A model generated the notes under the pieces. It was not told where the DNA came from, did not search any database, and was given only the letters and a program-made list of their open reading frames with translations. Source: Thalassotalea psychrophila (GTDB lineage: Bacteria; Pseudomonadota; Gammaproteobacteria; Enterobacterales; Alteromonadaceae). Taken from it: a stretch of 64,000 nt of DNA. The position numbers and the translations under genes were made by a program. Numbering within the stretch: position 1 is the stretch's first letter; the number at the start of each line of letters is the position of its first letter. The DNA lies in NCBI RefSeq assembly GCF_031583595.1, contig NZ_CP134145.1, forward strand, positions 3,658,001 to 3,722,000, read 5' to 3'. This document shows, in pieces, positions 1 through 64,000 of this stretch.

Positions 1-226
<226 letters not shown>

Positions 227-229
227 TTA

Positions 230-670
230 TTAATTTAGGTTCATTACCGTGTTTATTTGTTCAAAACTATAACCACGGTATTGTAAAAATCTTACGCGTT
301 TTGCTTTATCTTTTTGATCGCTAATTTTAGGATCAGGAAAACGCTTTTGGTAGGCTTTTTCAGCCTGTAAAAACCAGTCAACTTGTTGACTAGTATAAAC
401 GGCGGCTATGATATCACTAGTTAAGCCTTTTTGCTTTAATTCTGCAGCAATATAAATCCAACCATAACCTTTAGCAACTCGCAGACGATACATACTTTCA
501 CCAAAGCGTAAATCACTTTGAATATCTTGCTCACTCAAAGCATCTAATACTATTTGTATATCATCGCTATTGAACTCTCTTAACAGCAATTTTTGCATTA
601 ACTCTTTTTGCGAATGTTCGCGTCTTGCTAATAAAGAATAAGCGGCCTTTTTAACGTCCTTTTTAATCAC
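230..670 (-). CDS. recX: Regulatory protein RecX, RecA modulator
   Basis: This 146-residue protein is the usual size for RecX, which binds RecA filaments and limits recombination and SOS activity. The helical RecX pattern is visible: AAYSLLARREHSQKEL near the start, then LRVAKGYGWIYIAAELKQKGL and a basic RVRFLQYRGYSFEQI ending. The only start giving this N-terminus is a GTG at 668-670. The gene sits directly before alaS as expected, but metA and metH now separate it from recA. A hairpin lies just upstream, so recX-alaS is probably transcribed separately from metAH. Confidence 0.93.
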   Translation of the reverse strand: MIKKDVKKAAYSLLARREHSQKELMQKLLLREFNSDDIQIVLDALSEQDIQSDLRFGESMYRLRVAKGYGWIYIAAELKQKGLTSDIIAAVYTSQQVDWFLQAEKAYQKRFPDPKISDQKDKAKRVRFLQYRGYSFEQINTVMNLN

Positions 671-744
671 TAAAGCATTACTTCAACAGGTATATTTAAG
701 CATATTCTACCTATATTAGGATAAAAAAAATACTACTGGAAACG

Positions 745-770
745 AGAAAAGGACCTTAAGGTCCTTTTTA
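745..770. terminator. Intrinsic terminator after metH
   Basis: A perfect palindrome GGACCTTAAGGTCC (751-764) is flanked by A-rich sequence on the left and a T run on the right. It lies 20-odd bases beyond the metH stop and before recX, so it probably ends the metA-metH transcript. The T run after the hairpin is better on the plus strand; on the minus strand the tail is TTTTCTC. Confidence 0.6.
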
Positions 771-792
771 ATATTGTTAATAAATTTTACGC

Positions 793-3700
793 TTAATCCG
801 GATCATAGCCCAAGTTTGGTGATAACCAACGCTCGGCTTCAGCAATGCTCATGCTTTTGCGAGTTGCGTAACTTTCAACTTGTTCTCTATCAATTTTAGC
901 AACTGCAAAGTATTTACTATCTGGGTGAGCAAAATACCAACCGCTAACTGCAGCACCTGGCCACATAGCATAACTTGTTGTTAATTCCATACCGATGTTG
1001 TTTTCAACATCAAGCAATTGCCATATAGTACCCTTTTCAGTATGTTCAGGGCATGCGGGGTAACCTGGTGCTGGACGAATACCTTGATAGTTCTCACGAA
1101 TTAAATCTTCGTTGTCTAGGTTTTCATCACTTGCATAACCCCAGTAATCCTTACGAATTCGTTCATGAAGATACTCGGCAGTTGCTTCAGCAAGTCTGTC
1201 GGCAACTGCTTTTAATAAAATAGAGTTATAGGCATCGTGCTTACTATCATGCTCTTGCACTAATTCATCGGCACCAAAACCTGAAGATACGGCAAAAGCC
1301 CCAACGTAGTCATTAACTCCAGAGTCTTTTGAAGCAACATAATCGCTTAAACAACGATTAAACTGCCCTGTTTGTTTCTTAGTTTGTTGACGTAAACCGC
1401 AGAGGATATTTAATAAATCACTACGCGTGTCATCAGTAAATACTTCAATATCGTCGCCAACGCTATGTGCAGGGAATAAACCAAATACAGCTTTTGCTTT
1501 TAAGGTTTTATTGTTGATAACGTCATCAAGCATTGCATTGGCATCTGCGAATAATTTCTTTGCTTCTTCACCAATCAGTTCATGTTCTAAAATCTTTGGA
1601 TATTTACCTGATAACTGCCAAGTTAGGAAAAATGGCGTCCAGTCTATATAGTTTCGTACCACATTCAAGTCAATATCATCTAATACTGTTACGCCTAATT
1701 CCTTCGGTGTTGCAGGCGTATAGTGCTTAAAACTAAGCGGAAACGCATTTGCTCGCGCATCTTTTAGGGATGATAAATCAGTACGAGGGCCTTTTTTGGC
1801 GTAACGTTGTCGTACTGTTTCATATTCTTTCTCTGTACGTTCAACCAATGCACCTTTCAATTCAGGTGTTAGTAGTGAATTGACCACAGAAACTGAACGA
1901 GATGCATTGGGTACATAAATTACCGGGTGATCATAATTTTTCTCAATTTTAACCGCGGTATGTGCTTTAGACGTTGTCGCACCACCAATTAATAGCGGCA
2001 AATCAAAGTTTTGCCGTTGCATCTCTTTGGCAACATGCACCATTTCATCTAATGATGGGGTAATTAACCCTGACAAACCGATAATATCAACGTTTTCATC
2101 GCGTGCTACCTGTAAAATTTTCTCACAAGATACCATAACGCCAAGGTCAATTACTTCATAGTTATTACATTGCAGGACAACACCAACAATATTCTTACCT
2201 ATATCATGTACATCACCCTTTACCGTTGCTAATAACACTTTACCGTTGCTACTAGCTACAGTCTTTTCAAGTTCAATATATGGTTGTAAATGAGCCACTG
2301 CTTGCTTCATTACTCGTGCAGACTTAACCACTTGTGGCAAAAACATTTGACCTTCACCAAATAAATCACCGACAATATTCATCCCGTCCATCAATGGTCC
2401 TTCGATAACATCGATTGGACGCTCGGCTTCAAGCCTAGCTAACTCCGTATCTTCAACGATAAATTCATTAATGCCTTTTACTAACGCGTGTTCTAACCTT
2501 TTAATTACCGGTAGCTCGCGCCAGCTTAAATCAGCTCCTGCAGCTTTGGTTCCACCTTGTCCACGATACTCTTGTGCTACCTCTAGTAATCGCTCTGTCG
2601 CGTCTTCGTCTGTGTTTTGGATAACATCTTCAACAGCTTTTAATAAATCTTTTGGTATATCTTGGTAAATAGCTAATTGCCCAGCATTTACAATACCCAT
2701 ATCCATGCCATTTTTAATGGCATGGTATAGAAACACCGCATGTATAGCTTCTCGTACAGGGTTATTACCTCTAAATGAAAATGACACATTTGATACACCA
2801 CCAGAGATCATCGCATGTGGTAATGTTTCTTTGATGATTTTAGTGGCTTCAATAAAATCTACGGCATAGTTATTATGCTCATCAATACCTGTTGCAACAG
2901 CAAAAATGTTAGGATCGAAAATTATATCTTCTGGCGGAAATCCTACTTCTTCAACCAATATTCGATAAGCTCGTTGACAGATTTCAACTTTTCTATCTTT
3001 AGTATCTGCTTGGCCAACCTCATCAAATGCCATGATAATTACCGCAGCACCGTAACGACGGACAAGTTCAGCGTGATGCTTAAATGCTTCTTCGCCTTCT
3101 TTTAGGCTAATAGAGTTAACTATGCCTTTTCCTTGTATACATTTAAGGCCTGCTTCCATAATCTCCCACTTCGAGGAATCAAGCATAATAGGTACTTTTG
3201 AGATGTCAGGCTCACCAGCAATTAAGTTTAAAAACTTAACCATTGCGCCATAGGAGTCGAGCATGCCTTCATCCATATTGATATCGATTATTTGTGCACC
3301 ATTTTCAACTTGCTGGAGAGCTACGGCAATAGCTTCATCGTATTTTTCTTCGGTAATTAAGCGTTTAAATATGGCAGAACCAGTAACATTAGTGCGTTCA
3401 CCAACGTTAACGAATAAACTATTCTCATCAAGGTTCAGTGCTTCTAATCCAGATAATCGACAGGCAATCTTTTTAGGCTCGATTTTACGTGGAGTGATTT
3501 TTGCAACGCTGTCCGCTATACCTTTAATATGTGCAGGTGTAGTACCACAGCAACCTCCAACTATATTTAAAAAACCAGATTCAGCCCATTCAACAATATG
3601 TTCATTCATATCATCTACGGTAAAATCGTACTCACCAAAAGCATTCGGCAAGCCGGCATTAGGATGAGCTGAAACGGCGAAATCGGAAATATTACTTAAC

Positions 3701-4482
3701 TCTTCTACATACTGTCTAAGCTCAACCGGACCTAGCGCGCAGTTTAAACCAAAGGAAATCGGGTTAGCATGGCGTAATGAGTTATAAAATGCTTCTGTTG
3801 TTTGCCCTGATAAAGTTCGACCTGAAGCATCTGTAATAGTGCCTGAGATCATCAAAGGTAGTCGGTACCCTATATCGGCAAACACTTGCTCAACTGCAAA
3901 AACAGCTGCTTTAGCATTTAGTGTATCGAAGATAGTTTCTAGCATGATTATATCTACACCACCTTCTATTAAGGCGTTGATAGATTCAATATAGGCATCT
4001 TTTAGTTCATCAAAACTAACATTTCGAAATGCAGGATTGTTTACATCTGGAGAAATAGAACATGTACGATTCGTTGGCCCTAACACACCGGCAACAAAGC
4101 GTGGTTTATCTGGTGTTGTTAAGCTAATTTCATCTGCTACTTTACGAGCTATTTGTGCTGATACTAAATTTATCTCGCGGCTGATATCTTCCATATCATA
4201 ATCAGCCATGGCAATAGTGGTAGAATTGAAAGTATTAGTTTCAATTATATCAGCACCAGCAAGCAAATATTGACGATGTATATCTTTAATCACTTCGCTC
4301 TGGGTAATTGATAATAAATCATTATTACCTTTTACATCACAATGCCAATTGGCAAAACGCTCGCCTCTATAATCTTGCTCTTCAAATTTATGATCTTGGA
4401 TCATGGTGCCCATGGCGCCATCTAGCACTAAAATTCGGTCTTGTAATTGTTGTTCTAATAAAATACTTGTTGGAGATTTCAC
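793..4482 (-). CDS. metH: Cobalamin-dependent methionine synthase MetH
   Basis: MetH transfers the methyl group of 5-methyltetrahydrofolate to homocysteine through cobalamin, the last step of methionine synthesis. At 1229 residues it matches full-length family members. The modules appear in order: homocysteine-binding barrel (about 1-330) with zinc ligands in GLNCALG and [10 protein letters not shown]; pterin-binding barrel (about 355-620); cap and cobalamin domain with DVHDIGKN carrying the axial histidine (about 760); and the C-terminal reactivation domain with [12 protein letters not shown] that binds S-adenosylmethionine. It lies 57 bases downstream of metA on the same strand, so the MetJ-type operator before metA probably controls both. 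Its position inside the recA-recX interval is unusual. Confidence 0.98.
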
Positions 4483-4539
4483 CGTAATAATTCCTGGGTC
4501 TGAATTTGATAATTGCTGCTTGTACTAACTTTAACAGTG

Positions 4540-5451
4540 CTAATTTTCAAGGTTGTATGGAGTAATTTGATAAACATAATAATTCAGCCAATTGCTAAAT
4601 AATAAACAGCCATGGCTACGCCATTTATTTTTAGGGGCCAAACTCACATCGTCAAATTTAAAATAATTTTCAGGTATGAAAGTTTCAACACCGGCTTTTA
4701 TATCCCTTTGGTATTCATCAGCTAATGTACAAGCATCGTATTCAGGATGCCCTGTTACAAATACATGTTTTTTATCTTTTGTAGCAACCAGATATACCCC
4801 CGCCTGTTCTGATTCCGCTAGAACATTTAGTTCGTTTACGCTTTGGTAAATTGTTCTATCAATTTCACCGTAGCGTGAATGAGGAACAGAAAACTCTTCT
4901 TCATAACCTCGAGTTAGCGGTTCCATAGAATCTAATGTTTGATGTCGGTACACACCGGAAAGCTTTTTGGTGCGTAATTTTCTATTTAAACCATAGCGGT
5001 AGTATAGCGCAGCATGCGCCGCCCAACATGAATACATAGTTGATGTGACATTTGTTTGAGACCATTCAAAAACTTCTACTATTTTGTCCCAATAAGAAAC
5101 ATCTTCGTAACTAAGCTGACCTAAAGGCGCACCAGTTACGATTAAACCATCGTAGTGTTTATGCTTTATATCATCGAATAAGCAATAAAACTCATCCAAA
5201 TGCTCTTTCGGTGTATTTTTAGATTCATTTAAGTGCAAACGGACAAATTCAATATTTATTTGTAACGGTGTATTTGACAGCATGCGCAATATTTGAATTT
5301 CAGCCTCAATTTTATTTGGCATTAAATTTAATATTGCTACTTGCATAGGTCGAATTTCTTGATTAACAGCCCTATTTTCAGACATGACAAATATGTTCTC
5401 ATTAGCGAGAACTGCCAGGGCTGGTAATTGATCAGGGATTTTAATCGGCAT
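4540..5451 (-). CDS. metA: Homoserine O-succinyltransferase MetA
   Basis: MetA acylates homoserine, the first committed step of methionine synthesis. The nucleophile cysteine is in YSCWAAHAALYY, and later RYGEID and FVTGHPEYD match the family, including the catalytic His-Glu pair in GHPEYD. The open frame extends 14 codons further upstream, but the start is placed at the ATG at 5449-5451. The protein then begins MPIKIPDQLPA, the normal family N-terminus, and the longer start would lie upstream of the predicted transcription start. Length is 303 residues. It leads a metA-metH pair. Substrate choice (succinyl rather than acetyl) is assumed from the family and not tested. Confidence 0.96.
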   Translation of the reverse strand: MPIKIPDQLPALAVLANENIFVMSENRAVNQEIRPMQVAILNLMPNKIEAEIQILRMLSNTPLQINIEFVRLHLNESKNTPKEHLDEFYCLFDDIKHKHYDGLIVTGAPLGQLSYEDVSYWDKIVEVFEWSQTNVTSTMYSCWAAHAALYYRYGLNRKLRTKKLSGVYRHQTLDSMEPLTRGYEEEFSVPHSRYGEIDRTIYQSVNELNVLAESEQAGVYLVATKDKKHVFVTGHPEYDACTLADEYQRDIKAGVETFIPENYFKFDDVSLAPKNKWRSHGCLLFSNWLNYYVYQITPYNLEN

Positions 5452-5482
5452 TAGATTTAACCTAAAGTAGAGCAAAAACTTA

Positions 5483-5510
5483 ATACTACCCAACCAAATA
5501 GAAATGTCAA
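5483..5510 (-). promoter_or_regulatory. metA promoter, sigma-70 type
   Basis: Read on the minus strand, a consensus TTGACA (5505-5510) and TAGTAT (5483-5488) are separated by 16 bases. Transcription would start about 25 bases before the metA ATG. The -35 hexamer lies inside the MetJ-type operator, so repressor binding would block polymerase directly. The match is by eye. Confidence 0.7.
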
Positions 5511-5531
5511 CATCTAAACGTATAGACGTCT
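5500..5531 (-). promoter_or_regulatory. MetJ operator: tandem met boxes
   Basis: The sequence contains AGACGTCT at 5524-5531, a perfect copy of the 8-base met box. It is followed in exact 8-base register by AAACGTAT (6 of 8 matching), CAACATCT (5 of 8) and AGAAATGT (5 of 8). Tandem 8-base boxes are how MetJ dimers bind with S-adenosylmethionine as corepressor. The array overlaps the metA -35 element. The metJ gene is not in this window, so the regulator is inferred. Confidence 0.8.
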
Positions 5532-5637
5532 AAATAAACTATAGATATTATTTTAATTCTCAAGATTCAGTATAATATCCACAAGTACAAACTTATTGCC
5601 ATCCATGGCAGTTTGCATTTCATCATCCATGAAGTAA

Positions 5638-5664
5638 AAAAAAACCGCTCAATGAGCGGTTTAA
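5638..5664 (-). terminator. recA terminator
   Basis: The stem AACCGCTC (5643-5650) pairs with GAGCGGTT (5654-5661) around a 3-base loop. On the minus strand it is followed by a run of nine T, the form of a strong intrinsic terminator, about 20 bases after the recA stop codon. Confidence 0.85.
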
Positions 5665-5685
5665 TAAGTAATGATTTATTGAATA

Positions 5686-6714
5686 TTATTCAACTTCAGC
5701 AACAACTTCTTCTTCTGAATCTTTAGCTGTAGTTAGTAATAGACCACGCAATTTAGCTTCTAATTCTGTTGCCATAGCAGTGTTTTCTGCAAGATACTTG
5801 GTTGCATTAGCTTTACCTTGACCGATACGTTCGCCCATACAGCTGTACCATGCTCCAGCTTTTTCAACCATTTTATGTTTAACACCTAAGTCGATTAGCT
5901 CACCTAAACTGTTAATACCTTGGCCGTATAAAATTTGGAATTCAGCCTGTTTAAACGGAGGAGCAATTTTGTTTTTAACAACTTTAACACGGGTTTCATT
6001 ACCGGTAATTTCATCCCCTTCTTTAACCGCGCCAATACGACGAATATCTAGACGAACAGATGCATAAAACTTAAGCGCATTACCACCTGTAGTTGTTTCC
6101 GGGTTACCAAACATTACACCAATTTTCATACGGATTTGGTTGATAAAGATAAGCATAGTATTAGATTGCTTAAGGTTACCTGTAAGCTTACGCATTGCTT
6201 GTGACAACATACGAGCCTGTAGACCCATGTGACTGTCACCCATGTCGCCTTCAATTTCAGCTTTAGGAGTTAAAGCAGCAACAGAATCGACTACAATTAC
6301 GTCTACCGCACCAGAACGACTTAACATATCAACAATTTCTAAAGCTTGTTCACCAGTATCTGGTTGTGACACTAATAACTCATTAATGTTTACGCCGAGT
6401 TTTTCAGCATAAATTGGGTCAAGAGCATGCTCGGCATCAACAAAAGCACATACTTTACCATTACGCTGTGCTTCAGCGATTACTTCTAAAGTAAGTGTCG
6501 TTTTACCACTAGATTCAGGACCATAGATTTCAACAACACGACCCATTGGCAAACCGCCAGCACCAAGAGCAACATCTAAAGCAAGTGAGCCGGTAGAAAT
6601 AGTTTCTACGTTCATGCTTTGGTTATCTCCTAGTTTCATGATCGAACCTTTACCGAACTGACGTTCAATTTGACTTAGGGCTGCTGATAATGCCTTTTCT
6701 TTATTTGCGTCCAT
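5686..6714 (-). CDS. recA: Recombinase RecA
   Basis: RecA is the strand-exchange ATPase of homologous recombination and the SOS coprotease. The 342-residue protein carries Walker A GPESSGKT at residues 65-72, Walker [11 protein letters not shown], the loop 1 region [19 protein letters not shown] and the loop 2 region [22 protein letters not shown], with an acidic C-terminal tail. The ATG is preceded by GGAG at good spacing. A LexA box lies within its promoter and a strong terminator follows it, so it is a single-gene unit. recX is displaced about 5 kb downstream by metA and metH. Confidence 0.99.
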
Positions 6715-6759
6715 TAAAAATCTCCAATGTTTTTCTATTTATCCAGTAGTTATGGAATT

Positions 6760-6787
6760 AGTATACTGTATAATCGTACAGTATCAA
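6760..6787 (-). promoter_or_regulatory. recA promoter with LexA box filling the spacer
   Basis: On the minus strand the -35 is TTGATA (6782-6787) and the -10 is TATACT (6760-6765). The 16 bases between them (6766-6781) form an SOS box of the type CTGT-N8-ACAG. LexA bound here would cover both polymerase contacts. The transcript would have a leader of roughly 40 bases. Confidence 0.9.
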
Positions 6788-7110
6788 CCATTAATTAATA
6801 TTTTTTTATCTAACGCCAAAAAAGCCAACATAACAATTTGATTTATAAGTAATTAAAACAAAAACTCCGTATCGATATTACTGTTACGTTTATTAAAATA
6901 AATATTTAAACAGTACTTAAACTTTAAATTCTAATTTTTTATACAGTGGTTTTAACGGGTAGTTATATTGGTATTAATTGATATCTTGCTTTGCGCTTCG
7001 AGTAATAATATTTTACCATCCATATATACTATGAATCACGGCCTATTTTATCTATTTTTCAATTAATTTGCCGTTCTCAGAATAACTTTAATAAATACAA
7101 AAGCTAATAA
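6788..7110. other. AT-rich spacer between recA promoter and native mutS start
   Basis: No gene was found in this 323-base stretch on either strand. Before the island arrived it would have separated the divergent recA and mutS genes, so it should hold the native mutS promoter, but no clear -35/-10 pair stands out. A short segment near 7028-7050 (TATGAATCACGG) recurs after barA near 43519. Confidence 0.5.
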
Positions 7111-7182
7111 ATGACAGACGATCTTTTCGCGCAATCAAATCATACTCCGATGATGCGTCAGGGTGTTAAAGCCTCCATATAG
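7111..7182 (+). pseudogene. mutS: Displaced native 5' end of mutS
   Basis: An ATG at 7111 opens a 23-codon frame encoding [17 protein letters not shown], after which it diverges and stops. NHTPMMRQ is the conserved start of MutS domain I and recurs in the intact mutS about 14.5 kb to the right ([13 protein letters not shown]). This is the original mutS start, left behind when the island integrated. It lies on the recA side, where a divergent mutS start would be expected. It could still be transcribed and translated as a short peptide. Confidence 0.85.
7136..7160 (+). repeat. Left attachment site of the mutS island
   Basis: The 25 bases here match 21682-21706 inside mutS at 22 of 25 positions, with an 11-base identical core CCGATGATGCG (7147-7157 and 21693-21703). 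All three differences are T/C changes at codon third positions, so both copies encode NHTPMMR. This is the expected signature of an integration site inside a coding sequence. Confidence 0.75.
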
Positions 7183-7220
7183 AGCCTTAAAGCCGGCTAC
7201 ATAAAAAACCCACACCCCAA

Positions 7221-7233
7221 CCTACACTAAAAA
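7221..7233 (+). repeat. Possible integrase arm-type site, left end
   Basis: CCTACACTAAAAA lies about 65 bases inside the left att site. The same word occurs at 21523, with close variants at 21488 and 21511 at the other end of the island. Repeats near both ends are typical of arm-type binding sites of tyrosine integrases. Binding is inferred. Confidence 0.5.
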
Positions 7234-7388
7234 CCAAATTATTCGCTAATGTCACAATATTATAGCCAGTAAGTGTTTTATTCATTTTAGTGATGGTCTA
7301 TTGATTGGTTTGAAGTTGTTAAGGTTGATACTCTGAGGGTCTGCTTCAGCCATAAGCGGAAGTAGAGCAATCAATAACTTAGTTCAGG

Positions 7389-7602
7389 TTATGCCACATT
7401 GCCGACGGTTTGGTTTGGCCTATGGATATGCAGGCTTCGCATAAACAACGACTCAGATCTTTCGGAAGAATTTAAGTCGATTTCTCCTAAGCAGACGTTC
7501 GAAACATCCAAATCCTAGTTTCTTGGCTTATTCGGTTTCGATCTTAAAACAAGGTGTGTTTGAGGGCGGGATACCAGGCTTGATCCGTCCCTTCAGTGCC
7601 AA
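7389..7602 (-). repeat. Inverted repeat, left copy (partner 11263-11464)
   Basis: Reverse-complemented, this 214-base stretch aligns along its length with 11263-11464. The best segment is 7389-7418 against 11435-11464, 30 bases with two mismatches. Other matches are TTGGCACTGAA, CGGATCAAGCCTG and AACGTCTGCTT. No coding sequence is evident in this copy. The pair brackets four genes, suggesting a decayed composite insertion or two old copies of one element. The gene-free stretch 7183-7622 consists mainly of this repeat. Confidence 0.75.
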
Positions 7603-7622
7603 TAACAGCCCATTAGCATTTG

Positions 7623-8372
7623 CTAATGTTCGATATTTACGTGCCTATAAGTAGCCGAAAGAATTGCGACGCTAAATACTCCAATAAAAGTAAAAGCCAC
7701 CCAATCTAGCAATAACAATAGAATGGAATCTACATAATAAAATTCCGAAAATAAAACATATATAGCTTCCGTTATTAATACAACAAACAGCATACTCAAA
7801 AACATCGCGCCTCTAGAACCTTTGGATAAGCTCAATGCGTGAGAAAGTGAAATTTCATTTTTAATCGCAATATGTGGTAAAGCTAATCCCCAGAAAGAGA
7901 GTACAACAATGAAACATAACTCCGTCGAAAATTTTAACGCTTTATAAATAACTCTAAGCGTATCTTCTGAGTAACCATCTAAAGCTAAAGAATAAGCCCA
8001 ATCACTTGAAATCCAATAGAAAGCGAAAGGAAAAAGATAGGTTATTAATATAGCTAACATGTATTTAAATTCTGTTAAGCCTAGTTTTATCCCCAACCTT
8101 GGAAAGTTTCCATGCTTATTAACAATCAATGCTCGGTGGATAGTAATAGCTACGTTAGCGTAAATTAAAAATATAAGGACATTGGTTAATAAATACAGAA
8201 ATCCTAATGCTGATTTTGCATGTGGTACGTAGTCGGGCAATAAATATAGCTCTAGAATAGCTAAAAACGTAAGAGGAACTAGAAGGTATTTTATTAGGGT
8301 GCTCTTATGTGTCTTTAATAGATTAATTGTGCCATCTAGAATTACTTTGGTATTTAGGTGGTTTAGTTGCAT
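7623..8372 (-). CDS. Hypothetical multi-pass membrane protein
   Basis: This 249-residue protein is strongly hydrophobic. There appear to be five or six membrane segments, for example LVPLTFLAILELYLL, FLYLLTNVLIFLIYANVAI, YMLAILITYLFPFAFYWI, LCFIVVLSFWGLALPHI, MLFVVLITEAIYVLF and a final stretch ending VFSVAILSATY. It has no family I can name; the architecture resembles DUF-type integral membrane proteins. It is the leftmost gene of the island, next to a lipoprotein and a secreted protein on the same strand, so an envelope role is likely. The intergenic hairpin at 8408-8455 separates it from the gene upstream. Confidence 0.7.
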   Translation of the reverse strand: MQLNHLNTKVILDGTINLLKTHKSTLIKYLLVPLTFLAILELYLLPDYVPHAKSALGFLYLLTNVLIFLIYANVAITIHRALIVNKHGNFPRLGIKLGLTEFKYMLAILITYLFPFAFYWISSDWAYSLALDGYSEDTLRVIYKALKFSTELCFIVVLSFWGLALPHIAIKNEISLSHALSLSKGSRGAMFLSMLFVVLITEAIYVLFSEFYYVDSILLLLLDWVAFTFIGVFSVAILSATYRHVNIEH

Positions 8373-8407
8373 TTAAATCCCTTTAACCTGTATTGAAAGA
8401 CTATATA

Positions 8408-8455
8408 TCGCTCTCAGGAGACCTTAACCTTTTCAAGATGTTAAGGTCAAATTTG
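8408..8455. repeat. Conserved intergenic hairpin, copy 1
   Basis: A 9-base-pair stem GACCTTAAC/GTTAAGGTC (8420-8428 with 8440-8448) surrounds an 11-base loop. The whole 48-base block matches 11501-11548 at 41 positions. One stem pair is C-G here and A-T in the other copy, so pairing is kept by compensatory change. This points to a selected or replicating structure. Confidence 0.7.
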
Positions 8456-8477
8456 TGACTATTAATTTTATCTAAAT

Positions 8478-8915
8478 TTATCTCATTAACTCGTGTAATT
8501 TATAACTTCGCATTGGACCACACATTATAATCCCACCGCTTTTGGTAGGTGGAAACTCATAACTAGTAGTTAAAAGTATATTCTTTATTTGAGTTCTATC
8601 TGCATAAAGATATCCAACGCTATACCCGTTTAAATCTACTTCATTGTACATTTCTTCATCGTCTTTCAAGACTTCATCAAGCTCGACCGACGTTTGCAGG
8701 ATTAGCTCTTCGTTTTCAAAAAATGATACTCGAAGTTTTGTTGCGGTTGCCCCTTCAATTATTGTTGGGACAAATACAGCTATACCATCTACTTTTTCAG
8801 TAGCAGAAGATTGCAATACCTTAGAAAAAGCAGGAAGTTCCTCAAGTTGCTTACTCGATGAACAGGCAATTACTGATGTTGATAGAAGCATTAATATTAA
8901 TGCGAAATATTTCAT
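8478..8915 (-). CDS. Hypothetical lipoprotein
   Basis: The 145-residue protein starts with a signal sequence (MKYFALILMLLSTSVIAC) ending in a lipobox-like SVIAC, so it is probably lipidated on Cys18 and held in the periplasm or outer membrane. The mature part is acidic, with no domain that I recognise. It lies upstream of the membrane protein at 7623 and downstream of another secreted protein, all on the minus strand. Confidence 0.7.
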   Translation of the reverse strand: MKYFALILMLLSTSVIACSSSKQLEELPAFSKVLQSSATEKVDGIAVFVPTIIEGATATKLRVSFFENEELILQTSVELDEVLKDDEEMYNEVDLNGYSVGYLYADRTQIKNILLTTSYEFPPTKSGGIIMCGPMRSYKLHELMR

Positions 8916-8970
8916 ATTATTCTTATTGTAACAGGCGGGTTATCGCTCAAATTAGTCTAATGGACATAAC

Positions 8971-9375
8971 TTATAAATTCATGAATTCATCGACATTAGC
9001 ATTACAGGATGTAAACAACTCTTCGTTATTAAGGGCAGACAAATCACCACAGATAACAGAATAGCCATTCTTTGTAATTTCATCCTTTATAGATGATGTA
9101 TTATCGTTAAATATTTCATAGAAAGGATTTATATAGGGTGCTAATGGTGAAAGCTGCTCGCCATATTTTACACGACTTGATACAGCTAAACGGACACTGG
9201 AACTATGGAACCGCTTACAGGCAGTAGATGCGCTGTCTTTACAGAGTATCAAGCTTGCCTTACCTTTTAATACGTGTTCCATCGTAGCTACATCATTCCC
9301 ACCTTGGTGATAACCGAAGGTATAACTAAACAAAGAAACTGCTAAAGCTAATGTTGTAATGATAAACGTTTTCAT
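8971..9375 (-). CDS. Hypothetical secreted or membrane-anchored protein
   Basis: This 134-residue protein has an N-terminal hydrophobic segment (MKTFIITTLALAVSLFSYTFGY) that may be a signal peptide or anchor. It contains four cysteines (LILCKDSASTACKRF, VICGDL, TSCNAN) that could form disulfides in the periplasm. No family was recognised. It lies in the island with two other small envelope proteins in the same direction. Confidence 0.65.
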   Translation of the reverse strand: MKTFIITTLALAVSLFSYTFGYHQGGNDVATMEHVLKGKASLILCKDSASTACKRFHSSSVRLAVSSRVKYGEQLSPLAPYINPFYEIFNDNTSSIKDEITKNGYSVICGDLSALNNEELFTSCNANVDEFMNL

Positions 9376-9678
9376 ATTAATCCTTTAATTTATTTTTATT
9401 TTTTTACTTCCGCTTGTCGCTCTTAACAGACCTTGAGTCGTGTTAATTATTTGTAAACATACAATACATGATGTTATTGTAATTACACAAGTTTTTTGTG
9501 GTCGTCACTGACCGCTTAGAGCGATAAGCGGAAGTTAAAAAACTTGCAAGATATTTCGCAATTTGGATGTATGCATACTAGATAAGCTCAGCTTATAAGC
9601 TAAACTCTATACATGCTGATAGCAGTACATTAGCGTAATGTAACAATATTTGTGTAAGTCTCTTTATAAGGTAATTTT
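9376..9678. repeat. Divergent intergenic region with 20-base inverted repeat
   Basis: No gene lies in these 303 bases between divergent genes. ACTTCCGCTTGTCGCTCTTA at 9406-9425 is repeated inverted at 9516-9535 with two mismatches. The TCGCTCT core recurs in other accessory spacers (8408, 11501, 60380, 61432). Promoters for both flanking genes must be here. An AAGG precedes the ATG at 9679. Confidence 0.55.
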
Positions 9679-11175
9679 ATGAATCTAAGAAAATCCGTAT
9701 TAACACTCAGTTTACTCGCATTGACTCAAGTCGCATGTTCAAGTACAGAAAATGAATCTATTAGTAGTGTAAACAGCCTTTCTGTTCCAGAGAATATTAC
9801 CACGCCAAACATTGTAAGAACTCAAGCCGTTGGTGATTTAAATTTTACAGATGGTTACCCGTCCGATGAAACCATGAGTAAGGTGCAACGCTACATGTTT
9901 GTACAGCGTGCTGTTAATGCGTTTGTCGATGGTATTCCAATTAGTTCAATGCATGCCATGCTAGAAGGTGGTAAGTCTCTTGGTGGAAAAGCTAATCAAT
10001 CGGTACTTATCAGTGAAAGTTTAATAGATAAAAATAGTTTATGGCTTACTCCAAATTCAACAACACCTTATATCTCTATTGAAGTAGATGTAAAAAATGG
10101 TCCTGTTGTTTTAGATATAAACAGCGCAGTTTTAGGGCTGGTCGATGATGCTTTTTTCAAATATGTCGGTGATATTGGTTTAGGCAACCCAAAAGATAAA
10201 GGCAAAGGTGGTAAATATTTATTAGTACATGACAGCTTTGAAGGTGAAATACCTAGTGGCTTTATTGTACTGAAAACGCCAACTTATCGAAACTGGGTGC
10301 CAATGCGTTTAAATAGCACAAAAGATGTAAAACAGTTTAAAGATACGTTTAAAATGCATCCGTTAGGACAAGAGCCTAAGATGGACTTCATCGATTTTAG
10401 TAGCGTGAAATATAATACGATTCACGCTAACAACGAAGACTTTTATCGCGAACTAAATGCAGTCATTCAGTACGAGCCTATTACCGCAGGCGACTCACAC
10501 TACCGAGGTTTAATTGCAGAAATCGGTATTGAGAAAGGAAAAGAATTTAACCCGCAAGGAGAGCAACTAGCAGCATTAAAAGAAGCCGCTGGTATTGCTA
10601 ATGTTCATGCTCGTAATGAAGCGTTCCGCCCTACCAATAAAGACGTTTATTTTTATGGTGACGATCGAAACTGGTTTTTACCGTTTGGTAGCACCATGTC
10701 TCACGAGTTTACCAAAGACGGCAAAGTATTTATTGATGATAAAACAGCCTTTCATTACATAGCGACAGGTATCACGCCATTAATGACAGCACAATTTGAT
10801 GGTGCGGGAAGCTCTTATCTTGTTACTACGCAAGACGAAAAAGGCGCAGCCCTAGACGGTAATGAAACCTATACTATTACCTTACCACCTACCCCACCAA
10901 TGAAACGTTTTTGGAGCTTTATGGTATACGACAACCAAACTCGTAGCATCTTGCCGACAGAGCAGCGTTCAGGTGGATTTGATAGCACAGGTGAAGTTGC
11001 AAAAAATCAAGACGGCTCAGTAACAGTCACCTTTTCACCTACTAAGCCAGAAGGCAAAGTAAATTGGGTGCAGACACTATCAAATAAAGGTTTTTTCGTG
11101 ATGTTTAGAATGTACTCTCCAACTCAAGAGTGGCATGACCGAAAATACATGATAGGCGATTTAATCAAACAGTAA
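9679..11175 (+). CDS. DUF1254/DUF1214 domain lipoprotein
   Basis: The 498-residue protein begins with a lipoprotein signal (LSLLALTQVAC, likely lipidated on Cys20). The DUF1254 region follows (about 50-180, with QRYMFVQRAVNAFVDGIP and TPNSTTPYISIEVDV). The C-terminal DUF1214 region (about 330-490) has NWFLPFGSTMS, PPMKRFWSFMVYDNQTRS and MFRMYSPT. Such proteins are widespread in Proteobacteria. They are exported and have no firmly known reaction. It is the only plus-strand gene in the left part of the island and lies between the arms of the 7389/11263 inverted repeat. AAGG is well placed before the ATG. Confidence 0.85.
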   Translation: MNLRKSVLTLSLLALTQVACSSTENESISSVNSLSVPENITTPNIVRTQAVGDLNFTDGYPSDETMSKVQRYMFVQRAVNAFVDGIPISSMHAMLEGGKSLGGKANQSVLISESLIDKNSLWLTPNSTTPYISIEVDVKNGPVVLDINSAVLGLVDDAFFKYVGDIGLGNPKDKGKGGKYLLVHDSFEGEIPSGFIVLKTPTYRNWVPMRLNSTKDVKQFKDTFKMHPLGQEPKMDFIDFSSVKYNTIHANNEDFYRELNAVIQYEPITAGDSHYRGLIAEIGIEKGKEFNPQGEQLAALKEAAGIANVHARNEAFRPTNKDVYFYGDDRNWFLPFGSTMSHEFTKDGKVFIDDKTAFHYIATGITPLMTAQFDGAGSSYLVTTQDEKGAALDGNETYTITLPPTPPMKRFWSFMVYDNQTRSILPTEQRSGGFDSTGEVAKNQDGSVTVTFSPTKPEGKVNWVQTLSNKGFFVMFRMYSPTQEWHDRKYMIGDLIKQ

Positions 11176-11262
11176 AAATGAGACGCCATGAAGGTCAATT
11201 TACTTTCATGGCTGACTCAATATAGAGCAATAATCACTCTATTTGAGCTTAAAAGACTATAC

Positions 11263-11464
11263 TTGGCACTGAACGACCGGATCAAGCCTGACATTTTGCT
11301 TTCCTTTTTAGAACCAAATCGAATAACGGGAAAGCCGGAACTTAAAAGTTTCAAACGTCTGCTTTCTGGAATCTCCTATAGTTTCCATCGTAAGCCAGTA
11401 TTAAGATTTTAAGTGGACCTTGAAGAACAATAGCCCAAACCAAACCGTCAGCAAAGTGGCATAA
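11263..11464 (+). repeat. Inverted repeat, right copy (partner 7389-7602)
   Basis: This is the second copy of the diverged repeat described at 7389. It includes most of a 74-codon open frame (11188-11412), but the corresponding left copy has no equivalent frame and no ribosome site precedes it, so it is treated as non-coding. The rest of the gene-free stretch 11176-11657 holds the hairpin at 11501 and the leader of the gene at 11658. Confidence 0.7.
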
Positions 11465-11500
11465 ATTGACTACAGTATTGAATCGCAACCCGTCCGCTGC

Positions 11501-11548
11501 TCGCTCTATGGAGACATTAACCTTTTCAATAAGTTAATGTCAACTTTG
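11501..11548. repeat. Conserved intergenic hairpin, copy 2
   Basis: The stem GACATTAAC/GTTAATGTC (11513-11521 with 11533-11541) has an 11-base loop. It is the direct-repeat partner of 8408-8455, with a compensatory A-T for C-G change in the stem. It stands about 110 bases upstream of the restriction-type gene. Confidence 0.7.
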
Positions 11549-11657
11549 CAGCATTAACTTGATAATCTATATCAAGTAGGGATAGCATAGTTAAAGTTTT
11601 ACGCAACTAATTTAGCTAATAAAGCGTTTTTTGATCAATCAATAATACGGATAAGTA

Positions 11658-12968
11658 ATGACTAGCAAACTTACAATAGGTACATCAGGAAGGATACTAA
11701 AGTTTTATCGACTCATAGAGGGGATGACGTCGGACTATATAAACAATGCTGTAATAGAGTACGAACTTAAAGATGGGTTAATCGAAAGTTATGGGCCCTC
11801 AACAGGCTTTGACTTAAAGATCGAAGGTAAATTTTACCCACCAAAAGCGATATTGGGTCTGGCCGTTAGTAATTACTTAGGCGAACCTATCCTTGCAAGT
11901 CACTTTAGTGGTGGTAAAGGCTCTGATTGTTTCAGGCTGCTTGAATTATTAGATTACGAGATTGTAGATAAATATCTTACCAAAGCCAGGGAAGAGTTGA
12001 TCACCTATGCTGAATATTCACGACTAGACTTACATAATATTTTTGATGCTGATTCAAATTTCACTGTTGGTTCTGGTAAGTGGGGCTTACAAGGTATTGT
12101 AAGATTGAACCCTAGTTTAGGTGATTTTGCTTTTTTAGTAACATTGAAAGGGTCGAATGTTTATCATGATAAATTGAGCAAAGATGGATATTTGTTCTGG
12201 TTGTCACAATCAAAGCAAAAATTATCTGATCCAATGATAAAACATTTTATAAATTTTGATCATCATAATAATCATATCTTGTTATTTTCTCGACCTACCG
12301 AAGATGATGACTATACATTTTTTGGTAAAGTCAGGTTTGACAGCTATGACCCCAAGAGCAGCGAGCCCGTTAATATAAATTGGGAGTTGGAGAATAAATA
12401 CTTTCCCAATAGAGTACTTGAAAAATTTGATAGTTACTTGAGCGAGCCCTTTGTAGGTAAAGTTCTCCCTAAGTTAGTTCCTGTAGAGGATGATAAGCAA
12501 AGGCCTAAAGCTACCAAACCTAAAACGTCAAAGAAGAGGGCTAAGCCCAATAAAGTAGATTGGGAAGCTAAATGGTTAAGACAAAATGAAATAGGCATGC
12601 TTGGTGAGGCTCTTATATTGGAGTTTGAGCGTCACCGTTTGATTGAAGCCGGCTGCGAGGACTTAGCTAATAAAATCCAATACATAGCATCTGTTGATGA
12701 CTCTGCTGGGTACGATATACTTTCTTTCGATCACAGTACTAGTAACCCTATTCAGATTGAAGTTAAAACAACAACAGGTAGTTTGTATTCGGATTTTTAT
12801 ATAACGGACAATGAAGTTGAAAAAGCCAAAGAGTATGGTTCTAGTTATTGGATTTATAGAGTCTACAATCTTGAATACAAGAGTGGTAGTAAAGTTAGAC
12901 GCATACAAGCACCATTTGATGAAAAGCTAACTTTAAAGCCTCAAACCTATAAAGCGAAGCTTATATAG
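11658..12968 (+). CDS. Probable modification-dependent (type IV) restriction endonuclease, DUF3427 + DUF3883
   Basis: Three parts are visible in 436 residues. The N-terminal region (about 20-90) with YPPKAILGLAVSNYLG resembles the head domain of ScoMcrA-type restriction enzymes. The middle (about 110-265) has the DUF3427 pattern: FTVGSGKWGLQGIVRL, LFWLSQSK, NHILLFSRP and FFGKVRF. That domain is often found on helicases and is related to modified-base readers. After a lysine-rich linker, the C-terminal DUF3883 domain (about 310-415) has GYDILSF and QIEVKTT, matching a PD-(D/E)xK nuclease core (D, then E-x-K). I infer that it cuts foreign DNA carrying modified bases. It abuts a convergent small gene with no gap and lies in a mobile island, as expected for defence cargo. 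Confidence 0.75.
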   Translation: MTSKLTIGTSGRILKFYRLIEGMTSDYINNAVIEYELKDGLIESYGPSTGFDLKIEGKFYPPKAILGLAVSNYLGEPILASHFSGGKGSDCFRLLELLDYEIVDKYLTKAREELITYAEYSRLDLHNIFDADSNFTVGSGKWGLQGIVRLNPSLGDFAFLVTLKGSNVYHDKLSKDGYLFWLSQSKQKLSDPMIKHFINFDHHNNHILLFSRPTEDDDYTFFGKVRFDSYDPKSSEPVNINWELENKYFPNRVLEKFDSYLSEPFVGKVLPKLVPVEDDKQRPKATKPKTSKKRAKPNKVDWEAKWLRQNEIGMLGEALILEFERHRLIEAGCEDLANKIQYIASVDDSAGYDILSFDHSTSNPIQIEVKTTTGSLYSDFYITDNEVEKAKEYGSSYWIYRVYNLEYKSGSKVRRIQAPFDEKLTLKPQTYKAKLI

Positions 12969-13226
12969 TTATAACCAATATGTGTGCTTTGCCTTTAGCT
13001 TCAATTGAGTGCCAAACATGCGAGCTTTCTTTCGTTCAAGAATGAGTAGCTCATCTTCTGGGCATTCACTATTCATCGCTACATGTGCTTCAGCTTGCTT
13101 TAAACTTCCGAAGTGACAGATTATCTTATCTAGGCTAGATGACTTCACAAATGGCTCTGAATTGCCGTTTACGAGTGATATCCATGTTTGTACTAAAGTC
13201 ACGGGGACTTTGATTGGCTTATCCAT
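12969..13226 (-). CDS. Hypothetical small protein
   Basis: This is an 85-residue protein of unknown function. The frame is open further upstream, but the ATG at 13224-13226 has an AGGA ribosome site at proper spacing and gives MDKPIKVPVTLVQTW. Its stop codon abuts the stop of the convergent restriction-type gene exactly. The protein is mixed and basic towards the end (LERKKARMFGTQLKLKAKH), with no membrane segment. Confidence 0.55.
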   Translation of the reverse strand: MDKPIKVPVTLVQTWISLVNGNSEPFVKSSSLDKIICHFGSLKQAEAHVAMNSECPEDELLILERKKARMFGTQLKLKAKHTYWL

Positions 13227-13348
13227 AAGAGCTTGTCCTTTATGTTTACGGAGCCTTAAGCCTAGCAGAATGCTTGTAACTATCAAATTAGGCCAAGTGG
13301 AGTTGGTGTGTTATGTTTTAATCATCAAAAATGGATAAGTGATAGAGC

Positions 13349-13552
13349 ATGGATCCAAATAATAATGTGACCCCTGACGTAACAGAAAAACCTAAATACG
13401 AACCGGTACCTATATTCGTTACATATGCCCGCCCAAGCAGCCCAAACTATAAACCTGAATCGTTGATAGAGAAGTTCAAGCGTATATATTCAATCAAGAT
13501 TTGGTTGTTCATTAAGAAGATCAAACGTAAGATCTTGAGGCTGATTAGCTAA
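13349..13552 (+). CDS. Hypothetical small basic protein
   Basis: This 67-codon frame has a proline-rich first half (MDPNNNVTPDVTEKPKYEP) and a very lysine- and isoleucine-rich C-terminus (IKIWLFIKKIKRKILRLIS) that could be an amphipathic helix binding membrane or nucleic acid. The ribosome site is weak. Coding status is uncertain; I recognise no family. Confidence 0.35.
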   Translation: MDPNNNVTPDVTEKPKYEPVPIFVTYARPSSPNYKPESLIEKFKRIYSIKIWLFIKKIKRKILRLIS

Positions 13553-13724
13553 CCTAGCCGGCTTAAGGTCAATCGTAGACCAAACGGGTTGGACTGTTGT
13601 CGAGTGCCACATTGCTGCATATTTTCTATATTAAAAAGATTGTATACGGATTAGCTTTTTTATCGATAACGCTTTGTTAATTTTCACTATGAGTTTACGA
13701 ATGAACTTTAGCAACTTGTATTCG

Positions 13725-14108
13725 TTACCATGCTTCACTTTCGTTTGGGACTAGATCAATTAGATCGATCTCGAGCGTCCCTTGTTCAGAATTACCTGAT
13801 GCCTCCAATTGCGCTCTAACAGGGGCTGTGGAAGTTCCATCCCTTGGAATAACAAGGATACTGTATTGATGACTCATAGAGTTAAAGAAACTCTGCAAAT
13901 TCAACTCTAGGGAAGTTCCGCAAATGAAAAGAACATCCCAAAGACGTGCATTTTGCTCTTGAAAACCTTGTTCATCAGTGTTTTTTTGCTCCCAATGCAC
14001 ACATAAATTCCACAACTTCTGTGTTAAAAAGACGGGCGCGCCTATTGTGTTGAAGCCATAACCTACATCCGCTGCAGTTTCTGACACATCAATGAGCTCT
14101 GAATCCAT
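13725..14108 (-). CDS. DUF6573-like cassette protein
   Basis: The 127-residue protein has LIDVSETAADVGYGF, TQKLWNLCVHWEQKN, ARLWDVLFIC and VIPRDG in order. This is the pattern I associate with the DUF6573 family of plasmid- and phage-borne proteins of unknown function. It is the leftmost member of the minus-strand cassette-like array. Its start lies 35 bases from the attC-like site at 14143. A degenerate site may follow it near 13667-13730. Confidence 0.6.
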   Translation of the reverse strand: MDSELIDVSETAADVGYGFNTIGAPVFLTQKLWNLCVHWEQKNTDEQGFQEQNARLWDVLFICGTSLELNLQSFFNSMSHQYSILVIPRDGTSTAPVRAQLEASGNSEQGTLEIDLIDLVPNESEAW

Positions 14109-14142
14109 GATCGATATTATCCTTTTGGTGAAAACGCATCAC

Positions 14143-14235
14143 GCTCAAATAACGAGCTATGAAATAGTTGGCTAAAGTTATCGACTAAGGAGCAAAAACC
14201 AACTGTTTTTTGTCCTTTTGAATGACCTGTTAGGC
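14143..14235 (-). repeat. attC-like recombination site D
   Basis: GTTAGGC (14229-14235) overlaps the stop of the gene at 14230 and corresponds to R''. The other end is GCTCAAA (14143-14149), one mismatch from the R' core. Inner arms AGTTGG (14166-14171) and CCAACT (14199-14204) are complementary. The GAAATAGTTGGCTAAA stretch is nearly identical to site A, so both belong to one site family. Confidence 0.65.
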
Positions 14236-14631
14236 CTTTTTGAAACGCTTAGCTTTGGCAATGCTTGGCATAGCTAGTTGTCTATATGCAACTGTTACAT
14301 CTTGAAGTTTTATGCCGAATTCTTTTACTTCTTCGTTAGACCAATTATCAGGGTTTAACCAGTATTCTGATTTGTGTTCACAAGCCATAGCTAGCTCTTC
14401 ATCAATATGCCTTATTGGTATTGCCGCTGCGCCCCAATATTTAACTAATTGAGCTTCTGTTTCTTGATTTCGTTCAGAGCCAGAATCAAGAGAGCGATAA
14501 TATATTTTTGTTTCTTGAAGTGCAGTTGATATTGCTCGTAAAGCGCTATCTTTCAATTCACGTTTTTCTTTAGATAAAGTAGCAATAGGCCCCATTAGAG
14601 CGATTAATTTTGTTACTAAAAACTCAAGCAC
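14230..14631 (-). CDS. Hypothetical cassette protein
   Basis: This soluble, helical 133-residue protein contains AALRAISTALQ-like helices, AAAIPIRHIDEELA and YWLNPDNWSNEEVKEFG. I recall similar hypothetical proteins in integron cassettes, but no function is known. The frame has an upstream ATG at 14661, but that lies inside the attC-like core. The GTG at 14629-14631 is preceded by AAGGAG and is the better start. Confidence 0.65.
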   Translation of the reverse strand: MLEFLVTKLIALMGPIATLSKEKRELKDSALRAISTALQETKIYYRSLDSGSERNQETEAQLVKYWGAAAIPIRHIDEELAMACEHKSEYWLNPDNWSNEEVKEFGIKLQDVTVAYRQLAMPSIAKAKRFKKA

Positions 14632-14648
14632 TGAATTCTCCTTAAAAT

Positions 14649-14749
14649 GCCTAACACCCATTTAAGGGGGTGATAATAGTTTGCTAAAATGTGTACCGAA
14701 GCGAAACAGAGCAAACTGTTAGCAGTCCCGCTTTAAACTATTGTTAGGT
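14649..14749 (-). repeat. attC-like recombination site C
   Basis: Outer cores GCCTAAC (14649-14655) and GTTAGGT (14743-14749) are complementary. Inner arms AGTTTGCT (14678-14685) and AGCAAACT (14710-14717) are perfectly complementary. The R'' core lies within the last codons of the gene at 14733. It is the clearest of the four sites. Confidence 0.75.
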
Positions 14750-15233
14750 TTATATTTGCAACCCAAGCTTTAATTACTATATCTAAAGGGTTAACGGTAA
14801 AAAGTATAGCTGCCAAACGGTGATTACCATCCATTACACTAAAACCATCATTTATCCTTGTAAGAATTATAGGCGTCGGAATATTTCCATGCTCTTTTAT
14901 ATAGGAAACACATGACTGAAATCTCTCTTTGGTATTTTCTACATTAGCGGTGTCGGTTAGTTTGCCATAAGCGGCATTACCAACAATAGCCGTGGCCATA
15001 GAAATACTGCCATTTGTAAATTTACTTTGAGGCAAATTAATATCGATTAATTCCCACGTACAATCAATCCATTGCCGCAAGGTGAAATCAATGCCTAATA
15101 CATAGCGCCAATTAGTGGCCTGTAAATCATCTTCAACAGTTTTGAATGGCCATCCTTTACCTTCAATTAATGGTGCTAACCATATTTCAAAAACCTCATC
15201 AGGCATATTTGGAAAAAACTCACGAGGCTTCAT
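14733..15233 (-). CDS. Hypothetical cassette protein with ParB-like DGNHR motif
   Basis: The 166-residue protein has PTPIILTRINDGFSVMDGNHRLAAILF near its C-terminus. The DGNHRLAA segment matches the GxHR-type motif of ParB/sulfiredoxin-fold domains, which can bind or hydrolyse nucleotides. The N-terminal two thirds has no recognised family. Whether it has catalytic activity is unknown. The last codons contain the R'' core of the attC-like site C, and the start is only six bases from site B. Confidence 0.65.
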   Translation of the reverse strand: MKPREFFPNMPDEVFEIWLAPLIEGKGWPFKTVEDDLQATNWRYVLGIDFTLRQWIDCTWELIDINLPQSKFTNGSISMATAIVGNAAYGKLTDTANVENTKERFQSCVSYIKEHGNIPTPIILTRINDGFSVMDGNHRLAAILFTVNPLDIVIKAWVANINLTIV

Positions 15234-15238
15234 TTTAA

Positions 15239-15302
15239 ACCTAAAGCCAAGCTAAGGAGCGAAGTGCGCAGCACTTTGTCCAGCTTGCGTGTTTTGTTAG
15301 GC
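15239..15302 (-). repeat. attC-like recombination site B
   Basis: GTTAGGC (15296-15302) directly abuts the stop codon of the gene at 15303. The opposite core is ACCTAAA (15239-15245), one mismatch from consensus. CCAAGCT and AGCTTG inner arms flank a strong AAGTGC/GCACTT stem. It is 64 bases long, near the short end for attC. Confidence 0.65.
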
Positions 15303-15965
15303 CTAGTGCGGAAATATGTTGTCATTAAAATTTGCTGCTTTAGCCTGATTTATAACATTTAGTGCTGCAGGGGTAACTTGATACTGCCCCGTAGCAGCAT
15401 CGAAGTTTACCATGAGATTATCAGTTAGATAGCCCGCCCACGACTCAAAAGGATAGTTTGTACCCTCCGGCGCACTAGCCACAAATTGGTTATAGAACGC
15501 CACAGCTTGCGTAGGTGTTAGTGGACTATCTTGCAGAGCTTTAAGAAACCGGAACTGGCTACCAAAAATAGTGTTACTGACATACTTTAAGAAGAAGTGA
15601 CTGGCTAAGTTGGCTGCATCTTGGTTTTGCGCAGAAAGTTGCTGCATATGTGCACGCATTCCCTCAATCTGCTCTGGTGTGGCAGGTGTGCCTGTACTTT
15701 GATTAAGCTCTACTGCTGCCCCACCTGCGGAGACACTTTTGATGCGGCCTATTGCTTCGACAAGTTTATGCATGACGCTACGAATACCGTCACTAAAAAT
15801 GGCGCATAAAAGTAGCACCACACCCCAAGGTATCATTGTTTCGGAAAATCTAATGAAGTGTTCTGCTTCGGAGGGATGAAGGACAACCAATGCAAGAGGA
15901 AGTCCAAGCAAACCAAGAAGCATTGTGTACAAAATAAATTCGACGATTATTGTTAATATTTTCAT
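15303..15965 (-). CDS. Hypothetical membrane-anchored cassette protein
   Basis: This 220-residue protein has two membrane segments at the N-terminus (IIVEFILYTMLLGLLGLPLALVV and WGVVLLLCAIFSDGI), followed by a soluble helical domain with no recognised family. The frame is open 28 codons further upstream, but that part lies inside the attC-like site A, so the ATG at 15963-15965 is chosen. It is cassette-like: its stop codon touches the R'' core of site B. Confidence 0.65.
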   Translation of the reverse strand: MKILTIIVEFILYTMLLGLLGLPLALVVLHPSEAEHFIRFSETMIPWGVVLLLCAIFSDGIRSVMHKLVEAIGRIKSVSAGGAAVELNQSTGTPATPEQIEGMRAHMQQLSAQNQDAANLASHFFLKYVSNTIFGSQFRFLKALQDSPLTPTQAVAFYNQFVASAPEGTNYPFESWAGYLTDNLMVNFDAATGQYQVTPAALNVINQAKAANFNDNIFPH

Positions 15966-15983
15966 AGTTCGATTCTTTTGTGG

Positions 15984-16070
15984 GCCTAACGCCTTACTAA
16001 GCGGCGCGAAATAGTTGGCTAAATTTTCCGAGGAACGAGCACGAGCCAACTGTTTAGCATACGTTTGAGT
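15984..16070 (-). repeat. attC-like recombination site A
   Basis: The outer core GCCTAAC (15984-15990) faces a degenerate TTTGAGT (16064-16070). Inner arms AGTTGGCT (16013-16020) and AGCCAACT (16044-16051) are perfectly complementary. The site lies between the stop of the gene at 16089 and the start of the gene ending at 15965, as in a cassette array. Confidence 0.7.
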
Positions 16071-16088
16071 AACTTATACATAGGCTTG

Positions 16089-16526
16089 CTATAAGTAATT
16101 AATTGGCCTTGGTGATTTATAATTTAAGTCGCGGTTTGCACATCTGCAACTTAAACAATTCCATGGTTTAGTTCCGCCACCTTGTAGCCGAATTAATTGT
16201 TGTTCTTTATCGTAGCATTTCTGACAAAAAGGTCCGTCCTTTTGATCATCGACTTTTACAAAATAATATGGCTTTTCCCAAATCACTGCTTTTTTTGTAG
16301 CTAATTGATTAACCAATTCGGTGATTTTTTGCTCTTTATCAAACAATAGTGCTTGCACATCGGCAAGGTCAATTTTTGCATCAGCTAAAGCACTAATTAA
16401 TTCAGCAAATTGTAATTTTACTTCTGCCTTTTCAAGGGAAGTGCCACTATTTTTTATTAACCTAGCTATATCTGCAGCAGTTTTTATGCTCCCTAGGGCT
16501 GCGCCGATCATTGCTATATCAGTCAT
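16089..16526 (-). CDS. Hypothetical protein with C-terminal zinc-ribbon-like cysteines
   Basis: The 145-residue protein has a helical N-terminal half (SIKTAADIARLIKNSGTSL, AEVKLQFAELISALADAK, then a short coiled coil). Its C-terminus has two CxxC pairs (FCQKCYD and WNCLSCRC) likely to bind zinc. This arrangement is common in phage- and island-borne hypothetical proteins. AAGGAG precedes the ATG. It is the first gene of the minus-strand attC-separated run, with no attC-like site clearly visible upstream of it. Confidence 0.7.
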   Translation of the reverse strand: MTDIAMIGAALGSIKTAADIARLIKNSGTSLEKAEVKLQFAELISALADAKIDLADVQALLFDKEQKITELVNQLATKKAVIWEKPYYFVKVDDQKDGPFCQKCYDKEQQLIRLQGGGTKPWNCLSCRCANRDLNYKSPRPINYL

Positions 16527-16807
16527 GTTATCTCCTTATGTACAATAGTTTTATTAAGTGGAAAAATGTATGGAAGACGGAATTATTACACCTATCAACA
16601 AAGTTTATTTTGTCTACAGCAAGCTTGAAGTAAGTGACCCAAGATTAGTCTAAGTGGAAGTTAACTATCTGCTAACGTAAGCTTATCCTACTGATATTGA
16701 GGGTATTGTCAATGACCCCAGATAGTATTGGTAGCCACATTAAAAGACTAATAATTAAAGCGAACACAGCCAATGTAATGGCTCTTCAACTTGATCTTAG
16801 TGCATCA

Positions 16808-17341
16808 TTAATCATCATCCCTTGGCAATGGTGAGTCGTTTGTACTTTCACCGGCCTCTTTCGATATTTCAGCAATCAAGTTGGTGATAGTCATTGCTCC
16901 ACCAATCTCGGACTTATCAACAAACAAGGCCAGCATTTTACCTAATTGCTCTTGGATTCGTATTGCTGCACCTAAATCTGTTTCTTTAACTTGCGCTTCT
17001 ATAAATTCACCATTGAATGATGCAACTTTATGCACTTGTCCATCGCCAAACGCCAATTCAAGCAACTTAAACTGGTTTCGTAACCAATCTTGCTTGGTAT
17101 AACTTAACTCTTCGAATGCTTTTGCTGATGAACTCTCAAGCAATGACTTGTAGTAAGTCTTAACGGGTACATTTCGCATACATCGTTTTGCTGCGTTATT
17201 AATAGTTTGTTGTGTTGAGTTATCGCATTTATAGCCTGCTAACTCATATGCCTCGGATTGTATTTTACCCTTGGCGCATAACTCAGCAAATAACTTTTGT
17301 TTTGGGTTAAGTTTAGTTGCCAGGTTAATTGAATCGGTCAT
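16808..17341 (-). CDS. Terminase small subunit-like protein
   Basis: The 177-residue protein starts at the ATG at 17339-17341, which has AGGGA upstream; the longer frame would run back into the preceding gene. LNPKQKLFAELCAKGKIQSEAYELAGY matches the N-terminal helix-turn-helix region of phage terminase small subunits, which recognise packaging sites. No large terminase, portal or capsid gene is present. A lone small terminase in an island with an integrase and an excisionase is a hallmark of phage satellites that redirect helper-phage packaging. That role is inferred here. Confidence 0.7.
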   Translation of the reverse strand: MTDSINLATKLNPKQKLFAELCAKGKIQSEAYELAGYKCDNSTQQTINNAAKRCMRNVPVKTYYKSLLESSSAKAFEELSYTKQDWLRNQFKLLELAFGDGQVHKVASFNGEFIEAQVKETDLGAAIRIQEQLGKMLALFVDKSEIGGAMTITNLIAEISKEAGESTNDSPLPRDDD

Positions 17342-17399
17342 CAGTTTTATTCCCTGTGTTGTGTTCGTTGAATTGAGTTCGCATACATCGCTTTGTAGC

Positions 17400-18254
17400 T
17401 TAAAATTGAGACATTTCAATTGCATCCGCCCGGACCCTAGTCCCAAACGGTTCATCTTCGATTAGGTTTTCAGTATTTGAGGCTAGGAACCAGCTTAGGT
17501 TTACTTGTTTGCTTTTTCGGGCAACATTTCTCTCTTCGTATCTAAATTGAAGATACTTAACAAAATCGTTCATTGAATCAAAGTTATACATGAAGTCATC
17601 TAAAGCAGATAATGTTTCAATAATGGAATCGTTTGGCGTAGGACCAATGTTTACATTAGCGACATCGAGTGACCACTTATGCGCAGTCTCATATAGCTTA
17701 ATAGCAAACTCAATGTCACCTTTAGAAACCCCATGACCTAATAAATTTGTGGTTATCTCGCTTAACACTTGTGCTTGCCTAATAATATTTACCGATGCCA
17801 CAGATGATAATCTGTGTTGAGACCGGTGTTCTTGTTCTTTACTTAATGTTCTTTCTTTAATGTTATTTACTTGTGCCATTTTGTCTATAGAGCTCGAGAC
17901 AAAATGCCTATAGGGCTCAGGACATTTTGTCTCTAGCCTATTAAGGAATAATTTAACCTTATTTGGGTTCAGATATATCACTCTTTCTCGGCCTCCTTTG
18001 CTATGAATGTACTTCGTTGTTCTTGATATTAACCCTTTGGCCTCAAGGTCTGATAAAGCTCTATCAACGGTTCTAACATTTATCCCTAGCTGTGCAGCAA
18101 AGCCTTTATTGCTTTTGAATATCTTATCTACGGCTTCGCTTAACGATACCAAGTCAGCAAATATCAACCTTTGGGCAAGCGGCCACTCGTTATAGGCTAG
18201 GAGCGTTTTGGGTATCCATAGACCTTTGTATTCGGTGTTTTTTTTGTTGTTCAT
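17400..18254 (-). CDS. Helix-turn-helix replication- or regulation-type island protein
   Basis: The start is placed at the ATG at 18252-18254, which has AAGG upstream, giving 284 residues. The N-terminal half is a winged-helix domain: LAQRLIFADLVSLSEAVDK, then FAAQLGINVRTVDRALSDLEAKGLISR, the pattern of HTH proteins that start plasmid or phage replication or act as regulators. The C-terminal half is helical with no known family. In satellites, such a gene upstream of the terminase subunit is often the replication initiator. The exact role is uncertain. Confidence 0.6.
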   Translation of the reverse strand: MNNKKNTEYKGLWIPKTLLAYNEWPLAQRLIFADLVSLSEAVDKIFKSNKGFAAQLGINVRTVDRALSDLEAKGLISRTTKYIHSKGGRERVIYLNPNKVKLFLNRLETKCPEPYRHFVSSSIDKMAQVNNIKERTLSKEQEHRSQHRLSSVASVNIIRQAQVLSEITTNLLGHGVSKGDIEFAIKLYETAHKWSLDVANVNIGPTPNDSIIETLSALDDFMYNFDSMNDFVKYLQFRYEERNVARKSKQVNLSWFLASNTENLIEDEPFGTRVRADAIEMSQF

Positions 18255-18366
18255 GTGAGACCTTAGATATGCAAACGATACTGCAAAGTCGAATAGGATA
18301 AGCGTTGCATCAATGGCCTTAGTGTTAGCCACTGAGCTTTGCCAGCCAATTGTATTCGAAAAAATA

Positions 18367-19179
18367 TCACTTACCTTTCGGTTCGTATATTGACGGAAAG
18401 TCTAGAAAGTCATCATGCTCTTTTCTAGCTTTGTTATATGCGGTTATAGCATCATTTTCGTTTCGGAAGCTTCCTAGGTGTTTGTCGCAAAACCTTGCAG
18501 TATAACTACCTTTTTTATTTGAGCTAACACCTGCACAGCCACTAGAATTATTTGTTTGCAATGGCCTTTTTATGTTGTTTGCCGACGGAGTAATAACTTG
18601 CAAGTTTGTAATTTTATTGTTTAAGCCGTTGCCAAAAATATGATCCACGTATAGCCCAAGAGGAATTTCACCATTAAAGTAAATCCATACAAGTTGATGC
18701 TCGGGATACTCAATACCTTTGATTTGTATATACCAATAACTATCTTTCTGTCGTCCTGTTCGAGTTCTCTTGACTGAACCATTTTTAACTTTTATCGAGT
18801 ACAATTTCCCATCGAAATACTCGAACCTGTTCCTTATTTCTGCACTAAGAAGTGGTGGGGTCGGCTTAACTTTATCAATTCGATAATCAGCGACTTCCCT
18901 AATCCTTCTTGTGTGCAGATGCTTAATCCAATCATAAATTTCATAGTTACCACACACGGCCATTTGCTGCTTACTTAATGGACCTAAAATCAATGCATAG
19001 ACGACGTCTAGCCAGCGATACTTTCGCTCTTTAATGACACAACAAAGTAATCCGTTTACACCTTTATATGCTTTAATTTCTTTGTCACTTGGTATAAGCA
19101 ATAGTGCTTTGTCTCGAAGCCTTACTGTCCCACGTAAATTCTCGACGCCGGCGTAAGTTCTTATTAGGTTTTGACTCAT
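18367..19179 (-). CDS. HNH endonuclease with AP2 DNA-binding domain
   Basis: A central HNH_3-type core is visible (EHQLVWIYFNGEIP, then YVDHIFGNGLNNKITNLQVIT). It is followed by an AP2-type DNA-binding domain near the C-terminus (GVSSNKKGSYTARFCDKHLG, then ENDAITAYNKAR). This is the layout of phage homing endonucleases. The N-terminal 100 residues are unassigned. The ATG at 19177-19179 has AAAGG at good spacing and is preferred to the one seven codons upstream. The gene is probably an island nuclease or self-spreading element. Confidence 0.8.
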   Translation of the reverse strand: MSQNLIRTYAGVENLRGTVRLRDKALLLIPSDKEIKAYKGVNGLLCCVIKERKYRWLDVVYALILGPLSKQQMAVCGNYEIYDWIKHLHTRRIREVADYRIDKVKPTPPLLSAEIRNRFEYFDGKLYSIKVKNGSVKRTRTGRQKDSYWYIQIKGIEYPEHQLVWIYFNGEIPLGLYVDHIFGNGLNNKITNLQVITPSANNIKRPLQTNNSSGCAGVSSNKKGSYTARFCDKHLGSFRNENDAITAYNKARKEHDDFLDFPSIYEPKGK

Positions 19180-19296
19180 AGATAGCCTTTTATTCGCCAT
19201 GTTCTGATGTTATTATGGCGTTGTAGTATTGAAGCGGTTAGTCATCGCATTGTATAAATAGGTCGCTGTCTGGCGGCCTTTTTGCTTTCTGATTAG

Positions 19297-19470
19297 CTAG
19301 CTAATTTGATTAGCACTTATAAAACGGTCTATTTCACCCCTTGTGATGCGGACACAGCGGCCAACTTTAAATGCTTTTAGCTTTCCTGAACGGATTAAAT
19401 TCCAAAGGTGAGTGCGGCTGATTAAAAGTTCGGCACGTGCATTTTCTAGGGTTAAAATTGATTGGTTCAT
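19297..19470 (-). CDS. AlpA/excisionase-type HTH protein
   Basis: The protein is about 57 residues. The helix-turn-helix LTLENARAELLISRTHLWNLI followed by SGKLKAFKVGRCVRITRGEI is the MerR-like fold of AlpA and excisionase proteins. These bend DNA at att sites or switch on integrase and excision genes. The start is set at the second ATG of a tandem pair, five bases after GAGG. It lies between the integrase unit and the HNH gene, as in P4-like satellites. Confidence 0.75.
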   Translation of the reverse strand: MNQSILTLENARAELLISRTHLWNLIRSGKLKAFKVGRCVRITRGEIDRFISANQIS

Positions 19471-19579
19471 CATGGCCTCATGTTGTTTGTATTTGTACAC
19501 TGAGGGCATTATGAGGGGGTAAATTGATAAGATAAATTCAATTTTTTGAGTTTAATTGAGCCGCTATTGTCCTCTTACT

Positions 19580-20149
19580 TTATTCAGTTGATTTTCGTTT
19601 ATGTTCAAAGTAAAGAATATGATTATGCATGTTTTGTATAGATGTTAACTCTCGTATGGCTGCTGGTTTACCCTCCGCCACTACCAAGGCCATCAAGCAG
19701 TTAATATCGTTTTGGATCTGTTGAACGCCATTACGTTTTATATATTTTTGGTACTCTAATCGCACGGTATCAACTGAACGATGATCTTCATTGGCTACTA
19801 ACTCCCAAGCTTCCTTTTCCATCATCCCACTTGAGATTAAACGCATACATTTAAAGACTCTTCTGAGTACGTCAGGCTTAGCCTTGTTACCAGCTTTCTT
19901 TGATGGATTAATAAATGGCGCTGTTCTTTTCTTTCTTATTAGCTCTTGGCTAGCTTCCATTACAGCGTGGGCATATGCCTTTCCTGCTTCAAGAGGTAAG
20001 TTACCTTTCGCTAACAACGCAGTTGCAAAACTGAAAGAATCATCAGGAAAGAACTCGTCCAGGTTTGGTGACTCATAGTTAAAGGTCAAGGTAGCCCAAT
20101 GTTTTAGGTACATAGATTTCTCTCGATCACAGCCTTTAAATTGCTTCAT
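19580..20149 (-). CDS. Hypothetical protein coupled to the integrase
   Basis: This 189-residue soluble protein has no family I recognise. Its ATG shares a base with the integrase stop (TAATG), so it is probably translated together with the integrase. It is rich in charged helices (KAGKAYAHAVMEASQELIRKK-like stretch, then CMRLISSGMMEKEAWELV). The tight coupling suggests a role in recombination or its control. Confidence 0.65.
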   Translation of the reverse strand: MKQFKGCDREKSMYLKHWATLTFNYESPNLDEFFPDDSFSFATALLAKGNLPLEAGKAYAHAVMEASQELIRKKRTAPFINPSKKAGNKAKPDVLRRVFKCMRLISSGMMEKEAWELVANEDHRSVDTVRLEYQKYIKRNGVQQIQNDINCLMALVVAEGKPAAIRELTSIQNMHNHILYFEHKRKSTE

Positions 20150-21423
20150 TATGCCAACGCCAACATAGGTACTACGTTCTTAACAGCTTTAAGTGTATCA
20201 AGATAATCACACCATACTTGCAGCCATTCCTTACATTCAGCCTCGTAAGTGTAAAGATCGTATACACCCTGTACGCCACCTTTGGTGTGGCCCAATATAG
20301 CTTCGGCAATATCGCTAGGGCATTTCAATTTAGATAAGCTGGTGCGAACGGTTCTTCGTAAGTCATGCGGTGTCCACCGATTAATCTTTAGGTCGGTTCC
20401 ATCTTTGCGCATTCTCCACATTTGCTCAGTGATTTTCTTTTGCTCCACTGGCTTCCCTAGCCTTTGGGTAAAGACATACTCACTACTTCCTTTATCTATG
20501 CCTTTTAAAAATTGGATAGCTTGCGTAGATAGCTGAACAGATCGCTCAACACCTGTTTTGGTTTCAGCTAGATGCCAAATACCTTTATCATAATCAAGTG
20601 ATGACCATTTCAAAGTACAGGCTTCACCAGTACGACAGCCTGTTAGCAACGTCATCATCAACACACCTTTTTGTCCTTTAGTAAATTTGGAGTCTGGTAG
20701 CCAATTAAGCAGCGTGGATAATTCACCATCATTCAGCACTCTTTTTCCCCGAGTGTTTGTTAGCTTAACCTTTTGTAACTTAAAGTTTGATTTCGCCTGT
20801 AAGCAAGGATTAACAAAGTCATCATCAAACAATCCCTTACCCATGGAGTAGTTGTAAGCGGCTAAAAACTCTCTTAAGACATTACCTGCTTGTACGCTTG
20901 CACCTCGTTCAACAATGGCATCGATCATGTTGTATGCCATTCGGTGAGTTACATCGGCAGCAGGGAGATGTCCAAGAACAGCAACGGCATCATTATTCAA
21001 CGTTCTTCGTGTTTCATCAGCACCTTTTGTAGTTCGCTTCTTCTCAACATGGCGCGTTAAGTAAAGCTCGCACATTTGCTCGACTGTAAAAGCAAGCTTG
21101 GCTTTCTCTTCCTGTTCAGCCTTTCTTTGTGCCCGTTGTTTCTTTCTTTCTTCTAACGGGTCTTTATTTTCAACGGTGCGAAGCTTCTTCTTTTCAGCAA
21201 GTAGCATTCTTGCTTCTTTCAAATCAACAGACGGGTAATTACCAAGCTTTATTTGTTTTAGTTTACTGTCCATTCGGTAGCGATAAGTCCAAGATTTAGA
21301 GCCTGACTTGTTCACAATAATGCGTAATCCACCATTAGGAGGGGTGTCAGATAAAAAGCCTGATTTTACGTTTTTAACAGCGAGCGCTGATAATGGTTTT
21401 CTGTTAGTATTGTTTTCGGCCAT
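20149..21423 (-). CDS. Tyrosine integrase of the mutS island
   Basis: The 424-residue P4-family recombinase has an N-terminal arm-binding DUF4102 domain (GLRIIVNKSGSKSWTYRYR, LGNYPSVDLKEAR). A SAM-like core-binding domain follows at about 110-210. The catalytic domain shows the active-site arginine in LLTGCRTGEA, HDLRRT with the second arginine, LGHTKGG, and the tyrosine nucleophile in VYDLYTY. It lies at the right end of the island, transcribed away from mutS, with three CCTAYACTA repeats just upstream. It is expected to recombine the att site inside mutS. Confidence 0.93.
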   Translation of the reverse strand: MAENNTNRKPLSALAVKNVKSGFLSDTPPNGGLRIIVNKSGSKSWTYRYRMDSKLKQIKLGNYPSVDLKEARMLLAEKKKLRTVENKDPLEERKKQRAQRKAEQEEKAKLAFTVEQMCELYLTRHVEKKRTTKGADETRRTLNNDAVAVLGHLPAADVTHRMAYNMIDAIVERGASVQAGNVLREFLAAYNYSMGKGLFDDDFVNPCLQAKSNFKLQKVKLTNTRGKRVLNDGELSTLLNWLPDSKFTKGQKGVLMMTLLTGCRTGEACTLKWSSLDYDKGIWHLAETKTGVERSVQLSTQAIQFLKGIDKGSSEYVFTQRLGKPVEQKKITEQMWRMRKDGTDLKINRWTPHDLRRTVRTSLSKLKCPSDIAEAILGHTKGGVQGVYDLYTYEAECKEWLQVWCDYLDTLKAVKNVVPMLALA

Positions 21424-21487
21424 GAGATTACTTACCTTAATCTGTGGTTTAGGTTTAGGAGTGTTACAGCACTCCTTAACCGACCAA

Positions 21488-21537
21488 CCTATACTAGCAC
21501 CAAATACAAACCTACACTAGCACCTACACTAAAAAAA
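21488..21537 (+). repeat. Three CCTAYACTA repeats, possible integrase arm sites
   Basis: CCTATACTAGCACC (21488), CCTACACTAGCACC (21511) and CCTACACTAAAAAAA (21523) lie in the same orientation between the integrase start and mutS, and a fourth copy is at the left island end (7221). Repeats near both ends suit arm-type integrase binding. They also overlap the region that must now drive mutS and integrase transcription, so they may link the two. Confidence 0.6.
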
Positions 21538-21641
21538 GTTTATTTGCGTGAACGTTGGTGAACAAAGAAAAACAAAGAAAAACAAAAAGACAAGTGACAA
21601 ATACGGGCACACCCTACAAAAATAAAGAGCTGAGCAACCTA

Positions 21642-24224
21642 GTGACCAATAAAAATCTAGTACAAAATGAAATAGACTTCCCAAATCACACCCCGATGAT
21701 GCGCCAATATTTAAAAATCAAATCAGAATTTAAACATATTTTAGTGTTTTATCGAATGGGCGACTTTTATGAGTTGTTTTTTGATGATGCTAAAAAAGCC
21801 TCCGAACTATTAGATATATCCCTCACCGCCCGTGGCAAAACTGGCGGTAATGCGATTCCTATGGCTGGTGTGCCTTATCATGCTGTTGAGAATTATCTTG
21901 CCAGATTAGTACATATGGGAGAGTCGGTGGCTCTCTGCGAACAAATTGGTGATCCCGCTACAAGCAAAGGACCCGTTGAACGCAAAGTTGTACGAATAGT
22001 TACACCTGGTACTATCTCTGATGAAGCATTATTAGAAGACAAACAAGATAACTTGCTTGTTTCTATTTTTGCAATGCAAGAAAAGTTTGGTATTGCATAC
22101 CTAGATATGAGTAGTGGCCGATTTGTAGTATGCCAACCCAATAGTGAAGAGCAATTACAAGCTGAGTTACAACGTCTAGCTCCGGCAGAGTTACTTTATC
22201 CTGAATCTTTTGAATACCTTGATTTAATTGAACACATCAAAGGCAAGAGACGCCGTCCTGACTGGGAGTATGATTTAGATACTGCGGTTAAAATATTAAA
22301 TAAACAGTTTGGAACCAAAGAACTCGTTGGCTTTGGCGTTGATGATTATCATTATGGCTTAGCTGCAGCGGGCTGTTTATTACAATATGTTAAAGATACT
22401 CAACGCAGCGAATTACCGCACATCAGAAGTATTAAAGCGGAAGCTTATGCCCAAGGAGTAATTTTAGATTCAGCAACTCGTAAAAATTTAGAGCTAACGC
22501 AAAATCTTTCTGGCGGAATTGATAACACCTTGGCTTCAGTTCTTGATAAAACTGCGTCGCCAATGGGATCTAGGCTATTAAAGCGCTGGTTGCATTTTCC
22601 ACTAAGGAACATTGAAGCATTAGAAGATCGTCAAAATGCGATTTCTGCAATTATTACTGAAGATATGCAAGGAGATGTTTTTGATACCATTAAGGGCATT
22701 GGTGATATTGAACGGATTATTGCTCGTATTGCCCTTAGAAGTGCCAGACCAAGGGATTTTGCCCGTTTACGTAACGCGTTAGGTTTGTTACCAGAGCTTA
22801 ATCAATTGTTATTGTTAAATTCTCAGCCTTATATGCAACAACTAGCAAAAGTAAGCCGCCCTATTCCGCAATTACATCAATTGTTAGCCAACGCTATTAT
22901 TGATAACCCTCCGGTACTTATTAGAGATGGTGGAGTGTTAGCTCCTGGTTACAATAGTGAATTGGATGAGCTTAGAAACTTAAGCCAAGGTGCGAGCAAT
23001 TTTTTAGCTGAATTGGAACAACGAGAACGTGAAAAAACAGGCATAAGCACACTAAAAGTTGGTTACAACAGAGTTCATGGTTTTTATATTGAGATCAGCC
23101 GTAGAGAGTCTAATGAGGTGCCTGTTGAATACATCCGCAGGCAGACCCTTAAAAATAATGAACGCTTTATTACTGAAGAGTTAAAATCTCATGAAGAGAA
23201 AGTCCTTACCGCACAAAGCCGCTACCTTGCTTTAGAAAAACGTTTATATGATGAGTTGTTTGATCAACTTGCACCGTTTATTGAGCAATTACAAAAGTGC
23301 TCTGAAGCTGTTGCTAGTCTTGACGTTTTGAATAACTTTGCCGAACGAGCATTAACGTTAAATTATAATAAGCCGGCTTTAAGTAAAAAACCTGGTATAC
23401 ATATTAATGCAGGTCGTCATCCAGTTGTCGAGCAAGTCACAAAAGACGCTTTTATCGCCAATCCAGTAGAATTGTCTGAACATCGAAAAATGTTGATTAT
23501 CACCGGTCCTAATATGGGCGGTAAATCAACTTACATGAGACAAACAGCTCTTATTACACTATTAGCTCATGTTGGTAGTTATGTTCCAGCAGACAGTGCC
23601 GAAATAGGACTGGTCGATAGAATTTTCACTCGTATAGGTGCTTCTGATGATTTAGCTAGTGGCCGCTCAACATTCATGGTAGAAATGACCGAAACGGCTA
23701 ATATCCTACATAATGCTACTGAACAGTCATTAGTGTTACTTGATGAGATAGGTCGCGGCACAAGCACTTATGATGGATTATCATTGGCTTGGGCCTGCGC
23801 AGAATACTTAGCGATAAACAGCAAAGCATTTACCTTATTTGCCAGTCATTATTTTGAACTTACCGAGTTAGCTGAACAACTAGACACACTGGCGAATATT
23901 CATCTTGATGCAATGGAGCATGATGACACAATTATTTTCATGCATGCTGTACAAGAAGGTGCAGCCAGTAAGAGTTTCGGTTTACAAGTAGCGCAACTAG
24001 CAGGTGTACCTAAAACAGTGATTAAACGAGCAAAACAACGCCTGCAGGAGCTTGAATTGCAAGCACCTGCAACTGTGATAACAAATCAGCAAGCGATTGA
24101 GTTACAACAAGGTATGTTTGTTGAGGAACATCCAATGATTAAGCAATTAAAAGCACTTAACATTGATGATATTACGCCAAGACAAGCGATGGAATTGTTA
24201 TTCGAGTTGAAAAATAAAGTATAA
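21642..24224 (+). CDS. mutS: DNA mismatch repair protein MutS with island-supplied N-terminus
   Basis: MutS recognises mismatches and starts repair with MutL. All domains are intact: mismatch-binding domain with [11 protein letters not shown], connector and lever regions, Walker [10 protein letters not shown], Walker [17 protein letters not shown] and [10 protein letters not shown]. Codons upstream of NHTPMMRQ come from the island, not from native mutS. No in-frame ATG exists before MMRQ. Candidate starts are TTG 21555, GTG 21558, 21594 or 21642. The last gives [20 protein letters not shown] and 860 residues, close to the family norm, but none has a good ribosome site. The native start is stranded at 7111. 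Confidence 0.93.
21682..21706 (+). repeat. Right attachment site of the island, inside mutS
   Basis: This is the partner of 7136-7160, with 22 of 25 identical bases and the common core CCGATGATGCG at 21693-21703. It lies within the codons for NHTPMMR, so recombination between the two sites would restore a native-type mutS start. Confidence 0.75.
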
Positions 24225-24243
24225 TTCTGTTTCGTAAATAAAG

Positions 24244-24271
24244 AAGCCAACTTTTATAAAGTTGGCTTTTA
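24244..24271. terminator. Bidirectional terminator between mutS and rpoS
   Basis: AAGCCAAC and GTTGGCTT form a stem that includes the ACTTT/AAAGT extension. There is a T run to the right and an A run to the left. It sits between the convergent mutS and rpoS genes and can end both transcripts. Confidence 0.85.
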
Positions 24272-24295
24272 TTATGAATATAACGTAGTGGTTTA

Positions 24296-25222
24296 TTAGG
24301 CCTGGAATAACGCTTCAATCGATAGGTTTTGGGTAGATAATATATCGCGTAAGCGCTTTAACGCTTCTACTTGAATTTGTCTAACTCGTTCACGGGTCAA
24401 ACCAATTTCATGGCCTACATCTTCAAGTGTTGCCGGTTCATAACCCATTAAACCAAAACGCCTTGCTAACACTTCACGTTGTTTTGAATTTAATTCGTTT
24501 AACCAATGCACAATATTTTGCTTAATATCGTTATCTTGTAAGTCAGATTCTGGACCTTGGCTTTTTTCATCAGCAATAACATCTAATAACGCTTTATCTG
24601 ATTCACCACCAAATGGTGTATCAACAGAAGTAATACGCTCATTAAGTTTCAGCATTTTACTCACGTCAGCTACAGGTACGTCTAATTTTGTTGCTATTTC
24701 TTCAGCTGTAGGTTCATGATCAAGCTTTTGAATAAGTTCACGTGCAGCACGCAAATATACATTAAGTTCTTTAACTACATGAATAGGTAGGCGAATGGTA
24801 CGGGTTTGATTCATGATAGCCCGTTCAATTGTTTGACGGATCCACCAAGTTGCATAGGTAGAGAAACGGAAACCACGTTCAGGGTCAAATTTTTCAACCG
24901 CGCGAATCAGTCCTAGGTTACCTTCTTCGATTAAATCTAATAATGGCAGGCCGCGATTATTGTATCTTCGTGCAATCTTAACAACCAGTCTCAGGTTACT
25001 TTCTATCATTCGTGCTCTAGATGCCTCGCAACCTTTCAGCGCTTTACGCGAAAAATATACTTCTTCTTTAGCAGTTAAAAGGGGTGAAGAGCCAATCTCA
25101 CCTAGATACATTTGTGTGGCATCTAAATTTGATGAAGATTCTTCTACAGTTTTTTTTCCATTTTTTTCACTGTCTGCAGATACTTTTGATGCTACAACTG
25201 CAGGTTCTTTAACTTTTACCAT
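24296..25222 (-). CDS. rpoS: RNA polymerase sigma factor RpoS
   Basis: This is the stationary-phase and general stress sigma factor, 308 residues. Region 1.2 starts at [11 protein letters not shown]. Region 2 has [34 protein letters not shown], and region 4 ends in [35 protein letters not shown] sequence with the HTH. The gene lies downstream of nlpD on the same strand, where the main rpoS promoter lies within nlpD in relatives. The close relative RpoD is excluded because the long RpoD N-terminal and non-conserved regions are absent. Confidence 0.96.
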
Positions 25223-25291
25223 TGATATCTCCCAATACTAACCGGTTTTATTATTACACTTTCACTTTTTCACTCGCCTCTTATTAGCTGA

Positions 25292-26146
25292 TTATTTATT
25301 TCTCGGTAAATACCGTTGTGGATTTACCGACTTGCCCCTAAATCGAATCTCAAAGTGCAACATGGTTTTATCGGTACCAGTGTTGCCCATTGTTGCTATT
25401 ACGGTTCCTGCTTTAATGGTTTGTTGTTCTTTAACCCGCAGTGTATCGTTATGAGCATATGCACTTAGATAGTCATCATTGTGCTTTATTATTATTAGAT
25501 TGCCATAACCTCGTAACGCATTTCCCGCATAAACAATAAGCCCATCGGCAGCGGCTTTTATAGGTTTCCCTTTATTACCGCTAATGTCGATCCCCTTATT
25601 GCCCTGTGGGGAATTTGAAAAACTTGATATTACTCGACCATTTACAGGCCATATCCAGCGCTTCACTTTCTGAGTGAGGGAAGGTACTTTTACATCAGTG
25701 AAATTCCCAGCACTAGATTCACCATACTCTTGTGTTTTTTGATTTGCAACAACTTTTAGACTACTTTTTTGCTCTTTTTGACTAGTTTTAACATTTGATT
25801 TACTTGTGGTTGAGCTTGAGCTAGTGGTTTTATGCACTTTTCCCTGTAATTTTAATATTTGCCCTGGATAAATTTTATAGGGAGCAGGCAAGCGATTTAG
25901 TTGCGCTATTGTTCTTACATCTTTACCTGAACGCCAAGCAATCGAATACAAAGTTTCTCCAGATTTAACTTTGTGTTGATTGCCGGTCAAAGTATTTTTA
26001 TTGGTTGGTGTTGTTACTAAAGAGCCTGAAAGGTTCACAACAGGAGCTGGTCTCGTTCTATCGGCACAGCTGAGCAACATTGTCATGGTTGATAATACCA
26101 TGAACAATAAATATATCCTTTTGCTCTTTAAGTTAAAGTATCCCAT
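25292..26146 (-). CDS. nlpD: NlpD-type lipoprotein, amidase activator
   Basis: The 284-residue protein has a lipoprotein signal ending TMLLSC, a LysM peptidoglycan-binding domain (about 57-100, VKSGETLYSIAWRSGKDVRTI), a serine/threonine-rich linker and a C-terminal LytM/M23 domain (about 165-280). The metal ligands are degenerate: NKGIDIS lacks the first histidine and MLHFEIR has one histidine where HxH is needed. It is therefore probably not a peptidase but an activator of a cell-separation amidase, as for NlpD in E. coli. It lies just upstream of rpoS, as is usual. Confidence 0.92.
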   Translation of the reverse strand: MGYFNLKSKRIYLLFMVLSTMTMLLSCADRTRPAPVVNLSGSLVTTPTNKNTLTGNQHKVKSGETLYSIAWRSGKDVRTIAQLNRLPAPYKIYPGQILKLQGKVHKTTSSSSTTSKSNVKTSQKEQKSSLKVVANQKTQEYGESSAGNFTDVKVPSLTQKVKRWIWPVNGRVISSFSNSPQGNKGIDISGNKGKPIKAAADGLIVYAGNALRGYGNLIIIKHNDDYLSAYAHNDTLRVKEQQTIKAGTVIATMGNTGTDKTMLHFEIRFRGKSVNPQRYLPRNK

Positions 26147-26162
26147 TGAAAACTAATATTTT

Positions 26163-26741
26163 TTAATTAATAACAAAGTATAATGCGACGATTAGAAACA
26201 CAATAACCCAACCAATCAAATCGACGCTTTCTCTTATCTTAATCTCCATTGGCTTGCCACCCGCTTTGATCAAACCAGCAACTAAAAAGAAGCGTAAACC
26301 TCTGCCAACGGTTGACGCAATTAAAAACGGAATAAACAACATTTGCAGGAAACCTGCGCTTAAAGTAAAAACTTTATAAGGGATCGGTGAAAAGCCAGCA
26401 ATAAATACCACCCAAACCCCATATTCTTTAAACCAATCCATCGCATGGTTAAATTTATCCATGTAATTAAAGTCAATTAAAATTGGTTGAATAAGCGGTT
26501 CAAACAATAGATAACCTAGTAAATATCCGACTACACCACCAATTACCGATGAAACGGTTGTAAGTGTTGCTAATTTCCATGCTCTTTCTGGCTTAGACAG
26601 CACCATAGGGGCAAGTAACACGTCAGGAGGAATTGGAAAAAACACAGATTCAGCAAAGGTTAATATTGCAAGGATGGCTGGCGCGAATTTATGCTCGGCC
26701 CAACGCATGGTCCAATTATACAACGGTGTAAAAATCTTCAT
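26163..26741 (-). CDS. yqaA: YqaA/DedA-family inner-membrane protein
   Basis: The 192-residue protein has several membrane segments and a VTT/DedA-type core: [60 protein letters not shown]. This family includes lipid flippases and transporters of the inner membrane; the substrate of this member is not known. Its ATG overlaps the pcm stop as ATGA, showing translational coupling in a surE-pcm-yqaA unit. Confidence 0.85.
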
Positions 26742-27394
26742 AACAAATCGCCTGGAACAAGAGGAACAAATTTTACCGCTTCAATTCTTTGTTTAATAAA
26801 GTTATCACCTTGCCTAGTGATTAGTTTTAATACCTGAGCTTGCTCTCCCACAGGAATGATTAGCTTACCACCATCGCTCAATTGGTTGAGCAACTCTGTT
26901 GGTATTTCACTGGCGGCAGCGGTAACAATAATCGCTTTATAAGGACCCTTACTTGCCCAGCCTTTCCAACCATCACCATGTTTCATTGACACATTGTGTA
27001 AATCAATTTTTTGCAAACGACGCTTTGCCTGCCATTGTAATGTTTTTATGCGTTCAACCGAATAAACTTTGCCGAACAATTGTGCCAAAATCGATGTTTG
27101 ATAACCTGATCCTGTACCTATTTCTAATACATTTTCATTACCTTGCTGCTCTAAAATAAGCTCGGTCATTTTGGCAACAATATAAGGTTGTGAAATAGTT
27201 TGCCCTTGCCCAATAGGCAATGCAGTATTGTCATAAGCCTTATGGGCTAATATTTCAGGTACAAATATATGTCTTGGACTATTCGCAATAGCATGAAGTA
27301 CAGCGTTATTTCGTATGCCAGAATTGTATAATTGCTGAGCGAGAATCTCACCGCTACGTTGAGATTTACCGCTAATTCGTTGTGTCATATTCAT
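26738..27394 (-). CDS. pcm: Protein-L-isoaspartate O-methyltransferase
   Basis: Pcm repairs isoaspartate damage in ageing proteins using S-adenosylmethionine. The 218-residue protein shows [34 protein letters not shown] and the methyltransferase motif [15 protein letters not shown], later [11 protein letters not shown]. Its start overlaps the surE stop as ATGA, and its own stop overlaps the yqaA start the same way. Grouping with surE and rpoS is the conserved stationary-phase survival cluster. Confidence 0.96.
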
Positions 27395-28143
27395 AAACTC
27401 AATTCACTCATCCAATCTGTTATTTGTTGCATACTACTGTAAGCAGTCATATCTATTGTTAATGGCGTAACTGATGCAAAACCATTAGAGATTGCATGAA
27501 AATCAGTACCTTCACCGCAATCTAATTCATTACCTAAAGTGCCATACCAATATATATCGCGTTTCCACGGATCTGACATTTTACGCATGGTTTCGGCTTT
27601 ATGTCTATTGCCTAGTCGAGTCACTTTAACGCCCTTTAACTGCTCTAAAGGTAAATCAGGTACATTAATATTGATAATTTGGTCACTAGGTAATGGATGT
27701 TGTTTTAGCCGTTTAATAAATTTAGCAGCAACAATAGCCGCGGTTTGGTAGTGCTTTTGATCTTTCCCGACTAAAGAAACAGCAACAGCAGGTAACCCCA
27801 TATGTCGGCCTTCAGTTGCAGCAGCTACGGTTCCAGAATAAAGTACGTCATCACCTAGATTTGCACCATTGTTAATGCCAGCGACGACTAAGTCGGGTTG
27901 ACCATCAAAAATTTGACTTATACCTAAATGTACAGCATCCGTTGGCGTACCATTTACAGAGACAAAACCATTGGCTAAAGTTTCTGCTCGTAGTGGATTT
28001 AACAAGGTTAAAGAATTACTTGCCCCACTACAATTTCGATCTGGGGCTATAACTAAAGTTTCAGCAAATCTAGCTAACTCATCATTAAGAACCTTGATCC
28101 CCAATGCATTTACCCCATCATCATTACTGACTAATATTTTCAT
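27391..28143 (-). CDS. surE: 5'/3'-nucleotidase SurE
   Basis: SurE is a metal-dependent survival phosphatase acting on nucleoside monophosphates. The 250-residue sequence opens with [16 protein letters not shown], containing the metal-binding NDD. It continues with [15 protein letters not shown] and the [10 protein letters not shown] and [14 protein letters not shown] regions of the active site. It is followed with overlap by pcm and preceded by truD with a 15-base gap. Confidence 0.97.
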
Positions 28144-28158
28144 CGTTAATTCTTTAAG

Positions 28159-29211
28159 TTAGTTATTTGGCTCAATATGGCTTTGTGAGATATCAGTATA
28201 TTGCAACAGCTCTCGTAAAATAGTGGTGGCATAACAGCCCGCAGGTAAAAAGAACGACAACTTTATGGCATCATCAATAACTTCTAATTGTCCGGACTCC
28301 AAAAATAAACTTATACTTCTGCGTTCTTGTTTTAAACCAAACTTTGCTAAGCCTTGACAAAACTCATTATAATTACTTGCTAAATCTTGCTCAAAATTCA
28401 AAGCTTGATTCGAAGTCGCTATATCCCCAGATCCCCAAAGCGGCGCAGTAATACTAATATCTTTTTCAGCTAGCCGCTTTGTTATCGCTTCATCAACTTC
28501 ATCTTGAGAAAAGATAGAGCGCGAACCACTGAGCATATAAACATCGCCATTCATTGAAGAACAAAAGTGCTCGCTTTCAATTCGTTCACTAACAAATTGA
28601 TTAAATAAAAATGACCTTGCAGCCGACAAATAAAAACCGCGTTTCTTCTTATCTTTTACTTTTTTACCATTAAACAGTTCACTCGCAGCAGTTAAGTTAT
28701 TACCTTGTTGGCCAAAGCGCTGTTCACCAAAGTAATTTGGAACGCCTGAAGATAGTATTTTATTCCATCTTTGCTTAATGTCTTCAATATCATCAATATT
28801 TCTAAGCATTAATTCAAAGCGATTACCAATTAATGCACCGGTTTTCAATTTCTTGTTATGACGTTTGTAAGATAATACTTCTACACCTTCGATATTTAAA
28901 TCGCTAAGATCATATTCAGTTTTGCCTGGCAGATGAATACCAAAGAATTGCTCTGTGACGGCATTTCTATCTTTCAATCCCGCGTAAGATACCAAAGCAT
29001 CTTTCACTTTAAAGTACTTGGCCAACTGGCGTGCAACAAATAAAGTATTAGCCCCTGTTTTGCGAATATGAATGATTAAATGTTCACCTTCGCCACCTGG
29101 CTCAAAAGGCAATATTTCATATACCTTAAAATCGTCAACACAACTGCGTAAATCACCACAACTCTTTGGCTTACCATACAAATAAGCAAGCTCGGTTACT
29201 GCATTAGTCAT
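28159..29211 (-). CDS. truD: tRNA pseudouridine(13) synthase TruD
   Basis: TruD converts uridine 13 of tRNA-Glu to pseudouridine. The catalytic aspartate lies in [14 protein letters not shown], and [14 protein letters not shown] matches the family. The longest frame begins 25 codons upstream, inside ispF. The ATG at 29209-29211 has GGGAG in front and gives the normal [15 protein letters not shown] start with 350 residues. It overlaps the end of ispF by 8 bases, so translation is probably coupled. Confidence 0.95.
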
Positions 29212-29701
29212 TACTACTCCCTTTAAATGAAGCAGGTTTAAGTAACACCACCGAATGTACAGAGATGCCTTCTTTTCTACCTTCAAAACCTAATTTTTCA
29301 GTTGTTGTCGCTTTTACGTTTACATTACCAATTTGCGTTTGTAGATCGTCACTAAGAATTTCTCTCATCGCTAATAGGTGTGGTGAGATTTTTGGTGCTT
29401 GCGCCACAATGGTAATGTCTACATTTCCAATTTTATAATTACGTTCCATCATTAAAGAAACAACATGACGTAATAAGATTCGGCTAGAAATGTTTTCATA
29501 ATCCGCATCGGTATCAGGAAAATGATTACCAATATCTGCAAGTGCTAACGCCCCTAAAATGGCATCACATAATGCATGAATAGCAACATCACCATCAGAG
29601 TGGGCAATAAAGCCATGTTCAAATTCTATATTAACACCGGCTAATACTATTGGTCCTGTGCCACCAAATTTATGAACATCAAAACCATGTCCTATGCGCA
29701 T
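29204..29701 (-). CDS. ispF: 2-C-methyl-D-erythritol 2,4-cyclodiphosphate synthase
   Basis: IspF cyclises CDP-methylerythritol phosphate in the non-mevalonate isoprenoid pathway. [13 protein letters not shown] holds the metal ligands (DVH), [19 protein letters not shown] is the signature segment, and [14 protein letters not shown] is the usual C-terminal segment. At 165 residues it is of normal length. It overlaps ispD by 10 bases upstream and truD by 8 downstream, in the conserved ftsB-ispD-ispF-truD order. Confidence 0.97.
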
Positions 29702-30399
29702 GTTTCTTCCTTTTGCTGAGTTAAAATAAAAGCAGCTAAATTTAGATCTGAAGGACGAGTAATTTTAATATTATCTTCTCGGCCGCTAACAATAAAACTG
29801 TCAACATTGGCAAACTCCATCGCTGATGCTTCATCAGTTATTTCCACTCCAGACTGTAAAGCTAGTTCTATAGAGCGAGTTAATTGCTGATGCTTAAACA
29901 TTTGCGGTGTTTGCGCATGCCAAAGGTTATTTCGATTTTCGGTACTTTTAATTTGTTGATTCGTTTGACTACGTTTCATTGTATCTCTAACTGGAGTTGC
30001 TAAAATTGCACCAGTATCATGTTTAAAACAAAAATGAATTAACGCATCAATATCTTCATGGGTTAAGCAAGGCCGTGCGGCGTCATGCACTAATACCCAA
30101 GTTTGTTCATGCATAGCTTTAAGGCCAGCCAACACAGAGTCACTTCGTTCATTACCGCCAAGTACAGTGCTAACTTGAGAATTTTTAGATATATCTAATG
30201 TTGAAAACATACTATCGTGCTCAGCTAGAGCAACAATTACTTGGCCAATTCTTGGATGAGATAACAACCGTTCAATGGTGTGCTCAATAATACATCGGCC
30301 ATTAATTTTAAGGTACTGCTTAGGGATATTTTTACTCATGCGCTTACCAATACCAGCAGCAGGTAAAACAACATAAAGTGAGTCTGTATTAATATTCAA
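29692..30399 (-). CDS. ispD: 2-C-methyl-D-erythritol 4-phosphate cytidylyltransferase
   Basis: IspD adds CMP to methylerythritol phosphate. The 235-residue protein shows the nucleotide-binding start [31 protein letters not shown] and [10 protein letters not shown]. The gene starts 3 bases after ftsB and overlaps ispF, so the two isoprenoid steps are translated together. Confidence 0.96.
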
Positions 30400-30401
30400 G
30401 G

Positions 30402-30680
30402 TTAATTCTCTGTGGGAATAATGCGGAAAAAAGTTTCGCCGTCTTTAATCATACCCAGCTCATTACGAGCCCGTTCTTCTACTGCTTGCAAGCCATTTTT
30501 AAGATCATCAATGTCAGCATAAATCAGCTTATTTCTTTGCTTAAGTTTATTATTGAGTTCTACTTGGCGAGCTACACTTTCTTTTAATTCGAGGTAATCA
30601 GGCACGCTGTTTTTTCCAAACCAAAGACGGTATTGGAGTAATACTAAAAAAAGCACCAGCAAAGCAGTGATTATTCGCAT
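30402..30680 (-). CDS. ftsB: Cell division protein FtsB
   Basis: FtsB is the small bitopic divisome protein that joins FtsL and FtsQ. The 92 residues comprise one N-terminal membrane segment (ITALLVLFLVLLQYRLWFG), a periplasmic coiled coil (residues about 30-65) and the C-terminal RARNELGMIKDGETFFRII motif typical of FtsB. It heads the ftsB-ispD-ispF-truD unit. Confidence 0.95.
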   Translation of the reverse strand: MRIITALLVLFLVLLQYRLWFGKNSVPDYLELKESVARQVELNNKLKQRNKLIYADIDDLKNGLQAVEERARNELGMIKDGETFFRIIPTEN

Positions 30681-30778
30681 AAAGGAATATATATAAATAT
30701 AATAATTATTATTGTGCTAACTATTATAAATACTAAGGATCACAAGTCCATTAATATTATTGCAAGTCTAATATGTTT

Positions 30779-31423
30779 TTAATTAAAAATGCTCGATTTC
30801 AAAGAGATTGGCAAACGCAAATTACGCCAGTTTATTTGGCAAGAAAGTAATAACTCTCTTAGTGGTAATGTGAGAGGTTGAGTTCGGCTGTTGCCCTGCC
30901 ACTGATGCCCGCTGCATGCCGCAGTGAACACTTTTTTGCTAGGCTTTAATAAAGTGTAATTTTCATATTTATTCGAAGGTGATTTATGCAAATAAAACCA
31001 ACCACAATAATTTGTTCTAAATCGTTGATTTTCTTCATCTACCCGGTCGATGCAATCAATCATAATACGAAATTTCTCGCGTTCTTTGATCAGTACAGGT
31101 ACGACTAAACCTAAACAAAGTTTATTGCTTTGATACCATTTTTGAATGTCGGCATCACTTTGTTCTTTAATGGGTAATTGTTTTGATTGTTTTTCGGTCC
31201 AACTGGCATTTTGCAAATCAAGTAAAAGTGGGCTTTGCACAGCTAACATTGAGCCAGCGGTTCGCTTCACGTAATAATTTAAGCTTTTCAAACGAGCTTG
31301 AATTTGTTCTTTACTGTTTAACTGAGCATTTGCTAACAGGTTTATTTCACGCTCATACAAAGCGCTACACAGTTCAGAAAACTGAGTAGAGTGCTCCAGT
31401 GCGTCAGATAATAAATCATGCAT
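30779..31423 (-). CDS. Hypothetical protein between ftsB and eno
   Basis: This 214-residue soluble protein has no family I recognise. The N-terminal half is helical (LLSDALEHSTQFSELCSALYEREINLLANAQ). The C-terminal half is mixed with several cysteines and aromatic residues (TNYCGWFYLHKSP, FTAACSGHQW). No signal peptide or membrane segment is visible. The ribosome site is weak. The good codon structure and the position in a conserved housekeeping block suggest a lineage-specific chromosomal gene, not transferred DNA. Confidence 0.7.
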   Translation of the reverse strand: MHDLLSDALEHSTQFSELCSALYEREINLLANAQLNSKEQIQARLKSLNYYVKRTAGSMLAVQSPLLLDLQNASWTEKQSKQLPIKEQSDADIQKWYQSNKLCLGLVVPVLIKEREKFRIMIDCIDRVDEENQRFRTNYCGWFYLHKSPSNKYENYTLLKPSKKVFTAACSGHQWQGNSRTQPLTLPLRELLLSCQINWRNLRLPISLKSSIFN

Positions 31424-31506
31424 TTACAGTACAGCTCAAAATAACTTCTAATTTAGGTTAAATAGTAACTAATCACATAATAGCCCATACTCGTAAGCTA
31501 TAAAAG

Positions 31507-31536
31507 AAAAAGGCTCTTCAATTGAAGAGCCTTTTA
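31507..31536 (-). terminator. eno terminator
   Basis: A perfect 22-base palindrome AGGCTCTTCAATTGAAGAGCCT starts at 31511. It is flanked by A and T runs and lies about 45 bases beyond the eno stop. The minus-strand tail reads TTTTTC. Confidence 0.85.
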
Positions 31537-31581
31537 AATATTTTACCTGCTAATTTATAAGCTTATAATAACTTTACGTTA

Positions 31582-32964
<1,383 letters not shown>

Positions 32965-33057
32965 TTAAATTTCACCTGTTCGAAAAATGTTTTTTTTCAT
33001 CTAACTGATCACCTTTTAAGCAACAGTTTACATCTAACAAACAAAGCTATAAAAACA

Positions 33058-33087
33058 ATAAAGCCGCATAATATATCGCGGCTTTAT
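33058..33087 (-). terminator. Probable pyrG terminator or attenuator
   Basis: AAAGCCGC (33060-33067) and GCGGCTTT (33078-33085) form an 8-base-pair stem just after the pyrG stop. The minus-strand tail is T-rich but interrupted (TTTATTGTTTTT), so some read-through into eno is possible. Confidence 0.6.
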
Positions 33088-33094
33088 ATCGTAG

Positions 33095-34753
<1,659 letters not shown>

Positions 34754-34958
34754 TTAACAGAAAATTGTTTATTTTAAGTAGATTTAACGTATAAATTTAC
34801 TTTCGCTACAAGTGTAGCAGGACGGGGCGATATTGTAGCAAAAGAGAAGCCTTTCAACAATAAAGATTTTATACCTATATCTATATAATTTTGCTATAAG
34901 ATTAATATAATAAAAATTAGTGATTTTTTACAATAATCCAACTTAAATGAAGGGGCTT

Positions 34959-35378
34959 ATGTGGTATCAACAACAAATTATACTTAAGGCGAAAAGCCGA
35001 GGTTTTCATTTAATTGATGATGAAATAAATGGCCAACTGCTGCAAATTAAAAATATAGAAGCCGGTTTACTACATTTATTTTTGCAGCATACTTCAGCAT
35101 CTTTAACAATAAATGAAAATGCCGATCCTACAGTTCTTGGAGACTTAGAGCGACACTTTAATAAATTCGTTCCAGAAAATGCCCTCTACTACCAGCATGA
35201 TTATGAAGGCTCAGATGACATGCCTGCACATATTAAATGCTCAACTTTAGGATGCCAATTAACCATTCCAATCTCAAATGGCCAATTAGCTTTGGGGACA
35301 TGGCAAGGAGTTTATCTGTGTGAGCACCGAAATCACGCGTCGCAACGAAGGGTCATTGCAACATTACATGGTGAATGA
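34959..35378 (+). CDS. yjbQ: YjbQ/UPF0047 family protein
   Basis: The 139-residue protein belongs to the secondary thiamine-phosphate synthase/YjbQ family. It has [34 protein letters not shown] and [12 protein letters not shown], which carry the conserved histidines of the putative active site. Members have weak thiamine-phosphate synthase activity, but the true role is unclear. The ATG at 34959 is chosen over the one four codons upstream because AAGGGG lies in between, at proper spacing. It is the only plus-strand gene between mutS and barA. Confidence 0.88.
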
Positions 35379-35409
35379 TTATGTTCTGAAAGCATCGTTG
35401 CTATTTTTA

Positions 35410-36021
35410 TTAGTCTTTATAACCCCAAGGTGCACTTGGTGGAGTAATAGGTTTAGTTAAATCAAAATCAACTCTAAACTCGCGCCCTTCTCTAACCATT
35501 CGGTAGGTAAATTGCTTTGGATATATATACATTTGCCATGTATTGCCATTAGATTGTGGAATACCTTGACTGACAAACAATTCTTTTGAATATTGATCAG
35601 CTGGAAATGATTGCACTTGCGCCCACCCCGCGTCCAATGTATGACCGCCATACATAGTGGAAACATCACTGCTGCCATCTTTGTGACGATGATCATGTTT
35701 TAACGACAAACCACTGCCTGTTTTAGTTATTATCCAAGTACGAGATGAGTCAGATCCAACATGAAAAGGCACTTGTAATTCAGTGTCCGTACACTTTCTA
35801 ACATGCATGATTAGTGCTTTATTAGCAAAACTGTCTGACGAGGAATTATCTACAGTAACTTTACCCGCAAATGCTTTACCACAATGTTGTTTTATATTAC
35901 TAAAAAAGGCATCTTGGCTTTTAATCGAGACCAATGGTGCTTCAGAATTAGCTGATAAGTGAAAGCTTACACTTGCTAGTGTTGTGGTAAGTAGAGTAAT
36001 AAATGTTGCTGTTTTATTCAT
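35410..36021 (-). CDS. Hypothetical exported protein
   Basis: The 203-residue protein has a signal peptide (MNKTATFITLLTTTLASVSFHLSA, cut near residue 25). The mature part has paired cysteines (IKQHCGKAF, HVRKCTD) and a beta-rich C-terminus ending APWGYKD, with SLKHDHRHKDGS in the middle. I know similar unnamed periplasmic proteins in marine Gammaproteobacteria but no assigned function. It lies 9 bases downstream of mazG on the same strand and is probably co-transcribed. Confidence 0.7.
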   Translation of the reverse strand: MNKTATFITLLTTTLASVSFHLSANSEAPLVSIKSQDAFFSNIKQHCGKAFAGKVTVDNSSSDSFANKALIMHVRKCTDTELQVPFHVGSDSSRTWIITKTGSGLSLKHDHRHKDGSSDVSTMYGGHTLDAGWAQVQSFPADQYSKELFVSQGIPQSNGNTWQMYIYPKQFTYRMVREGREFRVDFDLTKPITPPSAPWGYKD

Positions 36022-36030
36022 AATAAATTC

Positions 36031-36837
36031 CTATGCTAATTTGGCTTGTAGCCAAAGCTCTTCAAGCTCAATTAAAGTCGATTGCTTAATATCAAGCCTG
36101 TTATCAAAATGATATTGTTCGATAAAGTTAAAACGTTTGGTGAATTTCCGACTTGCTTGGCGAAGTAGTTGCTCTGGATCTTGCTCTGCATGACGAGCTA
36201 AGTTAACCACGGCAAATAACAAGTCTCCAATTTCTTCTGCAACTAATTCATTATTTACATTAGTAGCTAAAAGTTCATCTTCAACTTCGAGTACTTCTTC
36301 TTTTACTTTAGCTAGCACATCTTCAATATTGTCCCAGTCAAAGCCAACATGAGCACAGCGTTTTTGAATTTTTGCAGCTTGTGATAAAGCAGGTAACGCT
36401 TTAGGTATATCATCTAAAACTGAGGTTTGCTTGCTCTTGTCTCTGCTTTTTTGATTGCGCTCTTTTGCCTTTTCATTCTCCCAATTAGCTTTTATTTCAT
36501 CTTCAGATATAAAGTCTGAATTAGAGAATACATGCGGGTGACGGCGAATGAGCTTTTCACAAATGGCACTAACTACATCGGCAAAATTAAACCTTTGTTC
36601 TTCTTTACCTAATTGGGCATAAAAAACGACTTGAAATAACAAGTCACCAAGTTCTTTCTCAAGTTCCTCGAAGTCATTACATTCAATTGCTTCGGCAACT
36701 TCAAACGCTTCTTCTAGAGTATAAGGTACTACTGTTTGAAAGCTTTGCTTGAGATCCCAAGGACAACCTTTAACCGGATCTCTCAGCTGACTCATGATCC
36801 AAACTAGTTTCTCAATTGAAGCAGGACTGTTTAACAT
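36031..36837 (-). CDS. mazG: Nucleoside triphosphate pyrophosphohydrolase MazG
   Basis: MazG hydrolyses nucleoside triphosphates and helps clear damaged or signalling nucleotides. Two tandem MazG domains are visible: the first with YTLEEAFEVAEAIE and KELGDLLFQVVFYAQ, the second with KEEVLEVEDELLA and EEIGDLLFAVVNLARH, each giving the ExxE...ExxD metal site. The DPVKGCPWDLKQSF start is typical. It lies 32 bases downstream of relA, a conserved pairing linked to stringent response control. Confidence 0.96.
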   Translation of the reverse strand: MLNSPASIEKLVWIMSQLRDPVKGCPWDLKQSFQTVVPYTLEEAFEVAEAIECNDFEELEKELGDLLFQVVFYAQLGKEEQRFNFADVVSAICEKLIRRHPHVFSNSDFISEDEIKANWENEKAKERNQKSRDKSKQTSVLDDIPKALPALSQAAKIQKRCAHVGFDWDNIEDVLAKVKEEVLEVEDELLATNVNNELVAEEIGDLLFAVVNLARHAEQDPEQLLRQASRKFTKRFNFIEQYHFDNRLDIKQSTLIELEELWLQAKLA

Positions 36838-36869
36838 TAAAACTCCATTATTGTTATTAGCAATTTTAA

Positions 36870-39065
36870 CTAACTGCGAAGACGCTTCACACTAATTACA
36901 TCATCAAGTTGATCAATTTTACTTACAAGTCGTTCTAAAACTTGCGCGCTGGCAAGCTCCAATTTAAATTGCATGATATATACACGGTGCTTGTTGTCCA
37001 TACGAGATGACATATCCAACACATTTACTTTTTCATTAGCAATAATGGTCGTAACATCTCGTAGCAGACCTTGTCGGTCACCAGCGGATATTTGAATTGC
37101 GACTTGATAGTTTTGCTGAATTTTATCACCCCATTGCACGTCAACTACTCGCTCAGGCGAATGCTTCAAAGAATTTTGCAGTTGCTCACAATCACTTCGA
37201 TGGACCGATATTCCACGGCCTTGGGTAATAAACCCTTGAATATTATCTCCAGGCACTGGCTGACAGCACTTGGCCATGTGAGTGAGTAAATTACCTACAC
37301 CTGAAACGGTGATGCCATTGCTATCCACCTGCTGCTTTTCAGTTTGTTGGCGGATCACCATTTTAGGATCTATTTCAGCCGCAGGTTTTAGCTTATCAAG
37401 TTGAAATTGAAGTTGGTGTACGACCTGTAAAACTTTAACTTGGCCACTGCCAATTACCGCATATAAATCGTTAAGATTATTTACATTAAAGCGTTTTAAA
37501 ATTGGATTAAAATCAATATCTCCAAGTTCATGACGTTGTAATTCAAGCTCTAAGGTCTCTTTACCTGCTTGAACGTGTTTATCTTTGTCTAGATGTTTGA
37601 AAAATGCCTGTACTTTAGAACGAGAGCGAGAGCTGTGTAAATAACCTAACCCGGGGTTTAACCAGTCCCGGCTAGGATTTGGTTGTTTGCTAGTTAATAT
37701 CTCTAATTGCTCACCGGTCTTTAATTTATATGTAAACGGGACTATTCGTCCGGCAACCTTCGCACCAATACAACAATGCCCTACATTAGAGTGTATATAG
37801 TAAGCAAAATCTAACGGCGTAGAGCCATTAGGCATATCAATAACATCGCCATTAGGTGTGAAAACATAAATTCTATCTTCAAATACCTCATTACGCAGTT
37901 CATCAACCAGCTCTTCTGAGCCAGAAACATCTTCTTGCCATTGCAATAGTTTACGTAACCAATTTACTTTTTCATCAAAACTTCCTGCTTTGCCACTAGC
38001 GTTTCCTTCCTTATAACGCCAATGCGCGGCGACTCCCAACTCAGCATCATCGTGCATTTGCTGAGTACGAATTTGCACTTCGACTGATTTCCCCTCTGGA
38101 CCTAGCACAACAGTATGTATAGATTGATAGCCATTAGGTTTAGGAGTGGCAACATAATCATCAAACTCACTTGCAAGGTGCTTCCAGCTAGTATGAACTA
38201 CTCCTAAGGCACCGTAACAGTCTTGCAATTCATCTACCACAACACGAATTGCTCTAACATCAAACAGTTGATCAAAGTCTAATGACTTTTGCTGCATTTT
38301 TTTCCAGATACTGTAGATATGTTTTGGGCGACCATAAACATTGCCCTTTATGTTTAACAGATCTAATTGTCGTTGGATATTTTCAACAAAGTCACTCATA
38401 TACTGTTCACGAACTAAGCGCTTATCATCAAGTAGCTTGGCAATTTTTTTATAAGTATTAGGATGCAAATAACGAAATGAGATATCTTCAAGTTCCCATT
38501 TTAATTGTCCTATGCCTAATCGGTTGGCTAAAGGAGCATAAATGCTAGCGCTTTCTTTGGCTGCTAGCACCCTACTTTCTTCATCGGCAGTTTTAACAAA
38601 ACGTAAATTACATACTCGCTCAGCCAATTTAATTACTACGGCACGAACATCTTCAACCATGGATAGTAACATTTTACGGAGATTATCAATTTGACCACTG
38701 GCTAATTGAGCCCCGTTAGGTTGCTGTAAGCTGCGAATTGCATCCATTTGATTTACGCCTTTTACCAAGGTGTAAATTGCTTTGCCATAGGTTTCCTCGA
38801 TTAGATCTAAACCTATTATGTCGGTCTCGATTAAAGGCACAATCATTGCTGCTGATAATGAATCTTTGTCCATATTCAAACCGGCTAGAATTTCTACCAT
38901 CTCTAAGGCTTTTTGTTGGCACAATAAATTTTCATTAAAATGAACATGTAATCTAAGCCACAATTCCTCTAGGGCCTTATGTTTTTGTTCATTAATATCT
39001 AACTCTGCCAACCAAGTATCAAAATTCTCGGTTGAAAGCTGGTGAGATTTCCTCACTGAAACCAT
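36870..39065 (-). CDS. relA: (p)ppGpp synthetase RelA
   Basis: RelA makes the alarmone on stalled ribosomes. The order in 731 residues is: N-terminal degenerate HD region, synthetase domain (about 230-370, with YGRPKHIYSIWKKM, DQLFDVRAIRV, PNGYQSIHT and EVQIRTQQMH), TGS domain (about 400-470, RIYVFTPNGDVIDMPNGSTP), helical and zinc-finger-type region (HMAKCCQPVPGD) and a C-terminal ACT domain. The lack of an intact HD hydrolase signature and the length favour RelA over SpoT. It lies between rlmD and mazG, as in E. coli. Confidence 0.96.
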   Translation of the reverse strand: MVSVRKSHQLSTENFDTWLAELDINEQKHKALEELWLRLHVHFNENLLCQQKALEMVEILAGLNMDKDSLSAAMIVPLIETDIIGLDLIEETYGKAIYTLVKGVNQMDAIRSLQQPNGAQLASGQIDNLRKMLLSMVEDVRAVVIKLAERVCNLRFVKTADEESRVLAAKESASIYAPLANRLGIGQLKWELEDISFRYLHPNTYKKIAKLLDDKRLVREQYMSDFVENIQRQLDLLNIKGNVYGRPKHIYSIWKKMQQKSLDFDQLFDVRAIRVVVDELQDCYGALGVVHTSWKHLASEFDDYVATPKPNGYQSIHTVVLGPEGKSVEVQIRTQQMHDDAELGVAAHWRYKEGNASGKAGSFDEKVNWLRKLLQWQEDVSGSEELVDELRNEVFEDRIYVFTPNGDVIDMPNGSTPLDFAYYIHSNVGHCCIGAKVAGRIVPFTYKLKTGEQLEILTSKQPNPSRDWLNPGLGYLHSSRSRSKVQAFFKHLDKDKHVQAGKETLELELQRHELGDIDFNPILKRFNVNNLNDLYAVIGSGQVKVLQVVHQLQFQLDKLKPAAEIDPKMVIRQQTEKQQVDSNGITVSGVGNLLTHMAKCCQPVPGDNIQGFITQGRGISVHRSDCEQLQNSLKHSPERVVDVQWGDKIQQNYQVAIQISAGDRQGLLRDVTTIIANEKVNVLDMSSRMDNKHRVYIMQFKLELASAQVLERLVSKIDQLDDVISVKRLRS

Positions 39066-39120
39066 GAGTTTTCCTATCTAAGTTTTTTAAAATAAAACAA
39101 TAAAGTAAAATTGCTATAGC

Positions 39121-40455
39121 CTAAGGGCGTACAAACAAAGCCATTGTCTCAACATGTCTGGTTTGACTAAACATATCCATTAAGCATATCTTGCTTAGGG
39201 TAAAGCCGTTATCAAGTAATATTTTCGTGTCTCTCGCCATAGTAGCGGCATCGCAGGAAACATAAAGTACAGTTTTCACATTAAGTTCTACAATGTTTTT
39301 TACCGCATTATATGCACCAGCTCTCGCTGGATCTAATACAACTTTGTTAATTATATTTTCATTATTTGCATTTAACCAAGGCCAATCATTATTTTCGGCA
39401 TTTAAGTCTGCTTGATAAAATTGGCAGTTAGATAATTGGTTAGATTGAGCATTCATTGCAGCTCGGTCAACCATATCTTGTACGCCTTCTACGCCAACAA
39501 TGGCATTAACTCGCTTAGCAATCGGTAAACTGAAATTACCAAGTCCACAAAATAAATCGAGAACATTATCATTCGCATCGAGTTCTAACCATTGAATTGC
39601 TTGGTTAACCATTTTGGCATTTAAATTTATATTAACTTGCACAAAATCTGTAGTAGTAAATTGTAATTCACAACCACTTACTTTGTAACTTAAGTAATTA
39701 TCATTCTGCGGTTCGAGAAAATGTAAACCATCATCTTGTTGAAGCGCTACTTGGTATGGTTTGTGCAAATTAAAGTTGTGTAATTTCTGCTTGTCATTAT
39801 TACTTAGCTTTCTTACTTGTCTAAAAATAACTACTGATACTTCAGCCTTAATAACCTCAATATGTGAAATAGCTTGTTTGCTACTAAAACTGTTTATTAG
39901 AGCTACAAAATCTGAAAACTCATCAGCAAAAGTCTCTGGCAGTACCGGGCATCTTTTAATTGGTGTTAACACATTAGAACTTTTTTGACGAAAACCAACT
40001 GTGGCTTCGTTTAATTTATTGTATTGAACACCAATTCTTGCTTTACGGCGGTAATGCCAAATATCAGCATGTAGCGCGGGTTGCCAAGGCAAATGCTCAA
40101 TATTACTGTTTCGGTGAAATAAATCACTTATTTTCTGCTGCTTAAAGGCTAGCTGACCTTCGTAGTCTAAATGCTGTAAATCACAACCTCCACATTGATA
40201 GAAGTGCTTGCAGATAGGTGTAACTCTATTAGTAGCAACAACTAATACTTTTTTTGTTTTAGCTCGTAAATATTTTGACTTTTCTTCTGTTACTTTAATT
40301 TCTACGGTTTCACCTGGCAGTGCCGACTCAACAAAAATAGGCTTCTTACCCTGACGCGCAACACCATCACCGTTCATATCTAGACTGTTAATCTCAACAG
40401 TTAACTGCTGATTCAGATTTTTATTTACAGCTTTGGGTTTATAAAAATTAACCAT
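39121..40455 (-). CDS. rlmD: 23S rRNA (uracil1939-C5)-methyltransferase RlmD
   Basis: The 444-residue enzyme methylates U1939 of 23S rRNA. It has an N-terminal TRAM domain (about 15-70), iron-sulfur cluster cysteines in CKHFYQCGGCDLQH plus a further cysteine downstream, the S-adenosylmethionine site NVLDLFCGLGNFSLPIA, DPARAGAYN, and the catalytic cysteine in VLYVSCDAAT. It is the first gene of the rlmD-relA-mazG group and diverges from barA. Confidence 0.95.
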   Translation of the reverse strand: MVNFYKPKAVNKNLNQQLTVEINSLDMNGDGVARQGKKPIFVESALPGETVEIKVTEEKSKYLRAKTKKVLVVATNRVTPICKHFYQCGGCDLQHLDYEGQLAFKQQKISDLFHRNSNIEHLPWQPALHADIWHYRRKARIGVQYNKLNEATVGFRQKSSNVLTPIKRCPVLPETFADEFSDFVALINSFSSKQAISHIEVIKAEVSVVIFRQVRKLSNNDKQKLHNFNLHKPYQVALQQDDGLHFLEPQNDNYLSYKVSGCELQFTTTDFVQVNINLNAKMVNQAIQWLELDANDNVLDLFCGLGNFSLPIAKRVNAIVGVEGVQDMVDRAAMNAQSNQLSNCQFYQADLNAENNDWPWLNANNENIINKVVLDPARAGAYNAVKNIVELNVKTVLYVSCDAATMARDTKILLDNGFTLSKICLMDMFSQTRHVETMALFVRP

Positions 40456-40548
40456 TTATTATCCAGTTACTCTACAAGTTTCATTAAAAAAGTGCCATTA
40501 TTGAAAAAGACCTAAAAAAATAATTTTAACACGAATAAGAGCTTAATT

Positions 40549-43338
40549 ATGATCAAAATAACTATCAAGGACTGGGTTATTTTATTTGCTGTTTTACCAA
40601 CATTAATAATTGGCACAATTTTAGGTGTTTATTTTGCTCTAACTCGCGTAGCAGAAGTAGACAATGTCTTAATTAATAAAAGCAAAAATATTGCTGAAAC
40701 GATGTCTGTAAGTGTCGCAAACAATATAACAGCTAAAAACCAAGGTAATTTAGAACTATACCTTGACTACATCTATGGAGTTAATTCATCAGAAGTTCTT
40801 ACTTTACTTTTATTCGATCACGCCAATAATAATTTGTACAACAATAATGTCGCCAATAATTATCCTGATTATAGACTAGATGATGTTACTCAATTAAATG
40901 CACCAATTGTAAAAGAAACAGCGGGCACTTTTATTATATACAACCCCGTAATTGTTGTAGGTCTTGTAGACAAAGATAATAAACAACAAAAAAAGTATTA
41001 CGGTTACTTTGTTATTGAAATAAGCAAAGCTGGTACATTATTCGATAAACAAATGATCATCTTAATTGTACTATCCACTGTCTTTTTTGGTGTTTTTTTA
41101 TCATCTAACTTTGCCAATAGGTTGGTATTAATTATTTCCGGTCCAGTTAAGGAAATGAATGATATTGTGTTACAAATTCGTCAAGGTGTATTAGGCGCAC
41201 GTATAGATGATCCATTTGAAGGTGAATTAGATATCCTGCGAATTGGTATCAATAATATGGCGCAAGCTATTGAAGATTACCAACTGGATTTAGAATCTAA
41301 CATTGATCAAGCAACAAGAGATCTACGTGCTGCTTTAGAGCAATTCGAAATTCAAAATGTACAATTAGACCTAGCAAAAAGGAAAGCCCAAGATGCTAAC
41401 CGAGTGAAATCTGAGTTCTTGGCCAATATGAGTCACGAGCTGCGAACTCCACTTAATGGTGTCATCGGGTTCACCAGACAAATACTAAAAACTCCACTGA
41501 CTGAAACTCAACGTGAGTACCTCGGTACAATCGATAATTCAGCTAATAATTTGCTATCAATAATCAACGACATTCTTGACTTTTCAAAGCTAGACTCAGG
41601 CAGAATGGCAATTGAGCATATTCCGTTTGGTTTTAGAGACAGTATAGATGAAGCCATTATTTTAGTTTCCGCTGCAGCACATAGTAAAAACCTAGAGTTA
41701 TCGCTAAACATAAAACCGCATTTGCCCAACTCTTTAATTGGCGATTCATTACGAGTTAAACAAGTGATAATCAATTTATTAGGTAATGCGATTAAATTTA
41801 CTGATCAAGGGTTTATTAAAGTAGATGTGGATTATGAGATAGAAGATAACTCAGATATTATGATCTCTTTCAAAGTTACTGATACGGGAATAGGTATAAG
41901 TAGTAAACAAGAAGAAACTTTGTTTGAAGCCTTTTCGCAGGCAGATAAAAGCATTACACGTTTATATGGTGGTACAGGATTAGGGTTGGTTATTGCTAAA
42001 CGATTAGCAAATGAAATGGGGGGTGATATTACATTTACTAGCCAACCTCATAAAGGTTCAAGTTTCATCTTTACTTTTAAAACTGAGCTTAATCAATTAC
42101 CGGTTGATAATATTATTGAACCATTTGAACTTGAACATAAATCAATTTTATATATTGAGAAAAATAACCATAGTAGGAAAGCCACCGAAGCAATTTTAAA
42201 TCATTGGAATATGCAAACCACTAGTGCAGAAGATATGACTCATTTAAGTGATTCACAGTTAAATCAACATTTCGACTATGCATTAATCGGTCAACAAGTA
42301 ACAACTACAAATATACCTGATATTCAAAAGCTTATTCAGACTTTATCAGCAAAATCTGAAAAAGTAATAATCGCCATAAACAGTAATTCTCTAAGTCTTA
42401 AAGAAACATTTATTAAATCAGGCGCACAATCTTGCATAAATAAACCAATCACCAACAAGAATTTGAAAAATACAATGTTGGTAAAAAGTAGTCAAATTGA
42501 AGCCATAACAGATGACAATAAGAAAAACATTATTGAAAAGCTCCCCTTATCGGTGCTTGCTGTCGATGACAACGAAGCAAACCTGAAGCTAATTAATAGC
42601 TTGCTCAGCCAAAAAGTAATTTCGGTAAAGTTAGCAAAAGATGGTCGTGAAGCATTCAATTTGTGTCGTCAGGAGAAATTTGATTTAATTTTAATGGATA
42701 TTCAAATGCCGGTAATGGATGGCATTTCAGCGATGAAAAAGATCAAAGAAGACTCACTAAATGTAGACACTTGTATAACAGCAGTTACTGCGCACGCATT
42801 ACCTGGTGAGAAAGAGAAATTTATTAGAGAGGGCTTTAATGCTTATTTAGCCAAACCAATTGATGAATCATTGTTAGAAAATATACTTCTTGATCATTCA
42901 GGTATAGAAAACCTCAGCCCAATTAAAAATAAACAAAATGTCACTTACATTGATAAGAAAACAACTCTGCCCGATACTTTTAACGGAATTTATGACTGGA
43001 ATTTATCATTAAATCGCTCAGCCAATAAAATTGATTTAGCCCTTGAAATGTTCACTATGCTAATTCAATCATTACCAGAAATGAAAGTAGCTTTACAGAA
43101 TAACATCCGCCTGGAAGATTTATCGACGACCAGTGCTTTGGTTCATAAATTAAATGGTGCTTGTTGTTATGTTGGCGTGCCTAGACTAGAAAGAATTGTT
43201 AAAAGCATAGAATCTCAAATAAAACAGCAATCGACTCTAGAAATTCTTGAGCCTGAGTTTTTTGAATTATTTGATGAAATTGATGCAGTGTTAGAAAACT
43301 CAGATGAATATCTAGAATATATTCAAGCAATTTATTAG
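40549..43338 (+). CDS. barA: Hybrid sensor histidine kinase BarA
   Basis: BarA starts the BarA-UvrY phosphorelay that controls the Csr small RNAs. The 929-residue protein has a first membrane segment near residue 11-31, a periplasmic sensor, a second segment near 170-185, HAMP, and a histidine kinase core with SHELRTPLNGVIGF. The ATPase boxes include GTGLGLVIAKRLANEMGG. A degenerate receiver lacks the phosphorylated aspartate, and an intact receiver follows with LILMDIQMPVMDG. The C-terminal HPt domain has its histidine in LVHKLNGACCYVG. It diverges from rlmD, the same arrangement as in E. coli. Confidence 0.94.
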   Translation: MIKITIKDWVILFAVLPTLIIGTILGVYFALTRVAEVDNVLINKSKNIAETMSVSVANNITAKNQGNLELYLDYIYGVNSSEVLTLLLFDHANNNLYNNNVANNYPDYRLDDVTQLNAPIVKETAGTFIIYNPVIVVGLVDKDNKQQKKYYGYFVIEISKAGTLFDKQMIILIVLSTVFFGVFLSSNFANRLVLIISGPVKEMNDIVLQIRQGVLGARIDDPFEGELDILRIGINNMAQAIEDYQLDLESNIDQATRDLRAALEQFEIQNVQLDLAKRKAQDANRVKSEFLANMSHELRTPLNGVIGFTRQILKTPLTETQREYLGTIDNSANNLLSIINDILDFSKLDSGRMAIEHIPFGFRDSIDEAIILVSAAAHSKNLELSLNIKPHLPNSLIGDSLRVKQVIINLLGNAIKFTDQGFIKVDVDYEIEDNSDIMISFKVTDTGIGISSKQEETLFEAFSQADKSITRLYGGTGLGLVIAKRLANEMGGDITFTSQPHKGSSFIFTFKTELNQLPVDNIIEPFELEHKSILYIEKNNHSRKATEAILNHWNMQTTSAEDMTHLSDSQLNQHFDYALIGQQVTTTNIPDIQKLIQTLSAKSEKVIIAINSNSLSLKETFIKSGAQSCINKPITNKNLKNTMLVKSSQIEAITDDNKKNIIEKLPLSVLAVDDNEANLKLINSLLSQKVISVKLAKDGREAFNLCRQEKFDLILMDIQMPVMDGISAMKKIKEDSLNVDTCITAVTAHALPGEKEKFIREGFNAYLAKPIDESLLENILLDHSGIENLSPIKNKQNVTYIDKKTTLPDTFNGIYDWNLSLNRSANKIDLALEMFTMLIQSLPEMKVALQNNIRLEDLSTTSALVHKLNGACCYVGVPRLERIVKSIESQIKQQSTLEILEPEFFELFDEIDAVLENSDEYLEYIQAIY

Positions 43339-43340
43339 TT

Positions 43341-43502
43341 ATACCAATTCCATTAATTATGTGTTCTGCTTTTTAGTGAGGAAAAAGGGATAAATACAAG
43401 GCATAAAATTTTATAAGTAGTTATTCTACTTAAAGATTTTATAACGCAGTAGTTATTCATTTTAACAAGTAAAAATGAGCAGATAATTAATGGACTTGGT
43501 AT
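43341..43502. mobile_element. MITE-like element with terminal inverted repeats
   Basis: About 162 bases are bounded by ATACCAATTCCATTAATTAT on the left and its near-complement ending in TTGGTAT on the right, with one mismatch over 20 bases. The inside has an imperfect palindrome around AAGTAGTTATTCTACTT and no open frame. Ends and size fit a non-autonomous miniature element. The flanking TA/TAT may be a target duplication. It occupies most of the gap between barA and the glycosyltransferase. Confidence 0.7.
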
Positions 43503-43598
43503 TATATGTGTCAAGAGTATGAATCACGGATATATTTTATACAGTAACGAATCACGAAATAGCTATCGAAGCGCAGCGTATTAGAAACTAAAGTAATA

Positions 43599-44831
43599 TT
43601 ACGACTCTTGATTTAAATTTTTAGCTGCAATCCATTGTGACATATATTTTGTACTCGCCATTGAGTGGTGTTTTAACATCGCGCCGGTAAAGTTTTTTAA
43701 GCGGTGCGCAATTAGCTTTTGCTCGGTTTCTGCTATTTTCTTAATTAGCGCCCTACCCAATGCCACGCTATCATAAGTGGAAGTAAGTAAGCTGTGAGAG
43801 TCATTTTGAGCATGCTGCCATGTAGTTTCATTGTTATATAAATCAACAGCAGCATTAGCAAAACCATTTACGTCATCAATAATAACTCCTGGCCATGCCT
43901 TATCTTTATACATGCCTTCACTACCAACCGATGTGGTAATACTAGGTGTTTGCATCTTCATGGCGTCTAATAGCTTGCCTTTGATACCTGCACCAAATCT
44001 AATAGGTGCTAAACATACACGAGCTTGCTCCATGACCAAAGATGCATTGTCGCACCAACCTTTAATAATAAAGCCTGTTTTAGGATTACTTAGTGCAGTA
44101 GCTTTTGGAGGAGGGTAAGAGCCATAAATATGTAACTCTGCTTCTGGTAATTGTTTTCTGATCAATGGCCATATGGTTTGCAAATAAAGAACTGAATCCC
44201 AATTTGGCGCATGACGGAAATTACCAATAGTCATAAAATTTTTGCGTTCTGCGTAGGCTAAAGTATTTTGAGGCAGTGTACTAAGATCAACCATAAATGG
44301 TAAATAGTGTAATAACTGAGCATCAATGTTAAAAGTATTCAGTAATAAATCTATTTCAAAACTAGAAATAATTAATGAAATATCACAACGTAAAATTGCA
44401 GCGATTTCACGTTTAGCTAAATCGCTAAATAATAAAGAATTATTTAACTCTTTATTCGCCTTAAGTGCTTGGTGACGGGCATTACGCAAACATTGTAAGT
44501 CTTCTGTATCTAATATTTTTAAAGCCGCTGGGCAACTTTTTTCAACCCGCCAACCAAATTGCTCTTCCATCATAAAACGGTCAAACATAACAATATCAGG
44601 TTGGTATTCAGTTATGTAGGCATCAAAAGAGTCACAGTTCAAAGTGATCGTTTGACTCGAAATACCTTCATTCGCTAAGTCGATCATATGCTCAGTTTTT
44701 TGTGCTGGAGTTGCAAATTCAACCTGCCAGCCTTGCTGTTTATATAAACGCAATATTGACATCATATGACTGCCTGCAGCCGATGAATTTGGTTCTGGCC
44801 ATACATAACCGATCACTAATACTTTTTTCAT
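43599..44831 (-). CDS. GT4-type glycosyltransferase
   Basis: The 410-residue protein looks like a group 1 glycosyltransferase with two Rossmann-like domains. The N-terminal MKKVLVIGYVWPEPNSSAAGSHMM has the acceptor-side glycine-rich loop. The C-terminal domain has NFRHAPNWDSVLYL, LHIYGSYPP and the donor-side FGAGIKGKLLDAMKMQTPSITT, corresponding to the E-x7-E sugar-nucleotide site region. The substrate is unknown; polysaccharide or surface glycan assembly is likely. It stands alone next to the acpS operon. Confidence 0.8.
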   Translation of the reverse strand: MKKVLVIGYVWPEPNSSAAGSHMMSILRLYKQQGWQVEFATPAQKTEHMIDLANEGISSQTITLNCDSFDAYITEYQPDIVMFDRFMMEEQFGWRVEKSCPAALKILDTEDLQCLRNARHQALKANKELNNSLLFSDLAKREIAAILRCDISLIISSFEIDLLLNTFNIDAQLLHYLPFMVDLSTLPQNTLAYAERKNFMTIGNFRHAPNWDSVLYLQTIWPLIRKQLPEAELHIYGSYPPPKATALSNPKTGFIIKGWCDNASLVMEQARVCLAPIRFGAGIKGKLLDAMKMQTPSITTSVGSEGMYKDKAWPGVIIDDVNGFANAAVDLYNNETTWQHAQNDSHSLLTSTYDSVALGRALIKKIAETEQKLIAHRLKNFTGAMLKHHSMASTKYMSQWIAAKNLNQES

Positions 44832-44851
44832 AATATATTGCCGAGGGTGTA

Positions 44852-45232
44852 CTAATTAGATAAAACGACAAACGCTAGAGCATATTCTCGCTCATCAGAT
44901 AAACTAATGTGCCATGAACTAGCGTTTAGAGTGTTGGCTATTTCGAGAGCTCTACCAGAAATCTCAAGCGTCGGTTGACCGGTAGGTAAACTTATAATGT
45001 CAAAATTTTGAAAAGAAATGCCATCGGCAATTCCGCGGCCTAACGCTTTTGCGGCAGCCTCTTTACCGGCCCAGCGTTTCGCCAAAAACCGCTCCGGTTG
45101 CTTTAAAGTAAGGTAATGGGCATGTTCTCGAGGAGTTAGAACTCGTAACGCCAAACGCGTACGTGCCTTCTCAGCCATATTTGCAATACGACTGATTTCA
45201 ACAATATCGTTACCAATTCCTACGACCGACAT
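44852..45232 (-). CDS. acpS: Holo-[acyl-carrier-protein] synthase
   Basis: AcpS transfers 4'-phosphopantetheine from CoA to acyl carrier protein. The 126-residue sequence has GIGNDIVEISRI with the metal-binding aspartate, and RFLAKRWAGKEAAAKALG with the catalytic glutamate. The SLSDEREYALAFVV ending is typical. It follows pdxJ by 38 bases at the end of the lepA-to-acpS block. Confidence 0.97.
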   Translation of the reverse strand: MSVVGIGNDIVEISRIANMAEKARTRLALRVLTPREHAHYLTLKQPERFLAKRWAGKEAAAKALGRGIADGISFQNFDIISLPTGQPTLEISGRALEIANTLNASSWHISLSDEREYALAFVVLSN

Positions 45233-45270
45233 ACTTACCTTATTTGCTTTCTAGCCCTAGCTTATACTTT

Positions 45271-46014
45271 CTAGCTTTTAGCTGTTTGTCTAGCTTCAAC
45301 CATCAATCGTTTCATATCACGAACAGCTGTATCCAATCCATCAATAGCGGCACGTGCGATAATTGCATGGCCGATATTCAATTCAATAATTTCACCTATA
45401 GCTGCAATAGGCTTTACATTAAAGTAATTCAATCCATGGCCCGCATTTACCTTTAAACCTAAACTGTCGGCATATTTTATTCCGTCAGTTAAACGAGCTA
45501 ATTCTTTTAACTGATCATCTTCAGTAGTTGCGTCAGCATAATGACCAGTATGAATTTCAATAAAAGGTGCACCGGATGCTTTTGCTGCTTCTATTTGTAT
45601 TGGATCAGCATCAATAAATAAACTAACTAAAATACCAGCATCGGCTAACCGTCCTACGGCATCAGAAACTTTATCCATTTGTCCTGCTACATCTAAGCCA
45701 CCTTCAGTAGTGAGTTCTTCACGTTTCTCTGGTACCAAACAGCAAAATACCGGTTTTATTCGACAGGCAATATCCAACATTTCATTAGTAACGGCCATCT
45801 CTAAATTCATTCTTGACTGTATGGTTTTTGCCATAACTTCAACATCACGATCGTTTATATGGCGACGGTCTTCGCGCAAATGTATAGTGATACCGTCAGC
45901 ACCAGCATGTTCGGCAACCGACGCTGCATGCGCAGGATCAGGGTACGTTGTGCCACGCGCCTGGCGTAAAGTTGCAATATGGTCAACATTTACACCTAAT
46001 AAAATATCACTCAT
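45271..46014 (-). CDS. pdxJ: Pyridoxine 5'-phosphate synthase
   Basis: PdxJ condenses 1-deoxyxylulose phosphate with aminoacetone phosphate to make pyridoxine phosphate. The 247-residue barrel has [42 protein letters not shown] and [10 protein letters not shown], covering the phosphate site and catalytic residues. It lies between recO and acpS, the conserved recO-pdxJ-acpS order. Confidence 0.98.
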
Positions 46015-46031
46015 AAAAATTCCTTTATTAC

Positions 46032-46757
46032 TTATCTAGCTAGTTTATTGATAAAAAGTTTTCGACTATTTAACGGTTTATTGCCTAAATAGTTTTTTAA
46101 TACTTGTCGCATCAAGCGCTTACAAGTTAATAATACTTCGGCTTGTTCTAATTTTCCATCACCAATAGTAATTAAATGTGAGCGCTTATAACTGGGTAAA
46201 TTACATTGGTAATCTGCACTAACAAAACCTTGTTCCTGAATAAAATAAACATCTTCACAATAAGGTTCATTAACATCTAATGGTGGCGATGAAAGCTCTG
46301 AAAAATCTAATGACAAACCTAACTCTGCCAGTAAACTCATTTCAAAACGTCGTAGCAAAGGCTCTAATGTATTTTGTTTCAACAATTGTGTAAGGCTATT
46401 TTGGTAAAGACTAAATAGATTTTCTAGTGGAATATTTTCAGGAAGAAGACGAACCATAAGCTCATTGAGATAGAAACCGCTATATAAGTAATTACCACTA
46501 AGTTGCATACTTTTGTCAGCATGTTCAATTCTAGATAAGTTTTTTAAATCATTCTTACCTTTTATTTCAATCTGCAAATTAGCAAAGGGCTGCAATAGCC
46601 CTTTTTTATTTGATTTTTTACCTTTGCCAACATAAACAACAGCACTAACATGGCCATTTTGCTCAGTAAGTAAATTAACTAGCAGGCTGTTATCACGGTA
46701 AGGCCTGGAATGCAGAAGATATGCCTGTTGTAAGTTAATGTCCTTATTGACTGCCAT
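46032..46757 (-). CDS. recO: DNA repair protein RecO
   Basis: RecO helps load RecA on SSB-coated gaps in the RecF pathway. The 241-residue protein has an N-terminal OB fold ([34 protein letters not shown]) and a helical C-terminal domain with a family-typical [13 protein letters not shown]. The zinc-finger cysteines of some RecO proteins are not conserved here, as is usual in Gammaproteobacteria. It follows era by 25 bases. Confidence 0.94.
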
Positions 46758-46782
46758 GATATATATACTATCTAACTAAGTA

Positions 46783-47721
46783 CTAGCCAGAGTAGTCATC
46801 ACCATAACCTAAGCTGCGTAATGCTCGCTCATCATCAGCCCAACCAGATTTAACTTTAACCCAGGTTTCTAAAAACACTTGTCGGTCAAATAACGCTTCC
46901 ATATCTTTACGGGCTTCGCGGCCAATAACTTTAAGTTTTTCGCCCTTATTACCTATGACCATTCGCTTTTGAGAATTTCGTTCAACAAGGATCAAAGCAT
47001 TGATATGTAAAATACCTTTTTGATCAGATTTGAATTGTTCTATTTCAACAGTTGTTGAATAAGGCAATTCATCACCAGTAAAGCGAATAAGCTTTTCACG
47101 GACAATTTCTGACGCCATAAAACGTGATGAGCGATCGGTTATATGATCTTCTGGAAACCAAAAATCCCCTTCTGGTAATGAAGAAAGACATAGTTCGCGA
47201 ATTTTATCTACTTTGTCGCCTTTAACCGCGCTGATCGGTACAATATCTTGAAAATCATGCATTGCTGCTATTTTTTGTAGGTGTGGTAAAAGCTCTTCTT
47301 TATCCTGAACATTGTCAATTTTATTTACTGCTAAAATCGCCGGACGGCCAGACTGTTTTATTTTACTTAGCACTAGTTCATCATCTTCAGTCCACTTTGT
47401 GCCTTCAACTAAAAAGACAATCAGCTCGACTTCAGCAATTGAACTACTTGCTGCACGATTCATTAAACGATTAATAGCTCGTTTTTCATCGGTATGTAAT
47501 CCTGGAGTATCAACTAAAACTGCTTGGCGTGTTCCTTCAGTTAAAATACCTAAAATACGATGACGCGTGGTTTGTGGTTTACGTGAAGTAATACTTATTT
47601 TTTGACCTAATAAGGCATTTAACAATGTTGATTTTCCAACATTAGGACGGCCGACTAGCGCTACTAAACCACAGTTATTATCACTTTGGCCATCATTTAA
47701 AAATTCGTCTTTATTTAACAT
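46783..47721 (-). CDS. era: GTPase Era
   Basis: Era assists maturation of the 30S subunit and binds the 3' end of 16S rRNA. G motifs are clear: GRPNVGKST, switch DTPGLH, NKID and SAVKGD. The C-terminal KH domain contains [17 protein letters not shown]. The ATG at 47719-47721 is chosen over a TTG one codon earlier. The start overlaps the rnc stop by 11 bases, so the two ribosome-maturation genes are translationally coupled. Confidence 0.97.
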
Positions 47722-48394
47722 CAAGTAGCTCCAACGCTTGCTGTGCCGCCGCTTGTTCAGCTTTTCTACGCGACGTACCCTTACTAATAATAGCTTCTGC
47801 GACTGTTTCGATCACACAGCTAATGGTAAATTGCTGATTATGAGATTGGCCAGTCGTTTCAATTACGTCATAAACAGGTAAAGGTAACCTACGCCCTTGT
47901 AAGTATTCTTGTAAGCGGGTTTTTGGATCCTTTTGGCTTTTATCTGGATTTATTTTATCTAAACGTTCTGTAAACCAAGATAATACTAATGCTCTGGATG
48001 TATTTAAGTCTGAATCTAAAAATGCCGCGCCAATAATTGCTTCAATGGCATCTTCTAAAATAGAGTCGCGTCTAAAACCACCACTTTTCAATTCACCAGG
48101 ACCAAGTACTAAGTATTCACCTAAATCAAAATCTCGGCCAATTTCGGCAAGGGTTACGCCACGCACTAATGTTGAGCGCATGCGGGTAAGTTCACCTTCA
48201 GAGGCTGTTGGAAATTTATCAAATAATACTCGAGCTATTACATAGCCTAATATAGAATCACCGAGAAATTCCAAGCGTTCATTATTATCACCTTTTGCGC
48301 TACGATGAGTTAATGCCTGAACAAGTAATTGTTCATTATTAAATTGATAGCCAAGCTTATTTTGTAGGCGGTTTAAGTGTAATGGTTTAGACAA
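47711..48394 (-). CDS. rnc: Ribonuclease III
   Basis: RNase III cuts double-stranded RNA, including the 30S rRNA precursor. In the 227-residue sequence the nuclease signature is [17 protein letters not shown], the later acidic residues are in [14 protein letters not shown], and a C-terminal dsRNA-binding domain ends [17 protein letters not shown]. The start is a TTG at 48392-48394 that directly follows the lepB stop codon, with GGCGGA upstream. The weak start may lower RNase III synthesis. Confidence 0.96.
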
Positions 48395-49315
48395 TTAATT
48401 AATTCCGCCTATACGTGATAAACGAACACCAGAAGGAACCCAAGTAGGTATAAAATCTTGTTGTTTACGTTCAAAATCAAAGCTCATCCAAATCGCAACA
48501 GCTTCACCAACTAAGTTTTCTTCTGGAACGAAGCCCCAAAAGCGACCATCAGTACTGTTATCTCGGTTATCCCCCATCACTAAATATCCACCTTCAGGTA
48601 CTAACCATTCACCTTTTTTAAGGCCCGGTTGATTGAAGAAACGATGATTTTGCGGATAAGTATTATTGTTCACCAGAATTTCATGAGTTTTGTTTGGCAT
48701 TACCGACTCATAACGCGTTAAGGGCATGCCCATTTGCTGATATTCACCCGTTTGTTTAAACGTGGTTAATACCTGCTCCATTTTAGGACATGGAGCACTG
48801 GTATCTGTACATTTCTGCTGAATATAGAGAGATTTATTACGGTAAATAATTCTATCGCCGGGTAAACCAATTACTCGTTTAATATAGTCAATTTCAGGTT
48901 GTAGAGGGTATTTAAAAACAACCACATCACCACGTTCAGGCGAACCTATATTTATAAATTTATTACGAGCGACAGGCTCACGCAAACCATAATTAAATTT
49001 GTTAACTAAAATAAAATCACCATCAAGCAATGTTGGCATCATAGAACCTGATGGTATTTGAAACGGTTCGTAAATAAATGAACGTAAAATTAATACAAAA
49101 GCGATAACCGGGAATACTTGTACTGAAGTATCAATCCAAGCATTTGGCGTGGTAATTTTCTCAATAGCAACTTCATCTAAAGGCTGGGCACATTGTTCTT
49201 GTGTCGCCTCTAGATTTAACTGTCGCTTAGGCGCATAAACAAACTTATCTAAAAAATAAACTACGCCAGTTACAATCGTAATAATAACTAAAAATAATGA
49301 AAAATACATTGCCAT
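48395..49315 (-). CDS. lepB: Signal peptidase I
   Basis: LepB removes signal peptides at the inner membrane. The 306-residue protein has two N-terminal membrane segments (near 3-21 and 68-85). The nucleophile serine is in IPSGSMMPTLLDGD, the catalytic lysine is in YIKRVIGLPGDRI, and GDNRDNSTDGRFWGFV is present. It lies between lepA and rnc with gaps of 9 and 0 bases. Confidence 0.97.
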   Translation of the reverse strand: MAMYFSLFLVIITIVTGVVYFLDKFVYAPKRQLNLEATQEQCAQPLDEVAIEKITTPNAWIDTSVQVFPVIAFVLILRSFIYEPFQIPSGSMMPTLLDGDFILVNKFNYGLREPVARNKFINIGSPERGDVVVFKYPLQPEIDYIKRVIGLPGDRIIYRNKSLYIQQKCTDTSAPCPKMEQVLTTFKQTGEYQQMGMPLTRYESVMPNKTHEILVNNNTYPQNHRFFNQPGLKKGEWLVPEGGYLVMGDNRDNSTDGRFWGFVPEENLVGEAVAIWMSFDFERKQQDFIPTWVPSGVRLSRIGGIN

Positions 49316-49324
49316 AAGTTCTAT

Positions 49325-51115
49325 TTACTTCCCTAGTTTTAACACAGCTAAAAACGCTTCTTGTGGTACTTCAACGTTACCCACTTGCTTCATCCGTTTT
49401 TTACCTTCTTTTTGTTTCTGTAATAGTTTCTTCTTACGTGAAATATCACCACCATAACATTTAGCCGTTACGTTTTTACGCAACTGTTTAACTGTTGTAC
49501 GGGCAATTACGTTGCTACCAATTGTCGCCTGAATTGCTACGTCAAACATTTGACGGTGAATAAGTTCTTTTAACTTATCGACTAACTGACGGCCACGAGA
49601 AACTGAATTCGTACGGTGAGTTATCATTGCTAAGGCATCAACGCGATCGCCATTAATTAAGACATCACAGCGCACCATATCAGAAGCTTCAAAACGAATA
49701 AATTGATAATCTAAAGACGCATAACCACGGCTGGTTGATTTCAGTTTATCGAAAAAGTCCATGACCACTTCAGCCATTGGTAGCTCATAATGCACTGCAA
49801 CTTGGTTACCATGGTAGGTTAAATTCTTTTGCACACCACGTTTTTCAATACATAAGGTAATTACATTACCTAAATGTTCTTGTGGAACCAAAATATTTGC
49901 TTCTACAATAGGCTCTCTAATTTCTTCGATTTGATTCACCGCTGGTAATTCACCGGGATTATCTATCGTTACAACCGTACCATTGGTTAAAGCAACCTCA
50001 TAATTTACTGTAGGTGCTGTAGCGATTAAATCTAGATCATATTCACGAGCTAATCGCTCTTGAATAATTTCCATGTGCAGCATTCCTAAAAAGCCAACTC
50101 GAAAACCAAAACCTAACGCCCCCGAACTTTCAGGTTCAAAAAATAATGAAGCATCATTCAAGCTGAGTTTATTTAATGCATCACGGAAGTTTTCAAAATC
50201 ATCAGAGCTGATTGGGAATATACCCGCGTAAACTTGTGGAGTAACTTTTTTAAAGCCTGGTAATGCACTCTCTGAAGGGTTGCGTGTAAGTGTTAATGTA
50301 TCACCTACAGGAGCACCGTGAATTTCTTTAATGCCGGCAATAATAAAACCTACTTCACCAGTTTTTAAAACACCGGTTTCTGTTTGCTTAGGAGAGAAAA
50401 TCCCTACTTTATCAATTTGATGGCTTTGTCCGGTAGACATAACAGTCATCTTATCGCCTTTGCGAATTTCACCATGCATTACACGCACTAACGAAACTAC
50501 GCCTTGGTAGTTATCAAACCATGAATCAACAATTATCGCTTGTAGTTTATCATCTGGATTACCAACTGGCGGTGGAATATTAGCAACAATGCTTTCTAAT
50601 ACTTCTTCAATGCCAATGCCTGTTTTAGCTGAACATTGCACGGCATCTGTTGCATCAATACCGATAATATCTTCAATTTCTTCAGCTACTCGTTCAGGGT
50701 CAGCTTGCGGTAAATCAATTTTATTTAAAATTGGAACTACTTCTAAATCCATATCAAGAGCCGTATAGCAGTTTGCTAACGTTTGAGCTTCAACGCCCTG
50801 GCCTGCATCAACTACTAACAAAGCACCTTCACATGATGCCAATGAACGAGAGACTTCATAAGAAAAATCTACATGACCGGGGGTATCGATAAAGTTAAGT
50901 TGATAGGTTTCACCATCTCTGGCTTTATAATCTAAGGTTACACTTTGTGCCTTGATGGTTATGCCACGCTCTTTTTCAAGATCCATAGAATCTAAAACTT
51001 GGGCTTGCATTTCGCGATCAGAAAGACCGCCACAATGTTGAATTAATCGGTCCGATAATGTTGATTTACCGTGATCGATGTGGGCAATAATAGAGAAATT
51101 TCGAATATGCTTCAT
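49325..51115 (-). CDS. lepA: Elongation factor 4 (LepA)
   Basis: LepA is a ribosome-associated GTPase acting in translation under stress and in 30S assembly. The 596-residue protein has G1 AHIDHGKST, switch [20 protein letters not shown] and [12 protein letters not shown], then EF-G-like domains and the LepA-specific C-terminal domain with [27 protein letters not shown] basic sequence. It heads the lepA-lepB-rnc-era-recO-pdxJ-acpS block. Confidence 0.98.
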
Positions 51116-51264
51116 AAAGAGCTTAAATACTGATAATTAAATTTAAATAATAATGCCGTGATTTTAGCTAATTTCGACGACTGTCGCTATCTTTAGTTGC
51201 CTTTTTAAACATAATTCAGCATTAAAACAGTTAAATTATGTTTCAAAGGTTTAAATTATCATGT

Positions 51265-51738
51265 CTACAGAGGTTTAGAGATGATTACAGCACTGCACTT
51301 ACGCAGTAATTTGGGTTGTAAATTGTATTGAGTTTGCTGTTTCGCTTGTAAAAACTTAGCAAATAAGTGCCCTAAGTAACCACCTAAAATAGCTAAGACT
51401 AAAGCAAAAAATTCATGCATCTGTTGTTGTTCAACTAGAATAAATTGCCCAATTGCTGCAAATAGTATCAGTGTAAACAATGGCAACATATAAACTTGTA
51501 AGGCACTGCTAATAATACTTCGTTCTGATAGACCAATAACTACTTCGTCGCCTACTTTCAACTGAGTAGTAGAATTTTCAAAACGAGTCGTTAGTGCTTT
51601 GTGAGGGATAGCTTTAGCGATTTGACCACTGCCACAATCATCTTGTTGATTGCAGCTATGGCAAGTAGACTTTATTGTACTTTTTACAGTAACTTGGTTG
51701 CCATCTACCGCAACCACGGTGGCAGTTTCTTCTATCAT
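51265..51738 (-). CDS. rseC: SoxR-reducing system protein RseC
   Basis: RseC is an inner-membrane protein of the sigma-E locus, also linked to SoxR reduction. The 157 residues have an N-terminal cysteine cluster (TCHSCNQQDDCG), GDEVVIGLSERS and two membrane segments (YMLPLFTLILFAAIGQFI and FALVLAILGGYLGHLFA). It ends the rpoE-rseA-rseB-rseC operon, starting 8 bases after rseB. Confidence 0.94.
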   Translation of the reverse strand: MIEETATVVAVDGNQVTVKSTIKSTCHSCNQQDDCGSGQIAKAIPHKALTTRFENSTTQLKVGDEVVIGLSERSIISSALQVYMLPLFTLILFAAIGQFILVEQQQMHEFFALVLAILGGYLGHLFAKFLQAKQQTQYNLQPKLLRKCSAVIISKPL

Positions 51739-51746
51739 TTAAATGC

Positions 51747-52754
51747 TCAGTTAAAGCTAATTGATTGAGCAATATTTGCTGCCGTTTTCGCAGGCACTTG
51801 CCCTACTACAGTAATTTCATAGCCCTCGCGTAAGCTCGATAATAACACAGTTGCACCAGTTTGATTAACAGAAGGTTGCCTTGGAGGTTCATCACTGGCA
51901 ATAACGTAAACTGAAACATCAACTAAGCCATCGTTATACATTATTGACTCTACTTGACCTGCAACTTTTTGTATTTTTCTTTTGCTGGTTTTTACTAATT
52001 CGAAGCCCTCAGGTAACCAGTTAACTTGCCAAGGAAGTTTAACTTCATCAGTATTCAACATATGCGATTCAGGCAGCTTAGCACCAGTGATTTGTTTCAA
52101 AATATCATTAGATTGTTGTGTAATCATCAAATGAGTAAATTGAATTTGTTCTAATAACTCACCCTCACGAGAAATTACTGCTGCCTTCAGTAATAAACCA
52201 CTTTCAATATCTAACCAAAGCCAATAACCGAAGCGCTGTTTATCTTTACTTTCAAGACGCACTAATTGAGCAGGTCTGCCCAAAATACGGCTCTTGCCAA
52301 CACCAATAAAATCATAAGTTAATTGTAACTTTTCAATATTACCAAATAGTGCAGCAGGAATAGGACCACTAATACTATTATTGTCCACTGAGTATGGCGA
52401 GTGATCCGATTCAAAATAACTGACTACATTATCGATTCTAATGGCTTCTTTACGAGGACCATTTAATAAGGTAATAAGTTCAAGTTCCTGATTATTTTCA
52501 ATACCGTGTAACCAACGGTATGGCTCAGCTCTATTATTTCGAACAACCACAAAAGACGTATCAAAATTTAACGTCTTCATTGAATGTGCTAATCGTTGTA
52601 ACCATTGTAATGCAGTTGGAGGTTGCACCTTCTCAGGTACAGCAGCATTTATTTCGGCAGGTTTGGCATCTGTAGATAAGGCTGACTCAGCCTCTTGAGA
52701 CAAAACTGGCGTTGAAAATAACGCCAGTAAAAATAAGTTTGTAAATAATTTCAT
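51747..52754 (-). CDS. rseB: Sigma-E regulatory protein RseB
   Basis: RseB is the periplasmic protein that binds RseA and senses mislocalised lipopolysaccharide and lipoproteins. The 335-residue protein has a signal peptide (MKLFTNLFLLALFSTPVLS), a LolA-like N-terminal domain (ALQWLQRLAHSMKTLNFDTSFVVV) and the C-terminal MucB/RseB domain with VNWLPEGFELV and MYNDGLVDVSVYV. It starts 5 bases after rseA. Confidence 0.95.
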   Translation of the reverse strand: MKLFTNLFLLALFSTPVLSQEAESALSTDAKPAEINAAVPEKVQPPTALQWLQRLAHSMKTLNFDTSFVVVRNNRAEPYRWLHGIENNQELELITLLNGPRKEAIRIDNVVSYFESDHSPYSVDNNSISGPIPAALFGNIEKLQLTYDFIGVGKSRILGRPAQLVRLESKDKQRFGYWLWLDIESGLLLKAAVISREGELLEQIQFTHLMITQQSNDILKQITGAKLPESHMLNTDEVKLPWQVNWLPEGFELVKTSKRKIQKVAGQVESIMYNDGLVDVSVYVIASDEPPRQPSVNQTGATVLLSSLREGYEITVVGQVPAKTAANIAQSISFN

Positions 52755-52759
52755 TAATT

Positions 52760-53350
52760 CTATTCAGGTTGGGTTTCAGCTAATTCTTCAGCGCGTTCAC
52801 TCTCAACTTGTGATTGCAGTTTAATTTGCATATTGTGATCAGCTAATAATGCTTGTAAACGCTGATGACGTTCTACAGTTGATTGCTTTTGTGTCGGCAA
52901 ACTTTGGGTTGAATAATTATAGCTTACCGGATCTGCAATACCGCCCATTGGTAATGGCTGCCAAACTTGAGTAGGAACCACTTGCCCTTCATCAGAAATA
53001 TTAGCTTGTTGTACACCAAGAACCATTAATCCTGCTGCAGATGCTGCAATAGCAAATTGTCCTACCGGTCTAGACATTTGAATGACTTTCGCTTTAACCC
53101 GTTGTGTTACTGTTGGACGAGCAATCGGAGCTAGTACAGTAGGCTCTGCCGCTATCGCCACAGCAATATTTTCACTTAAATCACGGTCGATAAAGTCGCT
53201 ACTATCGCCACGCATAATATCACCAATTAAATGATATCGGCTCCAAGTCTCACTTAGTTTGTCATCATGCGATACTTCATCTAATAATGCTTGTTCAACA
53301 TTATCGTTATCAAGTAATGCAGATAGTGATTCAAACTTATTTTCATTCAT
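52760..53350 (-). CDS. rseA: Anti-sigma-E factor RseA
   Basis: RseA holds RpoE at the inner membrane until regulated proteolysis. The 196-residue sequence has the N-terminal cytoplasmic sigma-binding domain (ESLSALLDNDNVEQALLDEV, TWSRYHLIGDIMRGD), one membrane segment (about 99-115, FAIAASAAGLMVLGV) and a periplasmic tail where RseB would bind. It lies between rpoE and rseB. Confidence 0.93.
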   Translation of the reverse strand: MNENKFESLSALLDNDNVEQALLDEVSHDDKLSETWSRYHLIGDIMRGDSSDFIDRDLSENIAVAIAAEPTVLAPIARPTVTQRVKAKVIQMSRPVGQFAIAASAAGLMVLGVQQANISDEGQVVPTQVWQPLPMGGIADPVSYNYSTQSLPTQKQSTVERHQRLQALLADHNMQIKLQSQVESERAEELAETQPE

Positions 53351-53410
53351 AAATAGTACTCATTGATAGCGCTGTTATACATTAACCTAAATTCAACAAA
53401 AATAGCTAAC

Positions 53411-53989
53411 CTAGTTTTGTAATAGAGGTTTTATTTTTTTATCTACCGCATCTCGTGCTCTAAATATTCGAGAACGTACGGTACCTACCGGGCAATCCAT
53501 TACATTAGCTATTTCTTCATAGCTTAAACCATCTAACTCTCGCAAATTAATTGCTGTTCGCAATTCTTCTGGCAGCTGCTCTATGGTTTTAAAAATTAGC
53601 TGACGAATTTCATCAGTTAACAATAATTTTTCTGGTGATGCATTCTCTCGTAATGCCTCGCCACTATCGTAAAATTCAGCTTCTTCAACATCTATATCAC
53701 TTCCTGGTGGCTTTCTAGAACCTGCCATTAAATGATTTTTTGCTGTATTTACCGCAATTCGGTATAGCCAAGTATAAAATGCACTGTCACCACGGAAGTT
53801 TCCTAACGCTCGATACGCTTTAATAAACGCTTCCTGAGTAACATCGGCTACATCCGCCTGATTTTTTACATAGCGCGATACCAGATTCATTACCTTCTGC
53901 TGGTACTTCTTTACTAACAGGTTAAACGCATTTTTATCGCCATTTTGTACCTGTTGAACCAACAATTGGTCTACATTCTGTTCGCTCAT
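53411..53989 (-). CDS. rpoE: Envelope-stress sigma factor RpoE
   Basis: This is the ECF sigma-E factor. The 192 residues have region 2 (VSRYVKNQADVADVTQEAFIKAYRAL, FYTWLYRIAVNTAKNHL) and region 4 (LRELDGLSYEEIANVMDCPVGTVRSRIFRARDAV). AGGAG precedes the ATG. It leads rpoE-rseA-rseB-rseC and diverges from nadB. A 19-base palindrome lies in its leader; no convincing sigma-E-type autoregulatory promoter was found by eye. Confidence 0.97.
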   Translation of the reverse strand: MSEQNVDQLLVQQVQNGDKNAFNLLVKKYQQKVMNLVSRYVKNQADVADVTQEAFIKAYRALGNFRGDSAFYTWLYRIAVNTAKNHLMAGSRKPPGSDIDVEEAEFYDSGEALRENASPEKLLLTDEIRQLIFKTIEQLPEELRTAINLRELDGLSYEEIANVMDCPVGTVRSRIFRARDAVDKKIKPLLQN

Positions 53990-54009
53990 CTGAGCCGTTA
54001 CTCCTAAAA

Positions 54010-54028
54010 AACCAAATACTATTTGGTT
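54010..54028. promoter_or_regulatory. Palindrome in the rpoE leader
   Basis: AACCAAATACTATTTGGTT is a perfect 9-base inverted repeat with a single central base, just upstream of the rpoE ribosome site. It could be an operator for a dimeric regulator or an RNA hairpin affecting translation. Function is unknown. Confidence 0.4.
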
Positions 54029-54245
54029 AAAAACTTATCTCAATGTTTGTTCCAGCTCAGGCAAACACATCAATTAGGACTGAGTGTTTTGTAAAAAGTT
54101 CGCATAAAGATGAAAAAAAACTAAAAAAACAACATTTTTGCTGATATTTCCATCATTAAGCTAATATTTCAGCCTATTTTTGCCAATTCCCTTTAAAGTA
54201 AGTTAAAATTCAATCTTTAACAAGACCAATACAAAAAACCAATCT

Positions 54246-55868
54246 ATGAATCAACAACATAACTGTGACGTTCTGATCATTGGCAGTGGTGCTGCCGGTT
54301 TAACCTTAGCATTAAAACTTGCAGCCAATGCTGATGTTATTCTGTTGAGTAAAGGACCTATTAATGAAGGTTCTACTTATTATGCCCAAGGTGGCATAGC
54401 AGCAGTATTTGATGAAAATGATTCCATAGATTCACATGTGTCTGACACATTAATTGCTGGGAACGGTATTTGTGATGAAGAAGTTGTACGCTTTACCGCA
54501 CAAAATGCCAAAGCGTCTATGCAATGGTTGATCTCTCAAGGTGTCGACTTTGACCAAGAACAAGACAGTAATGGTGACTCGCATTATCACTTAACTCGTG
54601 AAGGTGGTCATAGCCATCGTAGAATTTTACATGCTGCAGATGCTACCGGAAAATCTGTACAGTTAACATTAGCGGAAAAAGTAAAACGCCATTCTCGAAT
54701 AAGAGTTTTCGAGCGCTCCAACGCGGTTGATTTAATCAATAGTAATATAGCTGGTATAAAGCAATGCATAGGCGCCTACATATGGAACCGAAATAGTGAA
54801 AAGGTTGAAGCAATTCACGCTCAAAAAACTATTTTAGCAACCGGTGGGGCCAGTAAAGTTTATCAATATACTTCTAACCCTGATATTGCCAGTGGCGATG
54901 GTATTGCAATGGCTTGGCGAGCAGGTTGTCGTGTTGCCAATATGGAGTTTAATCAGTTCCATCCAACGTGTTTATTCCATCCAAAAGCCGGAACATTCTT
55001 AATTACCGAAGCATTACGCGGCGAAGGGGCAATATTAAGACGCCCTGATGGCAGTAGGTTCATGCCTGAATTTGATGAACGTGCCGAGCTTGCACCTCGA
55101 GATGTGGTTGCTAGAGCGATAGATTTTGAAATGAAGCGTCTAGGCGCCGATTGCATGTTTTTAGATATTAGTCATAAAGATAGCGATTTTATTAAAAGCC
55201 ACTTTCCTACAATTTATGAAAAAACCAGAAAGTTTGGCTTTGATATGACCAAAGAGCCCTTACCTGTTGTGCCTGCTGCGCACTATACTTGTGGTGGAGT
55301 TATGGTAAATGAGCATGGTAAAACTGATGTTAACAATTTATACGCAATAGGTGAGGTTAGTTATACAGGTTTACATGGTGCAAACAGAATGGCCAGCAAC
55401 TCATTATTAGAATGTATTGTTTTTGCTCGAGCTGCAGCAGACCACATTAAAGAAAACCTAGATAGTAAACAAAAAATAAAACGCATACCTGCGTGGGATG
55501 AAAGCCGAGTTTCTAATTCTGATGAAGAAGTTGTCATTCAGCATAATTGGCATGAATTACGATTATTTATGTGGGATTATGTTGGTATTGTACGCACTAC
55601 TAAACGATTAGAAAGAGCACTTTCTCGAGTTCAACTATTACAGGCTGAAATACAAGAATATTATCGCCACTTTAGAGTGAGCAATAACTTGCTTGAACTA
55701 CGAAACTTAGTCCAAGTAGCTGAATTAATGATATTATGTGCAATGGAGCGCAAAGAAAGCCGTGGCTTACATTACACTTTAGATTATCCAGAGTTGCTTG
55801 ATAATTCAGGTCCTACAGTTCTTAAACCTTCTAATAAAGCAGCTAAAACATTTAATCCTGAAGCTTAG
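54246..55868 (+). CDS. nadB: L-aspartate oxidase
   Basis: NadB oxidises aspartate to iminoaspartate, the first step of de novo NAD synthesis. The 540-residue flavoprotein has the FAD motif [29 protein letters not shown], the active-site region [13 protein letters not shown] and [13 protein letters not shown], and [17 protein letters not shown]. The C-terminal helical domain is complete. It diverges from rpoE as in E. coli. Its stop overlaps the convergent ygfX stop by 4 bases. Confidence 0.97.
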
Positions 55869-56356
55869 TCTTTTTTGTATCTCAAAACAATTCGACACAA
55901 GCGTCGATAGCCTTCATCGTTTAGTTCATCTTTGAAAATAAACTTATTCAACGGTTTATTTTCTTGGTGTTGATTTAGCGTTTTTGGCTTTATTTCTGTT
56001 AACTTCAGAGCACAGCCAAAGCTGAATACCAGACTACCTTGTGTTACCAGATATTTTTTATTTGCAGCCAAGGTTAATATGCCATCATTACTAATGAAAA
56101 ATGCTCTTGTCATTAAAGTATTAAACTTTAAATGCCAACATAAACAAAGGGTAAAAAATGCTGTAACTGCCGAGCAGAGAAAAATAGTTTGGTGGCTAAG
56201 ATGTAAGCCAAAATAAGCTAAAATAATAAAGCAGATGAAAAACATCAGCCCCGCTAGGTAGTACGGGACTTGTTTTACTAATGTAGAATTTTGTAAGATA
56301 AAATTATACTTTGACTCTTGTGAGTATAATTTGCACCATTGCGCTGAGGGCTTCAT
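55865..56356 (-). CDS. ygfX: YgfX/CptA-family inner-membrane protein
   Basis: The protein has two adjacent membrane segments ([20 protein letters not shown] and [17 protein letters not shown]) and ends in [16 protein letters not shown], the family pattern. YgfX lies next to SdhE in many Gammaproteobacteria and has been described as a membrane protein paired with it, with reported effects on cytoskeletal proteins. The start at ATG 54-56 of 56300 (56354-56356) gives 163 residues, longer than the 135 of E. coli, and overlaps sdhE by 53 bases. A later start is possible. Confidence 0.8.
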
Positions 56357-56555
56357 CCTTGCATTCCTCGTGACCCATAAACCAAGCAAATAACTCAGGA
56401 TCATCACATTCAAGTAAACGATCAAAGTCTTGTTTTTGCTGTTTAGTCAAATCATCCCATGCCTCTTCGACAAACGGCATAAATAATACATCTAGCTCTA
56501 GCATGCCACGACGACAAGCCCAACGTAATCTAGGTTTATTCTCGGATAACGACAT
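56304..56555 (-). CDS. sdhE: FAD assembly factor SdhE
   Basis: SdhE promotes covalent flavinylation of succinate dehydrogenase and fumarate reductase. The 83-residue protein has LRWACRRGMLELDVLF, whose RGxxE motif is required for flavin attachment, then LLECDDPELFAWFMGHE. The start is placed at ATG 56553-56555 (MSLSENKPR, with GGA upstream) and not 18 codons earlier. It is coupled to ygfX by overlap. Confidence 0.94.
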   Translation of the reverse strand: MSLSENKPRLRWACRRGMLELDVLFMPFVEEAWDDLTKQQKQDFDRLLECDDPELFAWFMGHEECKDEALSAMVQIILTRVKV

Positions 56556-56712
56556 TTTCCATCCAGTATTTAAAAGAGAGTTATTTATAGCGCTATTGTA
56601 GCTTTTCAAAAACCTGCTGACTAGCTACAAATACTCTATAATTTATATCTATACCTTGAAATCAAGTTATATAACCCCTATTTAGATACTAACTAAACAA
56701 TAGTAGAACCTT

Positions 56713-57705
56713 ATGAATCTTCAAACATCTCTTCCCAATATTGAACAACTGCCAGAAAGCTTTGCCGTTATTGTTGATAATATCAGCGCCATATCTGTTA
56801 CTGGTGATGAAGCAGATAAATATCTACAAGGCCAGCTAACATGCGATACGACACAGTTACCTATTACTAAGTTACTGGTAGGTGGGCATTGCGATGCTAA
56901 AGGTAAAATGTATTCAGCATTTCGATTAATTAATCATTCTGATCGCCGTTTACTCATCCAAAGCAAAGGATCATTGGCAAGCTCAATGAAAGAGCTGCAA
57001 AAATTTGGTGTGTTTGCCAAAGTTGATATCAGCGAAGCTGATGATTTAAGCTTTATGGCATTAACAGGTAGTAAAGGCGTGGAGTTTATTCAAAAAAACT
57101 TTAACGCAGTTCCCGACTCTTTTACTCCCGTCATAACTCATAATGAAGTGTCTGTTATTTATATAGGTGGAACAACTAATAGATACTTAGTTGTAGCCTC
57201 AACAACGACCATTAATAAAATGGTTGACTCACTAACAATAGATCTATTTCCAAGCGCGTTGTGGACATTGCTAGAAATCCAATCAGGTTTTGTTCATATG
57301 AATGAAAGCTCCGTTGGTGAATACGTACCGCAAATGTTGAATTTACAATTTGTTAATGGCATAAGCTTTACTAAAGGCTGCTACCTTGGCCAAGAAACCG
57401 TAGCTCGAATGAAATATTTAGGACGAAATAAAAAAGCATTATTTATCCTTAAAAGCGAAGGTGAAGCAAAATGGCAAGATGAGGCTGGGATCAATGATGA
57501 TTCAGCTTTAGAAAAGCAAATAGGTGAAAATTGGCGTAAAGGTGGTGATATTATTAGTCACTACGAAGCAGATGACGGCACCATTTATATACAAGCTGTG
57601 CTTGCAAATGATACCGAGCAAGATGCAAATTTGCGTTTAAAGCATCACAATGGCATTAAGTTTAACTTAATGACATTACCTTATTCAATACTTGAAGAAT
57701 CTTAG
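56713..57705 (+). CDS. ygfZ: Folate-binding YgfZ protein
   Basis: YgfZ is a tetrahydrofolate-binding protein that supports some iron-sulfur enzymes and tRNA modification. The 330-residue protein resembles aminomethyltransferases, with DEADKYLQGQLTCDT near the start and the signature FTKGCYLGQETVARMKYLGR containing the essential cysteine. It diverges from sdhE/ygfX and precedes slyD by 32 bases. Confidence 0.95.
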   Translation: MNLQTSLPNIEQLPESFAVIVDNISAISVTGDEADKYLQGQLTCDTTQLPITKLLVGGHCDAKGKMYSAFRLINHSDRRLLIQSKGSLASSMKELQKFGVFAKVDISEADDLSFMALTGSKGVEFIQKNFNAVPDSFTPVITHNEVSVIYIGGTTNRYLVVASTTTINKMVDSLTIDLFPSALWTLLEIQSGFVHMNESSVGEYVPQMLNLQFVNGISFTKGCYLGQETVARMKYLGRNKKALFILKSEGEAKWQDEAGINDDSALEKQIGENWRKGGDIISHYEADDGTIYIQAVLANDTEQDANLRLKHHNGIKFNLMTLPYSILEES

Positions 57706-57737
57706 AAATTAACATTTAAATACAGTCAGGACATTTT

Positions 57738-58226
57738 ATGAAAATAGCGAACAACAAAGTTGTAGTAATGCATTACGCAGTAATGGATAGCGAAGAAACA
57801 TTAATCGACAGCTCTCACGATTCAAAACCTTTAGCCTTTATCCAAGGTGCTGGTTTTTTAATCCCAGGTTTAGAAACAGAATTAAATGATAAAGCAGTAG
57901 GCGATAAGTTTATTGTTGATGTAGATGCAGAAAATGCTTACGGCAACCGCCATGACGAATACGTACAAACTGTTCCAAAATCATTATTCCAAGGCATCGA
58001 CGATTTAGATGTTGGCATGCAACTTCGTGCTCAAACTGATGATGGTGAACAAACAGTTATTGTTATTGGCATGGAAGATGACGAAATTACTGTAGATGGT
58101 AACCACCCTCTTGCAGGCATCGACTTAAAGTTTGATGTAGAAATTTTAGAAGTACGTGATGCAACAGAAGAAGAGATTGCTCACGGCCATGTACATGCTG
58201 AAGGTGGCTGTGGTCACGACCATTAA
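57738..58226 (+). CDS. slyD: FKBP-type peptidyl-prolyl isomerase SlyD-like
   Basis: The 162-residue protein has the split FKBP domain (VVMHYAVMDSEETLIDSS, FIQGAGFLIPGLE, ENAYGNRHDEYVQTVP), an inserted-in-flap chaperone region, and a metal-binding C-terminal tail HGHVHAEGGCGHDH. This architecture is that of SlyD, a folding catalyst that also delivers nickel in some bacteria. The tail is shorter than in E. coli. A strong terminator follows. Confidence 0.92.
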   Translation: MKIANNKVVVMHYAVMDSEETLIDSSHDSKPLAFIQGAGFLIPGLETELNDKAVGDKFIVDVDAENAYGNRHDEYVQTVPKSLFQGIDDLDVGMQLRAQTDDGEQTVIVIGMEDDEITVDGNHPLAGIDLKFDVEILEVRDATEEEIAHGHVHAEGGCGHDH

Positions 58227-58261
58227 TTGTTCTTAGTAGTGTGACATTAATAAAATAAATG

Positions 58262-58299
58262 AGCGCTAAGTATATGACGATATACTTAGCGCTTTTTTG
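58262..58299 (+). terminator. Strong terminator after slyD
   Basis: AGCGCTAAGTATAT (58262-58275) pairs perfectly with ATATACTTAGCGCT (58280-58293) around a 4-base GACG loop, followed by six T. It marks the end of the conserved block and the start of the accessory region. Confidence 0.92.
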
Positions 58300-58489
58300 T
58301 AACTAAACCCTACATCGAAAAATATAAATACTCATTCCCGACTAATTTCAACTTTTATTGTTTAGTTGAAAATCCAACTTCCCCATAAAATTCATAGAAA
58401 AACTAACACGTTAGGGTAATTGTCATCCAGCTACATCCATGTAAAGTGAATTTTAACCTCACTTTATCAGCGTTAGCTTTGGAGAAAAC

Positions 58490-59950
58490 ATGCAGCATGC
58501 AATCCGACTTGTTATTTATGCGATCGCACTTCTGATTGGCTTTTCCCCCTTAGCGACTCTCGCTCAAGCGACTGAAACGGAAACAGGACCTGTCCTTATC
58601 CGTGGTGGCTGGCTGTTTGACGGAGTAAGCAACACCCGAAGACGCAATAGCGGCATCGTTATTCAAGATGGCAAAATCGTCGGCCTTGATGTTTCCGCAG
58701 AGCAACAGAATATTTCGTATGCCAGGGTTATTGAGTTATCCGAGTCAGAAACAATCCTACCAGGGCTGATTGATTTGCATGCCCATTACAACTTGGATCT
58801 GGTAGATAATGGACGCGTAGAGGAAGTTGTTCATAACGGTATTATCTTTCTGGCTAATGGCGTGACTTCTACTTGGTCAGCGGGTGAGTTTTACCCTGAA
58901 CGTGTTATTGCTCAACGGGATCTTATTGAGGCTGGCGATGCCATCGGGCCCCGCTTGTTTGTATCCGGTCCCTATTTCGGTGCCTTTCGCTGTGAGTATC
59001 AAGTAAAGGTGGCCAGTGATGAATGTATAGCCTGGCCTAATGATATCTCAGAAAATGAAATTCGAAACGAAGTCGACAAATGGGCCCAACAAGGTGTCGT
59101 CAGTATCAAAATAAAACAGGCGACACCTAGCGAAGCAAAAATTCTTATTGAACAAGCACATAAAAATGGCATGACAACGGCTGGGCACCTAGGTAATTAC
59201 GACGTCGAATATGATGTATCTACACGTGATGCCATAATGATGGGTATTGATCGCATTGAGCATCAGCTTACCCTCGCCCTTGGAACTGACGATCCAAGAA
59301 GTGCGGAAACGGATGAAATGGTTAATCTAATGATCAAGCATCAGGTGTATTATGGTGCTAATTTGCAGATGTATGGTGGCATCAATTTGCGTCGTGACCA
59401 TCTCGCGGAAATGGTCTGGACTGATGAAGCAAAATATTTTACTCCCTATGCTCAATCTCTACTTGAACAGCGTGGTCCTCCCGAGCCAGAGTCAGATGAG
59501 AAAGAATTTGCTCAAAGAATAGTTGAGCTCATGTCGCTTTATAAAGAGGGTGGTGAGAACCTTCTGGTTATTGGCACCGATGAGCCTGTGTACACCAATC
59601 TTTTACCTGGCTTTGCCTATCATCGAGAATTACTAGCCATGACTTACGCTGGTTTATCTCCTGTTGCAGTTTTAAAAGCTGCGACCATTAATGGAGCTAG
59701 CGCGCTAGGTGTTTCCGACAAACTCGGCTCAATTGAATCTGGAAAGCTTGCCGATCTGATTGTGGTCAGGGGGAACCCTTTGGACGATATTAAGGCGACA
59801 CGGGATATTCGGCTAGTAGTGAAGGACGGAGTGGTTCACGATCCAAAAACTTTACTATTGTCGGCGCAAGGAAAAATAGGGCCTGCAGGACCAGGCGAAC
59901 ACGAGGATTGGGAGCTCAATATTCAACCGCTACGAGCGAAGGCGAGATGA
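58490..59950 (+). CDS. Secreted amidohydrolase-family protein
   Basis: The 486-residue protein has a signal peptide (about 1-27) and an amidohydrolase fold. The metal-binding HxH is in PGLIDLHAHYNLD, a lysine that could be carboxylated is in VSIKIKQATP, histidines are in TAGHLGN and RIEHQLTL, and the terminal aspartate is in VIGTDEPVY. The C-terminal LGSIESGKLADLIVVRGNPLDDI is typical of imidazolonepropionase- or dipeptidase-like members. The substrate is not predictable. GGAG lies 5 bases before the ATG. By eye the DNA is richer in G+C than its neighbours, which suggests acquisition. Confidence 0.85.
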   Translation: MQHAIRLVIYAIALLIGFSPLATLAQATETETGPVLIRGGWLFDGVSNTRRRNSGIVIQDGKIVGLDVSAEQQNISYARVIELSESETILPGLIDLHAHYNLDLVDNGRVEEVVHNGIIFLANGVTSTWSAGEFYPERVIAQRDLIEAGDAIGPRLFVSGPYFGAFRCEYQVKVASDECIAWPNDISENEIRNEVDKWAQQGVVSIKIKQATPSEAKILIEQAHKNGMTTAGHLGNYDVEYDVSTRDAIMMGIDRIEHQLTLALGTDDPRSAETDEMVNLMIKHQVYYGANLQMYGGINLRRDHLAEMVWTDEAKYFTPYAQSLLEQRGPPEPESDEKEFAQRIVELMSLYKEGGENLLVIGTDEPVYTNLLPGFAYHRELLAMTYAGLSPVAVLKAATINGASALGVSDKLGSIESGKLADLIVVRGNPLDDIKATRDIRLVVKDGVVHDPKTLLLSAQGKIGPAGPGEHEDWELNIQPLRAKAR

Positions 59951-60036
59951 GTGATCTCATTGAACGTGTTGTGGGTAAATTGATTGGGATCTTCTATGGC
60001 TGTTTTGTGCCATTTGCTGCCATACGATTAGTTAAC

Positions 60037-60351
60037 TTAATTAAGCTTTGAATTATCCTTCCAGACTTTATAAGTGCACTCTGGAAGATTGTCCCTATCA
60101 ACTTTATCCATTACCAAAATATTGCACCCTAGTCCTTCAGAAAAACCAGATACATCACCTCCTTCTGCACGATACCAACAATCACATTGCTGATTTTCAG
60201 TATATAAGTAATCTATTATTATGTCTGGCTCTATGATGGTTCGCTGGTCACCTGTTGTTGCTTTCGTTAAAGCAACTATAAAGATAAGCAATACGACTAT
60301 CGCAGCAAAAATTACTAGAGAAAATTTAAAAATGGGTAAATTTATTTGCAT
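60037..60351 (-). CDS. Hypothetical single-pass membrane protein
   Basis: The 104-residue protein has one N-terminal membrane segment (FSLVIFAAIVVLLIFIVALT) and a periplasmic-side domain with four cysteines (QQCDCWYRAEGG, GCNILVM, ECTYKVW). No family was recognised. It is the first of a set of five small minus-strand membrane proteins. Confidence 0.6.
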   Translation of the reverse strand: MQINLPIFKFSLVIFAAIVVLLIFIVALTKATTGDQRTIIEPDIIIDYLYTENQQCDCWYRAEGGDVSGFSEGLGCNILVMDKVDRDNLPECTYKVWKDNSKLN

Positions 60352-60400
60352 AAAATATTGAAAGTTGATGGTCTCTTAATCGCTCTTCGGAGCCGTTCGA

Positions 60401-60445
60401 TTTCAATAACTTACGCTAAATACTGCAACCGTGCAAATTGTGCCA
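60401..60445 (+). repeat. 45-base intergenic direct repeat, copy 1
   Basis: This block starts TTTCAATAACTTACG and ends CAAATTGTGCCA. It matches 60953-60997 at 39 of 45 positions. It lies between small genes, just after the end of the gene at 60468. Flanking CTCTTCGG and CCGAAGAG arms could form a long hairpin around it. Confidence 0.7.
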
Positions 60446-60467
60446 CAAGCCACCGAAGAGATTTAAA

Positions 60468-60878
60468 TTAATACTCAATATCACCTACGCTAAATTTTAG
60501 AAAATGAGCTTCGAAAGGAACTTCTACAATTCCTTCAAAGGTTTGCTCTTCGCTCTGCTCAAGGTAAATATCAAGCCTCTCTGTATTAACTATATGAAAG
60601 GTATCAGCACCTTCTGGATGCTCTCTTTTAAAGAAAGCATTTATGCGAACAAAAGCTGACTTACTTAGCTTTGAAGTGTTGCTAACCTTTATTTTATAAC
60701 TACATTGATTAGGTATACACTCTTGCCAACTCTCAGTTAAAACCACTGAATCTTCACGCTGATTTAAGAAGCTAATCAGTAGCCATAACACGAAAAGAAA
60801 ACCAATTAAAAGCAAGGTGACTTTTTTAATTGCTGCTTTTCTTTTTACTTTTCGGCTTATTTCTTCACGAGTTAACAT
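60468..60878 (-). CDS. Hypothetical single-pass membrane protein
   Basis: This 136-residue protein has a basic N-terminus, one membrane segment (VTLLLIGFLFVLWLLISFL) and an outside domain of beta character with a CIPNQCSY pair. No family was recognised. It is followed by repeat copy 1 on the downstream side. Confidence 0.6.
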   Translation of the reverse strand: MLTREEISRKVKRKAAIKKVTLLLIGFLFVLWLLISFLNQREDSVVLTESWQECIPNQCSYKIKVSNTSKLSKSAFVRINAFFKREHPEGADTFHIVNTERLDIYLEQSEEQTFEGIVEVPFEAHFLKFSVGDIEY

Positions 60879-60952
60879 AATATTTAAGTGTAATTTTTAT
60901 TGTAAAGTATAGTGTGGTGGGCGTCTGTTTATCGCTCATTTTATCCCTTCGT

Positions 60953-60997
60953 TTTCAATAACTTACGTCAAATCCCGCAGCCGTTCAAATTGTGCCA
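60953..60997 (+). repeat. 45-base intergenic direct repeat, copy 2
   Basis: This is the partner of 60401-60445. It ends exactly at the stop of the gene at 60998, so each copy follows the 3' end of a small minus-strand gene. The arrangement resembles gene-plus-tail units of cassette-like DNA, though no attC core is evident. Confidence 0.7.
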
Positions 60998-61321
60998 TTA
61001 GCTGTATATTACGTACCAAGACAAAAATAAGACAATGCCGATATTAAAACCCCACTGTCCAATAGAGCCCAATAAATATAACTCTCGGCACATTTTAAAT
61101 AAAGTGTCATTAGTTAAGTTATGAAAGCCTTTTTTAAAAATAAAGTCCATGAACGGTTTATTTCCTGACCATTTCATTTTTATTCGTTTGTATAATTCAG
61201 GCTCTATAGTTTTTAATGCTTTGTGAAAGGCGTAATTTTTCACCCAGTATATGCTGTGAAAAACAGCATAAATACTTAAGAAAAAATATATAATAAGTTT
61301 AAAGTTATATGAATCTATCAT
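60998..61321 (-). CDS. Hypothetical protein with two membrane segments
   Basis: The 107-residue protein has membrane segments at both ends (IIYFFLSIYAVFHSIYWV and FNIGIVLFLSWYVIYS) and a basic middle part (ALKTIEPELYKRIKMKW). The layout is reminiscent of UspB-type small membrane proteins, but similarity is too weak to name it. Its stop abuts repeat copy 2. Confidence 0.55.
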   Translation of the reverse strand: MIDSYNFKLIIYFFLSIYAVFHSIYWVKNYAFHKALKTIEPELYKRIKMKWSGNKPFMDFIFKKGFHNLTNDTLFKMCRELYLLGSIGQWGFNIGIVLFLSWYVIYS

Positions 61322-61484
61322 CTATACAGCTAACAGTTTTATTCAGTAGAAAAGTGTATGAAACATCGAATAATTAATCCTTTCCATATGGTTCAAGTTA
61401 ATAACGACAGTCAATAATGACCGACTGTTATTCGCTCTTAAGCGGCATTAAGTCATTGATTTTGAATAGTCAAATCTAGCTACT

Positions 61485-61817
61485 CTAACCGCGTTTATTG
61501 TAATCCCAGTAAGTTAGCTTATATCCTTCAATAACAACGAAATGGATATGCTCAGTTTCACTCTTGTATATGTATGAAAGATTACATCCATCATCACCGT
61601 CGGGGTCTTCTTTTAGATATTTATCATCTAAGTTAATTTTCTTTAAGTGGTCAGTTATCTTTTTAACTACTGGCTTTCTATCAATCGAACAACCGAAAAC
61701 CTGATTCATTTTGCCATCAACTATGAATATTAAAGCAATAAATAACACTACTGTTGTAGGAGCAATTAAAGCCCATTTGAGAAATTTAATCATAATTGAA
61801 TCATTGTTCAGAGACAT
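61485..61817 (-). CDS. Hypothetical single-pass membrane protein
   Basis: This 110-residue protein has one membrane segment (WALIAPTTVVLFIALIFIV) and an acidic outside domain (KYLKEDPDGDDGCNL). No family was recognised. It starts 4 bases after the gene at 61822, so the two are probably translated from one transcript. Confidence 0.55.
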   Translation of the reverse strand: MSLNNDSIMIKFLKWALIAPTTVVLFIALIFIVDGKMNQVFGCSIDRKPVVKKITDHLKKINLDDKYLKEDPDGDDGCNLSYIYKSETEHIHFVVIEGYKLTYWDYNKRG

Positions 61818-61821
61818 TAGT

Positions 61822-62064
61822 TCATGCCTTGTCAGGCGATTTACTTAGCCAATATTGAACTAACTCATAAAGATTATACAAAGACAACATAAAGCATATT
61901 AAAGCAACCAATGCTGTCGGATAACATAATATTACTAAGTCAGCCTCGTAACCAACATAAGAAAATACTGCACATATAAAACCTGCAATTAGCTCTAATA
62001 CTGCTTGCTCTAGTTTAGTTTTAATACCTAAATTTACAGGTCTAATATATTTTTTAAACGCCAT
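61822..62064 (-). CDS. Hypothetical small membrane protein
   Basis: This 80-residue protein has two membrane segments (LELIAGFICAVFSYVGY and YPTALVALICFMLSLYNLY). It is likely co-transcribed with the gene at 61485. Function is unknown. Confidence 0.55.
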   Translation of the reverse strand: MAFKKYIRPVNLGIKTKLEQAVLELIAGFICAVFSYVGYEADLVILCYPTALVALICFMLSLYNLYELVQYWLSKSPDKA

Positions 62065-62067
62065 TAA

Positions 62068-62214
62068 TTATGAACCTTCAATTCCTGAAGTAATTATTAA
62101 TTCCATGTGCTTATCTACGTCTGCAATTCGCTCAAAGCAGCCTTTAGTATTTGGTTCATTAAAGACAAATACTTCTGACAAAGCGGTCGTAAGAAAAGTC
62201 TCTGAGATGATCAC
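62068..62214 (-). CDS. Possible 48-codon gene or gene remnant
   Basis: A GTG at 62212-62214 opens a 48-codon frame with protein-like composition (ALSEVFVFNEPNTKGCFERI, DVDKHMELIITSGIEGS), ending 4 bases before the gene at 62064. There is no clear ribosome site. It may be a short real gene or the C-terminal remnant of a longer one. No family was recognised. Confidence 0.3.
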   Translation of the reverse strand: MIISETFLTTALSEVFVFNEPNTKGCFERIADVDKHMELIITSGIEGS

Positions 62215-62235
62215 TTTGTGCGCATTAGATACATA

Positions 62236-62280
62236 TCTATATTAGAGTTACCTTCTATAGTTAGGTATCTCTAATATAGA
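62236..62280. repeat. Perfect 12-base inverted repeat
   Basis: TCTATATTAGAG (62236-62247) and CTCTAATATAGA (62269-62280) are exact complements separated by 21 bases, in the gene-free stretch 62215-62484. They may be an operator pair or the ends of a small element. No ORF lies between them. Confidence 0.55.
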
Positions 62281-62394
62281 GTTGATTACAATCTTATTTG
62301 ATATTAACTAATCAAAACATATTTGCTGTTTTTCAAAAGAAGAGCAAAATTTTCACACGCTCAGTGGAATCGTGCTCTTATATCAAACTGTCGA

Positions 62395-62424
62395 AGGCGG
62401 TAGTCCTTTTGAGCTCTACCGCCT
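62395..62424. terminator. Hairpin after the 62485 gene, probable terminator
   Basis: AGGCGGTAG (62395-62403) pairs with CTACCGCCT (62416-62424) across a 12-base loop. It is 60 bases past the stop of the minus-strand gene at 62485. No long T run follows, so termination is likely but not certain. Confidence 0.5.
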
Positions 62425-62484
62425 GCCTCATCTATTTAAACGGCTAACATAACTAAGCAAAGAGCTTATATCTATTTCTAGATG

Positions 62485-64000
62485 TTACTGGTTTTGTATC
62501 AATAGACGGTGTCCAGTGAGGTTATCAACCATAAACAGAGCGTCAATTCTTTCATCTGCTACAACAGAAACCTGATCATCTTTAAATAGATCAATGCCAA
62601 TAGGTTGTTGCAAATTGATTCCGTTTTCAATGCTTTTCGTACTGACAAATGAACGTTCACCAGTATCTAGATCATAAGCAAAAACCGATTCATGATCTTG
62701 TGACGATGCGAGTAAGCGATTGTTATCAATATCAATCACATGCCCCCTGGTGTTGCTAATATCAGGACCACCTTGTACATCTTGAGCAGAAAAAACACGT
62801 CGAGCACCAGTAGTTACATCAACAGCCCACAATGTATATGAGGTGCCATAAAAGATAACTTGGTTATTTACTGGGTCAAACGTCATATCGTAGTTGGCAT
62901 AAAAGTTATTCTGAGCAACGTTTTCTGGCAGCGTAATATCAACAATCGGTGAAACGTCAGTTAATACTTTTTTCTCAATATCCCATGCTAATAGACTAAA
63001 TCGACCAAAATTTGCTGGTACATCACTGAAATCAATTTGCCTAGCTAAATAAAGTATCTGATTGGCTTCATCCAGCGCCATGGAATCTACATTAAAGTTA
63101 GGGTAAGCAATTGTTGCTTTCTCAGTTGCACCTATAAGTACAGTGTAGTCACCGGTATCAACATCAATTTCAAACACTTCCTCATCCGAGCTACTATCAT
63201 CGTTATAAACAAATAGTGAACTACTCACAGAGTTATAAGTGGCAATTTCAAAAGAAACGGAAGGGTAACTCCCGAGTGTTGTCCAACTATTATTTGCTAA
63301 ATCAAGGCTATGTACTTGTGCTGCGCTCAAACCAGTGTTTTTTCTATCTAGCCAGTACAGTAAATTATCATCTGAATTTATAACCACTTCTCTAGGCGTG
63401 GTTGGTGACAGTGTAGCATCACCAATGGTTAAATCCGGACCTTTAAACTCAGCTGATAGATTAACTGAAGGAAAATTAGCCGCTAATTGATAATGCAACT
63501 GTTGCAAATTGGCTGAACTGCCTGAATCAAAAATAAGTTCATTATCAGCAACATTGAACTGGCTCAAGTTATTTGAAACAGCCCCTAAATCATTAAGCTG
63601 TGGCTCTAAATCACTGATTGTTTGATTGGCAATATCAAGTACACATAATTTAGGGTATTTATAATAAACCACTGAATGACTAGCTTGATGGTAGCCATAT
63701 TTATTATAACTCTCTGTCATTGCCTGACAGCCATCATTAACAGTTGTAACTTGTAATATATTACTAAAGTCACAAGGTGCGACATCACAACTAGCCAACT
63801 CAACCTCTGCGGTATAGGTTTCTTGAGTATCATCTTTTGCAAATAATACAATTAAGGTATTGTCATCTTTATAATCGACGGATCGGTAGAAAGATCGGCT
63901 TGAAGCTGTGATTGTTTGTAAATCGGGAAAGTCCATTTCAATAATACTTTTCAGAGCAATATCGTAAAATATCGGTGGTTCATCTTTCCTATAACGCGTT
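62485..64000 (-). CDS. Large beta-propeller-like protein, N-terminus beyond window
   Basis: The frame stays open to the right edge, upstream of the first in-window ATG at 63936, so at least 500 codons are present and the N-terminus is missing. Repeating blade-like segments of about 40-50 residues are seen, such as NLLYWLDRKNTGLSAAQVHSLDL-type strands, NQILYLARQIDF and NRLLASSQDHESVFAYDLDTGER. They suggest a WD/YVTN-like propeller. Two cysteine pairs (SCDVAPCDF) suggest export. Function is unknown; a lipoprotein or surface protein is likely. Confidence 0.7.
   Translation of the reverse strand, partial: TRYRKDEPPIFYDIALKSIIEMDFPDLQTITASSRSFYRSVDYKDDNTLIVLFAKDDTQETYTAEVELASCDVAPCDFSNILQVTTVNDGCQAMTESYNKYGYHQASHSVVYYKYPKLCVLDIANQTISDLEPQLNDLGAVSNNLSQFNVADNELIFDSGSSANLQQLHYQLAANFPSVNLSAEFKGPDLTIGDATLSPTTPREVVINSDDNLLYWLDRKNTGLSAAQVHSLDLANNSWTTLGSYPSVSFEIATYNSVSSSLFVYNDDSSSDEEVFEIDVDTGDYTVLIGATEKATIAYPNFNVDSMALDEANQILYLARQIDFSDVPANFGRFSLLAWDIEKKVLTDVSPIVDITLPENVAQNNFYANYDMTFDPVNNQVIFYGTSYTLWAVDVTTGARRVFSAQDVQGGPDISNTRGHVIDIDNNRLLASSQDHESVFAYDLDTGERSFVSTKSIENGINLQQPIGIDLFKDDQVSVVADERIDALFMVDNLTGHRLLIQNQ

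Follow-up and report, generated by a model that had tools for sequence, protein, structure and literature searches.

The mutS gene of Thalassotalea psychrophila is interrupted near its 5′ end by an element of 14,546 bp, which lies within the 64,000-nucleotide stretch of DNA analyzed here (hereafter, the window) and which core comparison places between two identical 11-bp blocks (Table 1). The core, CCGATGATGCG, encodes residues P-M-M-R of the motif HTPMMRQ, and the insertion point falls within codons 13 to 16 of the native gene. At the element's other end, away from the mutS body, the sequence ATGACAGACGAT... from 7111 encodes the 17-residue native MutS N terminus and then runs into island DNA, and after the second core the remainder of mutS is open to 24224. 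The host genome is a single contig with a single MutS match, and both MutL and MutH are encoded. Short repeats near the two element ends, ACCTACACTA, could be arm sites of the integrase; an Rfam scan of 5400-25400 gave no match.

Table 1. Features of the interrupted mutS locus (positions within the window)
Feature	Positions	Strand	Basis or remark
Stranded native mutS start (MTDDLFAQSNHTPMM...)	7111..7157	+	13 codons before MM; ends with left core
Left core (attL), CCGATGATGCG	7147..7157	+	11-bp identity block, repeated at 21693-21703
Repeat ACCTACACTAAAAACC, possible integrase arm site	7220..7235	+	Same motif near right end
Cargo ORF, 249 aa	7623..8372	-	No Pfam match
Cargo DUF1254/DUF1214 protein	9679..11175	+	Pfam 8.1e-21 and 2.2e-29
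Cargo NOV_C/DUF3427 protein, defence candidate	11658..12968	+	Pfam; PADLOC PDC-S36 5.5e-36, PD-T4-1 4.2e-20
Terminase small subunit-like protein (TerS)	16808..17455	-	phrog_51 2e-16; inner start gives 16808-17419
Replication-initiation-like protein	17400..18332	-	phrog_270 1.2e-9 and others
HNH endonuclease	18367..19200	-	PF13392 2.5e-11; phrog_99 5e-41
AlpA-type/excisionase-family DNA-binding protein	19297..19509	-	PF12728; phrog_66; TIGR01764 5.3e-7
Tyrosine integrase, 424 aa, divergent from mutS	20149..21423	-	PF00589 1.7e-24; PF13356 2.5e-14; groups with mutS-adjacent integrases
Three ACCTAYACTA copies, possible integrase arm sites	21487..21531	+	Repeat search
Most likely element-borne mutS start, GTG (putative)	21642..21695	+	18 codons before MM; SD -2.2; within 6-20 codon range
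Right core (attR), CCGATGATGCG	21693..21703	+	Second copy of 11-bp identity block
mutS body	21696..24224	+	842 codons from MM, plus stop; all MutS domains

A preliminary description of this DNA had placed the native first codons of mutS at 7111 and the rest of the gene at about 21.7 kb, and had proposed that the island replaces the upstream region, the start and the first residues of mutS. Both placements are confirmed: mutS resumes at the right core, and the uninterrupted genes of the two nearest relatives (G003 and G005, 95% MutS identity) encode exactly the 17-residue N terminus of the stranded remnant. The replacement itself is supported by these relatives and by the joining of the flanks described below. 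Two outcomes had been named as telling against it, namely island-free relatives sharing the N terminus encoded by the leader, or a lack of relatives with the native start; G003 and G005 carry the native start. Across the genus, 15 genomes were searched and 14 had a readable mutS 5′ end, with mutS uninterrupted in 12 of these; the other two are the window's own genome and G007, in which a second element, with an integrase 52% identical to that of the window, lies beside mutS. The stranded start matches G003 and G005 at 37 of 42 nucleotides each, and by inspection all five differences are synonymous. Since mutS dS to the relatives is above 1 and yet the residues of the stranded start are unchanged, the insertion appears to be either recent or else repeated or repeatedly reversed.

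Outward from mutS, the element encodes the integrase, an unassigned ORF, the AlpA-type protein, the HNH endonuclease, the replication-like protein and the TerS-like protein, followed by hypothetical ORFs and cargo. PICI/PICMI-type phage satellites are small islands with an integrase, an AlpA-type regulator, a replication-like gene and a TerS gene. The window's element is like them in gene set, the comparison being one of gene content: integrase, regulator, replication-type and packaging-type genes are present, and the scans run (PHROGs on 10 of the 17 ORFs) found no capsid or tail protein. The satellite-like cargo of the preliminary description is thus supported by the TerS-like, Rep-like and AlpA-type genes. 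TerS has matches in 3 of 196 family genomes, the source genome included, and none among 50,697 phage records. In G117 (locus L238, 11912-15935), a TerS relative of 47% identity and an integrase 24% identical to that of the window are about 2.3 kb apart, with no match to any further island protein; this association with a distant integrase suggests modular exchange, and by its genes L238 is probably a further satellite that shares this packaging-type gene. The NOV_C/DUF3427 protein is, from its matches, a candidate for anti-phage cargo. For the DUF1254/DUF1214 protein, a search of other mutS elements found no relative.

A rival reading is that the element is a stranded, immobile relic and the altered start of mutS a fixed local change. 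The GTG-only start described below fits this, as does the comparison of the 16 non-integrase island proteins with 85 other loci, in which only two, the DUF6573 and AlpA-type proteins, found a match, each at one locus. Against it, none of the frames for the integrase and the AlpA-type, Rep-like and TerS-like proteins is interrupted, and the residues kept in the stranded start point to recent or repeated insertion; we regard a relic as unlikely.

The integrase is related to those found beside mutS in other bacteria, in a comparison that covered integrases other than that of Vibrio splendidus 12B01 itself. The nearest integrases, P0001-P0004, are 85-89% identical to the window's. The family search gave 30 loci for examination, of which the five best adjoin mutS, and a mutS-adjacent integrase occurs in at least 10 of 394 genomes of the order, a lower bound because 30 loci were examined. 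Among the integrase loci of named genomes, 75 of 80 are at mutS: 73 adjoin its 5′ end by tblastn, and L084 and L099 are contig ends showing the mutS leader. The other five (L069, L102, L103, L118 and L126), with integrases 45-51% identical to the window's, are at other genes. Nearly the same integrase as in L069 and L102 occurs at mutS in L086. The tree had 94 rows, L121 and L126 being left out as too short; in it, one group (100/99) of 87 comprises 82 mutS rows and five others; finer placement within the tree is unsure because of long branches, the window's included. Thalassotalea eurytherma and Colwellia are also in the bacterial family: over 160 nt, the junctions in G084, G199 and G178 do not differ from those in the named loci L120, L073 and L115, respectively. 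In Escherichia coli, a query taken from the Klebsiella element L055 is matched over at least 80% of its length in 13 of 5,426 genomes, a count that misses elements with other integrases. Viral contigs yielded 13 loci, and L127 alone adjoins mutS.

Elements of this kind were described by Chu et al. in 2017 (PMC5296598), who report elements that insert at the HTPMMQQ motif in mutS genes of Beta- and Gammaproteobacteria, orphan the host start and carry a start and promoter region of their own. As characterized there, these elements share with ours the insertion at HTPMM(Q/R)Q, the host start cut off beyond the element, the element DNA joined to mutS and the related integrases beside it. The particular points of the window's element are its length of 14.5 kb, its satellite-like genes (TerS, Rep-like and AlpA-type) and a leader with only a GTG in frame. 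In a term search of the main text of that paper, the words “Colwellia,” “Thalassotalea” and “satellite” were absent.

To compare the starts that such elements supply, we counted an ATG or GTG that lies 6 to 20 codons before MM and is not separated from it by a stop. There were 88 junction rows, 83 of them distinct; dropping the five duplicates and the window left 82, and the contig ends L084 and L099 stand outside both this count and the mutS-integrity count below. An in-frame ATG or GTG is present at all 82 other distinct junctions, compared with 6 and 0 of 82 in the two shifted frames; 78 have an ATG, and four start with GTG. Inspection of these two contig ends shows an ATG in L084 but just a TTG, 12 codons upstream, in L099. 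The locus L055 (Klebsiella pneumoniae ATCC 13883, the GTDB species representative) is a mutS element with the in-frame ATG start MSTIENLDSHTPMM. Peptides supplied by elements echo native ones: for example, L055 and L171 supply MSTIENLDSHTPMM, while the stranded peptide of L170 and L171 is MSAIENFDAHTPMM. Recombination may make use of such an echo next to the core, but it would not require an in-frame start. A start lying inside element DNA serves mutS only while the element is integrated, and the count of 82 of 82 argues that selection acts on these elements to keep mismatch repair working.

The preliminary description had stated that the window's leader has no ATG. In frame there is indeed none, but a GTG at 21642, which is in frame, had been overlooked. 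It is the only in-frame ATG or GTG that the leader has 6 to 20 codons before MM; since 455 of 5,000 shuffles also give one by chance, it is suggestive and not proof. The frame is open for 48 codons before MM, a length reached by 110 of 5,000 shuffles. Initiation at this GTG would give a MutS of 860 aa. Its anti-Shine-Dalgarno score is -2.2 kcal/mol, that of the native ATG at 7111 is -0.1, and among the 12 native mutS starts of the genus, 11 have weaker scores than this GTG. The supposed absence of a good ribosome site is therefore not discriminating, and we rejected it as a sign of silencing. Seven proteins of a large database share words with MutS residues 1-60, which include the N-terminal extension, none of them at E ≤ 0.001. 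Consensus promoters stayed at chance level throughout: the mean best score over 83 leaders was 8.45 (8.61 in shuffles), the window's leader gave one hit against 0.7 expected, and the native region 6700-7160 gave four against 3.7. An out-of-frame ATG at 21667, which may be due to chance, lies two bases off the position used in the Colwellia elements and stops at the third codon.

The reading that we favor, and consider probable, is that the window holds a satellite-like element of the known mutS kind, whose own in-frame start keeps MutS made and whose precise excision restores the native gene. The integrase would act on the conserved codons of mutS that specify H-T-P-M-M-R-Q, recombining the element there; integration would leave the native start cut off beyond the element and join element DNA with its own start to mutS. 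MutS would still be produced from this element-borne start, with transcription presumably coming from the element; GTG-21642 is the most likely start, and its 18 residues before MM would take the place of 13 native ones. Precise excision would return the native mutS. Weighing against this reading are the lack of an in-frame ATG in the window's leader, promoter scores no better than those of shuffles, the rate at which shuffles give such a GTG by chance, the two broken frames among 70 discussed below, the alternative that frequent excision keeps mutS intact, and the five of 80 integrases located elsewhere. Because such islands normally supply a start and were already described in 2017, the window represents a new example and not a newly found mutator switch; as it fits the mutS elements of PMC5296598, the main idea was already in print, and the polarity of the proposed switch is unsupported. 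To the elements reported in that paper, the analysis adds a satellite-like member from the bacterial family to which Thalassotalea and Colwellia belong, together with the count of in-frame element-borne starts at 82 of 82 other distinct junctions.

Signs of a repair defect were sought in mutS itself and in neighboring genes. For mutS integrity, 14 of the 88 rows were dropped (duplicates, short loci and the window) and four loci had no room; in 68 of the 70 loci with room, mutS is open for at least 780 codons. Past the junction, mutS is broken in L124 (Lonsdalea britannica), open for 88 codons, and in L113 (a Marinobacter antarcticus MAG), open for 166. The dN/dS of the window's mutS is 0.022 against G005 and 0.020 against G003, and 0.016 between G003 and G005, values that come with dS near saturation, because it exceeds 1. 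We also took 462 kb around mutS in the window's genome and 400 kb in G003 and G005, and examined genes intact in two of the genomes in the third. Split frames numbered 0 of 197 in the window's genome, 1 of 197 in G003 and 0 of 195 in G005, with 0, 1 and 2 partial or other cases, respectively; apparent internal stops in 6, 2 and 3 genes reflect over-long N-terminal calls or lie at the C terminus and were not counted as broken. Judged from sequence, the orthologue and dN/dS data speak against a long-lasting repair defect, brief or partial defects being outside their reach. Alternatively, an intact mutS could be maintained by frequent excision.

These data bear on the switch put forward in the preliminary description. 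In this strain such a switch would mean that a poor GTG or the internal ATGs at 21696 and 21699, with no good promoter, lower or abolish MutS until excision restores repair. Several points speak for it: the window's leader has no in-frame ATG, unlike 78 of the 82 other junctions, and no promoter above chance, and precedents exist for host genes affected by islands. At the 5′ end of dusA, islands such as IMEVchUSA3 swap promoter, start and N terminus and the gene is still expressed (PMC8409611, PMC4482086), as is prfC after a comparable swap by SXT (cited in PMC8409611), but dusA expression is reported to drop when the island supplies the start (PMC8409611); the target gene differs from ours, and expression was measured for dusA, whereas the window is known as DNA sequence. 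The preliminary description had cited the streptococcal parallel in mutL, a real case: integration of SpyCI in Streptococcus pyogenes stops transcription of the mutL operon, reversibly (PMC4129442). Both islands sit at the start of a mismatch-repair gene, yet SpyCI silences its operon, whereas the window's element most likely supplies an in-frame start; according to the same review, SpyCI lacks a terminase subunit, and the window's element has a TerS-like gene. Against the switch, GTG-21642 outscores the native ATG in its Shine-Dalgarno match, GTG starts occur at four other junctions, no orthologue among 197 has a split frame and mutS dN/dS is low. Integration as the off state is not supported, given replacement starts at every other junction, mutS frames open in nearly all loci and no excess of broken genes in the window's genome, and as a proven mutator switch it was rejected as the leading reading; we consider it improbable. 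A softer version, in which the start has decayed to a weak GTG in this lineage such that integrated cells are low in MutS and mildly mutating and excision restores full repair, seems to us to have a slim chance of being correct. If true, its polarity would be opposite to that of V. splendidus 12B01, and movement of a TerS-bearing satellite could tie mutation rate to phage infection. Its GTG-only leader makes the strain a natural test case for an effect of the swap on MutS dosage.

The opposite polarity is documented in V. splendidus 12B01, where MutS is functional with the element integrated and excision loses 2 bp, yielding hypermutators; excision without deletion is reported for E. coli 536, Pseudomonas putida F1 and Burkholderia multivorans CF2, with none detected in Enterovibrio norvegicus FF-162 (all PMC5296598). 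That the window's element behaves as in 12B01, with normal integrated cells and a frameshifted mutS after excision, is very improbable. Its cores agree at all 11 bp and share one reading frame, and a script that joined the flanks gave an intact mutS of 855 codons, the same length as in G003 and G005; we therefore rejected a scar of the kind left by excision in 12B01, and the earlier proposal that excision would restore the native gene agrees with this predicted junction. The predicted joins are also in frame in L077, L115, L120, L170 and L171, for which both ends were found. In L115 (Colwellia sp. DT_21), the far end, about 7.6 kb from the mutS junction, has an element-type leader, HNKNMTDLSSHTPMM, with no obvious host start, perhaps the mark of a tandem insertion.
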